Below, piece by piece: positions 1 through 64,000 of a stretch of 64,000 nucleotides of DNA (position 1 is the stretch's first letter; each line of letters begins with the position of its first letter). The position numbers and the translations under genes are program-made. The notes under the pieces were generated by a model that had not been told where the DNA came from, did no database searches, and saw only the letters and a list, made by a program, of their open reading frames with translations. Origin of the DNA: Chlorophyllum brunneum (lineage: Eukaryota; Basidiomycota; Agaricomycetes; Agaricales; Agaricaceae); contig OY756148.1 of the NCBI GenBank assembly GCA_963576785.1, positions 992,001 to 1,056,000 of the forward strand, written 5' to 3'.

Positions 1-86
1 TTGGTAGGACCAATCATCGGGGTTCCTGATTTGCGTCGACATACAATCCAAAAGGGGGCATAGTCTTGGCCTCCTCTGAAGAGGGC

Positions 87-102
87 TATGGTACGTCCTT
101 TG
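87..102. repeat. Target-site duplication of the LINE-A 3' fragment
   Basis: The 16-nt sequence starting tatggtacgt recurs at 693-708, directly after the LINE-A poly(A) tail, with one a/g mismatch. It brackets the truncated LINE-A and shows that a target-primed insertion cut G1 ORF3. Confidence 0.85.
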
Positions 103-692
103 GCATTCACTTTCCCATCCATTCCTCAGGGAATTGGATAACTGGCTTAGGGTAGGTGGGTTATTGTCCAGCGCCGGAGAACTCTGGCAAAAGTCTGGTG
201 AAGACCGTTGGAGTTTTATGAACAGAGTTGTCCCCTTTGGCGACTAGGTGTGGTGAAGATGCCGACAGCCACACAAATGGTGCGGCCGATTACTCTGGCA
301 AGGGTGACCGTGGCCAGGGGGTCAACTCTCAGTAACAAGAACTCTGGGGGCTAGTAACCAGACCGGTAACTGGGGTGTTTCCACTGCTGGGCATTTATAG
401 TGAATTAACACCTACTGACCAGGCCTGGTTTTTGGACTGGGTTGCTGGTTGGGGGACCTCCCTGCCCACCTGCCTCTTCTGGCGTCCACTCCCCTCGCCC
501 TCCGGGCTCGGGAGTAGGATGCAATTCCTCCTACCATTGGTCCTGGGCAACGGTACTTTTGCTTGGTAGGGCATAATTACCACTTTCTCCATAGATACCT
601 GCTAGTCTACTCTTTTGTATTCCGGTGGCAGGCTGTGTTCGAGTGCCGCGTAATAAATCGGCCTTAGGCCATGATTCAAAAAAAAAAAAAAA
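103..692 (+). mobile_element. LINE-A 3' end, heavily 5'-truncated
   Basis: It contains only the last dozen codons of LINE-A ORF2 (ending P-Q-G-I-G then TAA at 139-141), the whole 3' UTR and a 15-nt poly(A) tail (678-692). The 3' UTR matches that of the full-length copy at 12802-13346 in reverse. It ends in the family tail: a stem-loop region near 640-660, AATAAATCGGCC, then ATGATTC and poly(A). With its 16-nt target duplication this is a textbook 5'-truncated LINE insertion. No coding capacity remains. Confidence 0.9.
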
Positions 693-1255
693 TATGGTGC
701 GTCCTTTGAACATAGTGGTATCATTTGTTTTGGCTACAACGAGGTTGTGTATTATCTCCTCCCAGTAGTTTTCTTCAAACTGTCCTCCATCTTTGAGTGT
801 AAGATAAGATGGGGGCGGATTGAATATCATTGGTTTGGGTGGTGGGTCCATATCAGGCAGTTGTATAAGGAGGTGGTCTACTTTATCTCGCATGTCTGGT
901 TCCATTAGATGGTCTGGGACAGATTTGTCGATTTCTTCCATTCCTTTGTCCAACCAGTCCTGTTCATCGTCTTTGTGGTAGGGTGGTTTGTTGGGTAAGG
1001 TGGTGGAGATGTATGAGTTGAGATCCATTAGTCTCCATACAAGTCTGTAGGTGGGATTGTCGCTCGAGTCGGTGAGGTGATTGAGTCTTTTGCCTGTCAT
1101 GATTAAGGTACTTTGGATGCATTTCTTTGCATCAGAGTGCACTAGTATGTTGAGGTTGGTGGCTGCTTTGTCTAATAACTCCTTCATAAGTTCATGTTTC
1201 CCAGTTGACATGGCAGCAGGAAGGGCTCTGGTAGTGGTGATGAGTAGAATGCAGC

Positions 1256-1540
1256 TCAGGGCTTTGGCTTGGATTTGGAGGTTGTTGATGGCATGTGTGA
1301 TGTATGTGAGTCCTTTGGTTGTGGCAGTATAATGCTCGATTTGATCTTTGGTGGACTGAGCATCGAGGAGATTGTTAAGTTCTTGTTCGAATTCTGCGTC
1401 GTCGGCTGGGAAGGGGGTGGGTTTGTGTTTGGTGTGCATGGCGTGTTGTGAAGGTAATTGGCAAAGTTTATGGTGCAATGGATACAGCATGAGGTGCGTC
1501 GAGTGTAGTGATCTCTTGTAACATGGGGTTTGTTGTTCAT
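1256..1540 (-). CDS. Small ORF overlapping the G1 pol stop
   Basis: The start codon overlaps the pol stop as ATGA (ATG 1540-1538, TGA 1539-1537). The first 40 residues, starting MNNKPH and containing FANYLHNTPC, closely match the equivalent small ORF of G2 (27931-28137), where the same ATGA overlap exists. After that the two diverge, and ORF3 takes over in another frame. It may be a real reinitiation product, a leader leading into ORF3 translation, or simply conserved nucleotide sequence. No known domain. Confidence 0.3.
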   Translation of the reverse strand: MNNKPHVTRDHYTRRTSCCIHCTINFANYLHNTPCTPNTNPPPSQPTTQNSNKNLTISSMLSPPKIKSSIILPQPKDSHTSHMPSTTSKSKPKP

Positions 1541-2530
1541 AATTGTTGCTTTTTACCCCCCCTTTTTATAGGTTTTGTCCTCGAAATCTTGTCTAAAAAT
1601 TCTTGAACTGCCTCCTTAGCATTTTCTAACTCTGACTTATTCTCCCATGTGTCTTCCTCAGAGGTATACCCTTTCCAGTGTACTAGGAATTGATTTCGTC
1701 GTCCTCTTTTGTGATGTCCTTGGATTTTGTCTACCTCATATTGCTCTTCATTGTTGATAATCTCGGGCATTGGTGGTAGTAGGGTGCGCTGGCTGTCGAA
1801 CTTGGGTTTTCGATAGGGAGAAAGGAGTCTGCTGTTAAACACATCGTATATTGCCCATGTTTCAGGTAATTCCAATTGGTAGCTTGGTTCACCTATTTTT
1901 GCTTTTATCCTGAATGGTCCATATCATTTGTGATCCAGCTTTTTGGTTGGTCTCGTTGTCCTGATATTACTTGCTTTGAGCCAAACCTGTTCTCCTGGGG
2001 CGTACTCATGTTCTGGCTTAGTGCTGTTGCATTTCCCCATTTGTTCCTGACTGCATTGTAATATTTTTGTCACTTCTTGTCGCATGTTTTGTAACTCCTG
2101 TATTCACTCTGTGATTGCAGGTGCTTTGGTGATGCTCATTATATCTCCTTTCCAAGGGTGTCATCCATAAACTATTTGAATGGTGAATATCTGGTGGCTG
2201 TGTGGGTTTTGTCATTGTATTGGAATTCTGCTGTGGCCAGCCATTTTTTCCAATTGTCTTGAGCATGGTTTATTACATTTCTGAGGTATGTTTCAACCTC
2301 CTGGTTGATGCGCTCTGTTTGACCGTTGGTTTGTGGATGGTATGCTGTGGATAAGTTTCGCTGGGTTCCTGTTGCTCAGCATAATTCTGCCATGAATTTG
2401 GACACGAATTGTGGGCCTTTGTCACTGATAATTCTTTGGGGTATTCCGTATGTTCTCCATATGTCATCTCAATAGATATCTCCTAGCTCCTCGGATGTTA
2501 AGGTGGTGTTGACTGCATGTAATCTGATCA
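1537..2530 (-). pseudogene. G1 pol, integrase C-terminus and chromodomain
   Basis: The open segment 1537-1875 begins in the GPY/F-like region (ELPETW..., FNSRLLSPY) and ends in a chromodomain with the aromatic signature Y-E-V-D, L-V-H-W-K-G-Y and E-D-T-W-E, finishing KRGGKKQQL as in G2. Upstream, 1876-2530 is integrase sequence recognisable only across shifted frames; for example, the segment at 2273-2467 matches an out-of-frame reading of G2 at 27000-27197. At about 2160 the frame reads V-Y-G-stop(TGA)-H-P-W-K-G, the same in-frame UGA at the same site as in G2. Chromodomains are thought to steer chromovirus integration to marked chromatin. Confidence 0.85.
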
Positions 2531-2546
2531 TTTTGCTGAAACAATC
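2531..2546. repeat. Target-site duplication of the W/LINE-B chimera
   Basis: ttttgctgaaacaatc here and ttttgctgaaatgatc at 4638-4653 flank the chimera. The intact G2 sequence has ...gaaacgatc at this place. So one copy turned CG into CA and the other into TG. The duplication brackets W plus LINE-B together. Confidence 0.92.
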
Positions 2547-2580
2547 TTTTTTTTTTTTTTTTTTAAATCGTCATGTTTAA

Positions 2581-2604
2581 GGTGGTGTGCGAACACAGTC
2601 CACC
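2581..2604 (-). other. LINE-B 3'-terminal stem-loop
   Basis: On the minus strand the tail folds as GGTGG, bulge AC, TGTG, loop TTCG, CACA, CCACC. Equivalent structures with compensating base changes sit at the ends of LINE-A and LINE-C. It is a candidate reverse-transcriptase recognition hairpin, by analogy with eel UnaL2-type LINEs. Confidence 0.6.
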
Positions 2605-2671
2605 TGTATCTACTGTGACATGTAGGCTACAAAGGGTAGTTTACGAAGATAGGCTCTCCCCTGGCTGAGCT

Positions 2672-2691
2672 AGACCACCGACAGGTGGTCT
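2672..2691 (-). other. LINE-B 3' UTR hairpin
   Basis: AGACCACC and GGTGGTCT are perfectly paired around a 4-nt loop. The other LINE-B copies keep an 8-bp stem here with different bases (32843-32862 AGACTGCT/GGCAGTCT; 62553-62572 with G-U pairs), which suggests selection for structure. Confidence 0.5.
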
Positions 2692-2847
2692 GGGTGGACG
2701 GCCATGGAAACATGCACGGATGCGCGAATCCTAGGCCAGATATATAAGTGACCCCTAGCCTTCCCTTCCTAAGGAGAGTATGTGTCAATTTGCAATTAAC
2801 TTCTACACACGTCAGAAATGCGGGAAGCTAGCAGGGGTTGCATTGTG

Positions 2848-3219
2848 TTATCCAACTCCCGCAGGTGGTGTGTTGGTCTTAAACGCAAATGTGGAGGGAT
2901 TGCGTTTAAGGAAAGATACCAGCTGGCCAATAGAGACTAGTAGGCCACAACGTCTCTTGTACAAGGGACAAGAGTACAAGATATGAGTGCAAGTCTCCAA
3001 AGGAGCCCCACACTCGCAGCCAATAGGCTCTAGAGGATGAAACCGGGAGCGATACTCACCGGTTGGAGCATGCCCGAGAATGGCATGATTCACCCTTGTC
3101 GCAATGGACTGAGAGGGAAAGGAAGGAAGCCAGGAACCTCCATGGAGGTACGTTGGCTGTAGAACCTTGTTCTTACTATCCTTGAGGGCAAGGAAGTTAG
3201 AACCATGATAAGAGCCCAT
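2848..3219 (-). pseudogene. LINE-B ORF2 C-terminal fragment
   Basis: It encodes the last 123 residues of LINE-B ORF2. Motifs in order: LQPTYLHGGSWLPS, then NHAILGHAP, then the zinc-type motif C-x-C-G-A-P-L-E-x3-H-x4-C found after RNase H in many fungal LINEs, then FLKRNPSTFAF and the natural end AGVG. The frame is open but starts at the W junction and has no initiation context, so it is a fragment. Confidence 0.85.
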
Positions 3220-4637
3220 GTACAGAGACCCTTGAGGGAATCAAGCTCCTAGAGGCCCAGAGATGGGGGTCTTGAGACATCGTGTGCCTATAGAATGCCC
3301 AGCATGTTCCCAGGCTCCCATATTGGTGTTGCATCTGGCCATGTTGCAGGGACTTTGCCCCTCCCTCCTAAGAGGTAAAGCCTTTAGCTTGGGCGAACAC
3401 TCCGCTACTGAGAGAGCGCGGTATCCCTAAGGACCGGCCCACTGTTTGCTTGAGGCATCCTTCCTATATGGTGCACGGACGGGATCTCACCGCTTGACTG
3501 CACATGCCGCCACCCCAAAACCAGACCTCTCGCGTGGTAACAACTCAAATGGGTACACCCCAATCTTCACGGGGACCCACCGACAGAGGATTTTGACCTC
3601 TCGAGCCAGGCCGCTCCTTCTTGGTAACCGGGCGGCTTTTTTCAGCGCACTCCCAGTAAACGGCCTGCTACGGTCCACTAGTTGGGCAGGCAGAGGCCAC
3701 AAAGGCGTACCTCCAAGGCGCAACCCCTGGACTAGCTTCCCGTTCCCCCGCAGCTGCTTTCGCTATGCCCTACCCCCAAAGGAGGCGACTTGTCTTTGGG
3801 CACAGATCCGCATGCTAATACTGGCGGGGATCTCTGTCTCGCAGGGGGCGCTACCAGGGTGGTGTTCACATTGAATTACCTAAGCAACCCGTGGACCGGA
3901 TTACTTAAGCATTCCACGGAACAGGCGCCAATCAACCCGAGTTTCCCCAAGTCAACCCGAACCCACCCGTGCCCTGGAGTTTGGCATATCCCTACTAACG
4001 ACCAGGCGCTACCCCCAGAGGGGTTCCCAAAGGCATGGCAACACTGGTGGGGGGTGGCCTGTCCTTTCGGTCAGCTTGTTATCACTCTGTTCCCCCTATT
4101 ATCATCCCCTATCCTTTTGGGTGCGACAGGGCGGCTTTTTTCAGCATGCTCCCCACCGACATGCAAGCACGATTGGGGGTGGGCCTGGATGTCCGTCGTC
4201 AGCCGGTATAGCCCAGCCTCGAGATACTAGCCAGACTTGACCTGCAGCAGGGGTAAAAACCCACATGCGAACCCTATACGGGACTGCAAGCCCATCTAAT
4301 TGGTAGAAGGGCCACCACCACTGACAACCCAGCAAGCGCAAGTGAGCGAGGTGGCCAGTATCCCAGCCTTTAAGACCCTTTACCAAGGGGCTGCCTCATT
4401 GATCTGTGTGTATAGGCATCAGTCAGATGAATGGTGGGGATATGCCTACCTTTAATCGCCTTCACCAAGGGTGTGCCGCCCATTGACTGACTAATGTTGC
4501 CACTCGGACCGCCCCCCTACAGCCAGCGAAGGCTCAGAAAAGACACAAGTCCATGAGAGAGAGCCCGAGAAATGAATGGTGCGATGGGGAAAGGGAAGTG
4601 GAAAAGTGATGGTGGTGGTAACAAGTCAAGAAGCAAT
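3220..4637 (-). repeat. W element, copy 1 (unknown non-coding unit)
   Basis: W is a 1.4-kb sequence I do not recognise. It also occurs at 7799-8384 and 50213-51341. Shared blocks on its sense strand include GTTAGTAGGGAT...AAACTCCAGGGCA, CCCTGGTAGC-CCCCTGC-AGACAGAGA, GGCATAGCGAA, CTCGAGAGG-AAATCCT, and the 3' end CAAGGG-CT-GTA-A-GGG. The 5' end (ATTGCTTCTTGAC...TTACCACCACC) resembles the LINE-C 5' end. The motif GCTGAAAAAAGCCGCC occurs twice (near 3634-3652 and 4129-4147). Reading frames inside are short and not shared between copies, so a structured RNA is more likely than a protein gene. Confidence 0.75.
4353..4478 (-). other. W hairpin units, copy 1
   Basis: Two units each hold a C-rich CCCTTGGTRAAGG hairpin followed by a GG-rich hairpin (GGCUGG/CUGGCC; GGUAGG/CCCCACC). 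They correspond to three units in W copy 3. Copy 1 is more decayed, and its first C-rich stem is poor. Confidence 0.45.
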
Positions 4638-5967
4638 TTTTGCTGAAATGATCGACTATGACAAGTATTGCATCATATCCTTCTGATTCTGGTAGTGATC
4701 CTATCATGTCGATTGATATCTCCTCCCACGGTTCTACTGGTGTCGGTAGCAGATGGAGATGTGTTGTCGGTCTTATTCAGAGTATTTTGTTTCATTGGCA
4801 TGCTTCACATCCCCTAATGTATTGTTTGACGTTGTTGTGCATCTGGGGCCACCAATAACTCTGTTTAAGGAGTTCAATCATTCAATGTTGTCCTGGATGT
4901 CCTATATCAGTTTTGTTGTGGTGTTGTTGTAGTATTTCTTGTCGTATTTGATTGTTGGGTGGGATATATATTCTTCCTTTGAACATCGGTACTCCATCTG
5001 TTTCCCATACCTCCTTTGGTCGCTTCTCTTTTTCTTTTAGCCACTGTGTTTCCCTTCTTGTCTCCTTTCATAGTTGGTGTTTCAGATCTTCTTCTCCTGA
5101 GATTTCCCAGATTTGTTGGATTGTGGTGACTGTACTGTCATTGAATAAGTGGTCGGGTAGTAAGGTGATATTGGTGTTGTCTCGAGTAGTGTCTGTTTTT
5201 GTTAGTCTTGATAAGATGTCAGCTTTTGTGTTGGTTTTTCTGGGGATATGTTTCAGCATGTAATGGTATTCTTGTAGCTCTATCTGCCACCTTGCTTGTT
5301 GTCCTGTGAGTTGCTGTGGTTTTCGGAAGTATTCTAAGTTTTTGTGATTGGTCCATATTTCGAAGGGTTCATCTGCATCGAGTAAATATTGCCTCCAGAT
5401 CTTGATTGCTTCTCGAATGGCGAGTAACCCTTTATCATAGATTTGGTAGTTGTGTTCTGCGGGTGTCATTGTTCTTGAATGGAATGCGATCGGGTGCCAG
5501 TGTTCTTCTTGTTTTTGCGATAATACTGCTCCTACTCCATATCCCAATGCATCCACTTCTACTCTGTATTGACCCTTGTCCTGTGGCATTGCTAGTACCA
5601 GTTTGCTTGTGATCTTTTCTTTGATCCTTTTGAAGGCTTGTTGTTGTTGTTCCTTCCATACCCATTGCGTGTCTTTTTTCTTCAACTCATGTAATGGGGC
5701 TGCTATGTTGCTGAAGTTGTGAATGAATTGTTGGTAGAAGTTTGCGAATCCTAGGAATTTTTTGACATCTTTTAGGGATTTGGGTGTTGGCCATTCTTTC
5801 ACCACTTTCACTTTCTCCTCTTCCATTTTAACGCTGCCTTGTCCAACCACAAATCCTAGTATAGGTATTTCTTTTGCATCAAATATGCATTTCAATCTTT
5901 TGAAATATAGTTGGTGTTTTGCCGCAATGTCGAGAAATCATTTTGTTCTGTCCTCAAGCTCCTGTTG
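4638..5967 (-). pseudogene. G1 pol, RT end, RNase H and integrase front
   Basis: The open stretch 5068-5895 begins at K-C-I-F-D-A-K-E (RT thumb), continues through the tether EKFLGFANFY-like motif, RNase H (VEVDA..., YDKGLLAI, TNHKNLEYF) and into the integrase spacer. Upstream 5896-5967 still matches G2 (FLDIAAKHQLYFKR), with one stop. Downstream 4654-5067 carries the HHCC zinc region and first catalytic block in decayed form. RNase H has DAS changed to DAL and TDH to TNH, so it is dead. The start is lost where LINE-A poly(T) begins at 5968. Confidence 0.85.
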
Positions 5968-6517
5968 TTTTTTTTTATTTTTTATTCATGGCCTAAGGCC
6001 AATTTATTATGTGGCACTCGAACACAGCCCGTGGCTGGAATACAAAAGAGTAAACTAGCGGGTATCTACGGAGAAAGTGGTAAATACGCCCTACCAAGCA
6101 AAAGTACCGTTGCCCAAAACCAATGGTAGGAAGAATTGCATCCTACTCCTGAGCCCAGAGGGCGAGGGGAGTGGATGCCAGAAGAGGCGAGTGGGCAGGG
6201 AGGTCCCCCAACCAGCAACCTAGTCCGGAGACCAGGCCCGGTCAGTAAGTGTTAATTCACTGCAAATGCCCGGCAATGGAAACCCCCAGTTACCAGTCTA
6301 GCTACTAGCCCTCAAAGTCCTTCTTACTGAGAGTCATTCCCCCAGCCACGGTCACCCTTGCCAGGGTAATAGGCCACACCATTTGTGTCACTATCGGCGT
6401 CTTCACCACACCTAGTTGCCGAGGGGGACAACTCTGTTCATAAAACTCTGAGGGTCTTCACCGGACTTCCACTGGAGTTCTCTGGCGCCAGACAATAACC
6501 CACTTACCCTAAGCCAG

Positions 6518-7798
6518 TTATCCAATTCCCTGAGGAATGGATGGGAAAGCGAACACCTGAGGGTTTGCTTTCAAGAACTTGACAAGGGCACCCGGCATGG
6601 CAGGGTACCCCCGAGAGGTGTCAAACCGACTACAGTTGGTAAGAATATGCACACGAGACTCGAAAGGAGCCCTGCATGGATACCAGAATGGTTCATCCTG
6701 GAAGAACCGAGACCTATAGGCCCTGATAGGTGCATGGTTGAGTATAACCCTACACATGCGGGCGGACAGCGAGTTGGACTCTGCTGCAGCAGAAGGCAGC
6801 CACGACCCTCCATGGAGGTAAGTGGGCTGGAGGGGCTTACCGTTGCGCCCTTCGAGAGCCATGAACTGGCTACCCGAGTAAGTAGGATCCCGGAATCGAG
6901 TGATCCAGGCATCCTGGCAGGATTTGACTACCCTCTGACGAAGGAAGTCAAGGGAGGTTTGTGGATGGGAACCCGCAGCGACCTGAAGTTCGGTGCAGTA
7001 CTGGTGTATGGTACCATGAATGGCCCACTTCTCCGAAGAGTAGGTGTGCCAGATGTGAATGGAGCGTTCGGGGTGACCCTCAAACCACTCTATAAGAGCG
7101 TTACACATGGCAAGTGAGTGAGCCTGGCCAGAGTGAACAGAGGGGTCCACCGCTCTCTTGGCAGAGCCAAGGGAGTCAGTGAACAGGACAATGGAGTCAC
7201 AGTCAGGAAGGCCAGTGGCCTTTCCAATCGCGATCCGGATAGCGTACAGCTCCGCATCAGGAGCCGTCACTCAACCCGCCGCATGCCTCATCTGGAAGAC
7301 ATGCCAGCCTGACCGGTAGATATGGGCAGTGGAGACTGCCTGGAACTCCCCCTGCAGCGGTAGACTGGCATCTGTGGCCACAGCGAGAACTCGAGGATTG
7401 GCATTGGCATGTTCCAAGATGCCATTCAGATGCCTTATATGTACAGCTCTCTCGTCACGAGAACAAGGAGATTTGTGGAAGAAGACCTGGGCCACAAAGT
7501 GGTCCAGGAGACAGTGACCAGGCTGAGCCACTGCAGAGCAGGGGTCAAACTGTTCAGTAAGAGATGGGAGCATGGAAACGGCTTCCATAAGAGAACCTTT
7601 GACCTGCCTAACGAGTCAGTCAGACAGGAGGGAGATAGAGAGAGGGTGTGGGGGGGCACCCTTGGCATTCAGACGATCAAGGAGGGATTGGAGAGGGTGA
7701 GTATCGGAGAGGGTGGAGAGATGGTAGTTTGCTCTTGAGGCCAACTTCTTCAGATGGAGGTGGGCGGGGATGAGGCCAGCGAGGGCTTTGGCACCGCC
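6518..7798 (-). pseudogene. LINE-A ORF2 C-terminal fragment (RNase H to end)
   Basis: It covers about the last 425 residues of LINE-A ORF2: RNase H (VATDASLPL, DAELYAI, LFTDSLGSAKRAVD, HSGQAHS), LQPTYLHGGSWLPSAAAES, and the end PQGIG. An in-frame TGA near 7271 sits where the intact copy has CGA (AAGR-VTAPDAE). The zinc motif is damaged: C-x-C-G has become C-R in the YPCRAPFE segment. It is a dead fragment joined to W at its 5' side. Confidence 0.85.
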
Positions 7799-8384
7799 CG
7801 TCTACGGAGCCCCTTGAGGGGTCTCTTACCACCAGCCTTAGCCAATGGCGACGTGGAATCAACTTGAGCTGGAACCTGGCTATTTTTCCTGTACCAGGCC
7901 AACCAATATAGGATTTAGTCCTCTCGAGCCAGGTGAGCATTCTCTGATAACCGGCAGCTTTTTTTAGTACGCCCCGGTACATCACCTGCTACGGCCCACA
8001 ACTTCACCCAGATGCTACCCCGGAGTTGCTTCCTGTTCCTCAGCAGCCAGTTCGGTATGCCTTATGGCCCGGATCCCCGTGCTTAACTGTCTGAGATCTA
8101 CACCTTGCAGACACCGCTACCAGATTGGTCCTGAGGTTATTTTAAGCCAACTTAGTCAGCATCCTTAATCTGGAGATTGGGTTATGTCTACTAACTACCA
8201 GAACTATGCCAAAGTGGACCGGGAGGAGTATCCTATCTCGGCAGCTTTTTTCAGCATGCTCCGAGTCGGACTGTTATCACGACATTCCCCTTCTTATAAT
8301 ACCTTATCTCCAGCAGTGGCTTAGGTAATCCTCCCAAGTTAGGCCCCGGCATTAGGCACTACCACCTTTGGCCAATATTGGACT
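7799..8384 (-). repeat. W element, copy 2 (shorter, rearranged)
   Basis: It aligns with W copy 1 through the 3' end (CCCTCAAGGGGCTCCGTAGACGGG split at the junction), the CTCGAGAGG-AAATCCT hairpin, GGTAGC-GTGTCTGCAAG and the TTAGTAG-AT block. The GCTGAAAAAAGCTGCC motif is present twice (near 7949-7967 and 8240-8258), but closer together than in copy 1. The 5' part, including the LINE-like terminus and clear hairpin units, is missing or replaced by SINE sequence. Confidence 0.65.
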
Positions 8385-8678
8385 TGGGTGATGCACACAG
8401 CTGGGTCACACTGTGACAGTGTGACGTCACTATGTGACTTGCTATGTGGCTGGGTGTGACAACTCCCATGCTAGCCTATGACAGCCAAACAGGACCACAC
8501 AACCTAATCTGGTGTCACCCGGGAATATTGCTAAGCAACTATGCCTTGCGCACTGGTACTTCCCACAGTTGAGAATAAATCCCCCCCCACAGGTTTCGAA
8601 CCCAGGACCTTCTAGCCAAGCAGCCTGGTAGGAATTAAGCCTACACCCAAACCACTTGACCATTAGGCCAACTATCCT
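8385..8678 (-). mobile_element. tRNA-derived SINE-like element
   Basis: The minus strand begins with a tRNA-like head: an A-box-like TGGTCAAGTGG (8662-8652) and a B-box GGTTCGAAACC (8602-8592), spaced as in a tRNA with a long variable arm (Ser/Leu type). A body of about 210 bp follows, containing a 9-bp hairpin GTCACACTG/CAGTGTGAC around a 3-nt loop (8405-8425). These are internal RNA polymerase III promoter signals. I see no poly(A) and no convincing target duplication, so the left end is approximate. Confidence 0.6.
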
Positions 8679-8838
8679 AAGCCAGTTATCCAATTCCCTG
8701 AGCAATGGATGGGAAAGTGATCGCCTGAGGGTTCACTTTCAAGAACTTGACGAGGGCACCCGGCATGGCAGGGTACCCCCTAGAGGTGTCAAACCAACTA
8801 CAGTTGGTAAGAATATGCACACGAGACTCGAAAGGAGC
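8679..8838 (-). mobile_element. LINE-A ORF2 C-terminal scrap
   Basis: This piece encodes the last 50 or so residues of LINE-A ORF2 on the minus strand (APFESRVHILTNC zinc motif, FLKVNPQ, ending GIG) plus about 15 bases after the stop. It is cut on the 3' side by the SINE and on the 5' side by the LINE-C start. It lies next to, but is distinct from, the LINE-A part of the W chimera, which has its own copy of the same region. Confidence 0.8.
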
Positions 8839-9007
8839 ATCCCTTCTTTGACTCTTACCACCACTATCGATTTGTAAAAAGTCAATCATATGGTTGAGAA
8901 TATAAGTACTAGGATATATTACATGTCTGCATCACGCTCTGGTCTCTCTCACAGAGATCCTGCATCAGATAGTGAGAAGGACGTCTTTGGATACTCACCA
9001 CGTGTTC

Positions 9008-9020
9008 CCGCCCCCTCCCT
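9008..9020. repeat. Target-site duplication of the nested LINE-C 3' end
   Basis: ccgccccctccct occurs here and at 9199-9211, flanking a LINE-C 3' fragment inserted in LINE-C ORF1. The duplication is 13 nt and exact. Confidence 0.85.
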
Positions 9021-9198
9021 TTTTTTTTTTTTTTTTTAAAATCAACAATTTATATAGCGGTGCTTGAATGCAGTCCACATGTACATACATACAAAGGCAG
9101 AATGTACAGAATGTTCGGAGAAGGGAAAGTAAATTACAAGTAAACTAACCCCACGAGACTCGTTGACATCTAGCGCATACACTAGAGAGATGTTTGGA
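9021..9198 (-). mobile_element. LINE-C 3' UTR tail inserted in another LINE-C
   Basis: This extremely truncated insertion holds only the last 160 bases of the LINE-C 3' UTR plus a 17-nt poly(A), on the minus strand. It ends in the conserved stem-loop (9057-9078: GTGG, AC, TGC, loop, GCA, CCGC) followed by TATATAAATTG-TGATT. It carries no coding sequence and shows that the LINE-C machinery was active after the host LINE-C had landed. Confidence 0.9.
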
Positions 9199-10893
9199 CC
9201 GCCCCCTCCCTCTTTGCGGCCTCTACGGCTCTGCCCCCTCCCGGCATCCTGCTTACCAGGATGTTGGCTACTGCTGGGCCCTCCCCCTTAGTGGGATTGG
9301 CCTCCGCCAGAACCCCGGTGGCTGCCCCAACCACCTTGCCATTGACGATGCAAAGAATGACCTCCACGGTTGGCTGGGAGTCAACTTCGGCAACATCGTT
9401 GTTTGTGCTGAGGAGACCCCCCAGCCCGACCTTTCCCCCCTGCGACAGACCTCCAAAGCCCCCGCACGCATGCCCGATGATGTCCGCATGGAGATCATCG
9501 ATTAGATTATCACCCCGGGCATTGCCAAAGATGCCAAGAACAAGCTGGATGGCCCAGATGAGGACGTCCAGATGATTACTGAGGCAGAGTTCCGTACTGT
9601 CTCGCACAAGAAGCCATCCAGGACATGGCACACCAGGGTCACCCAGCCCGAGGCCCCAAGAACCCCCAAGACGACCCCAGCCAGTAGTGCAGCCCTCAAG
9701 TCCACTCTGGCACCTAAGGTCGCCCCTGCCACCCCTAAGGCACTGGCCCCTCAGGCCAAGCCCTCCTATGCTGCCACCACAGCTGGGGGGAAGAAGACTC
9801 CTCCTGCCACCACCGGGCGGGACTCTCTCAAACTCCTGGAGCTTGCTAGCAAGTTCCTGGAGCTCACTCATGAAAAGGTGGTCGCCATATACAATGCCAC
9901 CTTCTCTCCCTCCTCCCCTGCAGACAAGAAGCCGGCCAAGAAAGCCACCACTTTCCGTTTGACACTCAATGGTCCCTTGCGTAGGCAGGTGATCATCCCC
10001 CTTCTTACTGGCCCAACATCCCCCAACTTCGGCGCCATAATCGACTCCCTCAATACATGCCTCATTGCGGGAAAGTCAAAAACCCGGATCATTGCCGCCT
10101 CGCAGGGTAAGTTGGGCCTTATGGTCCACACCTCGGAGGTAATGACCCTGAACGAGCTGGATGCCATCAAGGCCTGGCTCAAAGACAAATTTGAGGGAAC
10201 CACCACAGGCGAAGTCTCCCTCCCAAAGTCAAAGTCGTTCGTCAAAGTCATGGATGTCAACTACGTCACCCCCCACAGCCAGATACTGATGGCTGAAGAT
10301 GTTACCTCCAGCATCCGAAGTTCCATCCACTCAGACGCTATGCAGCTTGTGTTGCCCCCAAGGGTGTGACGCAACTCCAAACACTCGGACACCTGTACGG
10401 TCTGGTTCAAGATATGGGACTCCAAAGCGGGGACCAATGTCAACAAGATTGAGGACAAGTTCCTCAACATCTATGGCAGACTTTTCTGCATCAGGAAGGC
10501 TACCGCCAACCCGGGCATCCCATTCTGCAGCAAGTGCTGCAGGTGGGGTCACCTCCTCATCCGATGCCGGGCCAGGCTTTACATGTGCACGCACTGCAAA
10601 GGCCCCTACTCCACCATCAACCACCGCTCTTTTGCTAGCTGCTGCAAGGGCAACGAAAAGGCCAACCCCCCTGTGGAGGCCACCCCCATTGGAGAACCAT
10701 GCCCTCATAAGGCATTGTGCCCCAACTGTGGCAAGGAACACCTTGCCACCGACTGCAAATGCTTGTTCTGGAAGAAGCGATTCGACCACGACTGGCATGC
10801 CAACAAGGCCCTCGAGCTTAGGACTAACAAGGGAGTCCCACTCGCCCCCCCCTCCTCTTCCCTGGCTGGTCAAAGCCAGACAAACCCCTCCCA

Positions 10894-12801
10894 ATGAATC
10901 ATGCACCCGACACACAAGATGGGCCTCCTTGCTCACTACTGAGGGAGTTGAAGGTCTGCTCGCACAACATTGGAAGATTGTATGGAGTGATGGAGACAGT
11001 CCTCGCACACAGAGGTGATGTCGACCTCCTCCTCATACAAGAACCCCCGTGGAGATACCTCCACAACATCCCCTCCCCCATCTCCGACAATGGAGTCCCA
11101 CTCATAGGGGGTCTGATCCACCTGGACTGGACACTCCTTTCATATCCCCCTCCCACCAAAGAAGTCCTCCAAGTTGGACGTCGGTGGTTCCCCACACGCA
11201 TGGTTGACTTAAATTACCAGACTGTACTGAGAGTTCTGGCCTTTGCCCACAAGAGGCTTATGAAACTCCGACCATCCATTCGGCAGGACATCATCGAACA
11301 TTGAGACCTCCTGTGTATATCCCTGTATGCGGGAGGAGAAGAACTGCTACTGCTCAACGTCTACAATGACAGTCGCAACACCACGCTCCACTTCCTCGAG
11401 GAGCGACTCTTTGATCTGCCACCATTCCTACTGATGGGCAGTAATGTCAATATCTGATCGGAGCAATGGGACCCTTTGACGGCACAACACCTGTCGAGTG
11501 CAGACTGTTTGCTCATGGTCTCCGAAGCCCTCAACCTTGTGAGGACGACCCCGACTGCGGCCATTCCAACCCGGTATGCCATGGATCCCAACCTCCCGGA
11601 TATGGTCATCGACCTCCTCTTTGTTTCGGCGGTATTACCTTACATCCCCTCCCATACCATCCAAGTGGGCGACCGGTACAATTCGGACCACACCCCCCTG
11701 CTTATCAACATCCCGATCCCACACATGGACATTGTTATAGAGAGATTGACGATGCCCAAAGGCTTGGACGAAGAAACCAGGTTCTTAATGGATATTACGG
11801 AAGGAATCAATGACAGGGACTGGCCAATGGATGACACAGATGAGTTGGAGAGATCTGTCGAAGAACTCGGAGGCTTATTTCACAGATCCTGGGACCGCCA
11901 CATGAAGAAGACCAAGATCACCACCAGATCCAAGACCTGGTGGAATGAGGAGTGTGCCACGGCACTCGCGACACACCAAGTGGACCGGAAGAACAGGCAC
12001 AAATGGGCCGCGTTTCGCAAGACCACGAGGAAAGCGAAGAGGGAATACTTCGACAAGAAGATTCAAGAAATCTCAGTCGACAACAAGTGACCATGGGACC
12101 TGATGCCATGGGTCAAAAATCGGGCCCTCCTGGCCGTGGAAGCCATCTGCCACAATGGCCGACTGTGTCTCACCACAGACAGCCTGTGGAGAGCCCTTGA
12201 CCAGCACTACAATACAGCGATCAACAGGCCAGTCGACACGGCGGTACTACAGGAACTCCCCCCTCCGACTGGGGTGGAGAGTAGGACTTGGGCCGACTTC
12301 TCTCTCCTAGAGATGACGGAGTCGCTCAAGGATACCTCGAACTCTTCTGCCCCCAGTCCCGACCATGTCTCTTGGTCCCATCTCAAGCAGGTCGCTGCCT
12401 CTGACACCTGCGCCGCGCTCTTCCTGTGAATCGGTAATGCATGCCTGACCCTCGGCCACTGGCCCGCACACTTCAAGAAGTCGACGTTGGTCATAATTCC
12501 TAAACTGAACAAACCCAACTACTCCACCCCGAAGGCATTCTGTCCGATCGTCTTGCTCAACATGCTTGGCAAGCTCATTGAGAAGATGCTGGCCAAACGG
12601 TTACAGTTCGAGGCGGTGAAGTTCAAAGTGCTCCACCCTCACCAATTGGGCACAATATGCCAGCAATCCACTGAAGATGTGGGCCTCTTTCTCACCCATC
12701 TTATCTAGGAAGCCTGGACAAAGAAGAAGAAGATGTCGGTGCTTGCATTCGATATCGCCCAATTCTTCCCCTCCCTCAACCACGCACTCCTCACCGACAT
12801 C
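10894..12801 (+). pseudogene. LINE-C ORF2 (endonuclease and RT front), disrupted
   Basis: The start ATG overlaps the ORF1 stop. The apurinic-type endonuclease domain is visible (KVCSHNIG, LLIQEPPWRYL, the G-x-N block, NSDHTPL), then the RT domain up to FDIAQFFPSLNHALL. Stops at 11302, about 11456, 12088 and 12427 are TGA at sites where the full copy has CGA; the one at 12706 is TAG. The rest of RT, RNase H and the zinc tail are missing. The protein would nick target DNA and reverse-transcribe LINE RNA, but this copy is dead. Confidence 0.85.
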
Positions 12802-12841
12802 TTTTTTTTTTTTTGAATCATGGCCTAAGGCCGATTTATTA

Positions 12842-12865
12842 CACGGTGCTCGAACGCAGCCCGCG
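12842..12865 (-). other. LINE-A 3'-terminal stem-loop
   Basis: The minus strand reads CGCGG, GC, TGC, loop GTTCGA, GCA, CCGTG, with both stems able to pair. It has the same layout and loop type as the LINE-B and LINE-C tails. AATAAATCGGCC and poly(A) follow. Confidence 0.55.
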
Positions 12866-13346
12866 GCCGGGATACAAAAGAGTAAACTAGCGGGTATCTA
12901 CAGAGAAAGTGGTAACTACACCCTACCAAGCAGAAGTACCGTTGCCCAAGACCAACGGTAGGAGGAACCGCGTCCTACTCCCGAGCCCGAAGGGCGAGGG
13001 GAGTGGACGCTAGAGGAGGCGAGTGGGCAGGGAGGTCCCCCAACCAGCAACCCAGTCCAGAGACCAGGCCCGGTCAGTAGGTGTTAATTCACTGTAAATG
13101 CCCAGCAGTGGAGACCCACCCAGTTACTAGCCCAGCTAAGCCCCAACTCCCTTTTACTGAGACTCAGTCCCCCGGCCACGGTCACCCTTGCCAGAGTAAT
13201 TGACCGCACCATTTGTGTGGCTATCGGCATCTTCACCACACCTAGTTGCCGTAGGGACCAACTCCGTTCATCGGTCGCCGAAACCGTTGCCAAGTCTTCA
13301 CCAGGGGCCCCCGGTGCTGGACAATAACCCACCCACCCTGAGCCAG

Positions 13347-16300
13347 TTATCCAATTCCCTGGGGAACGGATGGGAAGGCGAACGCCTGAGGGTTCGCTTT
13401 CAGGAACTTGACAAGGGCACCCGGCGTAGCAGGATACCCCCGAGAGGTATCAAACCGACTGCAGTTGGTAAGAATATGCACGCGGGACTCGAAGGGAGCT
13501 CCGCACGGACACCAGAATGGTTCGTCTTGGAAGAATCGAGACTTATAGGCCCCGATAGGCGCATGGTTGAGTATAACCCTACACATGCGGGCGGACAGCG
13601 AGTTGGACTCCGCTGCGGCAGAAGGCAGCCACGAACCTCCATGGAGGTAAGTGGGCTGGAGGGGCTTACCGTTGCGCCCTTCGAGAGCCATGAACTGGCT
13701 ACCCGAGTAAGTAGGATCCTGGAATCGAGTGATCCAGGCATCCTGGCAGGATCTGACGGCCCTCTGACGAAGGTAGTCAGGGGAGGTGTGCGGACGGGAA
13801 CCCGTGGCAACCTGAAGTTCAGTGCAGTATTGGTGTACTGCACCGTGAATGGCCCACTTCTCCGAAGAATAGGTGTGCCAGATGTGGACGGAGCGTTCGG
13901 GGTGACCCTCGAACCACTCCATAAGGGCGTTACACACGGCAAGCGAATGAGCTTGACCTGAGTGAACGGAAGGGTCCACCGCTCTCCTAGCCAAGCCTAG
14001 GGAGTCAGTGAACAAAACAATGGAGTCGCAATCAGGGAGGCCAACGGCCTTCCCAATTGCAATCCGGATAGCGTACAGCTCAGCATCAGGAGCCGTCACT
14101 CGACCTGCCGCATGTCTCGTCTGAAAAACACGCCGGCCCGACCAGTAGATATGGGCAGCAGAGACTGCCTGGAACTCCCCCCGCAGCGGTAGACTAGCGT
14201 CTGTGGCCACAGTGAGAACCCGAGGGTTGGCATTGGCACGGTCCAGGGTGCCATTCAGATGCCTTATGTGCACAGCCCTCTCGTCACGAGAACGAGGAGA
14301 GTCGTGGAAAAGGACCTGGGCCGCAAAGTGGTCCAGGAGACAGTGACCAGGTTGAGCCACTGCAGAGCAGGGGTCAAACTGTTCAGTGAGGGATGGGAGC
14401 ACGGAAAGAGCTTCCATAAGAGAGCCTTTGACCTGCCTACCAAGCCGGTCAGACAGGAGGGAGATGGAGAGAGGGTGCGGGGGGGCACTCTTGGTATTCG
14501 GACGATCAAGAAGGGATCGAAGAGGGTGGGTATCGGAGAGGGTGGAGAGATGGTAGTTTGCTCTTGAGGCCAACTTCTTCAGATGGAGGTGGATGGGGAT
14601 GAGGCCAGCAAGGGCCTCGACGCCGCCGGATGGAGAGGTGCGGAACGCACCGGTGATCCACAACGCAGCCTTGCGTTGCATAGTGTTTAGGGATTTGATG
14701 ACGCCCTTGCACCGAGCCTTATCAAAATACCACAGACGGAAGCCATATGTCGCGATAGGTACGACACATGACCTGAAGAGGAGCCGCTTCTGCTTGGGGG
14801 TCAGACCGCGGGAGGAGTTACCCAGCATCCCCATTGCTTTCACGGTGGAGAGGGCCTTGGTAGAGTAGTGTCGAACATGTTCCTGAAAATTCAGGGCACG
14901 GTCGAAGTAAAAGCCCAGGTACCTCCAATAGGTCTTAGGGCAAAGAGGAGTGTTCCCTGTGAATGGGCCGAAGCCAAGATCAAGGGGGGGATTGATGTCT
15001 CCAGGCTTCCTAGAGAAGTGGAAGAGCTCGGACTTATCATGCTCCATGACAAGTGCGAATGCTACAAAAAGATTGAAGAGAACGATGTACGCCCCTTTGA
15101 GGGTGTCCAAGTTCTCGTCCCAGGTCTTAGCCTGGGCAACGACGGTACCGTCATCGACATACGACAGCAGAGTACACCCAGGGGAGGTGATCCGCAAGTC
15201 GAAAACCTTCATGAGGGGCGCAATATAGAGGCCAGAGAGGACGGGGGACATGGCAGAGCCCTGCCCGACGCCCACATCTGCACCCCGAGGGTCAGAGGAG
15301 AAGCCGTTCCATGTGTAGACAGTAGAACGGCCCACCAAATACGAAGCAAAGAAGGTTCGCACGTTAAGTGGGAACCCCTGCTTGGAAAGAATAGCCATGA
15401 GCATCTCATGGTTAAGAGAGGGAAAGAACTGAGCGATGTCAAAAGCAACCACGCTCGTCTTGAGACCTTTAGCCCACCCAGCGCGAACTAGGTGGGTAAG
15501 GAACAACCCGGCGTCCTCAGTGGAACGTTGGCGAATGCCTCCAAGTTGATGGGGATGAAAGATGTCATGTTTAATGGCATCAAACTGGATACAGTTGGAA
15601 AGCATTTTCTCAACCAGTTTACCAAGCATGTTCAGGAGAATGATTGGCCTGAACGCCTTGGGGGTGGAGTAGGAGGGCTTCCCCAGCTTCGGGATGATAA
15701 CCGAGAGCGACTCCTTAAAACTGCGTGGCCAGTGCCCCACCGAGAGGCAGGTGTTGGCCAAACGCAGGAACACCGTCAAACAATCTTCATCGATGACAAT
15801 GTACTTCAGATGGGACCACGTAATGTGGTCCGGACCTGGAGAGGACGTATTAGAACAGGAGGACAAGGCCTCCTTAAGTTCCAACGCCGAGAAGGGGGCC
15901 CACTCCCGGACTGGAAGATCTGGGAGGGGGTCGAGGACAGATGCATCACACCGCTGATCAGCAGCGGAGTTGTACGTAGAGTGGAGGGCATCCCAGAGAG
16001 AGCCCATGGTATGACAGGGCTGTCCGTTAAACTGGATAGCCTCGCAGGGAGGTAACTTGCGTGCCTTGACCCATTCCATAAGGTCCCATGGCCGCTTGTT
16101 AGTGGAAGCGATTTCCTCAATCTTAGAGTCGAAGAACCGGCGCTTGGCAGCTGTACGAGCTCGCCTAAAGTCCCCCCAGTCACCCCGACTACGAGAGTCC
16201 TGGTACCTGGAGAAGGAGGCAGCACACGCCTTGTCCCACCAGGGATGAGTGCGGCGCGTAATCTGGATCTCCTTTGAGTGGTGTGTCCACGCATCGGAGA

Positions 16301-17258
16301 AGGCTTCAGCCACGGCCGAGGCCAAGGCATCCACTTGATCCGGGGATTCTGGAGAGGGCTGATCAAAAAGCTCAGTCACCTCATCAATGACGTGTCCCAA
16401 AAAGGCCTCCTCCTCATCGGAGCCCTTCGGTAGGACAGATTTGACAACCCCGATGTCAACAGGGGTGATGGGAAGGGTGACGGTCAACGGAACATGATCC
16501 GACGTACCCTGCAGAGATGTGTCCCGATAAGGAAAAGTCCTCGATGCATCGGGAGATGAGACAAACACCAGATCGATCACCGACGGACGGAGATCTGGGT
16601 TGTGGGAAACAAACGTCGGACCCGGGTTGGCTGGCATAACCAAATCGAGACCGAGATCGCAGCTCATTTCCATAAGCCTATGAGCTGTTGTTCGATGATG
16701 CAGAACCTCAGGGTCCCACTCCGAAGAATGACAGTTGAAGTCCCCACTCATAAAGTTGAATGGGGGAAGAACATCAACCTTCCCATGAAGGAAGTTGATG
16801 GCGGTATGCTGATCGTCTGAGTAGACGTTCAGGAAATTAAGGGCCTTTGCATCAGTGAAGAGTGTCAGCGCCAAGATATCAGGGTGATCCACGAGGTCCC
16901 TCCTCATTGATGGCCTTAGACGTTGCAGCCGAGTGTGTACATATGCCATCACTCGGGGCAGGGACCCCTGAATAGGGGGACGCACCACCATAAGCCAGTC
17001 AGGGTGCTTAGGTGCGCCAGTAACATCTTCCCCTTCCACATCAGTGGTCGAGGGAGCAGTGCGGATGAACCTCCACGGAGGCTCTTGGAAAAAGAGAATA
17101 TCGAAGTCTGATTTCAACTTCTCGAGCAGTACATCAACGTATATATATGATTTTGCAACGTTAAATGAGAATACCCTAACGCCCTCCAGATGGCCCAGGT
17201 TGTTCCTAGACATAAGGGGGGTTATGAGGGGGGATGGGAGAGCGACGACGTCTGTCAT
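13347..17258 (-). CDS. LINE-A ORF2: endonuclease, reverse transcriptase, RNase H
   Basis: Intact at 1303 codons. Domains: endonuclease (SFNVAKS near residue 32, FFQEPPW, GDFNCHS near 171, TSDHVPL near 254); RT (FRPIILLNMLGK, FDIAQFFPSLNH near 609, GVGQGSAMSP, SYVDDGTV near 700); RNase H (TDASLP near 1018, DAELYAI, FTDSLG, HSGQAHS); zinc motif C-P-C-G-A-P-F-E-x3-H-x4-C near 1252; end PQGIG. The first ATG gives 1303 aa, but the ATG at 17213-17211 (residue 16) overlaps the ORF1 stop (ATGTCTAG) and is the more likely start for coupled translation. It would nick DNA and copy LINE RNA by target-primed reverse transcription. It may be active if ORF1 is supplied in trans. Confidence 0.95.
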   Translation of the reverse strand: MTDVVALPSPLITPLMSRNNLGHLEGVRVFSFNVAKSYIYVDVLLEKLKSDFDILFFQEPPWRFIRTAPSTTDVEGEDVTGAPKHPDWLMVVRPPIQGSLPRVMAYVHTRLQRLRPSMRRDLVDHPDILALTLFTDAKALNFLNVYSDDQHTAINFLHGKVDVLPPFNFMSGDFNCHSSEWDPEVLHHRTTAHRLMEMSCDLGLDLVMPANPGPTFVSHNPDLRPSVIDLVFVSSPDASRTFPYRDTSLQGTSDHVPLTVTLPITPVDIGVVKSVLPKGSDEEEAFLGHVIDEVTELFDQPSPESPDQVDALASAVAEAFSDAWTHHSKEIQITRRTHPWWDKACAASFSRYQDSRSRGDWGDFRRARTAAKRRFFDSKIEEIASTNKRPWDLMEWVKARKLPPCEAIQFNGQPCHTMGSLWDALHSTYNSAADQRCDASVLDPLPDLPVREWAPFSALELKEALSSCSNTSSPGPDHITWSHLKYIVIDEDCLTVFLRLANTCLSVGHWPRSFKESLSVIIPKLGKPSYSTPKAFRPIILLNMLGKLVEKMLSNCIQFDAIKHDIFHPHQLGGIRQRSTEDAGLFLTHLVRAGWAKGLKTSVVAFDIAQFFPSLNHEMLMAILSKQGFPLNVRTFFASYLVGRSTVYTWNGFSSDPRGADVGVGQGSAMSPVLSGLYIAPLMKVFDLRITSPGCTLLSYVDDGTVVAQAKTWDENLDTLKGAYIVLFNLFVAFALVMEHDKSELFHFSRKPGDINPPLDLGFGPFTGNTPLCPKTYWRYLGFYFDRALNFQEHVRHYSTKALSTVKAMGMLGNSSRGLTPKQKRLLFRSCVVPIATYGFRLWYFDKARCKGVIKSLNTMQRKAALWITGAFRTSPSGGVEALAGLIPIHLHLKKLASRANYHLSTLSDTHPLRSLLDRPNTKSAPPHPLSISLLSDRLGRQVKGSLMEALSVLPSLTEQFDPCSAVAQPGHCLLDHFAAQVLFHDSPRSRDERAVHIRHLNGTLDRANANPRVLTVATDASLPLRGEFQAVSAAHIYWSGRRVFQTRHAAGRVTAPDAELYAIRIAIGKAVGLPDCDSIVLFTDSLGLARRAVDPSVHSGQAHSLAVCNALMEWFEGHPERSVHIWHTYSSEKWAIHGAVHQYCTELQVATGSRPHTSPDYLRQRAVRSCQDAWITRFQDPTYSGSQFMALEGRNGKPLQPTYLHGGSWLPSAAAESNSLSARMCRVILNHAPIGAYKSRFFQDEPFWCPCGAPFESRVHILTNCSRFDTSRGYPATPGALVKFLKANPQAFAFPSVPQGIG

Positions 17259-19185
17259 GCACCTCTCGATAGCGGGCAGTCAGCCAGGCCTGGTCGTGTT
17301 TGTGGTTCCAGAAAGCACACTTCCTGGAATCAGCGGGATGCTCCTTCTTGCAGTTACGGCAGTGAGGAGGATGGGGGCACGGTTGACCAGTAGGGGTAGC
17401 AGGAACCGGAGGCGTAGCCTTCGGTTGCCCCTTACAACACAGAGCAAAAGTGCGGTGATTAGCACGAGAGTGCGCACCACCGCAGTCAGGACATGCCGGG
17501 CCATTGGCCTTGCACCAGGAGGAGGCGTGGCCCCACTTGTAACAGCGGGTACATAGCGACTCGTTACGACGAGGGTTAGCAGAGAGTATCACGCACTGCT
17601 TGTTCCCAAACATGATCTTCTTGTTCAGAAGACCGAGAGCTTGGGTACCCCTCATGGAGTCCCAGATGTCAAAAAACGCCATACATGAGTCAGATGTCTT
17701 GGAGTTGCGCACCAGCCTAGGGGGACCCTTCAGGCTGATGAGAGGAGCATGCACCGACGAGGTAAGAACCTCCTCGACGTCTGCTGGGGTACACGGAACT
17801 CCAGCGGCAGAGTTCTTGAGGTACAGGACGTCGACCACATGGAGGTACGACACCGAAGATGGGAGTCCAATCCAGAAGGGGGCTCCTGGAGGGGACAGAC
17901 GTTCAACCAGCGCCCTAAGGATCTCAATGTCCTTGGTCGTGGCGAGTTTGTTGGTGGCCATGGAATAGCCATCATATGCGAGCGTGGCACCTTCCACGAT
18001 CAGAGAGCTTCTCCCAGCCTTCAGTGCCTTACAGGCCTGCTGGGTAAGAGTATGAAGACCAGCCGAGGCATTCGACTTGTCCTCATAGGAAACTAGGACC
18101 TGCTTTCGCGACGGTCCGGGAATCATGAACGCTGGCTTCTTAGGGCGAGCATTCGATGAGGGGGATTGCTTCGCAGCCTCAGCCTGCGAATGAAGGCTGA
18201 GGAGCTGCTCTGCAGAGAGATGGGGGAAGGCCGCTTTCAATGCAGAAAGCGGCTCCGCCCCAGACTTGGTCGAGGCCGGTTGTTTCACTGCAGCCGAGTA
18301 AGCCTTCTGTCCTGGCTTGGGCTTTGAAGTGATCGTGGAGGGAGGAGGACCAGAGGGCCTCTTGTAGGGGACCTGAGGCTTAGTAGGAGCCTTAACAGGT
18401 CGGACTGGCGCCTTCCCCTTGGGGTCTGTGCGCGGGCGTTTGACTGGAGTCTTCTCCGGGTCCATAAGATCGTCCTCCTCCTGCACAGGGGCTCTGCGCT
18501 GGGGGGGGCCGAGGGTAGAAGGTCCTGGTACCCTGGGAGGGGTAGCCGGGGGCCTATAAGTCACCACTGGGAGAGCAGGAAATGCCGAAGCAATCGAGTC
18601 CCTCAGGGAGAGAGAGTCACTCGCCCCTGTGTAGGTTTCACGCCACATGGGGGAGGATGCAACCGTCTGGACTATCTCAGATAGTCGAGAGGCGATGGGA
18701 CAGAAGGACGGAGCGTCCTCCTGGGGAATGAGATGCGCCGTCTTCATGAAGTCGGCAACAATCTTGAGCGACCATTGGATCGCATCAGCATCCTCTCTGG
18801 CACTAATGTTGATGCCCAGGATAGAGAGGGGGGCGGCGGTAGGCTCCTCCTGGTCGTCCTGTTCCATAGCCTCCAGGGTAGGAGGAGGAGGGGAAGACAG
18901 GGGGAGGGACGAAGCCCTGGCTTCTGCACCAGGAGCTGGGATAAGTCAAGAGGGGGTTGGGGACCCGTGTCGCAACAGAGTGTGTCCCCTCTGCTGAAGG
19001 GGAACTGCGGGGGCATAGGTATCCCTGGCACTGCTGCCGTAGGGGGGGATACCCAGAGAATAAGGGCCTGGGGTGGACCTGGGGGGGGGACCGGCCGCTG
19101 CCTCGAAGGCAGTGGCCATGTCATCGTCGTCTGAGGAGGCCTCGCGATGAGCGCTCGTCCTCCTCCTCGAACTGCGAGTAGGCAT
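17206..19185 (-). pseudogene. LINE-A ORF1 (zinc-knuckle protein) with one in-frame UGA
   Basis: From ATG 19185 the frame is open to TAG 17206-17208 (659 codons) except for TGA at 18946-18948. Downstream ATG 18867 gives 553 aa. The N-terminus (MPTRSSRRRTS, acidic S-S-D-D-D-D) is conserved in four LINE-A copies, so I take the long form as ancestral. In the copy at 35985 the aligned codon is CAA; CGA mutated to TGA or CAA explains both. Middle: basic Pro-rich linker, then MIPGPSRKQVLVSYEDKS and a conserved domain. C-terminus: three zinc knuckles (CTRCYKWGHASSWC, CPDCGGAHS...C, CRNCKKEHPADSRKC). Likely role: RNA binding in the LINE particle. Confidence 0.85.
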
Positions 19186-19271
19186 GGGGGCTAGGGGCCC
19201 ATACGGAAGTCCGCGCTAGAAGCGCTCACTGTCTTGGATGTGTAGGACATTAAGAGTATCGACGAAGGGGT

Positions 19272-19283
19272 GATCACGTGATC
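19272..19283. promoter_or_regulatory. LINE-A 5' UTR palindrome with E-box (minus copy)
   Basis: GATCACGTGATC is a perfect 12-nt palindrome holding CACGTG, the bHLH-type E-box, about 35 bases inside the 5' end. LINEs use internal promoters, so a transcription-factor site is plausible. The same site recurs at 19459-19470, and mutated at 32534-32545 and 36017-36028. Confidence 0.5.
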
Positions 19284-19315
19284 GACAGGTAGGAGTTCCG
19301 GGAAAAGAAGCGATG

Positions 19316-19428
19316 CCTGCCGCATGTCTCATCTGAAAGACATGCCAGCCTGACCGGTAGATCTGGGCAGCAGAAACTGCCTGGAATTCCCCCTATAGTG
19401 GCAGACTCACATCCATTGCCACAGTGAG
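19316..19428 (-). mobile_element. LINE-A RNase H scrap between two LINE-A 5' ends
   Basis: About 110 bp matching the start of the LINE-A RNase H domain (14105-14218), minus strand, wedged between the 5' ends of two oppositely oriented LINE-A copies. It may be what is left of an older LINE-A into which both later copies landed. Confidence 0.8.
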
Positions 19429-19556
19429 ATGCTTCTTTTCCCAGAACTCCTACCTGTCGATCACGTGATCACCCCTTCATCGACACTCTTAACGTCCTAC
19501 ACATCCAAGACAGTGAGCGCTCCTAGCACGGACTTCCGTACGGGCCCCTAGCCCCC

Positions 19557-21535
19557 ATGCCTACTCGCAGTTCGAGGAGGAGGACGAGTGCCTATCGCGA
19601 GGCCTCCTCAGATGATGACGACATGGCCACTGCCTTCGAGGCAGCAGCCGGTCCCCCCCCCAGGTCTACCCCAGGCCCTTACTCTCTGGGTATCCCCCCC
19701 TATGGTAGCAGTGCCAGGGATACCTACGCCCCCGCAGTTGCCCTTCAGCAGAGGGGATGCACTCTGTTGCGACATGGGTCACCAACCCCCTCTTGACCTA
19801 TCCCAGCTCCTGGTGCAGAAGCCAGGGCTTCGTCCCTCCCCCTGTCTTCCCCTCCCCCTCCCACCCCAGAGGCTATGGAACAGGACGACCAGGAGGAGCC
19901 TACCGCCACCCCCCTCTCTATCCTGGGCATCAATATTAGTACCAGAGAGGATGCTGATGCGATCCAATGGTCGCTCGAGATTGTTGCTGACTTCATGAAG
20001 ACGGCACATCTCATTCCTCAGGAGGATGCTCCGTCCTTCCGTCCCATTGCCTCTCAACTATCTGAGATAGTCCAGACGGTTGCATCCTCCCCCATGTGGT
20101 GTGAAACCTACACAGGGGCAAGTGATTCTCTCTCCCTGAGGGACTCGATTGCTTCGGCATTTCCTGCTCTCCCAGTGGTGACTTATAGGCCCCCGGCTAC
20201 CCCCCCCAGGGTACCAGGACCTTCTACCCTTGGCCCCCCCCAGCGCAGAGCCCCTGTGCAGGAGGAGGATGATCTCATGGATCCAGAGAAGACTCCGGTC
20301 AAACGCCTGCACACAGACCCTAAGAGGAAGGCACCTGTCCGACCTGTTAAGGCCCCTACGAAGCCTCAGGTCCCCTACGAGAGGCCCTCTGGACCTCCTC
20401 CCTCCACGATCGCTTCAAAGCCCAAGCCAGGACAGAAGGCTTACTCAGCTGCAGCAAAACAACTGGCCTCGTCCAAACCTGGGATAGAACCACTCTCTGC
20501 ATTGAAAGTGGCCTTCCCCCACCTCTCTGCAAAGCAGCTTCTCAGTCTTCATTTGCAAGCTGAGGCTGCAAAGCAATCTCCCTCGTCAAATGCTCGCCCT
20601 AAGAAGCCAGCGTTCACGATTCCTGGACCATCGCGAAAGCAGGTCCTAGTTTCCTATGAAGACAAGTCGAATGCTGCAGCTGGTCTCCATACTCTTACCC
20701 AGTAGGCTGTAAGGCATTGAAGGCTGGGAGAAGCTCTCTGATCATGGAAGGTGCCACGCTCACTTACGATGGCTATTCCATGGCCACCAATAAACTCGCC
20801 ACAATCAAGGATATTGAGATCCTTAGGGCATTGGTTGAACGTCTGTCCCCTCCAGGAGTTCCCTTCTGGATTGGACTCCCATCTTCGGTTTCGTACCTCC
20901 GTGTGGTCAACGTCCCATATCTCAAGAACTCTGCCGCTGGAGTTCAGTGTACCCCAGCAGACGTTGAGGAGGTTCTTACCTCATCGGTGCATGCTCCTCT
21001 TATTAGCCTTAAGGGTCCCCCTAGGCTGGTGTGCAACTCCAAGACGTCCGACTTGTGTATGGCGTTCTTCGACATCTGGGACTCTATGAGGGGTACCCGA
21101 GCTCTCGGTCTTCTGAATAAGAAGATCATGTTTGGGAATAAGCAGTGCATTATGCTCTCTACTAACCCTTGCCACAACGAGTCGCTGTGTACCCACTGTT
21201 ACAAGTGGGGCCACGCCTCCTCCTGGTGCAAGGCCGATGGCCCTGCATGTCCCGACTGTGGTGGGGTGCATTCTCGTGCCAACCACCGCACTTTTGCACT
21301 GTGTTGTAAGGGCCAACCGAAGGCTACGCCTCCGGTTCCTGCTACCCCTGTTGGTCAACCATGCCCCCATCCTCCTCGTTGTCATAACTGCAAGAAGGAG
21401 CATCCCGCTGATTCCAGGAAGTGTGCTTTCTGGAACCACAAACACAACTGGGCCTGGCTGACAGCCCGTTATTGAGAGGTGTATGACAGGCGTCGTTGTT
21501 CTCCCATCCCCCCTCATAACCCCCCTTATGCCTAG
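19557..21535 (+). pseudogene. LINE-A ORF1 of the plus copy, disrupted
   Basis: It starts at ATG 19557 with the same N-terminus as the minus copy. In-frame TGA at 19794-19796 corresponds to TGA 18946-18948 in the other copy. TAG at 20703-20705 plus a 1-nt deletion breaks the middle. TGA at 21473-21475 replaces the CGA of A-R-Y-R-E-V. The zinc knuckles (CTHCYKWGHASSWC and two more) are preserved. The stop TAG 21533-21535 overlaps the ORF2 ATG 21528-21530. Confidence 0.85.
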
Positions 21536-22815
21536 GAACAACCTGGACTGTCTGGAGGGCGTTAGGGTATTCTCATTTAATGTCGCAAAGTCATATATTT
21601 ACATTGATGTACTGCTCGAGAAGTTAAAAGATGATTTTGACATTCTCTTTTTCCAAGAACCTCCATGGAGGTTCATCTGCTCCACTCCCTCGACCACTGA
21701 CGTGGAAGGGGATGATGTTACTGGCACACCTAAGCATCCTGACTGGCTTATGGTAGTGCGTCCCCCTACCCAGGGGTCCCTGCCCCGAGTGATGGCATAT
21801 GTACACACTCGGCTGCAATGTCTAAGGCCATCAATGAGGAGGGACCTTGTTGATCACCCTGATATCTTGGCGCTGATGCTCTTCACTGATGTGAAGGCCC
21901 TTAATTTCCTGAATGTCTACTCAGATGATCAGCATACTGCCATCAACTTCCTTCATGGGAAGGTTGATGTTCTTCCCCCATTTGACTTTATGAGTGGGGA
22001 CTTTAACTGTCATTCTTCAGAGTGGGACCCTGAGGTTCTGTATCATTGAACGACAGCTCATAGGCTCATGGAAATGAGCTGCAATCTCAGTCTCGATTTG
22101 GTTATTCCAACCAACCCGGGTCTGACATTTATTTCCCACAACCCAGATCTCCGCCCATCGGTGATTGATCTGGTGTTCGTCTCATCTCCCAATGCATCAA
22201 GGACTTTTCCTTATCAAGATATATCTCTGCAGGGCACTTCGGATCATGTTCCACTGACCGTCACCCTTCCCATCACCCCCGTTGACATCGGGGTTGTCAA
22301 ATCCATCCTACCAAAGGGCTCCGACAAAGAGGAGGCCTTTTTGGGACACATCATCAATGAGGTGACTGATCTTTCTGGTCGTCCCTCTCTGGAATCCCCG
22401 GATCAAGTGGATGCCCTGGCTTCGGCCATGGCTGAAGCCTTCTCCAATGCGTGGACCCACCACTTGAAGGAGATCCGGATTACTCACTGCACTCATCCCT
22501 GGTGGAACAAGGCGTGCTCTATCTCCTTCTCCAGGTACCAGGACTCTCGTAGTCATGGTGACTGGGGGGACTTCAGGCGAGCTTGCACAGCCGCCAAACG
22601 ATGATTCTTCGATTCTAAGATTGAGGAGATTGCCTCCACTAACAAGCAGCCATGGGACCTTATGGAATGGGTCAAGGTGCACAAGTTACCTCCCTGCAAG
22701 GCTATCCAGTTTAATGGATGGCCTTGTTATGGTATGGACTCCCTCTGGGATACCCTCCACTCGATGTACAACTCCGCTGCTGATCGGCGGTGTGATACGT
22801 CTGTCCTTGACCCCC

Positions 22816-22820
22816 TTCTC
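22816..22820. repeat. 5-bp target-site duplication of G2
   Basis: TTCTC here and at 29270-29274 flank the two LTRs of G2. Five bases is the usual duplication for gypsy integrases. Confidence 0.9.
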
Positions 22821-23114
22821 TGTTATGAACTATAGATAGACCGATCATTCCTATCTCGCGCCCGTTACCTCGTGTACCTTCACACCTGTTTCACTCCTCG
22901 TTCCATCTCCTGTTTCATCTCTAAAGGCTATGCCTCCTATCTGACTCGTCTACTCGTCTCCCTTATTATTAGCCGCCACTACTAGTATATAAAGTGTAGT
23001 AATACTTGATGTATTCCTTACACTTTACCAATCGTATCATCCCTTACTCTCTTCTCTACTTCCTTGTCTTTATCCAAAGACTTGCAACCTGAGTCTCAGA
23101 CTAAGGTCGTAACA
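22821..23114 (+). repeat. G2 5' LTR
   Basis: 294 bp, TGTTA...TAACA. It contains a TATA box and the predicted transcript start. Differences from the 3' LTR include TG/CG at position 6, CG/CA twice in the ctcgcgcccgtt segment and CG/CA in ctcgtc, so decay is CpG-biased. Confidence 0.95.
22986..23030 (+). promoter_or_regulatory. G2 promoter and putative self-primer
   Basis: TATATAAA (22986-22993) precedes acactttacca (23020-23030) by the distance expected for a TATA-driven start. That 11-mer is the exact reverse complement of the sequence just downstream of the LTR (23117-23127). In the Tf1/sushi group the first 11 nt of the mRNA fold back and prime minus-strand synthesis. Confidence 0.75.
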
Positions 23115-23116
23115 TT

Positions 23117-23127
23117 TGGTAAAGTGT
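23117..23127 (+). promoter_or_regulatory. G2 primer-binding site (self-primed)
   Basis: TGGTAAAGTGT starts 2 nt after the LTR. It begins TGG like a tRNA-type site, but its complement is present at the predicted 5' end of the element's own RNA (23020-23030), so self-priming is the better explanation. Confidence 0.7.
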
Positions 23128-23207
23128 CATTTGACTCACCTTGCAAGAGAGGTGCCACTATTCATAGCTAGGCTTGGAATAATAGCCTCCGATCAGGACA
23201 ACAGTAC

Positions 23208-24452
23208 ATGAGCAGCAGTAGCTCATCAAGAACACCGAGAAGACACAGAGCTCCGAGACCAACCGACATCCAGGGTTCACCTATAGCAACAGGATCTAAA
23301 CGATCAACCAAATCAGAAATCCCTGAAGGCCTTAAACGGCAGAAATCCGAACACAGCGTAGACGAAAGTACAGCTCTATTTGAAACCGAATTCGACATAG
23401 AAGTCGCCGAAAACACATCCGATATAGATATCGCCGAGACCTACGAGAAAGAAACCGAACACGGTACAGACGAGGAACTAGCCGCATCTGAAGAAGAAAT
23501 CGACATAGAAGTCGCCAACGCCACAGCTGATAGAGAAATCACCAAGACCCATGCAAACGAACACAGCGAACCAGAAACAGAACCAGAAATGACAGAAGAA
23601 GTCAACATCCCAAAAAACCTAGCCCCGGAGCCAGGATATTTCAATGGGGATAGAACCAGATTCGATGATTGGTGGAGAGCCATATCCTTATGGCTGATGT
23701 TCAACAAGATAGAAGAAGAAGAACAGAAAATAGTAGCAATTTTGGCAAGAATGAAAGGGGGGCTAGCAGGCCCTTACGCCAACATGCAACTCCAAGCCAT
23801 CCAGAACAAGAAAACACCAGATTGGGATGATTTTACAAAGGAAATAGAAGCCACATTTTCCTTGGGAAATAGGAAAGCCATAGCAGAAGGAGAAATTGAG
23901 ACGTTCAAACAAGGGAAGAAGAACACGGCAGATTTCTTAATCGAATTCGAGGCATTGAAAGCCCAAGCGGGGACCGACGACACCCACGCAATATTCCTCC
24001 TCAAACGCCACACCCGAGCAGACATCATCCGAACCATAGTAGGCTACCCGACAACCTCTGTCCCAACAACATACACCAAATGGAAAACTACAATCCTTGC
24101 AGTAGGACAAGGGTATGAAACAATGGACATCACCCGAGGAGATGTCAGAACCACCACCAGAGTTACGTATGGAGGTAGAGGACAACCCATGGAGATAGGA
24201 AGACAAAGGGCAGATACCGATCAGAATGGGAAACTGAGGTGCTACAACTGCAACCTCTACGGGCATATCGCCAAATACTGCAGGAAGAAGACGAAAGTCA
24301 CATACACCAAGATAACGTGTTACAATTGTGGCAAACAGGGCCACATCTCGAAGAACTGCCAGGCACCCAAGAAAGCACATATCAGAGAGATCAACGAGGA
24401 AGATGAACGAGAAATGGAGGAGAAAGAGGATTTTGTCGAAGGCTCCAAGTAG
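23208..24452 (+). CDS. gag: G2 Gag
   Basis: Intact, 414 codons from ATG 23208. An acidic, low-complexity N-terminal third precedes the capsid-like core (PEPGYFNGDRTRFDDWW, WLMFNKIEEEEQKIVAIL, MKGGLAGPYANM, FKQGKKNTADFLIEFEAL). Two CCHC zinc knuckles close it (CYNCNLYGHIAKYC and CYNCGKQGHISKNC near residues 344 and 366), followed by an acidic tail. It builds the virus-like particle and packages RNA. Pol follows in the -1 frame. The pol frame is open back into gag except for TGA 24464-24466, so an ancestral -1 frameshift overlap is possible. Confidence 0.95.
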   Translation: MSSSSSSRTPRRHRAPRPTDIQGSPIATGSKRSTKSEIPEGLKRQKSEHSVDESTALFETEFDIEVAENTSDIDIAETYEKETEHGTDEELAASEEEIDIEVANATADREITKTHANEHSEPETEPEMTEEVNIPKNLAPEPGYFNGDRTRFDDWWRAISLWLMFNKIEEEEQKIVAILARMKGGLAGPYANMQLQAIQNKKTPDWDDFTKEIEATFSLGNRKAIAEGEIETFKQGKKNTADFLIEFEALKAQAGTDDTHAIFLLKRHTRADIIRTIVGYPTTSVPTTYTKWKTTILAVGQGYETMDITRGDVRTTTRVTYGGRGQPMEIGRQRADTDQNGKLRCYNCNLYGHIAKYCRKKTKVTYTKITCYNCGKQGHISKNCQAPKKAHIREINEEDEREMEEKEDFVEGSK

Positions 24453-24466
24453 GTGCAAACCCGTGA

Positions 24467-27400
24467 GCCAATAAATCTAGAGTTTCTGTTTTAGCCCATA
24501 ATAGACGATACGTGATCCCCCAGAAACGAAACTCCACGTGCGAACTTCTCCTCGACTCAACAATCCAGACAAGAAAAGGACGCAGACAAATCACAACCCT
24601 TGTAGACTCTGGATGCACCCACATGTGCATAGCACAACGAATGGTAGACGAAGAACAGATTCCGACTAAACCCCTGGAAACCCCGATCAGGGTAATCAAT
24701 GCCGACAGAACAGAAAACAAAAAAGGAGAAATAACGGACAAAGCACAACTGGTATTAAACAACGGCAACCATACAGAACAAATCGACGCTCTAGTAACAC
24801 AATTGGAAAGTGCGGACTTATATCTCGGACACAACTGGCTGGTCAAGCATAACCCGGAGATCGATTGGAACAATCATGTCATACGATTCACCAGATGCCC
24901 AGATGATTGCAAAATATCACATAGCGACATACGGTTCAACGAGAGAATACGGACAATCAGCGAACACATTGAAGAGAAAAAGGCGGACCAGACAAACGAT
25001 GAAGATCTACCACCATACCTCCGACGATACACCCACCTATTCAACAAGAAAAACTTTGACAAACTACCCGAACACACGGTATGGGACCACGAGATAAATC
25101 TATCCGAAGACGCACCCCCGGTACTACAGTCCAAGGTCTACCCAATGACAATAACGGAGAAGCAGGAACTACAGAAATTCCTTGACGAAAACCTCGCCTC
25201 AGGACGAATCAGACCATCACAGTCCCCCTACGCCACCCCATGCTTCTTCATACCAAAGAAGGACGGAACAAAACGCCTGGTACAGGATTACAAAAAGCTG
25301 AATGAACACACCATCAAAGACAAGACACCACTGCCACTCATAGGCGAAGTCCTAGACCGGTTAAAGGACGCGAAGGTATTCAACAAGCTCGATATCATTT
25401 GGGGATATAACAACGTCAGGATCAGAGAAGGGGATGAATGGAAGGCAGCATTTGTAACAAACAGCGGGTTATTCGAACCTATGGTCATGTTCTTCGGGAT
25501 GAGTAATTCACCGGCAACCTTCCAGAGGATGATGAACACAGTATTTCAGGAAATGTTACATGAGGGATCGCTTGTCAACTACATGGACGATTTTGTCATC
25601 CCAGGAACCACACAGGAAGAACTCAAAAAAAGAACAACGCGGTTCTTAGACATTGCAGCCAAGCACCAACTCTATTTCAAACGATCAAAATGTGTGTTCG
25701 ACGCGAAGGAAATACCCATATTGGGCTTTATAGTCGGACAAGGCAGCATCAAAATGGAGGAAGAGAAGGTGAAAGCAGTAAAAGAATGGCCGACACCCAA
25801 ATCCGTAAAAGACGTCGAAAAATTCCTGGGTTTCGCAAACTTCTACCGACGATTCATACAAGACTTCAGTAACATAGCAACACCCCTACACGAGCTGAAG
25901 AAGAAAGATGCGCAATGGTCATGGTCAGAACGACAACAACAGGCGTTTGAGAAGATCAAGGAAAAGATCACGAGCGAACCAGTACTAGCAATGCCTCAAG
26001 ACAAAGGACAATATAGGGTAGAAGTAGACGCATCGGGATATGGAGTAGGAGCGGTGTTGTCACAAAACCAGAATGATCAGTGGCACCCAATCGCCTTTCA
26101 CTCAAGAACAATGACACCAGCAGAACGAAACTACCAAATCTATGACAAAGAACTACTAGCAATCCGGGAAGCAGTCAAAACATGGAGACAGTACCTACTC
26201 GATGCCAATGAACCATTCGAGATATGGACAGACCACAAGAACTTAGAATACTTCAGGAAACCACAACAACTCACAGGACGACAGGCAAGATGGCAACTGG
26301 AACTACAAGAATATCGCTACACGCTAAAACACATACCCGGAAAGACAAACACAAAAGCAGACATACTATCAAGACTAGCAAAAACGGACACCACCAGAGA
26401 TAACACAGATATCACGCTATTACCCGACCACTTATTCGATAACACTATCACCGAGATCAGACAAATTTGGGAAATATCGGGAGAAGAAGACCTGAAACAC
26501 CGATTACGAAAGGAGCAAAGAAGAGAAACACAGTGGCTAAGAGAAAAGGAGAAACGACCAGAGGAGATATGGGAAACTGATGGATTACCCATGTTTGAAG
26601 GAAGAATATATGTACCACCAAACGCCGAGTTACACCAAGAAATACTCCAACAACACCACGACAAAACGGACGTAGGACACCTGGGACAGCACAGAATGAT
26701 CGAACTCCTCAAAAGGACATATTGGTGGCCACAAATGCGCAATGATGTTAAACGGTACATCAAAGGATGCGACACATGTCAGCGAAACAAGATACTCCGG
26801 ATACGACCTACCACACATCTCCATCCACTACCGATACCCATCGGACCATGGGAAGAAATATCAATCGACATGATAGGACCACTACCAGAATCAGAAGGAT
26901 ATGATGCGATACTTGTCATCGTTGATCGTTTCAGCAAAATGATCAGACTACGCGCAGTTAACACCACCCTATCATCCGAAGAGTTAGGAGACATTTATCG
27001 TGATGATATATGGAGACAACACGGGATACCCCGCAGGATCATCAGTGACAGAGGACCACAGTTCGCATCAAAATTCATGGCAGAACTTTGTAGAGCAACC
27101 GGCACCCAATGTAACCTATCCACGGCATACCATCCACAAACAGATGGTCAGACAGAGCGCATCAACCAGGAGGTCGAAGCATACCTCAGAAACGTAATCA
27201 ACCATGCGCAGGACAACTGGAAAAAATGGCTCAGCACGGCGGAATTCCAGTATAACAACAAAACACATAGCGCCACAGGACATTCACCGTTCCAGATAGT
27301 ATATGGATGACATCCATGGAAAGGAGATATCTCAAACACATCCAAGGCACCTGCGATCACGGAACAAATACAAGAGTTACAAGACATGCGCCAAAAAACA

Positions 27401-27934
27401 ATTGAGATGCTACAACAGAGCCAGACGCAAATGGAGAAACGGAATAGCACAAAACCAGAACACGAGTATGAGGCAAGAAGCCAAGTTTGGCTTGAAGCAG
27501 ACAATATTAGGACAACAAGGCCGACGAAAAAACTTGATCATAGGAGATATGGACCATTCCGGGTAAAAGAGAAAATAGGTGAAACAAGCTACCGACTGGA
27601 GCTACCTGAAACATGGGTGATACACGACGTGTTTAACAGCAGACTCCTCTCCCCCTATCACAAACCCGAGTATGACAGCCAGCGCACTCCACCACCACCG
27701 ATCCCCGAGATAATCAATGATGAGGAACACTACGAGGTAGATGAAGTCCGAGGACACCGCACAAAGGGAAAACGAAAACAATACCTAATACACTGGAAAG
27801 GATATACGTCCAAAGAAGATACATGGGAAGATGAAGCAAATCTGGAAAATGCCAAGGAAGCAGTACAAGAGTTTATGAGCAAGATTTTGAGGATGAAACC
27901 TATAAAAAGGGGAGGTAAAAAACAGCAATTATGA
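24467..27934 (+). CDS. pol: G2 Pol: protease, RT, RNase H, integrase, chromodomain
   Basis: One frame of about 1,155 codons, interrupted only by TGA 27308-27310. Protease LVDSGCTHMC; RT (ATPCFFIPKKDG, FNKLDI, MFFGMSNSPATFQ, YMDD); RNase H (VEVDASGYG, YDKELLAI, TDHKNLEYF); integrase HHCC (HDKTDVGHLGQHR ... CDTCQRNK) and D,D,E (SIDMIGPLP, SDRGPQF, TERINQE); then UGA within V-Y-G-UGA-H-P-W; then GPFRVKEKIG (GPY/F) and chromodomain (YEVDEV, LIHWKGYTSKEDTWE). No ATG starts the frame, so it is probably expressed as Gag-Pol. The UGA, followed by C, separates the catalytic core from the chromodomain and is also in G1. It could be decay or regulated readthrough. Confidence 0.93.
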
Positions 27935-28137
27935 ACAACAGACCTCGCATTTCAAGCAAACACTACACTCAATGCATCACTCGCTGCATCCACTTCACCC
28001 TCGACTTCGCCAACTATCTTCATAACACTCCATGCCTGCCGAACACCAACTTACTCCATACCCCTACCTCAAAGAATTCGATGAACTCGTCCCAGAAAGA
28101 ACCAGCCATGAGGAGCTCATGGAAGGAGAGACCCTAG
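27931..28137 (+). CDS. Small ORF overlapping the G2 pol stop
   Basis: ATG 27931 overlaps the pol stop as ATGA. The 68-residue product begins MNNRPRISSKHYTQC and contains FANYLHNTPC, as in the G1 counterpart. It overlaps the start of ORF3 in another frame. It may be a reinitiation leader for ORF3 or may not be translated. No domain recognised. Confidence 0.35.
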   Translation: MNNRPRISSKHYTQCITRCIHFTLDFANYLHNTPCLPNTNLLHTPTSKNSMNSSQKEPAMRSSWKERP

Positions 28138-28868
28138 TCGACACCATGATACTACTGGGCGCAGCAATGAAAGCAACCCAAGAAGGCGCATCTAAAATAA
28201 TGGATACCCTATCCGACGCCACTCCAAGACTCAACCAATTTATCATCAACAAAGGAAGAAGAGACCAATTGGAGAGACACCTATACGAGATCAACGACGA
28301 CCTACAACTAATCGTCATCTCCAATATGCGAGCTCGGATGCATAGCATCCTCATAGCCCTAGCCGAACGACTCAACATGTATGAATCAAGGGGCACAGAA
28401 AATCTCTCCTACCATATCGTTAACCGACTACTTGTTAGTAACGATCCATTTCCCATCCAACATCATATCTGTCATAAATGCGAACAAAAGACACAAGAAG
28501 CAACAGCCGCCAATCAACTACTCCATCCCGACATCGAAGAAGAAGTAGCCCATCTCCAAACCATCCTCACCACGGTAGTACCACCCATCACACCCATAAC
28601 CTTCCATCCACCGCAGGGATACAACACGTTGAAATCGGAAGGCGAAAAGGACAACGAATACTGGAGGAGTATAGTGCACAAGCTCTTAAACAATCACACC
28701 AACGACAACACCACGTACAATAACCATACCCACTTCCTATTCAAAGAAGGACCGCCACACGTGCCCCTCTGGATCGGCTTACGACGTGTCGACAAAACAC
28801 CTCTCATCGGAGGAAACAAGAAGGACTTGGCCAGAGCTCTGGGAGCTGCCATACCTATGAATGAGTAA
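28032..28868 (+). CDS. G2 third ORF (ORF3), function unknown
   Basis: Intact, 278 codons, between pol and the 3' LTR. It is mainly hydrophilic and apparently helical (long stretches such as LVDTMILLGAAMKATQEGASK and RMHSILIALAERLN). The C-terminal half has a proline segment (TVVPPITPITFHPPQGYNTLK), YWRSIVHKLLNN, and WIGLRRVDKTPLIGG. No signal peptide, membrane helix, protease or zinc motif is evident. The old copy G1 keeps an homologous open frame, but the two proteins differ far more than the adjacent chromodomains do. The usual chromovirus plan is gag-pol only, so this is an accessory gene; its role is unknown. Confidence 0.75.
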   Translation: MPAEHQLTPYPYLKEFDELVPERTSHEELMEGETLVDTMILLGAAMKATQEGASKIMDTLSDATPRLNQFIINKGRRDQLERHLYEINDDLQLIVISNMRARMHSILIALAERLNMYESRGTENLSYHIVNRLLVSNDPFPIQHHICHKCEQKTQEATAANQLLHPDIEEEVAHLQTILTTVVPPITPITFHPPQGYNTLKSEGEKDNEYWRSIVHKLLNNHTNDNTTYNNHTHFLFKEGPPHVPLWIGLRRVDKTPLIGGNKKDLARALGAAIPMNE

Positions 28869-28962
28869 ATTCTCATCGCGCCTTCCCACCGTTTCCAAAT
28901 TCCATATGTTTTACTTTACGAAGGACCTTTACAGTAATACGCATCATGAGGGCATGAAGCTT

Positions 28963-28974
28963 GAAAGGGAGGTA
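28963..28974 (+). promoter_or_regulatory. G2 polypurine tract
   Basis: gaaagggaggta lies directly before the 3' LTR (TGTTA at 28976), the expected place for the plus-strand primer. Confidence 0.8.
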
Positions 28975-28975
28975 T

Positions 28976-29269
28976 TGTTACGAACTATAGATAGACCGAT
29001 CATTTCTATCTCGCACCCATTACCTCGTGTACCTTCACACCTGTTTCACTCCTCGTTCCATCTCCTGTTTCATCTCTAAAGGCTATGCCTCCTATCTGAC
29101 TCATCTACTCGTCTCCCTTATTATTAGCCGCCACTACTAGTATATAAAGTGTAGTAATACTTGATGTATTCCTTACACTTTACCAATCGTATCATCCCTT
29201 ACTCTCTTCTCTACTTCCTTGTCTTTATCCAAAGACTTGCAACCTGAGTCTCAGACTAAGGTCGTAACA
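28976..29269 (+). repeat. G2 3' LTR
   Basis: 294 bp and nearly identical to the 5' LTR. Where they differ, this copy keeps CG at position 6 (TGTTACGAAC) but has CA in places where the 5' LTR keeps CG. It is followed by the TTCTC duplication. Confidence 0.95.
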
Positions 29270-32092
29270 TTCTCAGTGCTGGAACTCAAGGAGGCTCTGT
29301 CCTCCTGTTCTAATACGTCCTCTCCAGGGCCGGACCATGTTATGTGGTCCCACCTTAAGTACATCGTCATCGATGAAGATTGTTTGACGGTGTTCCTGCG
29401 CTTGGCCAATGCCTGCCTCACGGTGGAGCACTGGCCTCGCAGTTTCAAGGAGTCGCTTTTGGTTATTATTCCGAAGCCGGGGAAGTCCTCCTACTCTACC
29501 CCCAAGGCATTCAGGCCGATTGTCCTCCTGAACATGCTTGGTAAACTGGTTGAGAAAATGCTTTCCAACCGCATCCAGTTTGATGCCATTAAACATGACA
29601 TCTTTCATCCCCATCAACTTGGAGGCATTCACCAACGTTCCACTGAGGACGCTGGGTTGTTCCTTACCCACCTGGTTCGTGCTGGGTGGGCTAAAGGCCT
29701 CAAGACAAGCGTGGTTGCCTTCGACATTGCTCAGTTCTTCCCCTCTCTGAACCATGAGATGCTCATGGCCATTCTTGCCAAGCAGGGGTTCCCACTTAAT
29801 ATGTGAACCTTTTTCACTTCATACCTGGTGGGCCGTTCCACTGTTTACACATGGAACGGCTTCTCCTCTGATCCCCGGGGTGCAGATGTGGGCGTCGGAC
29901 AGGGCTCTGCCATGTCCCCAGTCCTCTCTGGCCTCTATATCGTGCCTTTTATGAAGGTTTTCGACTTGTGGATCACTTCCCCTGGGAGTACTCTGCTGTT
30001 GTATATCAATGACGGTACCGTCGTTGCCCAGGCTAAGACCTGGGACGAGAACTTGGATACCCTCAAGGGGGCGTCCATTGTTCTCTTTAATCTTTTTGTA
30101 GCATTCGCACTTGTTATGGAGCATGACAAGTCCGAGCTTTTCCACTTCTCCAGGAAGTCTGGAGATGTCAATCCCCCCCTTGACTTGGGCTTTGGTCCAT
30201 TCACAGGAGACACTCCTCTTCGCCCTAAGACCTATTGGAGGTACCTGGGCTTTTACTTCGATCGTGCCCTGAATTTTCAGGAACATGTTCGACATTATTC
30301 TACCAAGGCCCTCTCCACTGTGAAAGCAATGGGGATGCTGGGTAACTCCTCCCACAGTCTGACCCCCAAGCAGAAGTGGCTCCTCTTCAGGTCATGTGTC
30401 ATGTCTATCGCAATGTATGGCTTCCATCTGTGGTATTTTGACAAGGCTCGGTGTAAGGGCCTCCTCAAATCCCTCAATACCATGCAACACAAGGCCATAT
30501 TGTGGATCACTGGTGCATTCCGCACCTCCCCCTCTGGTGGTGCCGAAGCCCTCGCTGGTCTCGTCCCCATCCACCTCCATCTGAAGAAGTTGGCCTCAAG
30601 AGCGAACTACCATCTCTCCACCCTCTCCGATACTCACCCTCTCCGATCGCTCCTCGATCATCCGAACGCCAAGGGTGCCCCCCCCACACCCTCTCTCCAT
30701 CTCCTTCCTGTCTGACCGACTTGTTAGGCAGGTCAAAGGTTCCCTTATGGAAGCCGTTTCTGTGCTCCCATCTCTTACTGAACAGTTTGACCCCTGCTCT
30801 GCAGTGGCTCAGCCTAGTCACCGTCTCCTAGACTACTTTGTGGCCCAGGTCTTCTTCCACGACTCTCCTTATTCTCGTGACGAGAGAGCTGTACATATAA
30901 GGCATCTGAATGGCACCTTGGAACATGCCAATGCCAATCCTCGAGTTCTCGCTGTGGCCACAGACGCCAGTCTACCACTACAGGGGGAGTTCCAGGCAGT
31001 CTCCGCTACCCATATCTACCAGTCAGGCCAGCATGTCTTCCAGACAAGACATGCGGCAGGTCAAGGGACAGCTCCTGATGCGGAGTTGTATGCTATCCAG
31101 ATCGCGATTGGGAGGGCTACCAGCCTCCCTGATTGTGATTCCATTGTCTTGTTCACTGACTCCCTTGGCTCTGCTAAGAGAGCGGTGGACCCCTCCATTC
31201 ACTCTGGTCAGGCTCATTCACTCACCATGTGTAACACCCTTATGGAGTGGTTTGGGGGTCACCCTGAACGCTCCCTTCATATCTGGCACACCTACTCTTC
31301 AGAGAAGTGGGCCATTCATGGTACCGTACATCAGTACTGTACTGAGCTACAGGTTGCTGCGGGTTCCCGTCTGCAGACCTTCCTCGACTCCCTTCGTCAG
31401 AAGGTAGTCAAATCCTGCCAGGATGCCTGGATCACTCGATTCCAGGATCCTACTTACTCGGGTAGCCAGTTCATGGCTCTCGAAGGACGCAACGGTAAGC
31501 CCCTCCAGCCCACTTACCTCCATGGAGGTTTGTGGCTGCCCTCTGCTGCAGCAGAGTCCAACTCGCTGTCCGCCCGCATGTGTAGGGTTATACTCAACCA
31601 TGCACCTATCAGGGCCTATAGGTCTCGGTTCTTCCAGAATGAACCATTCTGGTGTCCATGCGGGGCTCCTTTCGAGTCTTGTGTGCATATTCTTACCAAC
31701 TGTAGTCGGTTTGACACCTCTAGGGGGTACCCTGCCATGCCGGGTGCCCTTGTCAAGTTCTTGAAAGTGAACCCTCAGGCATTCACTTTCCCATCCGTTC
31801 CCCAGGGAATTGGATAACTGGCTTAGGGTAGGTGAGTTATTGTCCAGTGCCGGAGAACTCCAGCAAAAGTCCGGTGAAGACCGTTGGAGTTTTATGAACA
31901 GAGTTGTCCCCTTCGGCGACTAGGTGTGGTGAAGATGCCAATAGCCACACAAATGGTGTGGCCGATTACTCTGGCAAGGGTGACTGTGGCCGGGGGGTCG
32001 ACTCTCAGTAACAAGAACTCTGGGGGCTAGTAACCAGACCAGTAACTGGGGCGTTTCCACTGCTGGGCATTTACAGTGAATTAACACCTACT

Positions 32093-32577
32093 TAGAGAGG
32101 GTGGTGGCAGTGGGCTCCTCCTGGTCATCCTGTTCCATATTCTCCAGAGAGGCAGGGGACAAGGCTCTGGCTTTCATGCCAGAAGCTGGGAGAGGTCAAG
32201 AGGGGGTTGGGGACCCATGTTACAATAGAGTGCATCCCCTCTGCTGAAGAGGAACTGCAGGGGTGTAGGTATCCCTGGCATTGCTGCTGTAGGAGGGGAT
32301 ACCCAGAGAATAAGGGCCTGGGGTAGACCTAGGGGGCTGGGGAGTGGTTTGGCTACCAACTGGTTGGATGGTAGCTGCCATCTCATCGTCTTCTGAGGAG
32401 ACTGAGTGGTGGGTGCTCATCCTCCTCCTTGAACTGCAGGGAGGCATAGAGGCTAGAGGCCTGTACAGAAATCCATGCTTAGAGTGTTTACTGTCTGGGA
32501 TATAGAGGATGTTGGGAGTATTAACGAGGGGGTGATCATGTGATTAACAGGTAAGAGTTCTGGGAAAAGAAGCAATG
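32093..32577 (-). mobile_element. LINE-A 5' end piece
   Basis: Contains the LINE-A 5' terminus (CATTGCTTCTTTTCCC at 32577), 5' UTR with decayed palindrome GATCATGTGATT, and the first part of ORF1 (MPPCSSRRRMSTHH..., RSTPGPYSLGIP). It ends abruptly at 32093 against the 3' UTR of the plus LINE-A. There is no poly(A), so a recombination junction is more likely than insertion. It belongs to the same variant as the piece at 35985. Confidence 0.85.
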
Positions 32578-32993
32578 AGAGATGTTGTAGCCTGCCAGTC
32601 TTTGTTGACTAGCTGGTATCTTTTCTTAAATGCAATTCCTCTGCATTTGCAATTAAGGCTAGCACACTACTTGCGGGAGTTGGATAACATGGCGCAGCCC
32701 CTGCTAGCTTCCCATGTCTCTGACATGTGTAGAAGTTAATTGCAAATTGATGCATACTCTCCCTAGGAGGGAAGGCTAGGGGTCACTCATTATTCTGGTC
32801 TAGAATTTGCATATTCATGCATGTTTCCATGACCATCCACCCAGACTGCTGACAGGCAGTCTAGTTTGGCCAGAGGAGAGCCCATCTTCTTTTTACCTAC
32901 CTATGTAGCCTACATGTCATAGTAGATACAGGTGGACTGCAATCATGCACTACCTTAAACATGTTGATAAAAAAAAAAAAAAAAGAAAAAAAA
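32578..32993 (+). mobile_element. LINE-B 3' end
   Basis: The last codons of LINE-B ORF2 (VACQSLLTSWYL-like), the 3' UTR with its 8-bp hairpin (32843-32862), the terminal stem-loop (32931-32954: GGTGG, AC, TGCA, loop ATCA, TGCA, CTACC) and a poly(A) run 32969-32993 broken by one G. Another LINE-B begins at the next base, so the two form a head-to-tail pair. Confidence 0.88.
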
Positions 32994-33009
32994 GGACAGG
33001 ATTCTCACT

Positions 33010-33939
33010 ATGGGTGAGCAAGCCTCCCCTCCCAAGTCCAAAGCCTCTAAGAAGAGGCCCAGGATGACCACCACTGGCCTCTCATGGCGCCAGATTATTG
33101 TTGACTTCAAGTCTACCCCCAAAGTCTCCTCGTTCCACCTCAAAACCATGGTTAACTGTGGATTCATGGATTCACACCTTCATATTTATGTAGAGTCTAC
33201 CTCTGCCAAGTATGGGGGTTTTGCTTTCCATACCAATGCAGTCCCCACTCCTGCCAACCTCGAGGTTGCTAGGACATGTATTTCCAAGGCCATCCCTCAG
33301 GGAACTGTTTTTACAGTTGGCCTTCCTCAGTTGAAATCCTACCTCAAGGTTGTCAACATTCCCTTCTTCAGAATTGGTGAGACTCGCTGGTCCTCATTTG
33401 AAATTGAGCAGATCATGAAATGTATATTGTTCTCTGACCTGTTCACATTAACAGGATCCCCCCATATCTTGAGGAACTCTGAGGCATCTGACACTACCAC
33501 AGTATACTTCAACATCCATGACTCCCAGAAGGGTCAACGGGTGAACTCCCTCCTCCAGAAGTCACTCCATATCAGTGGTTATGCCTGTCCTATCAGGCCT
33601 TCCACAGCCTTTCCGGGGGTATCCTTGTGCAAGCATTGCTTCCACTGGGGCCACCCCATTCAATTCTGCAAAGCACAGGCCTTGAAATGCCCAATGTGTG
33701 GTAGTCCTCATCATGAGGAACATCACCATACTCTCTGTAGGTGCTGCAGGGCAAACCCTAATGTGCAGCCTCCCATTCCCCTTACACTGGCAAATGAGCC
33801 CTGTCCTCACATGCCATGTTGTCTCAACTGTCAGGGTCCATACCATGTGACCTCGAAAAAGTGTAAATATTTTGATACTCAGTTTGAACCCGAGAAGATC
33901 AAGAAATTCTATTGTGAGGTGAGTAACAACCATCTTTGA
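33010..33939 (+). CDS. LINE-B ORF1 (zinc-knuckle protein), intact
   Basis: 309 codons from ATG 33010, shorter than LINE-A and LINE-C ORF1 because the long N-terminal Pro-rich region is absent. A basic start (SKASKKRPRM) is followed by the conserved central domain (AIPQGTVFTVGLPQLKSYLK, LTGSPHILRNSEASDT, YFNIHDSQKG). The C-terminus has three zinc-binding clusters (CKHCFHWGHPIQFC, CPMCGSPHHEEHHH...C, CLNCQGPYHVTSKKC). It presumably binds LINE-B RNA. The frame is open, but the element around it is dead. Confidence 0.85.
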   Translation: MGEQASPPKSKASKKRPRMTTTGLSWRQIIVDFKSTPKVSSFHLKTMVNCGFMDSHLHIYVESTSAKYGGFAFHTNAVPTPANLEVARTCISKAIPQGTVFTVGLPQLKSYLKVVNIPFFRIGETRWSSFEIEQIMKCILFSDLFTLTGSPHILRNSEASDTTTVYFNIHDSQKGQRVNSLLQKSLHISGYACPIRPSTAFPGVSLCKHCFHWGHPIQFCKAQALKCPMCGSPHHEEHHHTLCRCCRANPNVQPPIPLTLANEPCPHMPCCLNCQGPYHVTSKKCKYFDTQFEPEKIKKFYCEVSNNHL

Positions 33940-33982
33940 TGGCAATCTCTCTTCACCATCCCTCGTACTCTACAGCATGCCA

Positions 33983-35946
33983 ATGAATAGGTGACCTTTA
34001 GAACTACAAAATGTCCACATGTATCAACAGAATGTAAATAAAAATTATGATTTAGTTGACACTTTACTTGAGGATCTCAAAGACCACTTTGATATTCTCT
34101 TCTTTCAAGAACCTTCTTGGCAATTCATCAGATCTGCTCCCTCCACAACTTCTGTTGAGGGAAATGACATTATTGGTGCCTCTAAGCACCCCGAGTGGCT
34201 GTGCATGGTTTGGGCCCTGGAGCCTGGCTCTGACCCACAGGTTATAACATTTGTCCATAACTAGTTGGCTTCCCTGAGACCATCTTATCAGACAGATCTC
34301 ATTAATCACCATGACATCATGGTTCTCTCTCTCTTTTTGGGGGGTGAGAGACCCTGAATCTCATGAATGTCTATTCTGATTTGGAACACACTGCAATTCG
34401 GTTCCTTGTGGACTAGTCTGCTACTTTGCCTAGGCATGTCTACATAGGTAGTGATTTTAATTGCCATTCTGAGCTTTGGGACCCTAATTATGGCTCCCAC
34501 TTGGGTACATCACAGTCTTTGATCTCTATCAGGACTGACATTAGTCTAGACCTTGCCCTCCCGGTCAAGCCTGGGCCTACTCATATTCCACACAACGAGG
34601 ATTTTTGGCCTTTGGTCATTGATCTTGCATTTGTTCCATTGGACCTGTCTATTTCTCACAGATCCAGGTTAGATTATTCCCTTAGGGGTCATCAGACCAT
34701 GTTCCACTAGTTCTGATGCTTCCAGTCACACCCACGATTGTGGAGACTCACAGGAAAACCCTGCTGCATCATAGTGGTGAAGAGGTAGTACTCTTCCTCA
34801 CTGATGTTATCCAGGATCTCCAGGAAGTTGCTATGGTTCTGGAACCTACCACTACTAATGAGATTGAAGCTGCAGTTCATGCTGTGGCAGAGGTCTTTTC
34901 CACTGCTTGGGAATCCCATGCAGTGGACATCATGATCACTTGGCACTCTAAACCCTGGTGGAACCAGGAGTGTCACAAGACTTTTGGGAGATATTGTGAG
35001 ACTCATTCCAATGATGACTACTCTAACTTTAGATGTGCTAAGAAGTATGCTAAGCACAACTTCTTTGATGCTTGCATTGAGGAGATTGCTTCTTCTAACA
35101 AGTGACCATGGGACCTTATGGAATAGGTCCAGAAGTGGAAGCTTCCACCCTGTAAGGCCATCCAGTACAATGGAGAGCCATATCACATACTCCTGGATCT
35201 CTGGGACATACTCTACAATACCTACAACTCAGCTTCTGGCCGAGCTGTGGATATTTCTGTCCTTGATCCACTGCTGAGCCTTCCAGCTTGGGAGTGGGTC
35301 CATTTCTCAGCCTTAGAGCTGATGGATGCCCTGAGCACCTGCTTGGGGGTGTCTGCCCTGGGGCTGGACCATGTAATGTGGACCCACCTCAAGAAGATCA
35401 CCAAGGACCCCAATGTCCTTTGGCTATTCATTGGGATAGCTAATGTCTGCATGCGTGTAGGTTATTGGCTATCCCACTTCAAGAAAAGCTTGTTGGTTAT
35501 CATACCAAAACCAGGCAAGTTGTCCTATTCAATGCCCAAGGCATTCAGGCCCATTGTGCTCCTGAACACCTTTGGTAAACTCATCAAGAAGATGATCTCA
35601 AATTGCCTCCAGTTTAACTCTGTCAAACATGGAGTTTTTTACCCAAATCAGCTTGGTGGTATCTGTCAGAGGTCTACTGAAGATGCTGGGATGCTCCCAG
35701 TTCCATCCTCTAGAGCCTATTGGCTGCAAGTGTGGGGCTCCTCTTGAGTCCCACACTCATATTTTGTGCTCTTGTCCTCTGTACAAGAGATATCATAGCC
35801 TGCTGGTCTCTATTGACCAGCTGGTAGATTTCCTTAAATGCAACCCCTCTGTGTTTGTGTTTAAGTCCAACATACTGCTTGCAGAATTGGATAAGGCAAT
35901 GTGGCCCCTGCTAGCTTCCCACATCTCTGACATGTATAGGAGTTAA
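33983..35946 (+). pseudogene. LINE-B ORF2, decayed and internally deleted
   Basis: ATG 33983 starts M-N-R, then TGA at 33992 where an Arg is expected. The endonuclease is recognisable (DILFFQEPSWQF, GSDFNCHSELWDP). The linker and RT front follow (AFRPIVLLNTFGKLIKK, PNQLGGICQRSTEDAG). After 35695 it continues with the zinc tail (GCKCGAPLESHTHILCSC). Several further stops and frameshifts exist, and near the end a 1-nt loss moves the stop from the family position to 35946. Confidence 0.82.
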
Positions 35947-35984
35947 TTGCAAATCGATGCATACTCTCCTTAGGGAAGGGAGGC

Positions 35985-36975
35985 CATCGCTTCTTTTCCT
36001 GGAACTCCCACCTGTCAATCACATGATCACCCCTTCATCAACACTCTCAACATTCTCCACATCCCAGACAGTGAGTACTCTAAGCACAGACTTCCATATG
36101 GGCTCCTAGCCCCCATGCCTTTCCGCAGTTTGAGGAGGAGGACAAGTGCCCATCGCTTGGTCTCCTCAGAAGACAAAGAGATGGCGGCTGCCATCCAACT
36201 AGCTGGCAGCCAAACTACTCAGTAGCCCCCCAGGTCCACCCCAGGCCCTTACTCCCTGGGTATCCCCCCCTACAACAGCAGTGCCAGGGATACCTATGCC
36301 CCCACAGTCCCCTTCAGCAGAGGGGATGCACTCTGTCATGACATGGGTCCCCAACCTCCTTTCAACCTCTCCCAGCCCCTGGCTTGGAAGCCAGAGCTTC
36401 ATCCCTTCCCCCATCTTCCCCACCCCCTGCCTCCCTGGAGAATATGGAACAGGACAACTAGGAGGAGCCTACTGCCGCCCCCCTCTCTATTCTGGGCATT
36501 AACATTAGTGCCAGAAAGGATGCCAATCCAACAGTTGCTCGAGATTGTTGCCAACTTCATGAAGACAGCACATCTCATTCCTTAGAAGGATGCTCCGTCC
36601 TTCCATCCCATTGCCTCTAGACTATCTGAGATAGTCCAGATGGTTGCCTCCTCCCTGATGTGGTGTGAAACCTACACAGGGGCAAGTGACTCTCTCTCCC
36701 TGAGGGACTCAATCGCTTTGGCATTTCCTGCTCCCCCAGTGGTGACTTTCAGGCCCCTGGTTACCCCTCCAACTTTCAGGCCCCTGGTTACCCCTCCAAG
36801 GGTACCAGGACCTTCCATCCTTGGCCTCCCCCAGCACAGGCCCCCTATGCAGGAGGAGGACAACCTTATGGACCTGGAGAAGACTCCAGTCAAATACCCG
36901 TGTATGGACTCTAAGGGGAAGATGCCTGTCTGACCTGTAAAGGCTCCTACAAAGCCTCAGGTCCCCTATGAGAGG
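35985..36975 (+). mobile_element. LINE-A 5' end piece, plus strand
   Basis: Begins CATCGCTTCTTTTCC inside the LINE-B 3' UTR. It carries the 5' UTR (palindrome decayed to AATCACATGATC, 36017-36028) and ORF1 codons up to the Pro-rich linker. ORF1 has a TAG, a 1-nt deletion and a 27-nt tandem duplication (TFRPLVTPP, 36748-36801). It then joins an inverted LINE-A RNase H segment at a short CCTGG overlap. At the codon aligned with the LINE-A UGA this copy reads CAA. Confidence 0.83.
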
Positions 36976-37819
36976 CCTGGCAGGATTTGATGACCTTCTG
37001 ACAAAGGGAGTCAAGAGAGGTTTGCAGACAGGAACCCACAGAGACCTGAAGTTTGGTACAGTACTGATGTACAGTGCTATGGATGGCCTACTTCTCAGAG
37101 AAGTAAGTGTGCCAGATATAAAGGGAGCATTTGGGGTGACCCCTGAACCACTCTAAAAGAGCGCTACACACAGCAAGCAAGTGAGCTTGACCCGAGTGAA
37201 CAGAGGGGTCCACCGCCCTCCTGGCCACACCAGGGGAGTCAGTGAACAGAACAATGGAGTCGTAATCAGGGAGGCTCATAGCCTTCCCAATAGCAATCTA
37301 GATAGCATACAACTCCACATCAGGAGCTGTCACTTGGCCAGCCACATGCCTTGTCTGGAAGACACACTGGCCTGACTAGTAGATCTGGGCAGCAGAAACT
37401 GCCTGGAACTCCCCTCACAGTAGTAGACTTGTGTCTGTTGCTATGGTAAGAACCTGAGGGTCAGCATCAGCATGTTCCAAAGTGCTGTTCAGATGCCTAA
37501 GATGTATGGCCCTCTCATCATGAGAACAAGGAGAGTTATGGAAGGATACCTGGGCTACAAAGCAGTCCAGGAGACAATGACCAGGTTGAGCCACTGCAGA
37601 GTAGGGATCAAACTGTTCAGTGAGGGATGGGAGCACAGAGACAGCTTCCATAAGGGAACCCTTGACCTGCCTGGTGAGGCAGTCAGTCAAGAGGGAGATG
37701 GAGAGAGGGTGTAGGGGGGCACCCTTGGCATTTGGACGATCGAGAAGGGATCAAAGAGGATGGGTATCAGAGAGGGTAGTGAGACAGTAGTTTGCTCTTG
37801 AAACCAACTTCTTCAGATG
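36976..37819 (-). mobile_element. LINE-A RNase H segment, inverted
   Basis: Minus-strand LINE-A ORF2 from just before RNase H to the region after it (ATDTSLLL, VLFTDSPGVARRAVD, HSGQAHLLAV). Frames are broken. Both ends are sharp joins without poly(A) or target duplications: LINE-A ORF1 on the left, copia C1 on the right. It looks like a rearrangement product. Confidence 0.8.
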
Positions 37820-38028
37820 ACTGAGTTTCACAACAGCATAAGCAATATCAGGTCATGAGCTGATCATGAGGTATATCAGGGACCCAACTAGTTGTTGGTA
37901 CTTCTGGTAGAACTCAGGGTCAATGGTACCCTTGTAGGGCAGGAAGGCACATCCTGCCAGAGTCGGCATTGCAGTGACACCAAATTTAGCAAGGACCTTA
38001 TCAAGATATGAAATCTGATCAATGTAGA

Positions 38029-38037
38029 TCTGCTTGT

Positions 38038-38043
<6 letters not shown>
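38029..38043. repeat. Target-site duplication of full-length LINE-C
   Basis: tctgcttgttcttct here and at 44715-44729 flank LINE-C and both read as the same copia RT codons (K-N-K-Q). It is 15 nt and exact. Confidence 0.92.
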
Positions 38044-38068
<25 letters not shown>

Positions 38069-38084
38069 ATCATCAATTTATATA

Positions 38085-38106
38085 GCGGTGCTCGATCGCA
38101 GTCCGC
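38085..38106 (-). other. LINE-C 3'-terminal stem-loop
   Basis: Minus strand: GCGG, AC, TGC, loop GATCGA, GCA, CCGC, then TATATAAATTGATGATTT and poly(A). The other LINE-C tails (9057-9078; 53713-53734) keep both stems while the loop varies. Confidence 0.6.
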
Positions 38107-38454
38107 GCGTACATACATACAAATGCATACTCGTACAAAGTGTTCAGAGAGGGGAAAGTAAACTAACCCCGCGAGACTCGACGCCGTCTAGCGCGTACAC
38201 TAGAGCAATGTTTGGTACCAACGCTGGTCCGAGAGAAAGTGAGAGAAAGAAGAGAGACAGAAAAGAGAACTATCTACTCGCAATCACAAGGGGGAACAGC
38301 GAACGGTACTAGCGTGTGGGGAGGCTCTCGGCCCCGCACCACGGGAATGATGAAGACTAGATAAAAAGTATGCTAGCGAGGGAGGGGAGATAAAGAAATG
38401 GAGTGAAGTCCATAACCGTGAGAGCGAAAGGAAAAAGGGGAAGAGAGAAAGGAA

Positions 38455-41400
38455 TCAAACCGGAGCCGACCCAAACCTCTGACGGACTTGATGACGATGT
38501 GGCGGGGGGATTGAACCGGCACGGATACAAGGGCGCTCAACCTCGGGGGGGAAGGCGAACGCGGAGGGGTTGCGGCGCAAGAAGTTGGTGAACATCTTGA
38601 CAGTATCGACGCCGAGGTGGTGGTCGAAACTCTGACACCGATATAGGATGTGCGACCTGGTTTGAACCATCTGGTTGTCGCAGTGGTGGCATGCCAAGTC
38701 CTCATTGGGGAAGAACCGTAGGCGGTACTCCCCAATCGGGGCATGGCAGAGTATGGCGCGACAAGCCCTCGCGAAGAGCTGTGGCTGGTGTCCGCATTCT
38801 CGTATCCAGGGACCGGACTTGATGTGCGACGGTAGGGCGGGGGCTCCATTCGCTCGGACCGGAAGGTGGAGGAAGGAATTCCCGCTGTAGGACTTGAACC
38901 CGAACATGGCCTGCCATGTGTGAATGGCGCGCTCGGTGGACTTTTTCCAGAGGTAGTCGATCGAGTTGGGGACCCGGTGACCACGACCTCGGTTGGGCCA
39001 GGCGACTGTTTGGATCCAGTCGTGAGTGGCCTTTTGTAACCCGTACTTGCATTTGGATGGAGTGTGGTAAAACGAGAGGCGGCGCTGGTCAGATCCATTG
39101 AACCAGGCCAGGAGTGCCTTCGAGGTGAGGATGGACTGCCGCTGGCAAGAGTGTGGCGAGCAGTCGAGCAGTAGCCGGGAGGCTATGAGGGAGTCGGTGA
39201 ACACATGGACGTGCTCAACCTGGTCGAAGCCGGCGGAAGCGAGGACCTTGGTGATAGCCAGGTACTGCGCAACCAACTCTGTGTCGGTGGAGGTGGTGCC
39301 TCCGAGCCTTTTCATGACAGACGTTCCTCCGTCCAGATGTCGAATGGTGGCCGCCGCCGTGTACTGGCTGGCGAGCGGGTTGGGATTGGGGTGGACCGAT
39401 CCGTCCGTGCCAATGGTGATGGACTTGGGGTCCGTCGCCGCGTTCGTCGTCACGTCATCCCAGAGGGTCTTCGAGAGGTGGGGTTCGTCTCGGTTGAAAC
39501 CTATGAATGATACATTAGTGGGAAACCGGTCAAGTAACCTACGTCCGGGCCAGAGAGTCTTTGAAACAGAGTTAAAAGATTCTATATAACGAGTCTCAGG
39601 GGTGGGGCGGGAAGCGTCCATCACTGCTCCAAGCGTTTTCTTCTTCTGAATCTCAGTGAAATTCTTGATATGAAGTCGGTGGGGAGAAGAGTGGTATTCC
39701 CTGACCAGTCTTGCCAGGGCATGTTCGTCGTCCAAAGTGTGTAGCCTCGACATTTGTCATTCGGCGAGCTTTCGGAGGTGGAGTTTGATAGGCATGAGCC
39801 CCGCAAGGGACTCAACGCCGCCAGAGGGGGACGTCCGGAAGGCACCGGTAATCCAGAGAGCAGCGCAACGCTGCATTTTGTTGAGAATGTCGCAGGTCCC
39901 CTTCGTCCGGGACTTGTCGTGGAACCAGAGCCGGTACCCATAGGTTGCAACGGGTACGACGCACGAGCGATAAAGGAGCCTCTTGTTGCTCGGGGATAGC
40001 CCCCTAGCCGAGTTCCCCAGCATTTTCAATGCCTTGACCGTCGAGATGGCCTTGGCGGAGTAGTACCGTACATGCTCCTTGAACGTGAGCGTCCGGTCGA
40101 AGTAGAAGCCGAGGTATTGCCAGTGCGCCTTCGGTTTGAGTGGGGTGCGACCCATGAATGGGGGGGAGCCAAGGTCGATTGTGGGGTTTGTGTCCTGCCT
40201 AGCGCGGGTGAAGTGGAAGACTTCGGACTTGCTGTGTTCGATGGCGAGACCAAACTGGCCCATGAGCCGCTCCATTTCGCGGTACATGTGCTGGAGTATC
40301 TCAACGTTGCGTTCGAGGGAGGGGGACTGGGCGACAAGTGTGCCGTCATCGACGAATGAGAGGACGTCGAAATCCCAGTGGTGGCGGTGCTCTTCCATTC
40401 GCGCCTCGAAGACATGGAGGAGGGGTGCCAAGTAGAGTGCGGAGAGGATGGGGCTAAGAGCAGAGCCCTGCCCCACTCCCACCGCAGCGTCGAATTCCGG
40501 GGAAGTCTCGTTGTTCCATCGGTAGGAGGTGCGTCTCCCTTCGAGGTAGTCCCCGAAGAAGGCGGCGATTTGGCGAGGGAACCCCTGTCGTTCGAGTATA
40601 TTGACGAGGAGCGCATGGTTAAGGGAGGGGAAGAATTGGGCGACGTCGAATGCAAGCACCGACGTTTTCTTCTTCTTCGTCCAAGCTCCCCGGATAATGT
40701 GGGTGAGAAAGAGACCCGCGTCCTCGGTGGACCGCTGGCGTATCGCTCCCAGTTGGTGGGGATGAAGAACCTTGAACTTCACCGCCTCGAATTGCAGCCG
40801 CTTGGCCAGCATCTTCTCTACGAGCTTGCCGAGGGTGTTGAGCAGGACGATCGGGCGGAACGCCTTGGGAGTGGAGTAGTCGGCTTTGTTCGGTTTGGGG
40901 ATGACGACCGACATTGACTTTTTGAAGTGTGCGGGCCAGTGACTGAGGGCCAGGCACGCATTACCGATCCGGAGGAAGAGCGCAGCGCACGCGTCCGTAG
41001 CAGCGATCTGTTTGAGGTGGGACCAGGAAATGTGGTCGGGGCCGGGGGCAGAAGAGTTCGAGGTATCCTTGAGCGCCTCCATCATCTCTAAGAGAGAGAA
41101 GTCGACCCAAGTCCTACTCTCCTCCCCAGTTGGAGGGGGAAGTTCCTGTAAAACCGCCGCGTCGACCGGTGGATCATGTGCTGCGTTGTAGTGTTCGTCG
41201 AGGGCTCTCCACAGGCTGTCTGTGGTGAGACACGGTCGCCCATTGTAACGGATGGCTTCCGTGGCCGGGAGGGCCCGATCCTTGACCCATGGCATTAAGT
41301 CCCATGGCCGTTTGTTGTCGACTGAGATCTCTTGTATCTTCCTGTCAAAGTATTCCCTCTTCACCCTCCTCGTGGTTTTACGGAAGGCGGCCCACTTGCG

Positions 41401-42504
41401 TCTGCTCTTCCGGTCCGCTCGGTGTGTTGCCAGCGCCGTGGCGCACTCTTCGTTCCACCAGGTCTTGGATCTGGCGGTGATCTTGGTCTTCTTCGCGTGG
41501 CGGTCCCAGGATCTGTGAAACAAGCCTCCGAGTTCTTCGACGGAATTCTCCAACTCGTCCGCGTCAGTCATCGGCCACTCTCTGTCAATGACTCCTTGCG
41601 TGACATCCGCGAGGAATCTGGTTTCGTTGTCCGATCCCTTAGGCATCGTCAATCTCTCTATGACGACGTCCGTACGCGGGATCGGGATGTCGATACGCAG
41701 GGGGGCGTGGTCCGAATTGTACCGGTCGCCCGCCTGGATGGTGTGGGAGGGGATGTGGGGTAACATCGCCGAGACAAAGATGAGGTCGATGACCGTATCC
41801 GGGAGATTGGGGTCCGCGGCGTATCGCGTTGGAATGGCCACGGTCGGAGTCGTCCTGACCAGATTGAGGGCTTCAGCGATCATGAGCAACCGGTCCGCAC
41901 TCGGCGGGTGTTGCGCCGTCGAAGGGTCCCATAGCTCAGATCTGATATTAATATCGCCTCCCACCAGAACGAAAGGAGGCAGGTCAAAAAGTCGCTCCTC
42001 GAGGAAGTGGAGCGCGGTGTTGCGACTGTCGTTGTAGACATTGAGCAGAAGCAGTTCTTCTCCTCTCGCGTATAAAGATACACACAGGAGGTCTCGATGG
42101 TCGATAATGTCTTGCCGGACAGATGGTCGTAGTTTGGCGAGTCTCTTGTGGGCGAAGGCCAAGACTCGAGGTATGGTGCGGTGGTTAAGGTCAACCGTAC
42201 GTCCAGGGAAACGCCGGCGTCCAACTTGGAGGACTTCTTCGGCAGGGGGGGGATAGGAGAGGAGTGTCCAGTCAGGGTGGACCGGGCCTCCTACGATTGG
42301 GACTCCGTCGTTGGAGATGGGGGAAGGGATGTTGCGGAGGTATCTCCACGGGGGTTCTTGTATGAGGAGGAGGTCGACGTCACCTCTGCGCGCGAGGACT
42401 GTCTCCATCACTCCGTACGATCTTCCAACGTTGTGCGAGCAGACCTTCAACTCCCTCAGTAGCGAGCGAGGAGGTCCGTCGTTTGCGCCGGGTGTGTAAC
42501 TCAT
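38455..42504 (-). pseudogene. LINE-C ORF2: endonuclease, RT, RNase H; one UGA
   Basis: 1,349 codons in one frame, broken only by TGA 39757-39759 (L-A-E-UGA-Q-M-S); the aligned codon in the copy at 51342 is CAA, so CGA is likely ancestral. Domains: endonuclease (KVCSHNVG, LLIQEPPWRYL, GGDINIRSELWDP, NSDHAPL), RT (AFRPIVLLNTLGKLVEK, FDVAQFFPSLNH near 621, GVGQGSALSPIL, SFVDDGTLV near 720, an FVDD variant of YVDD), RNase H (GTDGSVHPNPN, TDTELVAQYLAI, FTDSLIASRLLLD), zinc motif CHHCDNQMVQTRSHILYRC. The ATG overlaps the ORF1 stop. Confidence 0.93.
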
Positions 42505-44618
42505 TTGGGGGGGTTGGTCTGGCTTCGACCAGCCGGGGAAGAGGAGGGAGGGGCGAGCGGGACTCCCTTGTTGGCCCTAAGCTCAAGGGCTTTGTTGGCG
42601 TGCCAGTCGTGGTCGAATCACTTCTTCCAGAACAGGCACTTGCGGTCAGTGGCGAGGTGTTCCTTGCCACAGTTGGGGCACGATGCCTTGTGAGGGCACG
42701 GTTCACCGGCGGGGGTAGCCGCAATAGGTGGGTTGGCCTTGTCGTTGCCCTTGCAACAGTTGGCGAAGGAGCGGTGATTGGCGACGGAGTGGGGGCCCTT
42801 ACAGTGCGCGCACACAAAGAGTCTTGCCCGACATCGAACTAGAGGGTGGCCCCACCTGCAGCACTTGCCGCAGAACGGGACGCCCGGGTTGGCGTTGGCC
42901 TTCCTGATGCGGTAAAGACCGCCGTAGATGTTGAGGAACTTGTCCTCGATTTTGTTGACGTTGGATCCCGCCTTGGAATCCCATATCTCGAACCACACCG
43001 TGCAGGTGTCCGAGTGTTTGGAGTTGCGTCGCACCCTCGGGGGGGACACGAGATGGATGGCATCCGAGTGGATCAACCCACGGATGCTAGTGGTGACGTC
43101 TTCGGCTGTCAGGATTTGGCCGCGAGGGGTGACGTAGGATACGTCCGTGATCTTCACAAACGACTTGGATTTCGGGAGGGAGGCTTCACCAGTGGTGGTT
43201 CCCTCAAACTTGTCTTTGAGCCAGGCCCTGACGGCGTCAAGCTCAGCCGGGGTCAAGACCTCCGAGGTGTGGACCATGAGGCCCAGCTTACCCTGCGAGG
43301 TGGCAATGACCCGGGTTTTCGATTTACCCGCGATGAGGCAGGTATTAAGAGAGTCGATGATGGTACCGAAGTTGGGGGAAATCGGACCAGTCAGGAGGGG
43401 AATGATCACCTGCTTGCGCGAAGGACCATTAAGTGTCGAGCGGATAGTGGCCGCCTTTCTGGTCGGCCTCTTGTCTGTGGGGGAGGAGGGGGAGAAGGCG
43501 GCGTCGTACATAGCCACCACCTTATCGTGTGCTAATTCCGGGAACTTGCTGGCGAGCTCCAGGAGTTTGAGGGGGTCCCGCCCGATGGTGGCAGGAGGGG
43601 GGGCTTTTGGGGCTTTTGCCCCGGCCGCGGCCGCAGCATAGGAGGACTTGGCCCGGTGGGTCGGGGCCTCGGGGGCAGGGGCAGGTTTGGGGGCTGGCGC
43701 GGCCTTGGGCGGGCCAGCAGAGGGGGTGGGGGCCGGGGCTTTCGGGGGCTCGGGCCAGGCGGCCTTGGCCCATCGTGTCCTCGGCTTCTTCCTTGAGACA
43801 GTCCGGAACTCTGCCTCAGTAATCATCTGGACGTCCTCATCAGGGACGTCATTGGTCTTGGCATCTTCGGCGATGCCCGGCGTGATAATCTGCTCGACAA
43901 CGTCCATGCGGACGTCAGCAGGTTTGCGTGCGGCGGGGGCCCGGCGCAAGGGGGAAAGGTCGGGCTGGGGGGTCTCCTCAGCGCGGACGACGATCTTGCC
44001 GAAGTTGACTCCAAGCCAACCGTGGAGGTCGTTCTTCTCCTCGTCGACGGCCACCTTAAGCCATCCCGCTTTCATCAAGGTGCCCGTTAATTCGACAAAG
44101 GCGCGCCCGAAAGCGAGCCCGTCGTCACCGCTCATGTTGAACATGCTGCAGGCCTTGACCCACTCAGAGATCTTGCTGACCTCCAGAACAGCCGCGTCGT
44201 AGAATTCCTCGGGGTTCTCCCGATCTTCATCCTCGATCGTCACTTTTGGGGCCAGTTCCTCCTCCACCTGCTCGGCCCAGTCCTTGTCCTTTCCAGCCTC
44301 GCCGGAGTAGTAGTGATCGCCCTCCTTTCTCGGGCGTTTGGAAGACCTGTGCGGGGTTTTCGCCGTGGTGCCTACAGTGGGAACCGCGGGGGGGGGTGGA
44401 GTGGTCGGGGCGGCCACAGGGGGGGCGGCGGTCGTGCCACCCAAGGGGCTGGGACCAGTAGCAGTGGTTGTCCTGGCGCGCAGGGTACCAGGGGAGGGTG
44501 GAGCCGTGGAGGGCGCGAAGAGAGAGGAGGCGGGGGCACGTGGCGAGTACCCGAAGACATCTTCCTCACTATCGGACGCAGGATCTCTGCGAGAGAGATC
44601 GGAGCGTAAGGCAGGCAT
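42501..44618 (-). pseudogene. LINE-C ORF1 (zinc-knuckle protein); one UGA
   Basis: 705 codons from ATG 44618, with TGA 42618-42620 in place of an Arg codon (W-K-K-UGA-F-D-H-D). N-terminus: acidic S-D-S-E-E-D, long Pro/Ala/Thr-rich region, then EFYDAAVLEVSKISEWV and a Pro/Ala linker. The central domain (RKQVIIPLLTGP, IIDSLNTCLIAGKSKTR, YVTPRGQILTAEDV) follows. C-terminus: CGKCCRWGHPLVRC, CAHCKGPHS...C, CPNCGKEHLATDRKC. The last codons give ATGA with ORF2. The truncated product would keep all zinc clusters. Confidence 0.9.
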
Positions 44619-44729
44619 ATTATTTATCCTAGTACTTGTACTCTCAACCGTATAATCGACTTTTTACAAATCGATGGTGGTGGTAAGAGTCAAAGAAGGG
44701 ATGTTTGTATTTTGTCTGCTTGTTCTTCT

Positions 44730-45522
44730 GGTCCCACAAAATAGTCATACCAAGAAACTCAGTTGTTTTTCCAAGGTCACAGCATTCCCATTGTTCCATG
44801 AAGTTTTTCTTCATTTGGTAATAGAAGGGGCACTTCTTGCCCATGAAGACAACATCATTGACATAGACAAGGGTGATCATAATCAAGCCAGTCTTTGGAC
44901 GGCAATTATAATATACTCCAGCATCAGATAGAGATTGCTTGAAGCCCATGGCAAGCAGTGACTTCGTCATCACATGCCACCAAGCTAAGCTGGCTTGCTT
45001 AAGGCTGTACAATGCTTTTCATAACCTCCACACTTTATTTTGTCCAAGTGTGAAGCCTTCTGGTTGTTCCATAAAGATCTCTTCATCCAGATTGCCATAT
45101 AAATAAGCAGTTTTTACATCAGCACTTTTGATTTCCCAGTCTTTGACTGCTGCTAAAGAGAACAGGAGACAAGAAGTTTCATAGCAGACAACTGGAGAGA
45201 AAAGCTCATTGTAGTTGAGACCTTCCTTCTGCAAGAAACCTTTAGCCACTAGTTAAGCATGGCAATGACCATCTGACTTAGTGTTAAAGACCCATCTATT
45301 TTTAACAATATTAATACCCTTGGCAGGGTAGTCTACTAACTTGTACATGTTGTATTTCCTGAGTGCATCGAGCTCCTCAAGGCATGCCTTAAGCCATTTG
45401 TCATACTCAGAAGATGGCAACTTGGCAAGGTCCCTAAACTGGACTGGCTGTGGTAATGGAGAAGTTGCACTGGCCTTAGAGAGGCAGTAATGGATTAACT
45501 CCATACTACCTTTGCAAATCAA
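44730..45522 (-). pseudogene. C1 reverse transcriptase, inactive
   Basis: Copia RT in pieces: W-x-F-N-T-K-x-D, AKGFLQKEGLNYNELFSPVV, SADVKTAYLYGNLDEEIFMEQPEGF, YSLKQASLAWW, and LVYVNDVVFMG. The catalytic YVDD has become YVND (GAT to AAT at a CpG), so the enzyme is dead. Stops separate the pieces (near 45019 and 45253). It continues across the LINE-C insertion into 37820-38028 (QLVGSLIYLMISS-stop-PDIAYAVVKLS). Confidence 0.85.
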
Positions 45523-46186
45523 TCAGCAAAGCTCTTCCTTACTTGGCTCAAGCATGGGTGAATCAATTTCAATGTTCTGCTTATGTGCTGGTGGGGGAGG
45601 TTGCAGCCTATCAGGCACATACTCATTCTCTCCTGGAACATAATCACCAAGACCTGGGGGGCATTAGGTTGGCTAGGGTTCCAGCATCCTAGTCTAGGCT
45701 GAGCAAAAGGCTTGTACCTTTCATAGTCCCTAAGGATATCCTTTGGGTGTCAGTAGTTACCATAGATATTTTCTTCTCTCCATGGAACCTGAAGGGTGGT
45801 TCAATCATGGAGTTTTCTCAGTGCTTCCATGTCCGGATGAGAAATAAGATCCCTTCCAGAATGGGCATAAGAGCCCAGTTGTTAGCATGTGGATTAGGTG
45901 CAGGTACAGCCTCCTCAACATCATCCTCAACCTTAACGCCTCCTGGAGGCCAAGACGGCATAGGTGGAGAGAGAGGTGGCATCAGATCCTTGTAGGATAA
46001 TCTGGGAGAAGATCCTCTAGAAGAAGAAGAAGGCAGAGGTGACAGAGTCTGCTCTCTGGGACTAGGAGTAGGAGTTTGTGGACAGGGAGGTGGCAGCAGT
46101 GGTCCAGCATGTGGCATACTTGGACTGAATAGTCTTGGAACAAATCCATCTCCAGAAGAGAAAGGATTTAATCTATCTTGATCATT

Positions 46187-47170
46187 TTAATTGCTATTAT
46201 TAGGCAGCAATTGGCCTTGTTGTTTGGACTGTGATAGACATCTGGGAAAATAGAGTTCATCGAAGATAGTGTGGGGGAAGACAAAGATAGAATTGTTCCA
46301 CTGATGGCACATAAATTTGAAGTTGCTACCATTACCTGCATAACTAATGAAGATCATTAATTCTGATTTGGGCACAAGTTTATCTTGCTGCACCTCATCA
46401 GGAAGGTATATGTAGGCCCTACAGCCAAACACTTGGAGATAAGAAACATCAGGTTTCCTTCTAAACCATGTCTCATAGGGGGTGACCCATTTCAGGTACT
46501 TCATAGGTGTCCTATTATAGACATGAGCAGCCATATCAAAAGCAAACTCCCAGTAGCTAGCTGGAAGGCATGCTTCAAGTCACATAGACTGAACCTTTTC
46601 TAGAAGTGTTCAATTAAGACATTCAGCATGCCCATTCTGTTGGTGAATGTGTGGTGCACTTGTTTTGTGAAGGATTTCGTTCTTAGCGAAGTAATCTTTG
46701 AGTTCCTGAGACATGTACTCTCCTCCATTATCAGAGCACACTCACTTGATGCATTTGCCTGTCTGGTTTGTCACCAGTTCAGCATATGCCTTGAAGGCAT
46801 GTGCAGCATCTGACTTATTGCATAAGAAGGAAATACACACAGAGGAAGAGTAGTCATTAAGGAATGTCATAACCCATTTGAACTTGTGATAGGACAAGAT
46901 GGGGAGCTCCTGAAGATCCAAATAGATTAATTCAAGGATCTCAGATGCATGAGATGTGTTCTCATGGTAGGCCTTGTTCAGCAGCTTTCCAAGTGCATAA
47001 CCAAGGCAAATCTTCTGTTCTCTTGGTAGAAGCACCGGGACAGATTCCATGTGTTTTGGCACATAACCCAGAGCCTGATCAGATGGGTGTGCAAATCTTC
47101 AATGCCAAATATTATAGGATGTAGTATTCTTATTGATTGAAGCCAAAGAGAATCAAAGATCTCCATCATG
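46187..47170 (-). pseudogene. C1 integrase, decayed
   Basis: Copia integrase: GAG-pre-integrase remnants near 47100, catalytic blocks (LDLQELPILSYHKFKWVM, the CSDNGGEYMS block near 46700-46740, HIHQQNGHAE), then NRTPMKYLKWVTPYETWF, VFGCRAYIYLP and KSELMIFISYAGNG near the end. Stops and small shifts break the frame. The tail 45523-46186 is a low-complexity Pro/Ser linker between integrase and RT, usual for copia. Confidence 0.82.
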
Positions 47171-47197
47171 CAAGATATGTGTGTTCACAAAGTAAAC

Positions 47198-47650
47198 TTA
47201 GTTCAAAGAAGTACCCTGGCAATATTGTCTGCTCAGGAATGGTTTACCACAAATGTCATGAATGATGGTCTTCCCATTTGATGTTTCTGCAATCAAACCA
47301 GTTTTATCCATGATGGATCCAGTCAAGAGAAGTCTCATATCTAACTTCGGTATGTGATATACTGGGCAAAGGTGTAGGGTCTGCCACTGAACTTTGCCAG
47401 ACTCAAGTTTTACTTCTGTCTCTAAATAGATAGTGCCATAGGATCCAATAGAAAGTGTGGATCCATCTGCAATCTGTGCTGATCCAAAAGAACCTTCGAC
47501 AATATCGACAAGATCCCTCTTGTTTGGAGTAACATTAAGGGAGGCACTGGAGTCCAAAAGCCATTCATCGCTCATTTTGTGAGGTTGCCTATTCATTGCA
47601 CATCCACATGTGCTACTACAGCTATGTGTTATTTCACACATATTCTTCAC
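47198..47650 (-). pseudogene. C1 protease region
   Basis: An open 150-residue piece: EWLLDSSASLNVTPNKRDL (aspartic protease site D-S-G changed to D-S-S), VKLESGKVQWQTLHLCPVYHIPKLDMRLLLTGS. The changed glycine suggests loss of activity. The upstream piece at 47774-48007 is acidic and lies between gag and protease. Confidence 0.78.
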
Positions 47651-47773
47651 TCTTGAGAAAAGAGGAAAAAATATAATATCTGATTTATTTAATCATGCAT
47701 GGTCATATACATAAATGGTCTGGCTATTTATCCAAAGATCTATATTGGCTGAGGTTGCACTCTGTGCACCCAG

Positions 47774-49010
47774 TCAAGAGTTTCTTTGGTCATCAGCAAT
47801 ACATATGACACTCCTGCAGTGATCTTCAGATTTGTGTGAAGAGCTAGTGAGATCTGGCTCACCTACCATTGCTTCATCTGAGTAATCCTCATCCTCAGAT
47901 CCCATTGACACTGCATCCTCCTCAATCATCTTGATGGCAGTCGGAGCTGGGATGCTCATGACCAGAGAGGTAGCTGAAGTGGTGCCAAACAAATCATCAA
48001 CCTCCATAATGGAGGTAGGCCTCAGAGGAGAGGCTGGATGGGGGAGGGAAGTGTTGTCTATGGTGTAAGCCAGTTGCCCAGCATTGTTTCTGGAGGGAGT
48101 TGGTTGCCCAGTGTCAACCTTATTTGCTCAGCCTTTGCTACTGTCTCTTGTACTGCATTGTCTCTTCTTCTTCTTACCATCCTCCTGAGGCTGCTGCTAG
48201 TGCTAGTGCTGCTGCTGAGGGTGTGACTGCTGCCCTGGGTGCTGCTGCTTCTGTGGGGGACCATGCTGCTGCTGCTGCTGCTACCCCTGATAGCAAGGGG
48301 GTAGACCTTGTGGTTTTACACTAGAGAATTTATTTACCAATTGGTTTGCCTTAAGTGTTGGCCAATGGTTCATAATAGCCCTGTGGACCAAAGCAAAGGT
48401 TACCATGGGGATCTGGGTGTTTACCATTAAGAAGGGGATGATGATGTTTCAGGCATTTGGGATGTTGGAGAGAAGAGTCATTATTTTAATGATCTCTGGG
48501 ATGGCACAATTGCCATTTGTGTCAAGCTGTTCATAAAGAACAGTGAGCTTGGCAATCAGGCCAGACAGGTCCTTATTTGAATGGAGACAGAAATGGGTCA
48601 TCTCAATATACTTAGAATAGAGTCCAGAAATGGACTCCAGGCCATATGCAGTGCACAAGTACACCCACATGCTGTTGACATCAGGGAGGTTCCCTTTAAT
48701 CATCTCAGCAGGAAGTTTACTCTTTATGATTGAGTAAACAACATAATGCATGTGGATGTATGCAGCATGTTCAATCATCTCCTGCCCTGTAAGGGAAGGG
48801 ATGACTGCATAGGTAGGGACAAGAGTATGGATCTGCAACAGTGGAGTCAGCAGAAACTCATTGCCAATTACAGAGGTGCCGTCACCAGAAACCAAGGCAA
48901 GGGTATCCTGTATCTGGTCTGCCCACTCATTATAATTGACAGTACCAGAGAGAACAGGGATTGAGGCAAGAACTATGGAGATAGGAGAAGATATTATAGT
49001 CTAAATATGG
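47774..49010 (-). pseudogene. C1 Gag region, decayed
   Basis: The best part, 48449-48895, reads LTGQEMIEHAAYIHMHYVVYSIIKSKLP, NSMWVYLCTAYGLESISGLYSKYIEMTHF and KDLSGLIAKLTVLYEQLDTNGNCAIPEIIKIM, typical of the copia gag (UBN2) fold. Below it lie a Ser-rich basic stretch (48058-48264) and an acidic stretch (47774-48007). I see no intact CCHC knuckle. Confidence 0.72.
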
Positions 49011-49223
49011 ACGTAATTAGCAATCAGATTTGTAGGTGATCAGATCTGTGCCACTGTACTGTTCAAGCTATGAACCCTTATTAGGAAGCCTTCAATAGAG
49101 CATGAAACGATCAAGTTGTGTTAGAGGGATGGGCTGGATAGACTATGCTCTACAGAACTGGTCAGATCAGCCTATCTACAATCCATTTGCAGCCAGTCAT
49201 GATACATGGGGAGCAGGCAATCT

Positions 49224-49236
49224 GGGGCCCATAACC
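49224..49236 (-). promoter_or_regulatory. C1 primer-binding site, initiator tRNA-Met half
   Basis: On the plus strand GGGGCCCATAACC abuts the LTR. GGGCCCATAACC matches the anticodon arm of eukaryotic initiator tRNA-Met, as in Drosophila copia, which primes with a cleaved half-tRNA. Confidence 0.75.
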
Positions 49237-49680
49237 TGTTGAACAGCATAGTACATGCAGTAGCAGATGGATAATCTGACTTACTGATAGTGTAAGTAAG
49301 TAAACAGTTAGTGAACTTAGTGAGTTGTTGAGAAAGTCAAGTAGAGTGAGTAGAAATCTGAGTGGATTGTCTTAAGAAATAAAGGGAATACATACTGCTT
49401 TATATACTAAATGTTCAGGTAGCAAACCCTAAGACCTATGAGTAATAATAGGCATAATTGTGTCAGTAATGATACTAAAGTCTCTTGAAATACTGCAATA
49501 TCATTAGTAGTGTCCAGTAGCATAATTGGAGCAACAGCAATCAGTCAGCTCATTAGATACATGAGAAAACAGTGCATAATGTAAGTCAGACGGTGCAGCC
49601 TCAATGATGAATAAGAGATGAATAATATACTGTGGAGCTAGTCATATGGAATACAGCTATGGTAAGCACAAATGACAACA
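49237..49680 (-). repeat. C1 5' LTR
   Basis: 444 bp with TGTTG...CAACA inverted ends, next to the PBS. Its outer end meets C2 integrase sequence (tagag...). The partner LTR is not in the window. Confidence 0.75.
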
Positions 49681-50212
49681 TAGAGTGCCTCCTTTCAATC
49701 CCAGCCTGCTCAGTGAATCTCAAAAATGCTCCAGACATGTATTCACCACCGTTATCATCCTGTAGAGCTTGAATTTTCATCCCCAGTTGATTCTCAGCCC
49801 ATGATTTGTAGACTTTGAATGCTTCAAAGGCCTCAGACTTGGCCTTGAGTGGGTAAACTGCTCGAAAATGCATAGAATCATTGATAAATGAGATCTAGAA
49901 CTTGTACCCTTGAACTATGCTGACTGGGAGTAGTCCATGGAGGTCTGTGTGTACCAGATCGAGTGGGGAGTGGTTGTAACTGAGGGAAGAGGGGAATGGG
50001 TTTGCATGCATCTTTCTTGCAAGGCATGGTTTGCAAATAGGGTCTGAAGTAGTAGTAGAGTTGAGTTTAAGGCTCTTGACTGACCATCTTCTTTACATCA
50101 GCATAATTGTGGTGAATAAAGCACCTGTGCCATAGAGAGAGGTCCAGAGGGAGGGTAGAGGTGTGGAGGGTCGTTTCAGAGTGCCTGGTGATGCCATTGA
50201 GTGATGCTGAGT
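49681..50212 (-). pseudogene. C2 integrase fragment
   Basis: From right to left: a pre-integrase block (LSLWHRCFIHHNYADVK), a zinc-type C-x2-C near 50020, a catalytic block with PLHGLL-like context, FRAVYPLKAKSEAFEAFKVYKSW and LQDDNGGEYMSGAFLRFTEQAGI. The last holds a catalytic D. One stop lies near 50080. It ends where the C1 LTR begins. Confidence 0.78.
50199..50212. repeat. Target-site duplication of the W/LINE-C chimera
   Basis: gagtgatgctgagt occurs exactly here and at 53767-53780, directly after the chimera's poly(A). It encloses W and LINE-C together. Confidence 0.92.
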
Positions 50213-51341
50213 CATCCCTTCTTGACCTCTTACTACTACCTTCCTAATTGGGATGGTTCTCTGGTTGGGGGCTTCTGGCCTGTTCTTACTGGATGTTAGG
50301 TCCTGGCACTGTCTTATACACAGGGTGATGCATAGTACTCCCTTGGCGAAGGAGGTTAAAGGCTGGGTATGCTGGCTGCTGTGTACTCGCTTGATCTTAG
50401 ATGCGCAAACAGAGGTTGGGATCTGTCATATGGTGGATGAGAATTAGTTCGAGCGGGGGGAGTGGCCCCTTGGCGAAGGGCCTTAATGACGGGGTATGCC
50501 TGTCGCTTTCTCTAGATGAGAGTTGATACCGGGTCGTACAGGACGGTAGGGGGTGCCCCCTTGGCAAAGGGGCTCAAAGACTGGAAATGCCGGTCGTTTT
50601 CTGCCCGTTCACCTTGAGGGTTCCTCTAGTGGTGGAGGGACCCAGCGCACTCCCAAAATGGTGTCGTAGTTCCCCAATGGCAGGACTAGTGTTGGTTTAT
50701 TTGACTGAGCTGCGGTACAAGTCTAGTCTAACTAGGCATCTATTCCAACATGGGAACTATGGGAGAGGCTTCATTCTGCCCCGTTCCCCAGCTGGGGGTG
50801 CATTGAGAAAAACCACCCAGCTGAGCCCGAGAGGGTCCAAAAGGATAGAAGTTGATAAGAGGGGGTTAGGGCAAAAAACAAGCCAACCACAAGGACAGGC
50901 TACCCCCCTCCAGGTGCATTGGGTACAGATCCATCTCCCCTGGCCACGCTGGACGTTAGTAGGGATCACTCAAACTCCAGGGCACTATTCCACGTGGGTG
51001 CCGCAAGGCATTCCATGGATTTGCTTTATAAGCAAGGTGCGATCACCTCCCTGGTAGCAGCCCCTGCAAGACAGAGACCCCAGACACCATTAACACACGG
51101 ATCCGCACCCTATGGGCATAGCGAAGCCGGTGCTGGGGTACGGGAAGCCAGCCGGGGGTGGGACCCTGGAACTACTGGTAGGCTATGGCGGACTATGCAG
51201 AGAATGTGCGGCCCAGCCAGAGAGGTCTAAATCCTCTGTCAGTGGGTCTCGGAGAGAAGCCAAGTGTACCTGCTTAAGTTGATACTGTGATGCCTCCTTT
51301 GGGGGGTAAGGGCATTAGTCTGCAAGGGGCCCCTTAGTCGA
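50213..51341 (+). repeat. W element, copy 3
   Basis: 1.13 kb in sense orientation: LINE-like 5' terminus, three tandem hairpin units (50337-50596), a central part sharing GTTAGTAGGGAT-AAACTCCAGGGCAC, CCCTGGTAGCAGCCCCTGCA, GGCATAGCGAAGCC and CAGAGAGGTCTAAATCCTCT with copy 1, and the 3' end CAAGGGGCCCCTTAGTCGAG. There is no conserved long ORF. Confidence 0.78.
50337..50596 (+). other. Tandem covarying hairpin array in W
   Basis: Three units, each a hairpin around CUUGGCRAA followed by a second hairpin. First stems: CUCC/GGAG, GGCCC/GGGCC, GCCCC/GGGGC. Second stems: GGCUGG/CUGGCU, GACGGG/CCUGUC, GACUGG/CCGGUC. Bases change on both sides while pairing (with G-U) is kept. Units start at 50337, 50464 and 50555. 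Confidence 0.6.
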
Positions 51342-53256
51342 GCTCCTCCTTCACATTTTTGACATCTGTATGGAGGAACACCATAACAGATGGGACTTTG
51401 ATGTCCTTTTGTTTGTCGACGATGGTACCTTAGTCGCACAATCCCCGTCCCTTGAACGGAACATCGAAATTCTTCAACACATGTACCACAAAATGGAGTG
51501 GCTTATGAATGAATTTGGCCTAGAAATTGAACACAGCAAGTCTGAAGTCTTTCACTTTATGCGTGCAAGGCAGGACTCGAATCCCTCTATTGATTTGGGA
51601 TCACCACCGTTCACTGGCCACACCTCCCTCAAACCGAAAACCCATTGGCGTTATCTCGGTTTCTACTTTGACCGGATGTTGACCTTCAAGGAACACATTC
51701 GATTCTACTCCGCCAAAGCAATATCCACAATTGAGGTGATGAAAATGCTAGGGAACTCCGTAAGAGGTCTGTCCCCCGGCAACAAAAGATTATTATACTG
51801 TTCGTGTGTTGTACCAGTGGCAACATACGGATACCGACTTTGGTTTCATGATAGGTCACAGACTAAAGGGACTTGTGAAATCCTCAACAAAATGCAAAGA
51901 AGTGTGGCACTCTGGATTACCGGGGCCTTCCGGACTTCTCCCACAGGCAGCATCGAGTCCCTTGTGGGGCTCATGCCCATAAAACTCCATCTCCGAAAGT
52001 TGGCTGAACAACAAACATCGAGGCTTCATACATTGGACGATAAACACACATTGGCAAGATTGATGAAGGAGTATCATTCATCCCCTCACCAACTTCACAT
52101 CAAGAATTTCATGGAGATTCAGAAGAAGAAGACACTTGGAGCTATGATGGATATTTCATGCCCCACCCCCGAGACTCATTATGTAGAACATTTTAACTCT
52201 GTTTCTAAATCTGTCTGGCCTGGATGTAGGTTACTTGACCATTTCCCTACTAATGTATCTTTTACAGGATTTAACCAGGACAGCCCTCACCTCTCAAAGA
52301 CGCTTTGGGATAATGTTATGACTAACATGACAACGGATAACAAGTCCATTATCATCGGCATGGATGGCTCGGTCCACCCCAACCCCAACCCACTTGCCAG
52401 CCAGTTCACGGTGGCAGCTACTATTTGACACCTAGATGGCGGGAGCTCTATCATGAAGAGGCTCGGAGGAACTACATCAACAGACACTGAACTGGTCGCA
52501 CAGTACTTAGGAATCACCAAGGTACTTGCAACTGCAGAATATGACCAGGTTGAGCACATTCACATGTTCACCGACTCCATCGCAGCCTCTCGGCTCCTAC
52601 TCAATTGTTCGCTACACTCTTGCCAGCGACAATCCATCCTCACATTGAAGGCACTCCTGGCTTGGTTCAACAAGTCAGACCAGCACCACCTTTCCTTCTA
52701 TCACACACTGTCAAAGTGTAAATACGGTATACAGAAAGCCACTCACAATTGGATTCAAACAGTCGCCTGGCCTAATCGGGGTAGAAATCACCGAGTCCCT
52801 AACTCAGTGGACTACTTATGCAAGAAGTCCACCGAACAAGCGATCCATACATGGCAGGCCATGTTCGGATTCAAGAAATACAGCGGTAGCTCCTTCCTCC
52901 ACCTCCCGGTGTGAGCGAATGGGGCCTCCGCTTTACCGTCGCACATCAAGTCCGGTCCCTGGATACGAGAATGCAGTCACCAGCCTCAGCTCTTTGCAAG
53001 AGCATGTCACACCATCCTATGCCATGCCCCGATTGGGGAGTTTCGACTTCAATTCTTCCCCAACGAGGACCTTTCATGCCACCACTGTAACAGTCAAATG
53101 GTACAGACTAGGTCGCACATCCTCTATCATTGCAACAACTTCGATCATCATTTTGGAGTTGACACCATCAAGACTTTTGTCAATTTCTTGCATTGTAACC
53201 CCACCGCATTCAGCTCCCTCCAGAACCTGACCACCCTCATATCCGCACTAGGTTAA
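51342..53256 (+). pseudogene. LINE-C ORF2 C-terminal part in the W chimera
   Basis: It opens in RT just before LLFVDDGTL and includes the RT end, linker, RNase H (GMDGSVHPNPN, TDTELVAQYLGI, FTDSIAASRLLL), NSVDYLCKKSTEQAIHTW and the zinc tail (CHHCNSQMVQTRSHILYHC). In-frame TGA codons at 52426-52428 and 52912-52914 sit at Arg codons of the full LINE-C. No frameshift is needed up to TAA 53254-53256. Confidence 0.85.
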
Positions 53257-53766
53257 TACCCCCATTACATCATCGTCAAGTCCAAAGGAGGTTTGGGTTT
53301 GCACCTGTGTAAATCCTTTTCTCTCTCTCTTTTTTCTTATGCTCTCCTGGTTATGGACTTCAAATTCATTTCTCTATCTCTCCCTTCCTCACTCGTCTAC
53401 TATTTTATAGATAGTTTTCATTCAAAATCCATTCCTCCCGTAGTGTCTGGGCAAATGCCCTCCCACATGCTAGTACCGTTTGTTGTTCCCCCTTGTGATT
53501 GCAAGTAGATAGTTTCTTTCTATCAATTTCTCTCTCTCACTCTCTCTCTTTCTGATTTCCTCTCTCCCTCTTTCTCGCTGATCAACGTAGGTACCAAACA
53601 TCTCTCTAGTGTATGCGCTAGACAGTGTCGAGTCTCAAGGGGCTAGTTTACACATAGTTTACTTTTCCTGCTCTGAACATTCTGTATGTTCTAACTTTGT
53701 ATATCTGTACATGCGGACTGCATTTGAGCACCGCTATATAAATTGTTGATTAAAAAAAAAAAAAAA

Positions 53767-53888
53767 GAGTGATGCTGAGTTGTTGGAATGGATGGTAGCC
53801 ATGAAAAGCATGTTTCCTCCAAGTTTGAACTCTATAGAGCAAGCAGTGATCAAGATATTGAAGTTCTTGTACTGGGTAAGGTATAGGC
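53767..53888 (-). pseudogene. C2 fragment between chimera and C3
   Basis: About 120 bases of copia C2 encoding LTQYKNFNILITACSIEF and MLFMATIHSNNSASL on the minus strand, the segment between protease and pre-integrase. It is bounded by the chimera's target duplication on the left and the C3 LTR on the right. Confidence 0.75.
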
Positions 53889-54459
53889 TGTTGAGGAAAT
53901 GACCGTAACGAGTTGTTTGCTGGGGGCAGCAGTAAACGCAGTAGGAGAGAATGTAGGGTCTACTCACTGAGATAATAAGCTTCTATCTGATACCTGTAGA
54001 AAGGTAATTCAGATAGACAGATATTATTGATGAAGCAGTTAATGTCAGAGGAGTAGAGGTCAAAGTTGATTAAATCAATGGAGGTGTTGTACTCAAAGAG
54101 ATAGGCTATGATGAAGAAGTTGTTCAATTGAACAAGATGCAGAACTAGGTCTGCTACATGGGGTTTATATACATATTGTAACATAGGCAAGTCATACTAC
54201 ATAAAATACTAGCATCACATGGATTGTTCCTTATGACTCCTTTTAACTGTGGCGTAGTGCCTGCGGAGTACTGCAGAACATAGTATCTAGTCATTGGTAC
54301 TATGTAGAATAATCTATCAAGTACTTATGACTCTCATTGTATGCAGAGCAACTCATAGGAAGTTACTATGGAATGAAGTTACTGGAAAGTAACGGATCAG
54401 TCTATTATTATCATAATGACTTCATAGTCTATTTCTAGAATATGTCCGAAACTTCAACA
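53889..54459 (-). repeat. C3 3' LTR (left)
   Basis: 571 bp, TGTTGAGG...TTCAACA on the plus strand. It differs from the right LTR mainly at CG/TG/CA positions, including places where this copy has TG and the other CA. Confidence 0.93.
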
Positions 54460-54494
54460 CTCCTCCTTGCTCTGTATTGATATAGAGTTTTTAA

Positions 54495-57400
54495 TCACTC
54501 AAACGTCAAGCCAAGGCGAGGTCGGAATAGATTGAATTTAATTTTGTCTAAATTCTTTGTGAGAATATCGGCAGGATTTTCAGTGCCTTTCACAGAGAAT
54601 ATTTCAATCTTTCCATCTTCTACCAAATCACGGATGTAATGGTATTTGACGTCGACGTGTTTTGATCGTTTTTCTGTTACTGGATTTTTGGCCCAAAATA
54701 TTGAACCCTTATTATCACCGAAGAGATAAGGGGCTAATGATTGGATACCAATTTCTTCCAACAAATTGACAGTCCAAACGAGTTGTCGACTGCAATCTGA
54801 CAAAGCCATATATTCGGCTTCAGTGGAAGATAATGCAACAGTTTTCTGTTTCCTACTTAACCAAGCGATAGCTCCGCTGGCTAACAAACAGAAATATCCA
54901 GTTACAGATTTACGACTAATTGGATCACCAGCCCAATCAGAGTTGGAAAAGGCATTCAGGCCTTGCATAGAACTTCCATTATAGGTAATTCTATATTTGC
55001 GAGTAGCATTAAGATACTTTAGCAAATGTAAGCCTGCATTGTAATGCGCTTTAGTGGGATTGGTCATATGTTGTGATAATTTGACAGTGGCGAAAGCTAT
55101 GTCGGGCCAACTGCCTATCATCAGATACATAACTGATCCTACTAATTGTTGATACCTTTTTATGAAGTCAGGTGTTGCTTTTCCTGTATTGGATTCGAAG
55201 ATAAATCCATTTGGTAATGGGATTTCTTCCTTTCCAATCACTTTAAATCAATCAAGGACTTTTCCTAGGTAATCTATTTGGTCTAGGGTGATTGATTGGT
55301 TTATAGGATTTTGCGAAATTTTCATGCCAAGGAACTCTTTGGTTGGACCAAGGTCTCGGCATTCCCATTTCTTCATAAAGAGTGCTCGCTTCTCATATAG
55401 AAGTCTAGAGCCTCTAATTCCGATGAACATTGAGTCATCTACATAGACCAGAGCTATAATAAGCTCTTTGGTTTCAGGATCATAGTAATAATAGACTCCA
55501 GCATCTAGTTTGGATCGGACAAATCCTAGGTCGGTCATTGACTTAGTCAATTCCTTCCACCATTGTCGTCCAGATTGCTTTAATCCATAAATGGCTCGGT
55601 TTAATTTCCAAACCAAATTACCACGACCTGTATTGAAACCTTCTGGAAGTTCCATATAGAGTTCTTCATCCAGTTTTCCATAGAGATAAGCAGTTTTAAC
55701 ATCTAAACTGAGCATCTCCCAATTGTTGAGGGCAGCGACTACAAATATGAGTCACGCTGTCTCATAATGGACTACTGGTGAAAATAGTTCATCGTAATCA
55801 ATTCCCTCTATCTGAGAGAATCCTTTTGCTACTAGTCGAGCACGGTATCGACCGTCTGATTTGGGTGTAAAGACCCATCTATTTTTGACAGCTTTTCTTC
55901 TAGGCAGAAGTTTAGCTAAGTCATAAACATGTCTTTCTTTGAGTAATTTTAACTCTTCTAAGCACGCTTTCCACTATTTAGATTTCTCTTCTGATGGTAG
56001 TCGATTTAGATCCTTGAAAGAAATAGGAACTAATGGTGATTCGACTTTTTGAGCGCACAGATAATCGATCATCCCTACTCCTCCTTCTCTGCATAAGTCT
56101 TCTAATGTAGAAGCTTCATGCTGAGAACGTCTATCGATTATTCCAGGTTTGGAAGCCTCTGATCGAATTTGTCTAACAAGTCTACTTGTAGAACTTGTTA
56201 ATTTCGACTTAGGAGGTTGGAACATCTCATAGTCCTGGAGTATTTTGGTTGGATGCTTTGTAGAACCATAGAAGTTTCCTGGACGTTCAGGTACTTTTCT
56301 GGTTCTTTGCGGTCTCTGAGGTATTTCAGGAACCGGTATTTGATCCGAGTGACCTCGTGGTACAGAAGGACCAGCATCCCGATCATCTTCGACAGGGGTA
56401 TAGGGTATGAATGGTTGTACATCCGGATCATCTCTGTGAGAAGGCGGATGGTTCGAACCTTCAGGGTGATTAGGTGGATCAGCATATGATAATCCATCAC
56501 TGTCATCGTCTTCTGGTATTTGTGCTTCTCTTGGTGGAAAGAGAATATTTTGCACAATACCATCCCACTCCTCCTGAACATCAGTATCGATATTCGGTGC
56601 TTTTTCCTTTCCTTTATTCTTTTTAGGTTCAGGGAAAGGAGTTGGAATTTGTCCATGTACAGATCTATAAGTCCTTTCTTCCGGAGAACTTCCGGGAGAA
56701 GTTCGGGGAATAGGGCTTGGTGGTCTATCAATAGGTAAACCAGTAGATGGATCTGGAGCATGGAAGACAATAACTTCCAAAGGTGTGCTTCGAGAAGTAG
56801 AAGATGATGGTTGGTTCATCTATTCTTCTCGCTTCTTCCCAACACATTTAGGGAAGTGTTCTTTGCTGAATACGGCTGTTGGGGATGTATAGATTACATT
56901 TCCATTTAGGTGCCTCATGAAATGATAGTTTTTCCTATCTGATGTCCAACCAAGGAAAATCATGAGTTCTGACTTCGCTGTCAGTTTATTGTCTCTTATC
57001 TCTTTTGGGAGAAAGACATAAGCACCGCAGCCAAAGACTCTCTCTTTGGAGATGTCTGGAATCTTCTGATTCAACACTTCATAAGGTGTTTTCCACATAA
57101 GCCATGATACCGGTGTTTTATTATAGATATGTATTGCATGATCTATAGAAAACTCCCACCAACCATCAGGAATACAAGCATGATGCCGCATGGCTTCTGC
57201 TTTATCCATTAAAGTTCGGTTCAAGTGTTCTGCTCGACCATTTTGTTGGTGTATGTGTGGTGCACTAGTCTCATGTATAATCCCTAATGAGTGCAAATGA
57301 GATTGCAACTTGTCAGTTACATATTCTCCTCCTCTATCAGTGCAGAGATATTTTAATTTAGTCTCGTATTGAGTCTGAATTAGGGCAATGAAATTTTTCA

Positions 57401-58217
57401 TTTCTTCTGCTACTTCTGATTTCTTATGGAGGAAGTGAATCCATCCATGAGAGGAGAAGTCGTCCATTATGGTCATGACCCATTTATATTTATGGTAAGA
57501 AAGAATCGGAAGTTCAACTAAATCCGAGTGTATTCTTTCGAATGGACGCTTTGCGCATGTAGGGTTCTCTCTAAAGGGTTTCTGGTGCATCTTTCCCTTG
57601 GCACAACCATCACAGACTGGTTTTTGCACGGGAATCCGTACCGGAGTAAACCCAATCGTATTTTTCTCAAAATGATTGAGGATACGATTAGAGGGATGTC
57701 CTAATCTCGCATGTACAACTTTGTAGCCAATGATCGGATCCGCAGTCATAGCTGCTTGTTCCGAATGTACAATTTTGGTATTAACAAAATGTAAAGTAGT
57801 GTTACGACTTGCTGAAGGATATGCTTGAAGAATGGCATTTCCTTCGCTATCAACAACTACTGATTCGTTGGCATCTGTTCTAACAGTTTTGCCATCCTGG
57901 CATAACTGTCCCACTGACATTAGTCATTCAGAGGTTCCTTTCAGAAGGAAGACTGGATATATTAATATCTGCATTGGTTGAACGCTGTCAGTCTTCCCAT
58001 TATAGACTCTATGTTTAAGCATAACTGCGCCAAGACCAACCACATTAAGGTAGGGGCCCTGTGCTCCTACAGTCTTAATTGGGATTGAAACTTTGAGTGC
58101 TTCGAAGTTGATGAAGTCTTCCGCATAAGGGGTGTAATGACATGATGTCCCTAAGTCTAATAACCATACATCACTATATTCTTCTAGTGGCATTATAATT
58201 TGATCATTGCTTAGTGA
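54495..58217 (-). pseudogene. C3 Pol: protease, integrase, RT, RNase H
   Basis: One frame with stops only. Protease WLLDLGTSCHYTP (D-S-G changed to D-L-G). Integrase: HARLGHPSN, CDGCAKGKMH, HSDLVELPILSYHKYKWVM, LCTDRGGEYV, HQQNGRAEHLNRT, VFGCGAYVFLP. Linker with PERPGNFYGSTKHPTKIL. RT: SLDVKTAYLYGKLDEELYMELPEGF, GLKQSGRQWW, LVYVDDSMFIG (YVDD intact). RNase H: ALSSTEAEYMALSD, DVKYHYIRDLV, ADILTKNL. Stops: 57921 and 55755 region and 55245 are TGA at Arg-type sites; 56817 and 55971 are TAG at Gln-type sites. Confidence 0.92.
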
Positions 58218-59771
58218 TCAAGATCTAATTTGATCCGGTACTCTTAAATACTGATCGGGCATGCGTGTGGAGAAACAAAAAAGTTGAGAAGTGTTAAAAC
58301 ACTTCTCATTTATCCATTTGCTCGTAACAATATTATTATGGGATCCTAATGATCCCGATAGCGTAATTACATGCCCGGCCCCCAACGTCCTTTCCCCTTG
58401 CCCTTGCCCTTCTTCTTGTGAAGACGGCTGGTCGGCATATTGGTGACAGGACTGTGTATCAGAGTTAGTAAAAGTATCTGAGATCAAATCGATCACGTAC
58501 CCAGCTCCTCCCTTCTTCTTGTAGTCGCTCCCATAGTCAGTTGACGAAAGTCCAAGAGACACCTCAGATTGAGGTGCTGAAGCAAATGGTTTGGACTTAG
58601 GAGACTTCCGGAGAGGCCCAGAAGAGGGTCCTGTGACGTTCGCAGGATTCCTGGGGTCACAGATGTTGTAGGCGACATCCTGAGCCGGTGCCATGAGGTC
58701 ATCGACCTCCTTCTCGCTCTCAAGCCGCTTGAAGGCTTTGTCTACCAACACTGTAAGTGTGGCAGGTTGCCTGTCAGTGGTCTTGTTCTTCTGAGTAAGA
58801 GAGTATGTCTTACTCTGAAATTGCTCTGTCAGAGGAGAGGCCCTAGGAAGAGGAGGGAACTCCTCATCGTAGGTCTTTACGGCCGGAGCTACTATTTCCT
58901 CCTGAGGAGGAAGGTAGAATGGCTGAACCTCTCTGGGTTCAAGCGAATTGTCCCGGGCAACGGAGTCCATGCTTGGGATCTTTACCACATGGTGCATAGC
59001 CAAATTAATTTTTGTCCCAAATTTGGGAGAAACCAATAAGGTGTATGGCAAACCAAGGGGTAAGAGGAAAGAGAAGTGGATGCGAGTCGCATTAATATCG
59101 GGGTTACTATGCTTTAGGAACCATTTACTCACCCTCGTGTGTCCCTCACAGGTACAACCTGGGGGGTGACCAGAAGGAACTGAAGGTGCACCGGGAGGTG
59201 TCACCGATCATCCTTGTTGGGTGCGGGGATGAGAGACCTCGTGCATCCGTCAATCATAATGATCGAGGGCATGTTTTTTTGCCATTTGCATGGGCAAAGG
59301 ACCAGTGACGCGGTTGTGCCAGGTGGTCACCTGTTGAATCCACAGTGAGTTCTCGAGAAGGGCGGTAAAACATAAGTTTCGTGCTTCAGCACGCACCTTT
59401 TTCTCGAGCTCAGCATGAGCATTCTCTCGTGCCTGCTGGACCTTCTTGGGATTAACCCAAGTAAGAGGCTTTGGTCTCTCACTCACTAGTACATGAGTGG
59501 TTGGAGGAGCGGGAGTGGGAATGGGTTGAGGCACGTCCATGTGCCTCATTAGGTCGAAGGAGGTCATCCCCGGACCAGTGTAGCGACGGACCGCTGGTTC
59601 CGTAGCAGCGGCAAAGCCTGCCATGGCTTCCGCCATGTGGGCTTGGGGTTTACCCTGGCGCTTCTTGGGCTTCTTCTTCTTCTTCTGGACGTTAATCCAG
59701 GTAGGAGAAGGGGGAGAAGGCTGAGGAGGCTGCCCACTCGGATTGGCAGGGTGGTGAGGACCTCTCGCAGG
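58218..59771 (-). pseudogene. C3 long segment between Gag and protease, unknown
   Basis: About 515 codons in the gag-pol frame with three or four stops (59250, near 59209, 58218). It includes a basic run K-K-K-K-K-P-K-K-R near 59680, an ERPKPLTWVNPKKVQQARENAHAELEKK helix, a G-C-T-C-E-G-H-T-R motif, NPDINATRIHFSFLLPLG, and a long polar stretch. No CCHC knuckle is seen. Copia elements normally pass from gag and a zinc knuckle straight to protease, so this is unusually long. Function unknown. Confidence 0.65.
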
Positions 59772-60614
59772 CTAGGCCCTGGTATCGCCTCCAGGGTGGA
59801 AGCGGTTCCAGGGTGGTCCAGGGCAAGTCCTGGGGATATTGCCTTGAGGGCGAGATTGGTAGTTAGCAGTTGCGGCAAAGGACGCTTGGGGGTTAGACAT
59901 GTTAGGTCTTGACCCTTCATGTCTTGACCACTCCACATTTATAGCCTGCTGGACTACCTCCCAGGTCATATCTGCAACATCGTGATTATTTGCCAATATT
60001 GTTTGGGCCACTGCATTCCAATCCGGTGGTAATGCGTTCAAAGCGATCATTGCGCCAAGAACTTCTGGCAATTTTACCTTAGCTGTTTCTAATTGAGAAG
60101 CCATTGTTCTCAATTCAGCTAGATCCATTGCTGGATTTTGATTCCCTGTAATGTGCTTTCGCAACATTCTTTGGAGAATTGAATATACCGCGGCAGGAGA
60201 AGGTGTCCCAAAGCGGGTTTTCAAATCAGTCCAGAGGAATCCAGGAGCATCATGCCCATGGAGTAACAGGGAATCAGGTAAGGTGCCATTAATAACAGCC
60301 AATGCCTGACCTCTCAATTGTTCTCTCCTTCTATCCTCCTCCATTAAGGTGGTAGGATTCGCAGGAGAGAGATCCTGGTCTGTCACAGTCCATCCGGACT
60401 GGTCAGAACTAGTAACAGAAATGAGGGTTAGGGCATCCTGAAGCCTTCTAGACCAGAATGCATAGTTCTTAGGCCCATTGAGCTTAGGTAAACCAGCGAC
60501 GATATTATTAGTAGACATAATATCTTCGTCGAGTGTATTTCTTTCTAGAAGAAAATTTCTCATATCAGCAATGATCAAATACAAGGATAACTCTGTCAGG
60601 TAAAGCCCTATCAT
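59772..60614 (-). pseudogene. gag: C3 Gag
   Basis: 280 codons ending at TAG 59772-59774 (probably CAG originally, since the frame continues). Typical copia gag: LPKLNGPKNYAFWSRRLQDAL, LIMEEDRRREQLRGQALAVI-like block, LWTDLKTRFGTPSPAAVYSILQRML, MASQLETAKVKLPEVLGAMIALNALPPDW. The N-terminal residues before MSTNNIVAG may be leader rather than coding. It forms the particle shell. Confidence 0.85.
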
Positions 60615-60665
60615 CCTATCTCAGTTAGAGGGGATAATAATGGTTTAACCATTGGTAAGGCTACC

Positions 60666-60678
60666 GGGGCCCATAACC
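60666..60678 (-). promoter_or_regulatory. C3 primer-binding site, initiator tRNA-Met half
   Basis: GGGGCCCATAACC directly abuts the LTR (plus-strand view). It is the same initiator tRNA-Met anticodon-arm match as in C1. Confidence 0.8.
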
Positions 60679-61249
60679 TGTTGAGGAAACAACCGTAACG
60701 AGTTGTTTGCTGGGGGCAGCAGTAAACGCAGTGGGAGAGAACGTAGGGTCTACTCACCAAGATAATAAGCTTCTATCTGATACCTGTAGAAAGGTAATTC
60801 GGATAGACAGATATTATTGATGAAGCGGTTAATGTCAGATAAGTAGAGGTTAAAGTCGATAAGATCGATTGAGGTGTTGTACTCAAGGAGATAGGCAATG
60901 ATGAAGAAGTTGTTCAATTGAACAAGATGCAGAACTAGGTCTGCTACATGGGGTTTATATACATATTGTAACATAGGCGAGTCATACTACATAAAATACT
61001 AGCATTGCATGGATTGTTCCTTATGACTCCCTTTAACTGCGGCGTAGTGCCTGCGGAGTACTGCGGAACATAGTATCTAGTCATTGGTACTATGTAGAAT
61101 AATCTATCAAGTACTTATGACTCTCATTGTATGCAGAGCAACTCATAGGAAGTTACTACGGAATGAAGTTACTGGAAAGTAACGGATCAGTCTATTATTA
61201 GAATAATGACTTCATAATCTATTTCTAGAATATGTCCGAAACTTCAACA
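60679..61249 (-). repeat. C3 5' LTR (right)
   Basis: 571 bp and clearly homologous to 53889-54459. It keeps CG in several places where the left LTR has TG or CA (for example aacgtag, ttcgg, gcggtt, gtcgat, atcgat). Confidence 0.93.
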
Positions 61250-61287
61250 TCATAGTCTATTTCTAGAATATGTCCGAAACTTCAACA
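61250..61287 (-). repeat. 38-bp tandem duplication of the C3 LTR outer end
   Basis: tcatagtctatttctag...ttcaaca repeats the last 38 bases of the LTR. The TAGGC target duplication follows only after this extra copy, so the duplication was part of, or arose with, the integrated end. Confidence 0.85.
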
Positions 61288-61905
61288 TAGGCATGATAGG
61301 AGGTTGCTCTTGAGCTCTGGGACATGTAAAACACATGTAAACTCGACTGCTGTGGCCTCTCCAGTGGCCAGAATGGGTTGGAACACCACAGAACCAATAC
61401 CAGAGGCATAGACCACTGAATTGTCTGCTAGATGGATGGAAGTGCAACAGGGAGTGTAGGTCTTGAACCAGTGACAATGTGGGGTCATGTGGGACGTAGC
61501 ACCAGTGTCTGGCAGCCATTGGTGGTGTGGTGAGGGCCTGGAAGCGATGGGAGAGGTTGGAGAGGCTGATGATGAGGGTGGTGACACATTTTGGGCATGT
61601 TCCATGGCTGAGCTGGCTGTAGCTGGGGCTAAACAGGCAGAGAGGGTTGTAGAAGGTGTGGAGGGAGTGGTAGGCTTGTCATAACGTCTAGAGCATTGCT
61701 TTCGTCGATTTCTGGTGTCCAGTTGGGCCTTGCTTCAAGCCTGAATGTAATAATGGCAGTTGAGCATATCATGGCCAGTTTTGGTACAGAAAACACAAAT
61801 AGTAGTCATTGGGCATTGCTGAGAGTGTGGAGAGGTGGTATAGGATGTAGTAGACATAGTGGAGGACTTGTAACGGTGATGGTGAAAGGATAGGGAGAGA
61901 ATTTG
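61288..61905 (-). pseudogene. C2 Gag end and protease
   Basis: Open piece 61282-61605: HHQWLPDTGATSHMTPHCHWF holds an intact D-T-G aspartic protease site, followed by IHLADNSVVYASGIGSVVF and VEFTCVLHVPELKSNLLSC. Upstream (61690-61840), Y-x-C-x-x-C-x-x-T-G-H-D-M-L-N-C reads as a decayed zinc knuckle with preceding basic residues. The C3 insertion cuts it at the LLSC end. Confidence 0.78.
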
Positions 61906-61977
61906 AGGTGAGGAGGGGATAATGAGTTTATTAGGATAAATTATGGATAAATCTCGAATTTCTTGCTTCTAAAGCTT

Positions 61978-61990
61978 GGGGCCCATAAAC
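61978..61990 (-). promoter_or_regulatory. C2 primer-binding site
   Basis: GGGGCCCATAAAC, plus-strand view, one base off the C1 and C3 sites, next to TGATAG, which would be the LTR end. It indicates the same initiator tRNA-Met priming. Confidence 0.6.
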
Positions 61991-62246
61991 TGATAGAGGT
62001 AGTATGCAGTGGGACTGTTGAACAGTCCTAGAAAGCAAGAAAATAAGTCTATTAAGTGACCAGATATCTCTGGAGACTGTGGACTATTGTTAGAGACTAG
62101 AGAATAAGTGTACAAGGTTCTACTCACCTGTGGACTATTGTTAGAGACTAGAGAATAAGTGTACAAGGTTCTACTCACCTGTGGACTATTGTTAGAGACT
62201 AGAGAAGCCTCTGAGACATCCACAGGTGTCTAAGTTCAACCCATCA
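61991..62246 (-). repeat. C2 5' LTR (right end tentative)
   Basis: It starts TGATAGAGG after the PBS and contains 2.6 copies of a 51-bp repeat. CCATCA at 62241-62246 could be the other end (inverted match to TGATRG), but a second CCATCA lies at 62262-62267. The partner LTR is not in the window. Confidence 0.5.
62077..62209. repeat. 51-bp tandem repeat, 2.6 copies
   Basis: Units 62077-62127, 62128-62178 and a partial third. Each begins ctgtggactattgttagaga. 51 is a multiple of three, so the reverse strand shows a 17-residue repeat, but no gene is evident. It lies within the putative C2 LTR. Confidence 0.9.
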
Positions 62247-62426
62247 CATGACACAATCAATCCATCACCTCACAATCTATAACTTGGTATAGATCACAAC
62301 TTGCACACTCTAACACAGAACCATTCTATTTTACTCTCCCAGCAATACATCAAAGAACTCCTAGAACATTACCATATGGACAACTCTAAGCCTGTTCAGA
62401 TCCCTCTCTCACCTGGAACAGATCTC
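62247..62426 (+). pseudogene. Copia C4 RT fragment
   Basis: Plus-strand copia RT thumb region: ILLSQQYIKELLEHYHMD, then NSKPVQIPLSPGTDL, with stops upstream of about 62310. Its orientation is opposite to C1-C3. It is cut on the right by LINE-B poly(T) at 62427; the left limit is uncertain. Confidence 0.7.
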
Positions 62427-64000
62427 TTTTTTTTTTTTTTTTTTTAAATCATTATGTTTAAGGTGGTGTGTGAACACAGTCCACCTGTATCTACTGTGAC
62501 ATGTAGGCTACAAAGAGTAGTTTACAAAGATAGGCTCTCCCCTGGCCAAACTAGACTGCCTGTTGGTGGTCTGGGTGAATAGTTACAGAAACATGCATAG
62601 GCACACAAATCCTAGACCAAATAAGCAAGCGACCCCTAGCCTCCCCTCCCTAGGGAGAGTATACATCAATTTGCAATTAACTTCTACACATGTTGGAAAT
62701 GTGGGAAGCTAGCAGGGGCCATGTTGCATCATCCAACTCCTGCAAGTGGTCTATTGGACTTGAACACAAACACTGAAGGATTGTGTACAAGGAAAGATAC
62801 CAGCTGGTCAATAGAGACTGGCAGGCCACAATGTCTCTTGTACAGTAGACAAGAGCACAAGATATGGGTGCAGGTCTCCAAAGGAGCCCCACACTTGCAG
62901 CCAATAGGCTCGAGAGGATGAAACCAGGAGTAGTACTTGCTACTTAGTGCATGCCCAAGAATGGCATGGTTTGCTCTCATCACAATAGACTGAGAGGGAA
63001 ATAAAGGAAGCCAAGATCCTCCATGGAGGTACATTGGCTGTTAAACTTTGTTCTTACTATCCGTGAGAACAAGGAAGTTTGAACCATGATAAGAGGAGTC
63101 CTGGAAAGAGACTTTCCAGGCCTTCTGAACAGTAGCTATGTTGAGTTTACATAGTGAATCAATAGACATTGCTGGATGACGTCCAGCAGTGACTCTGAGG
63201 TTGGTAGCATATTCATGTACTATCTGATGGATGGACCATTTTGCCAATGATAGGACAGACCAGAATGTGAGGGAGCAGTCAGGACAATCCCTGAACCACT
63301 CTAACAAGAGGTAACAAACAGCCAGGGAGTGTCCCTGGCCAGAATGTATGGACAGGTCAAGGGCTTGCTTGGCAGAACCAATCGAGTCTGTAAAGACCGC
63401 AATATGTACAGCCTTAGAAACTGCAGAAGCAGTTCCCAAAGCCATACAAATGGCAAAAAGCTCAGTATCAGGGGCTGTAACTTTGCCAGCTGGGTGACAC
63501 ATTGCACAAAGCAACTGAGCCCCCCTGTAAATGTGGGCAGCTGAAACTGCCTGGTAATCCCCAATCAGTGGTAGACTTGTGTCTATTACTGTATAGACTA
63601 CCTGTCTGTCCTCATAATACTCATGAAGAGTATCATCGAGCAAATTCACCTGATGACCTGCTGGGTTTCCACCGAGCAAGGTGTCATACATTTTAAAAGT
63701 CACCTGGACCACTATGTGGTCCAGAAGACAAGAACCTGGTGACACTTCAAGTGCAAACAGCTTGAACATCTCCATTAAGAGTTTGCCTCTGTGACTAGCC
63801 CCTTGACCTTGACCACCTGAGTGGGGGTCATGAGGGCAATTGATTTGGGGTATGGAACATACCTAGTAGTATACTAACATCCTATAATGAAGCAAATAGG
63901 GTGATTCTCAGAAAGTGTAGCAACCCTGTGGATGGCATGGGTAGCCAGCTTCTTGAGATGGAGGTGGATGGGGATAAGGCCAGCTAAGGCCTCTGCCCCT
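62427..64000 (-). mobile_element. LINE-B 3' part, runs off the window
   Basis: T-run 62427-62445 (poly(A) on the minus strand), terminal stem-loop 62462-62485 (GGTGG, AC, TGTG, loop, CACA, CCACC), UTR hairpin 62553-62572, then ORF2 leftward to RNase H and beyond. No target duplication can be checked because the 5' side is outside. Confidence 0.9.
62729..64000 (-). pseudogene. LINE-B ORF2 C-terminal part with RNase H
   Basis: The best LINE-B RNase H in the window: VIDTSLPLIGDYQAVSAAHIY, TAPDTELFAICMAL, VFTDSIGSAKQALD, HSGQGHSLAVCYLL (63041-63775). A stop at 63041 interrupts before LHGGSWLPLFPSQS and the zinc tail GCKCGAPLETCTHILCSC; the frame ends AGVG at 62729. Upstream of 63775 the frame is shifted and stopped. 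The RNase H aspartates are retained except the first, where V-I-D-T is unusual. Confidence 0.83.

Follow-up and report, generated by a model that had tools for sequence, protein, structure and literature searches.

W, a superfamily of non-coding units joined by a constant 3' end to 5'-truncated LINEs in an Agaricomycete genome

The locus considered here raises the question of how a non-coding sequence, termed W, came to be joined to LINEs of three different families. The window, that is, the whole stretch of 64,000 nucleotides analysed, contains three composites. In all three, W lies 5' and directly abuts the 3' part of a 5'-truncated LINE with poly(A), in one orientation, as the earlier note had read them. 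The features, in window coordinates, are as follows.

2547-4637, minus strand: W1 composite (LINE-B 3' part and W1)
2531..2541, unstranded: target-site duplication of the W1 composite on the LINE (3') side, TTTTGCTGAAA, an 11-bp repeat read in the sequence
2547..3214, minus strand: 3' part of LINE-B, truncated 5' where it meets W1 and ending in poly(A) (T-run 2547-2564)
3215..4637, minus strand: W1 unit; the 5' end at 4637 resembles the LINE-C 5' end, the 3' end is ..GTACATGGG
4638..4648, unstranded: target-site duplication of the W1 composite on the W (5') side, 11-bp repeat
5968-8672, minus strand: W2 composite (LINE-A 3' part and W2)
5968..7796, minus strand: 3' part of LINE-A, truncated 5' where it meets W2; the tail is A-rich
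7797..8672, minus strand: W2 unit, 876 bp; 3' end ..GTAGACGGG
8593..8662, minus strand: putative tRNA-like head of W2, in which an A-box-like TGGTCAAGTGG (8652-8662) and a B-box-like stretch, GGTTCGAAACC (8593-8603), were picked out by eye
8673..8838, minus strand: LINE-A fragment, 166 bp, directly 5' of W2; possibly the third part of a tripartite chimera, or an older target
12802..18945, minus strand: long LINE-A copy, on which LINE-A breakpoints were placed; stop-to-stop ORF1 17206-18945 and ORF2 13347-17279, the latter with endonuclease and reverse transcriptase domains
38053..44703, minus strand: long LINE-C-like copy, on which LINE-C breakpoints were placed; stop-to-stop ORF1 42618-44663 and ORF2 38455-42576; the 5' end at 44703 is CATCCCTTCTTTGACTCTTACCACC
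50213-53766, plus strand: W3 composite (W3 and LINE-C 3' part)
50199..50212, unstranded: target-site duplication of the W3 composite, 5' copy, GAGTGATGCTGAGT, 14 bp
50213..51342, plus strand: W3 unit; the first ~28 nt are nearly identical to the LINE-C 5' end, the 3' end is ..TTAGTCGAG(C)
51343..53766, plus strand: 3' part of LINE-C, truncated 5' where it meets W3; it runs from the C-terminal half of ORF2 through the 3' UTR to poly(A) at 53752-53766
53767..53780, unstranded: target-site duplication of the W3 composite, 3' copy, 14 bp
62428..64000, minus strand: LINE-B copy that continues through the W1 junction point with no W; the end of the window interrupts it

The earlier note had described a single W repeat at 3220-4637, 7799-8384 and 50213-51341. 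The three units are real, but their limits had to be corrected (W1 to 3215-4637; W2 to 7797-8672, hence 876 bp and not 586 bp; the W3 end to 51342 or 51343), and they represent three homologous families rather than copies of one repeat. A blastn comparison among them returns short pieces only (69-96% identity), and homology over about 450-970 bp is visible with family profiles only (best-hit E about 1e-20 to 1e-79). W is therefore described here as three diverged, colinear, non-coding families, W1 (~1.42 kb), W2 (~0.88 kb) and W3 (~1.13 kb), whose 3' ends resemble each other: W1 ends in ..CAAGGGGCTCCGTACGCGGG and variants, W2 in ..CAAGGGGCTCCGTAGACGGG, and W3 in ..CAAGGGGCCCCTTAGTCGAG(C). The last base is G in all three families, with GC in many W3 copies. 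The abundance of W is not due to chance, the core pattern having 165 matches in the 38.9 Mb genome versus 1 for the reversed control. Genome searches, with 40 candidates scored per query, gave at least 48 match rows for W1, at least 42 for W3 and at least 40 for W2.

W as coding sequence was rejected. Substitutions by codon position (W1 625/568/520, W2 94/105/127, W3 161/160/174, compared without a statistical test) reveal no clear three-base periodicity, and stop-free lengths in sense lie inside the shuffled range (W3 reaches 237 aa, the shuffled maximum being 253). In antisense, a 160-aa stop-free stretch is present in 6 of 11 W2 copies, longer than any in the shuffled sequences (up to 125). 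The opening 28-32 nt or so of W1 and W3 resemble the LINE-C 5' end; W2 starts differently. Its head appears tRNA-like, as predicted from boxes matched by eye to the A-box and B-box consensus; ARAGORN called no tRNA in the window, W2 head included. Rfam at gathering level gave 0 hits on the window and, at E<=10, weak unrelated hits only on a W3 copy, a W2 copy and the first 1.04 kb of a W1 copy. The identity of W as a group I or II intron or an Rfam ribozyme was rejected, as these searches contained no such covariance-model match. Minimum-free-energy folding indicates no excess stability (core z of 1.29, 0.32 and -0.36; z between -0.14 and 0.42 in four 3' ends; z of 0.13 over 541 nt). Three of five covariation measures exceed all shuffles and two do not. 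Viral contigs searched for the W hairpin gave no match.

Eighty W 3' junctions were read across the genome (62 in the main set, one further W3 junction, L047, and 2 and 15 from later sets). W stops at the homologous place, and both the LINE family and the LINE nucleotide vary, so the claim of the earlier note that the join is fixed in W and shifting in the LINEs holds over the junctions read, which are spread over 13 of 14 contigs with W 5' and in sense. In the 62-junction set W3 is joined to LINE-C in 27 of 27 cases, W1 to LINE-B (18) and LINE-A (3), and W2 to LINE-B (10), LINE-A (2) and LINE-C (2); two later junctions add W1-LINE-B and W2-LINE-C. That one W partners with three LINE families is hence correct for W2 but, among the junctions classed, W1 occurs with A and B and W3 with C only. 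None of the 80 ends belongs to a solo W. Two candidates for solo W in chromosome arms, C8 and C12:261 kb, both proved to be chimeras; a further candidate, L067, stops short of any W 3' end. Among the W copies read, no LINE was found that has W as its ordinary 5' region. The two patterns that the earlier note had set against its own reading, W contiguous in one LINE and W 3' ends that vary freely, did not appear among the junctions read. The genome survey that it proposed, covering the sequence following the W 3' end, the LINE family, the breakpoint and the duplications, supports a chimera made at the RNA or cDNA level.

There are exceptions at the W end. Three W1 alignments, outside the 80, end before the usual 3' end: L031 looks like a join 36 nt upstream of it, and the second copy in L027 and the first block of L043 run into a T-rich insertion. 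The W3 copy L052 ends three bases early, inside 8 bases common to W3 and LINE-C. An origin of the terminal GGG/GAG by non-templated addition was set aside because each family keeps the same bases there, save for changes that are likely C>T/G>A decay.

The two parts of a chimera were inserted jointly. Of 27 copies that have an A-run downstream, 15 show target-site duplications around the whole composite, compared to 4 of 530 shuffled; eleven of the 15 measure 11-15 bp and four 9-10 bp. In the window, the W1 and W3 composites are enclosed by duplications of 11 and 14 bp, and for the W2 composite a duplication was looked for and not found. Since the duplications flank the composite, the chimeras integrated as one retrotranscript. 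Some W2 copies are 5'-truncated and begin inside W2, at 113, 170 and 252 of 876. The copy starting at 252 (L023) is bounded by a 15-bp duplication; therefore copying of W followed that of the LINE in this case and stopped before completion.

We consider it the probable explanation that W is a superfamily of non-coding RNAs of ~0.9-1.4 kb, parasitic on LINEs and joined to them by the LINE reverse transcriptase jumping onto the W 3' end, with W helping in the choice of site. A W RNA with a discrete 3' end, presumably free, would be present next to the LINE ribonucleoprotein. The enzyme, reverse-transcribing LINE RNA at the genomic target, would arrive at a hot spot, quit the LINE RNA, resume by template jumping on the last bases of W and run to the W 5' end, and the composite cDNA would integrate with a target-site duplication. 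The new copy would bring its own W 5' head (LINE-like in W1 and W3, tRNA-like in W2), so that it may be transcribed again from there, and the W 3' end would have to be made again in each round, since the junctions read are mostly new. Finally, W RNA would help to choose the exact LINE base; a part in site choice is suggested because the base motif follows the W family. End-to-end template jumping is described in vitro for R2, a non-LTR enzyme, and works best with a 1-2 nt overhang complementary to the acceptor 3' end (PMC8857657). The earlier note had proposed reverse-transcriptase template switching onto a W RNA: a chimera at the RNA or cDNA level stands, given the fixed W end, the varying LINE and the composite duplications, but the same data do not establish a switch as against RNA ligation or transesterification.

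On the LINE side of the junction, the site is specific to the W family: C-Y-Y*C for W1 and Y-R*Y (typically C-G-A) for W2. W1 sites carry C at -3 and Y at -2 in 16 of 16 cases, and W2 sites R at -2 in 13 of 13 (Fisher 1.5e-8), counted as one row per LINE site with contexts typed by hand from the listed LINE copies. The script's first-listed contexts, used instead of the hand-chosen ones, give Y at -2 in 19 of 20 W1 sites versus 0 of 13 W2 sites (Fisher 2.4e-8). From the main count, W1 L043 was left out (no context), and W2 L034 was given the context that L038 shows at the identical site; for W2 L033, where the first script context was GGA, CGA was used from the two closest LINE copies (with GGA, Y at -3 becomes 12/13). 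The W1 site of C8 (T-T-T before C or T), read after the main count, is an exception at -3. A held-out W2 set fits -3 Y/-2 R in 13 of 14 cases (P 4.5e-8) and the W1 motif in 0 of 14. CGH was counted in 9/14 of this set, CG being taken where the listed LINE copies had CG, CA and TG variants, and in 5/14 (P 1.7e-4) with the closest LINE copy only; -3 Y/-2 R stays at 13/14 either way. W3 sites are mostly YY at -2,-1 (25 rows, L016 dropped as its own W end). Judged from these contexts, the join site tracks the W family and not the LINE family, which is new relative to known cases so far as we know. Simple switching at LINE pause sites does not predict it. The motif was also compared with group I omega-G, hammerhead, spliced-leader and microhomology schemes, and these were rejected, as none fits all three families in one register; AG, as in spliced-leader trans-splicing, occurs at -2,-1 in 0 of 16 W1 and 1 of 13 W2 sites.

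Two other accounts of this motif have to be weighed. W may have been joined to cleaved LINE RNA by ligation or trans-esterification before reverse transcription, in the strongest form with W itself selecting and attacking the LINE RNA by pairing or catalysis, so that half reverse-splicing leaves W plus the LINE 3' part. This is conceivable, though we regard it as unlikely. The W-specific site, which persists with LINE-B partners alone, and the G (GC in many W3) at a W 3' end joined in sense are in its favour, and for U6/LINE-1 chimeras ligation of the RNAs is among the two mechanisms discussed (PMC13174262). However, the LINE motif spans only some 4 nt, no stretch of W was identified as pairing with it at one homologous position in the three families, and the window and the W copies searched contain no Rfam intron or ribozyme match. 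It is improbable, more specifically, that W is a guide- or ribozyme-like RNA with a family-specific short target preference that picks, and perhaps cuts or attacks, LINE RNA and has its 3' end joined there, the LINE machinery merely copying; W would then be a mobile RNA moving by half reverse-splicing into the transcripts of other elements. Template jumping with W-assisted site choice has a difficulty of its own: the LINE motif matches the W terminal bases neither by identity nor by pairing in one consistent register, which counts against it. So do the failure to find a free or solo W gene, the W1 alignments that end short, L052, and the folding and covariation results.

Alternatively, the motifs may be due to the LINE reverse transcriptases or RNases of different periods, the W families being active by chance with one or the other. 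This would fit the Magnaporthe LINE-side motif GCC*A/U, which is assigned to the MGL enzyme (PMC2104539), as well as the occurrence of W3 with LINE-C only and the clustering of three of the four W2 LINE-B tails. We likewise regard it as conceivable but unlikely, as the motifs differ on one and the same LINE: restricted to LINE-B partners, a pyrimidine at -2 is found in 13 of 13 W1 versus 0 of 8 W2 sites (Fisher 4.9e-6). Moreover, W2 retains -3 Y/-2 R on LINE-A, B and C (2, 8 and 3 sites), and the LINE-B tails of W1 and W2 chimeras intermix overall (permutation P 0.18, with only 8 and 4 tails).

A different account would make W the original 5' region of a LINE and the chimeras internal-deletion derivatives that re-transpose as units. 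The LINE-C-like openings of W1 and W3 agree with it, as do the W1 copy joined just 5' of LINE-A ORF1 (L029/L035, one locus) and the pair L041/L042. It is nevertheless very improbable: W queries match no long LINE copy in the window, a single W family can have as many as three LINE families for partners, and most breakpoints read differ, the shared ones looking mostly independent. Eight pairs that share a LINE junction were compared, and in 7 of them the two joins seem to have arisen independently; only L041/L042 are apparently co-mobilised (W 99.2%, LINE 98.5%, 5' flanks unrelated). For the remaining 7, identity is 88.5-93.3% between W parts, which lies inside the range of 25 random W1 pairs (85.5-97.7%), and 82.8-92.0% between LINE parts, three over 67-106 bp only. 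Among the junctions compared, W was thus mostly joined afresh at each insertion. Nor does W fit a non-autonomous LINE deletion derivative (half-LINE): only about 30 nt of W1 and W3 resemble the LINE-C 5' end, and W1 and W2 pair with several LINEs. That nested insertion or an assembly artefact put W beside the LINEs is next to impossible despite a region rich in nested repeats, as target-site duplications enclose both parts and the junctions read, which are distributed over 13 of 14 contigs, have W 5' and in sense orientation.

The W-LINE chimeras are of the MINE (WEIRD-MGL) kind, in another fungal group and with several W and LINE families; WEIRD/MGL had been named as the nearest known case, and PMC2104539 bears this out. 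In Magnaporthe, the ~1.1 kb non-coding WEIRD RNA stands in full length 5' of MGL LINE 3' parts of varying length, with direct repeats of 10-20 bp, hot spots and a short base motif on the LINE side, and a tripartite case, with 33 chimeras in that study; no solo RNA gene copy is found there, and WEIRD is an RNA of unknown nature, mainly with one LINE and without homologue in other genomes then available (PMC2104539). W is likewise, at the 5' side, a full-length copy of a presumed non-coding RNA with a constant 3' end (a few W2 being 5'-truncated and three W1 alignments short), its partner is a 5'-truncated LINE of the same orientation and varying breakpoint, and duplications surround the whole chimera. 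WEIRD and W are likened here by description. In contrast to MINE, W occurs in a genome that is Agaricomycete-like by its LINE protein matches, with 165 core matches compared to 33 chimeras; it comprises three diverged homologous families with three LINE families and has LINE- or tRNA-like heads, and its LINE-side motif changes with the W family.

tRNA-headed SINEs of the HaSE1/HaSE2 kind combine a shared central domain with a LINE tail. W2 resembles them by its putative tRNA-like head, a body that the other families share, and a 3' part that derives from a LINE and carries poly(A). W differs in size (0.9-1.4 kb plus up to several kb of LINE), in the LINE-like heads of W1 and W3, and in a LINE part that varies by copy in family and breakpoint rather than forming a fixed tail. 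Mammalian LINE-1 forms chimeras with U6, U3, 5S and Alu, and for U6 a template switch or RNA ligation is proposed; there, too, a full-length non-coding RNA lies 5' of the LINE in sense and with duplications (PMC13174262). The donors there are cellular housekeeping RNAs or SINEs, whereas W forms its own repeat family and continues into a LINE wherever its 3' end was read. The Bombyx mori R2 enzyme, on finishing one template, likewise carries on at the 3' end of a second RNA, but as a purified enzyme on short templates and without a natural acceptor RNA family (PMC8857657).

With two site rules on one LINE, the alternative 'template switch or RNA ligation' becomes testable with natural substrates. 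W further suggests that RNAs of this kind can persist as old, diverging parasites whose heads are LINE-like or tRNA-like, that joining is mostly fresh per insertion, and that the LINE breakpoint depends in part on the RNA partner. As a second, larger and multi-family instance, it provides the comparison that was formerly missing for the isolated MINE case.

Three W units, non-coding stretches joined 5' of LINE 3' parts, lie in the window, which spans C10:992001-1056000:

3215-4637, minus strand: W1, abutting a LINE 3' part
7797-8672, minus strand: W2, abutting a LINE 3' part
50213-51342, plus strand: W3, abutting a LINE 3' part

Between these units blastn detects short common pieces only. Profiles of the families, comprising 23 W1, 11 W2 and 8 W3 copies, reveal a colinear homology that extends over ~970 bp between W1 and W3, over ~450 bp reaching the 3' end between W2 and W3, and over ~340-580 bp between W1 and W2; W1, W2 and W3 are hence old branches of a single superfamily. 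Searches of the genome (38.9 Mb, 14 contigs) with W1, W2 and W3 scored 40 candidates each, the match counts being lower bounds. A pattern matching the 3' end of W3 occurs at 41 genomic places (1 for the reversed control), one for the W2 3' end at 71 (0 for the control), and a core pattern common to the families at 165 (1 for the control). Among the matches listed, those of W1 and W2 fall mostly in one cluster per contig, probably the pericentromeres, whereas those of W3 are scattered; the target location may depend on the LINE partner. As read from translations, the window is crowded with LINEs, one gypsy-like and one copia-like element. LINE-A ORF2 contains endonuclease and reverse transcriptase domains, and its best 25 protein matches are 49-60% identical; the named ones among these are all from Agaricales, mostly Cyclocybe but also Candolleomyces, so that the host is probably an Agaricomycete. 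At 9021-9199 (locus L017) a very short LINE insertion consists of a 179-nt LINE-C tail, reversed, inside LINE-C ORF1, with a 13-bp duplication (CCGCCCCCTCCCT).

The 3' end of W is constant within each family and similar across families, reading ..GGG in W1 and W2 and ..GAG(C) in W3. We read 80 junctions, namely a main set of 62 (W1 21, W2 14, W3 27), one further W3 junction (locus L047), two extra junctions and another 15. LINE sequence follows W in 62 of 62 junctions of the main set: W3 is joined to LINE-C in 27 of 27, W1 to LINE-B (18) or LINE-A (3), and W2 to LINE-B (10), LINE-A (2) or LINE-C (2). The two extra junctions connect W1 to LINE-B and W2 to LINE-C, the partner at L047 resembles LINE-C ORF2 by eye, and the further 15, with no LINE family assigned, run into sequence present elsewhere in the fetched loci without W. 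Outside the 80 are W copies that break off before the usual 3' terminus (L031, one of the copies in L027, namely the second, and block one of L043), alignments truncated by a locus boundary, W3 matches without a 3' end, and some further W3 matches. The W3 copy at L052 stops three bases before the usual point, inside a stretch of 8 bases identical to LINE-C. At one locus on contig C4 (L029 742-2165, the same as L035 5942-7365) W1 is joined just 5' of LINE-A ORF1; this may be an almost complete LINE whose leader is W1.

The 5' ends of full-length W copies coincide within a few bases. W1 starts with ATCGCTCCTTGACTTGTTACCACCACC, W3 with CATCCCTTCTTGACCTCTTACCACT, and LINE-C, in two copies (44703, minus strand; 8838, plus strand), with CATCCCTTCTTTGACTCTTACCACC; the head of W2 looks tRNA-like. 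The LINE-C 5' end at 8838-9019 and the W2 composite are arranged head-to-head; over the first 30 nt this LINE-C end is similar to the W1 and W3 starts. Directly 5' of W2, in the same orientation, a LINE-A fragment (8673-8838) repeats a part also found 3' of W2; it may stem from two template jumps in a row (LINE-A/W2/LINE-A) or represent a target that was there earlier. W2 chimeras that start inside W2, at 113, 170 and 252 of 876 (L006/L019/L028, which are one locus, L021 and L023), are probably 5'-truncated copies, a duplication being seen for L023 only.

The W and LINE parts integrate jointly. Of 43 W 5' ends examined, 27 are followed by an A-run within the available sequence and are hence testable for duplications; in 15 of these 27, 9-15 bp of the 5' flank recur just beyond the A-run, versus 4 of 530 shuffled pairs, and the duplication is 11-15 bp long in 11 of the 15. 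Composites bearing duplications comprise W1 with LINE-A and LINE-B, W2 with LINE-A, LINE-B and LINE-C, and W3 with LINE-C. A separate route yielded 19 duplication-bounded, LINE-tailed units, 11 of which start with W, a proportion that is not a rate, as loci had been selected around W; one of the 11 is a W2 truncated on its 5' side. Copying proceeds from LINE to W, as one unfinished W reveals.

The W end is fixed, and the LINE site at which it is joined depends on W. Sites were counted with one row per LINE site and bases read from uninterrupted LINE copies, -3 to -1 denoting the LINE bases before the join and +1 the first after it. For W1 (16 sites), -3 is C in 16, -2 is T in 13 and C in 3, -1 is a pyrimidine in 15 and +1 is C in 12; for W2 (13 sites), -3 is a pyrimidine in 13, -2 a purine in 13 (G in 11), -1 is A in 7, G in 4 and T in 2, and +1 is a pyrimidine in 12. 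The two rules abbreviate to C-Y-Y*C for W1 and Y-R*Y for W2. The contrast at -2 has a Fisher P of 1.5e-8 (4.9e-6 for LINE-B partners only); with first-listed contexts and no manual choice, 19 of 20 W1 rows have a pyrimidine at -2, versus 0 of 13 W2 rows (Fisher 2.4e-8). Another 15 W2 junctions at 14 sites, gathered after the motif was derived and used as a held-out set, show a -3 pyrimidine with a -2 purine at 13 of 14 sites (background 0.226, P 4.5e-8). CGH (background 0.041) is present at 9 of these 14 sites when the choice among CG/CA/TG variants is made manually, or at 5 when the closest copy alone is used; the W1 motif is present at 0 of 14. W3 follows a weaker, C-rich rule based partly on single LINE copies (25 sites, L016 dropped: pyrimidine at -2 in 22, at -1 in 19, at +1 in 22). 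At the W1 junction on contig C8, TTT precedes C or T. LINE-B tails from 8 W1 chimeras are interspersed with those from 4 W2 chimeras (0.868 and 0.871 within the two groups, 0.861 between them; permutation P 0.18), although three W2 tails out of four cluster. On the simplest interpretation, W helps choose the LINE base; neither identity nor pairing of the W tail with the LINE site accounts for all three family rules.

The joins are mostly independent. Eight pairs with identical LINE junctions were compared for similarity of W, LINE and flanks, and L041/L042 (W 99.2% and LINE 98.5% alike, flanks different) is the sole pair among them that looks like a re-mobilised finished chimera. In the remaining seven the W parts are 88.5-93.3% alike, inside the span seen among 25 random W1 pairs (85.5-97.7%), the LINE parts are 82.8-92.0% alike, three of them as measured over 67-106 bp only, and no flank similarity was found. 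Because of this divergence and the dissimilar flanks, the identical LINE base seems to have been used repeatedly and independently. Most other junctions are unique, and therefore W must be presented repeatedly with the same 3' end.

An Rfam search gave no match for W, and no convincing coding signal was found in it; antisense to W2, a 160-aa stop-free stretch is present in 6 of 11 copies (shuffled maximum 125). C>T and G>A make up most of the substitutions between copies (W1 76%, W2 94%, W3 65%), an excess that is expectable for methylated repeats. Covariation between families lends partial support to a putative structured core, derived from the same alignment as used for the covariation: both-side changes between families number 38, against 16.1 +/- 2.9 shuffled (0 of 500 shuffles), and paired cells amount to 97.5% versus 31-46% in slid versions. 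Within the core, pairs with both-side change (6 versus 6.4 shuffled) and further pair types (21 versus 21.8 shuffled) show no excess, and energy-based folding of W gave no support for a structured core. A hairpin of the type GGCG-U-GCU-GAAAAA-AGC-CGCC is present twice in W1 and in W2. At 50340-50610, W3 contains three repeats of a module resembling two hairpins (CCCUUGGCGAAGGG .. UUAAAG .. GGCUGG..AUGCYGGYY), and W1 contains repeats similar to this module.

As a mechanism, the LINE reverse transcriptase would jump end-to-end onto the 3' end of W; R2, an enzyme of its class, makes such jumps in vitro, according to passages of PMC8857657. The main rival is a joining of the RNAs ahead of reverse transcription, which passages of PMC13174262 likewise discuss for mammalian U6 chimeras. 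In listings from the open-access literature and few subscription papers covered, we came across no mushroom chimeras of this kind, and the same, mostly open-access listings yielded neither an RNA superfamily with several LINE families nor a joining-site rule that tracks the RNA partner. The W-LINE chimeras have the same plan as MINE, the WEIRD-MGL chimeras of Magnaporthe, as described in passages of PMC2104539.
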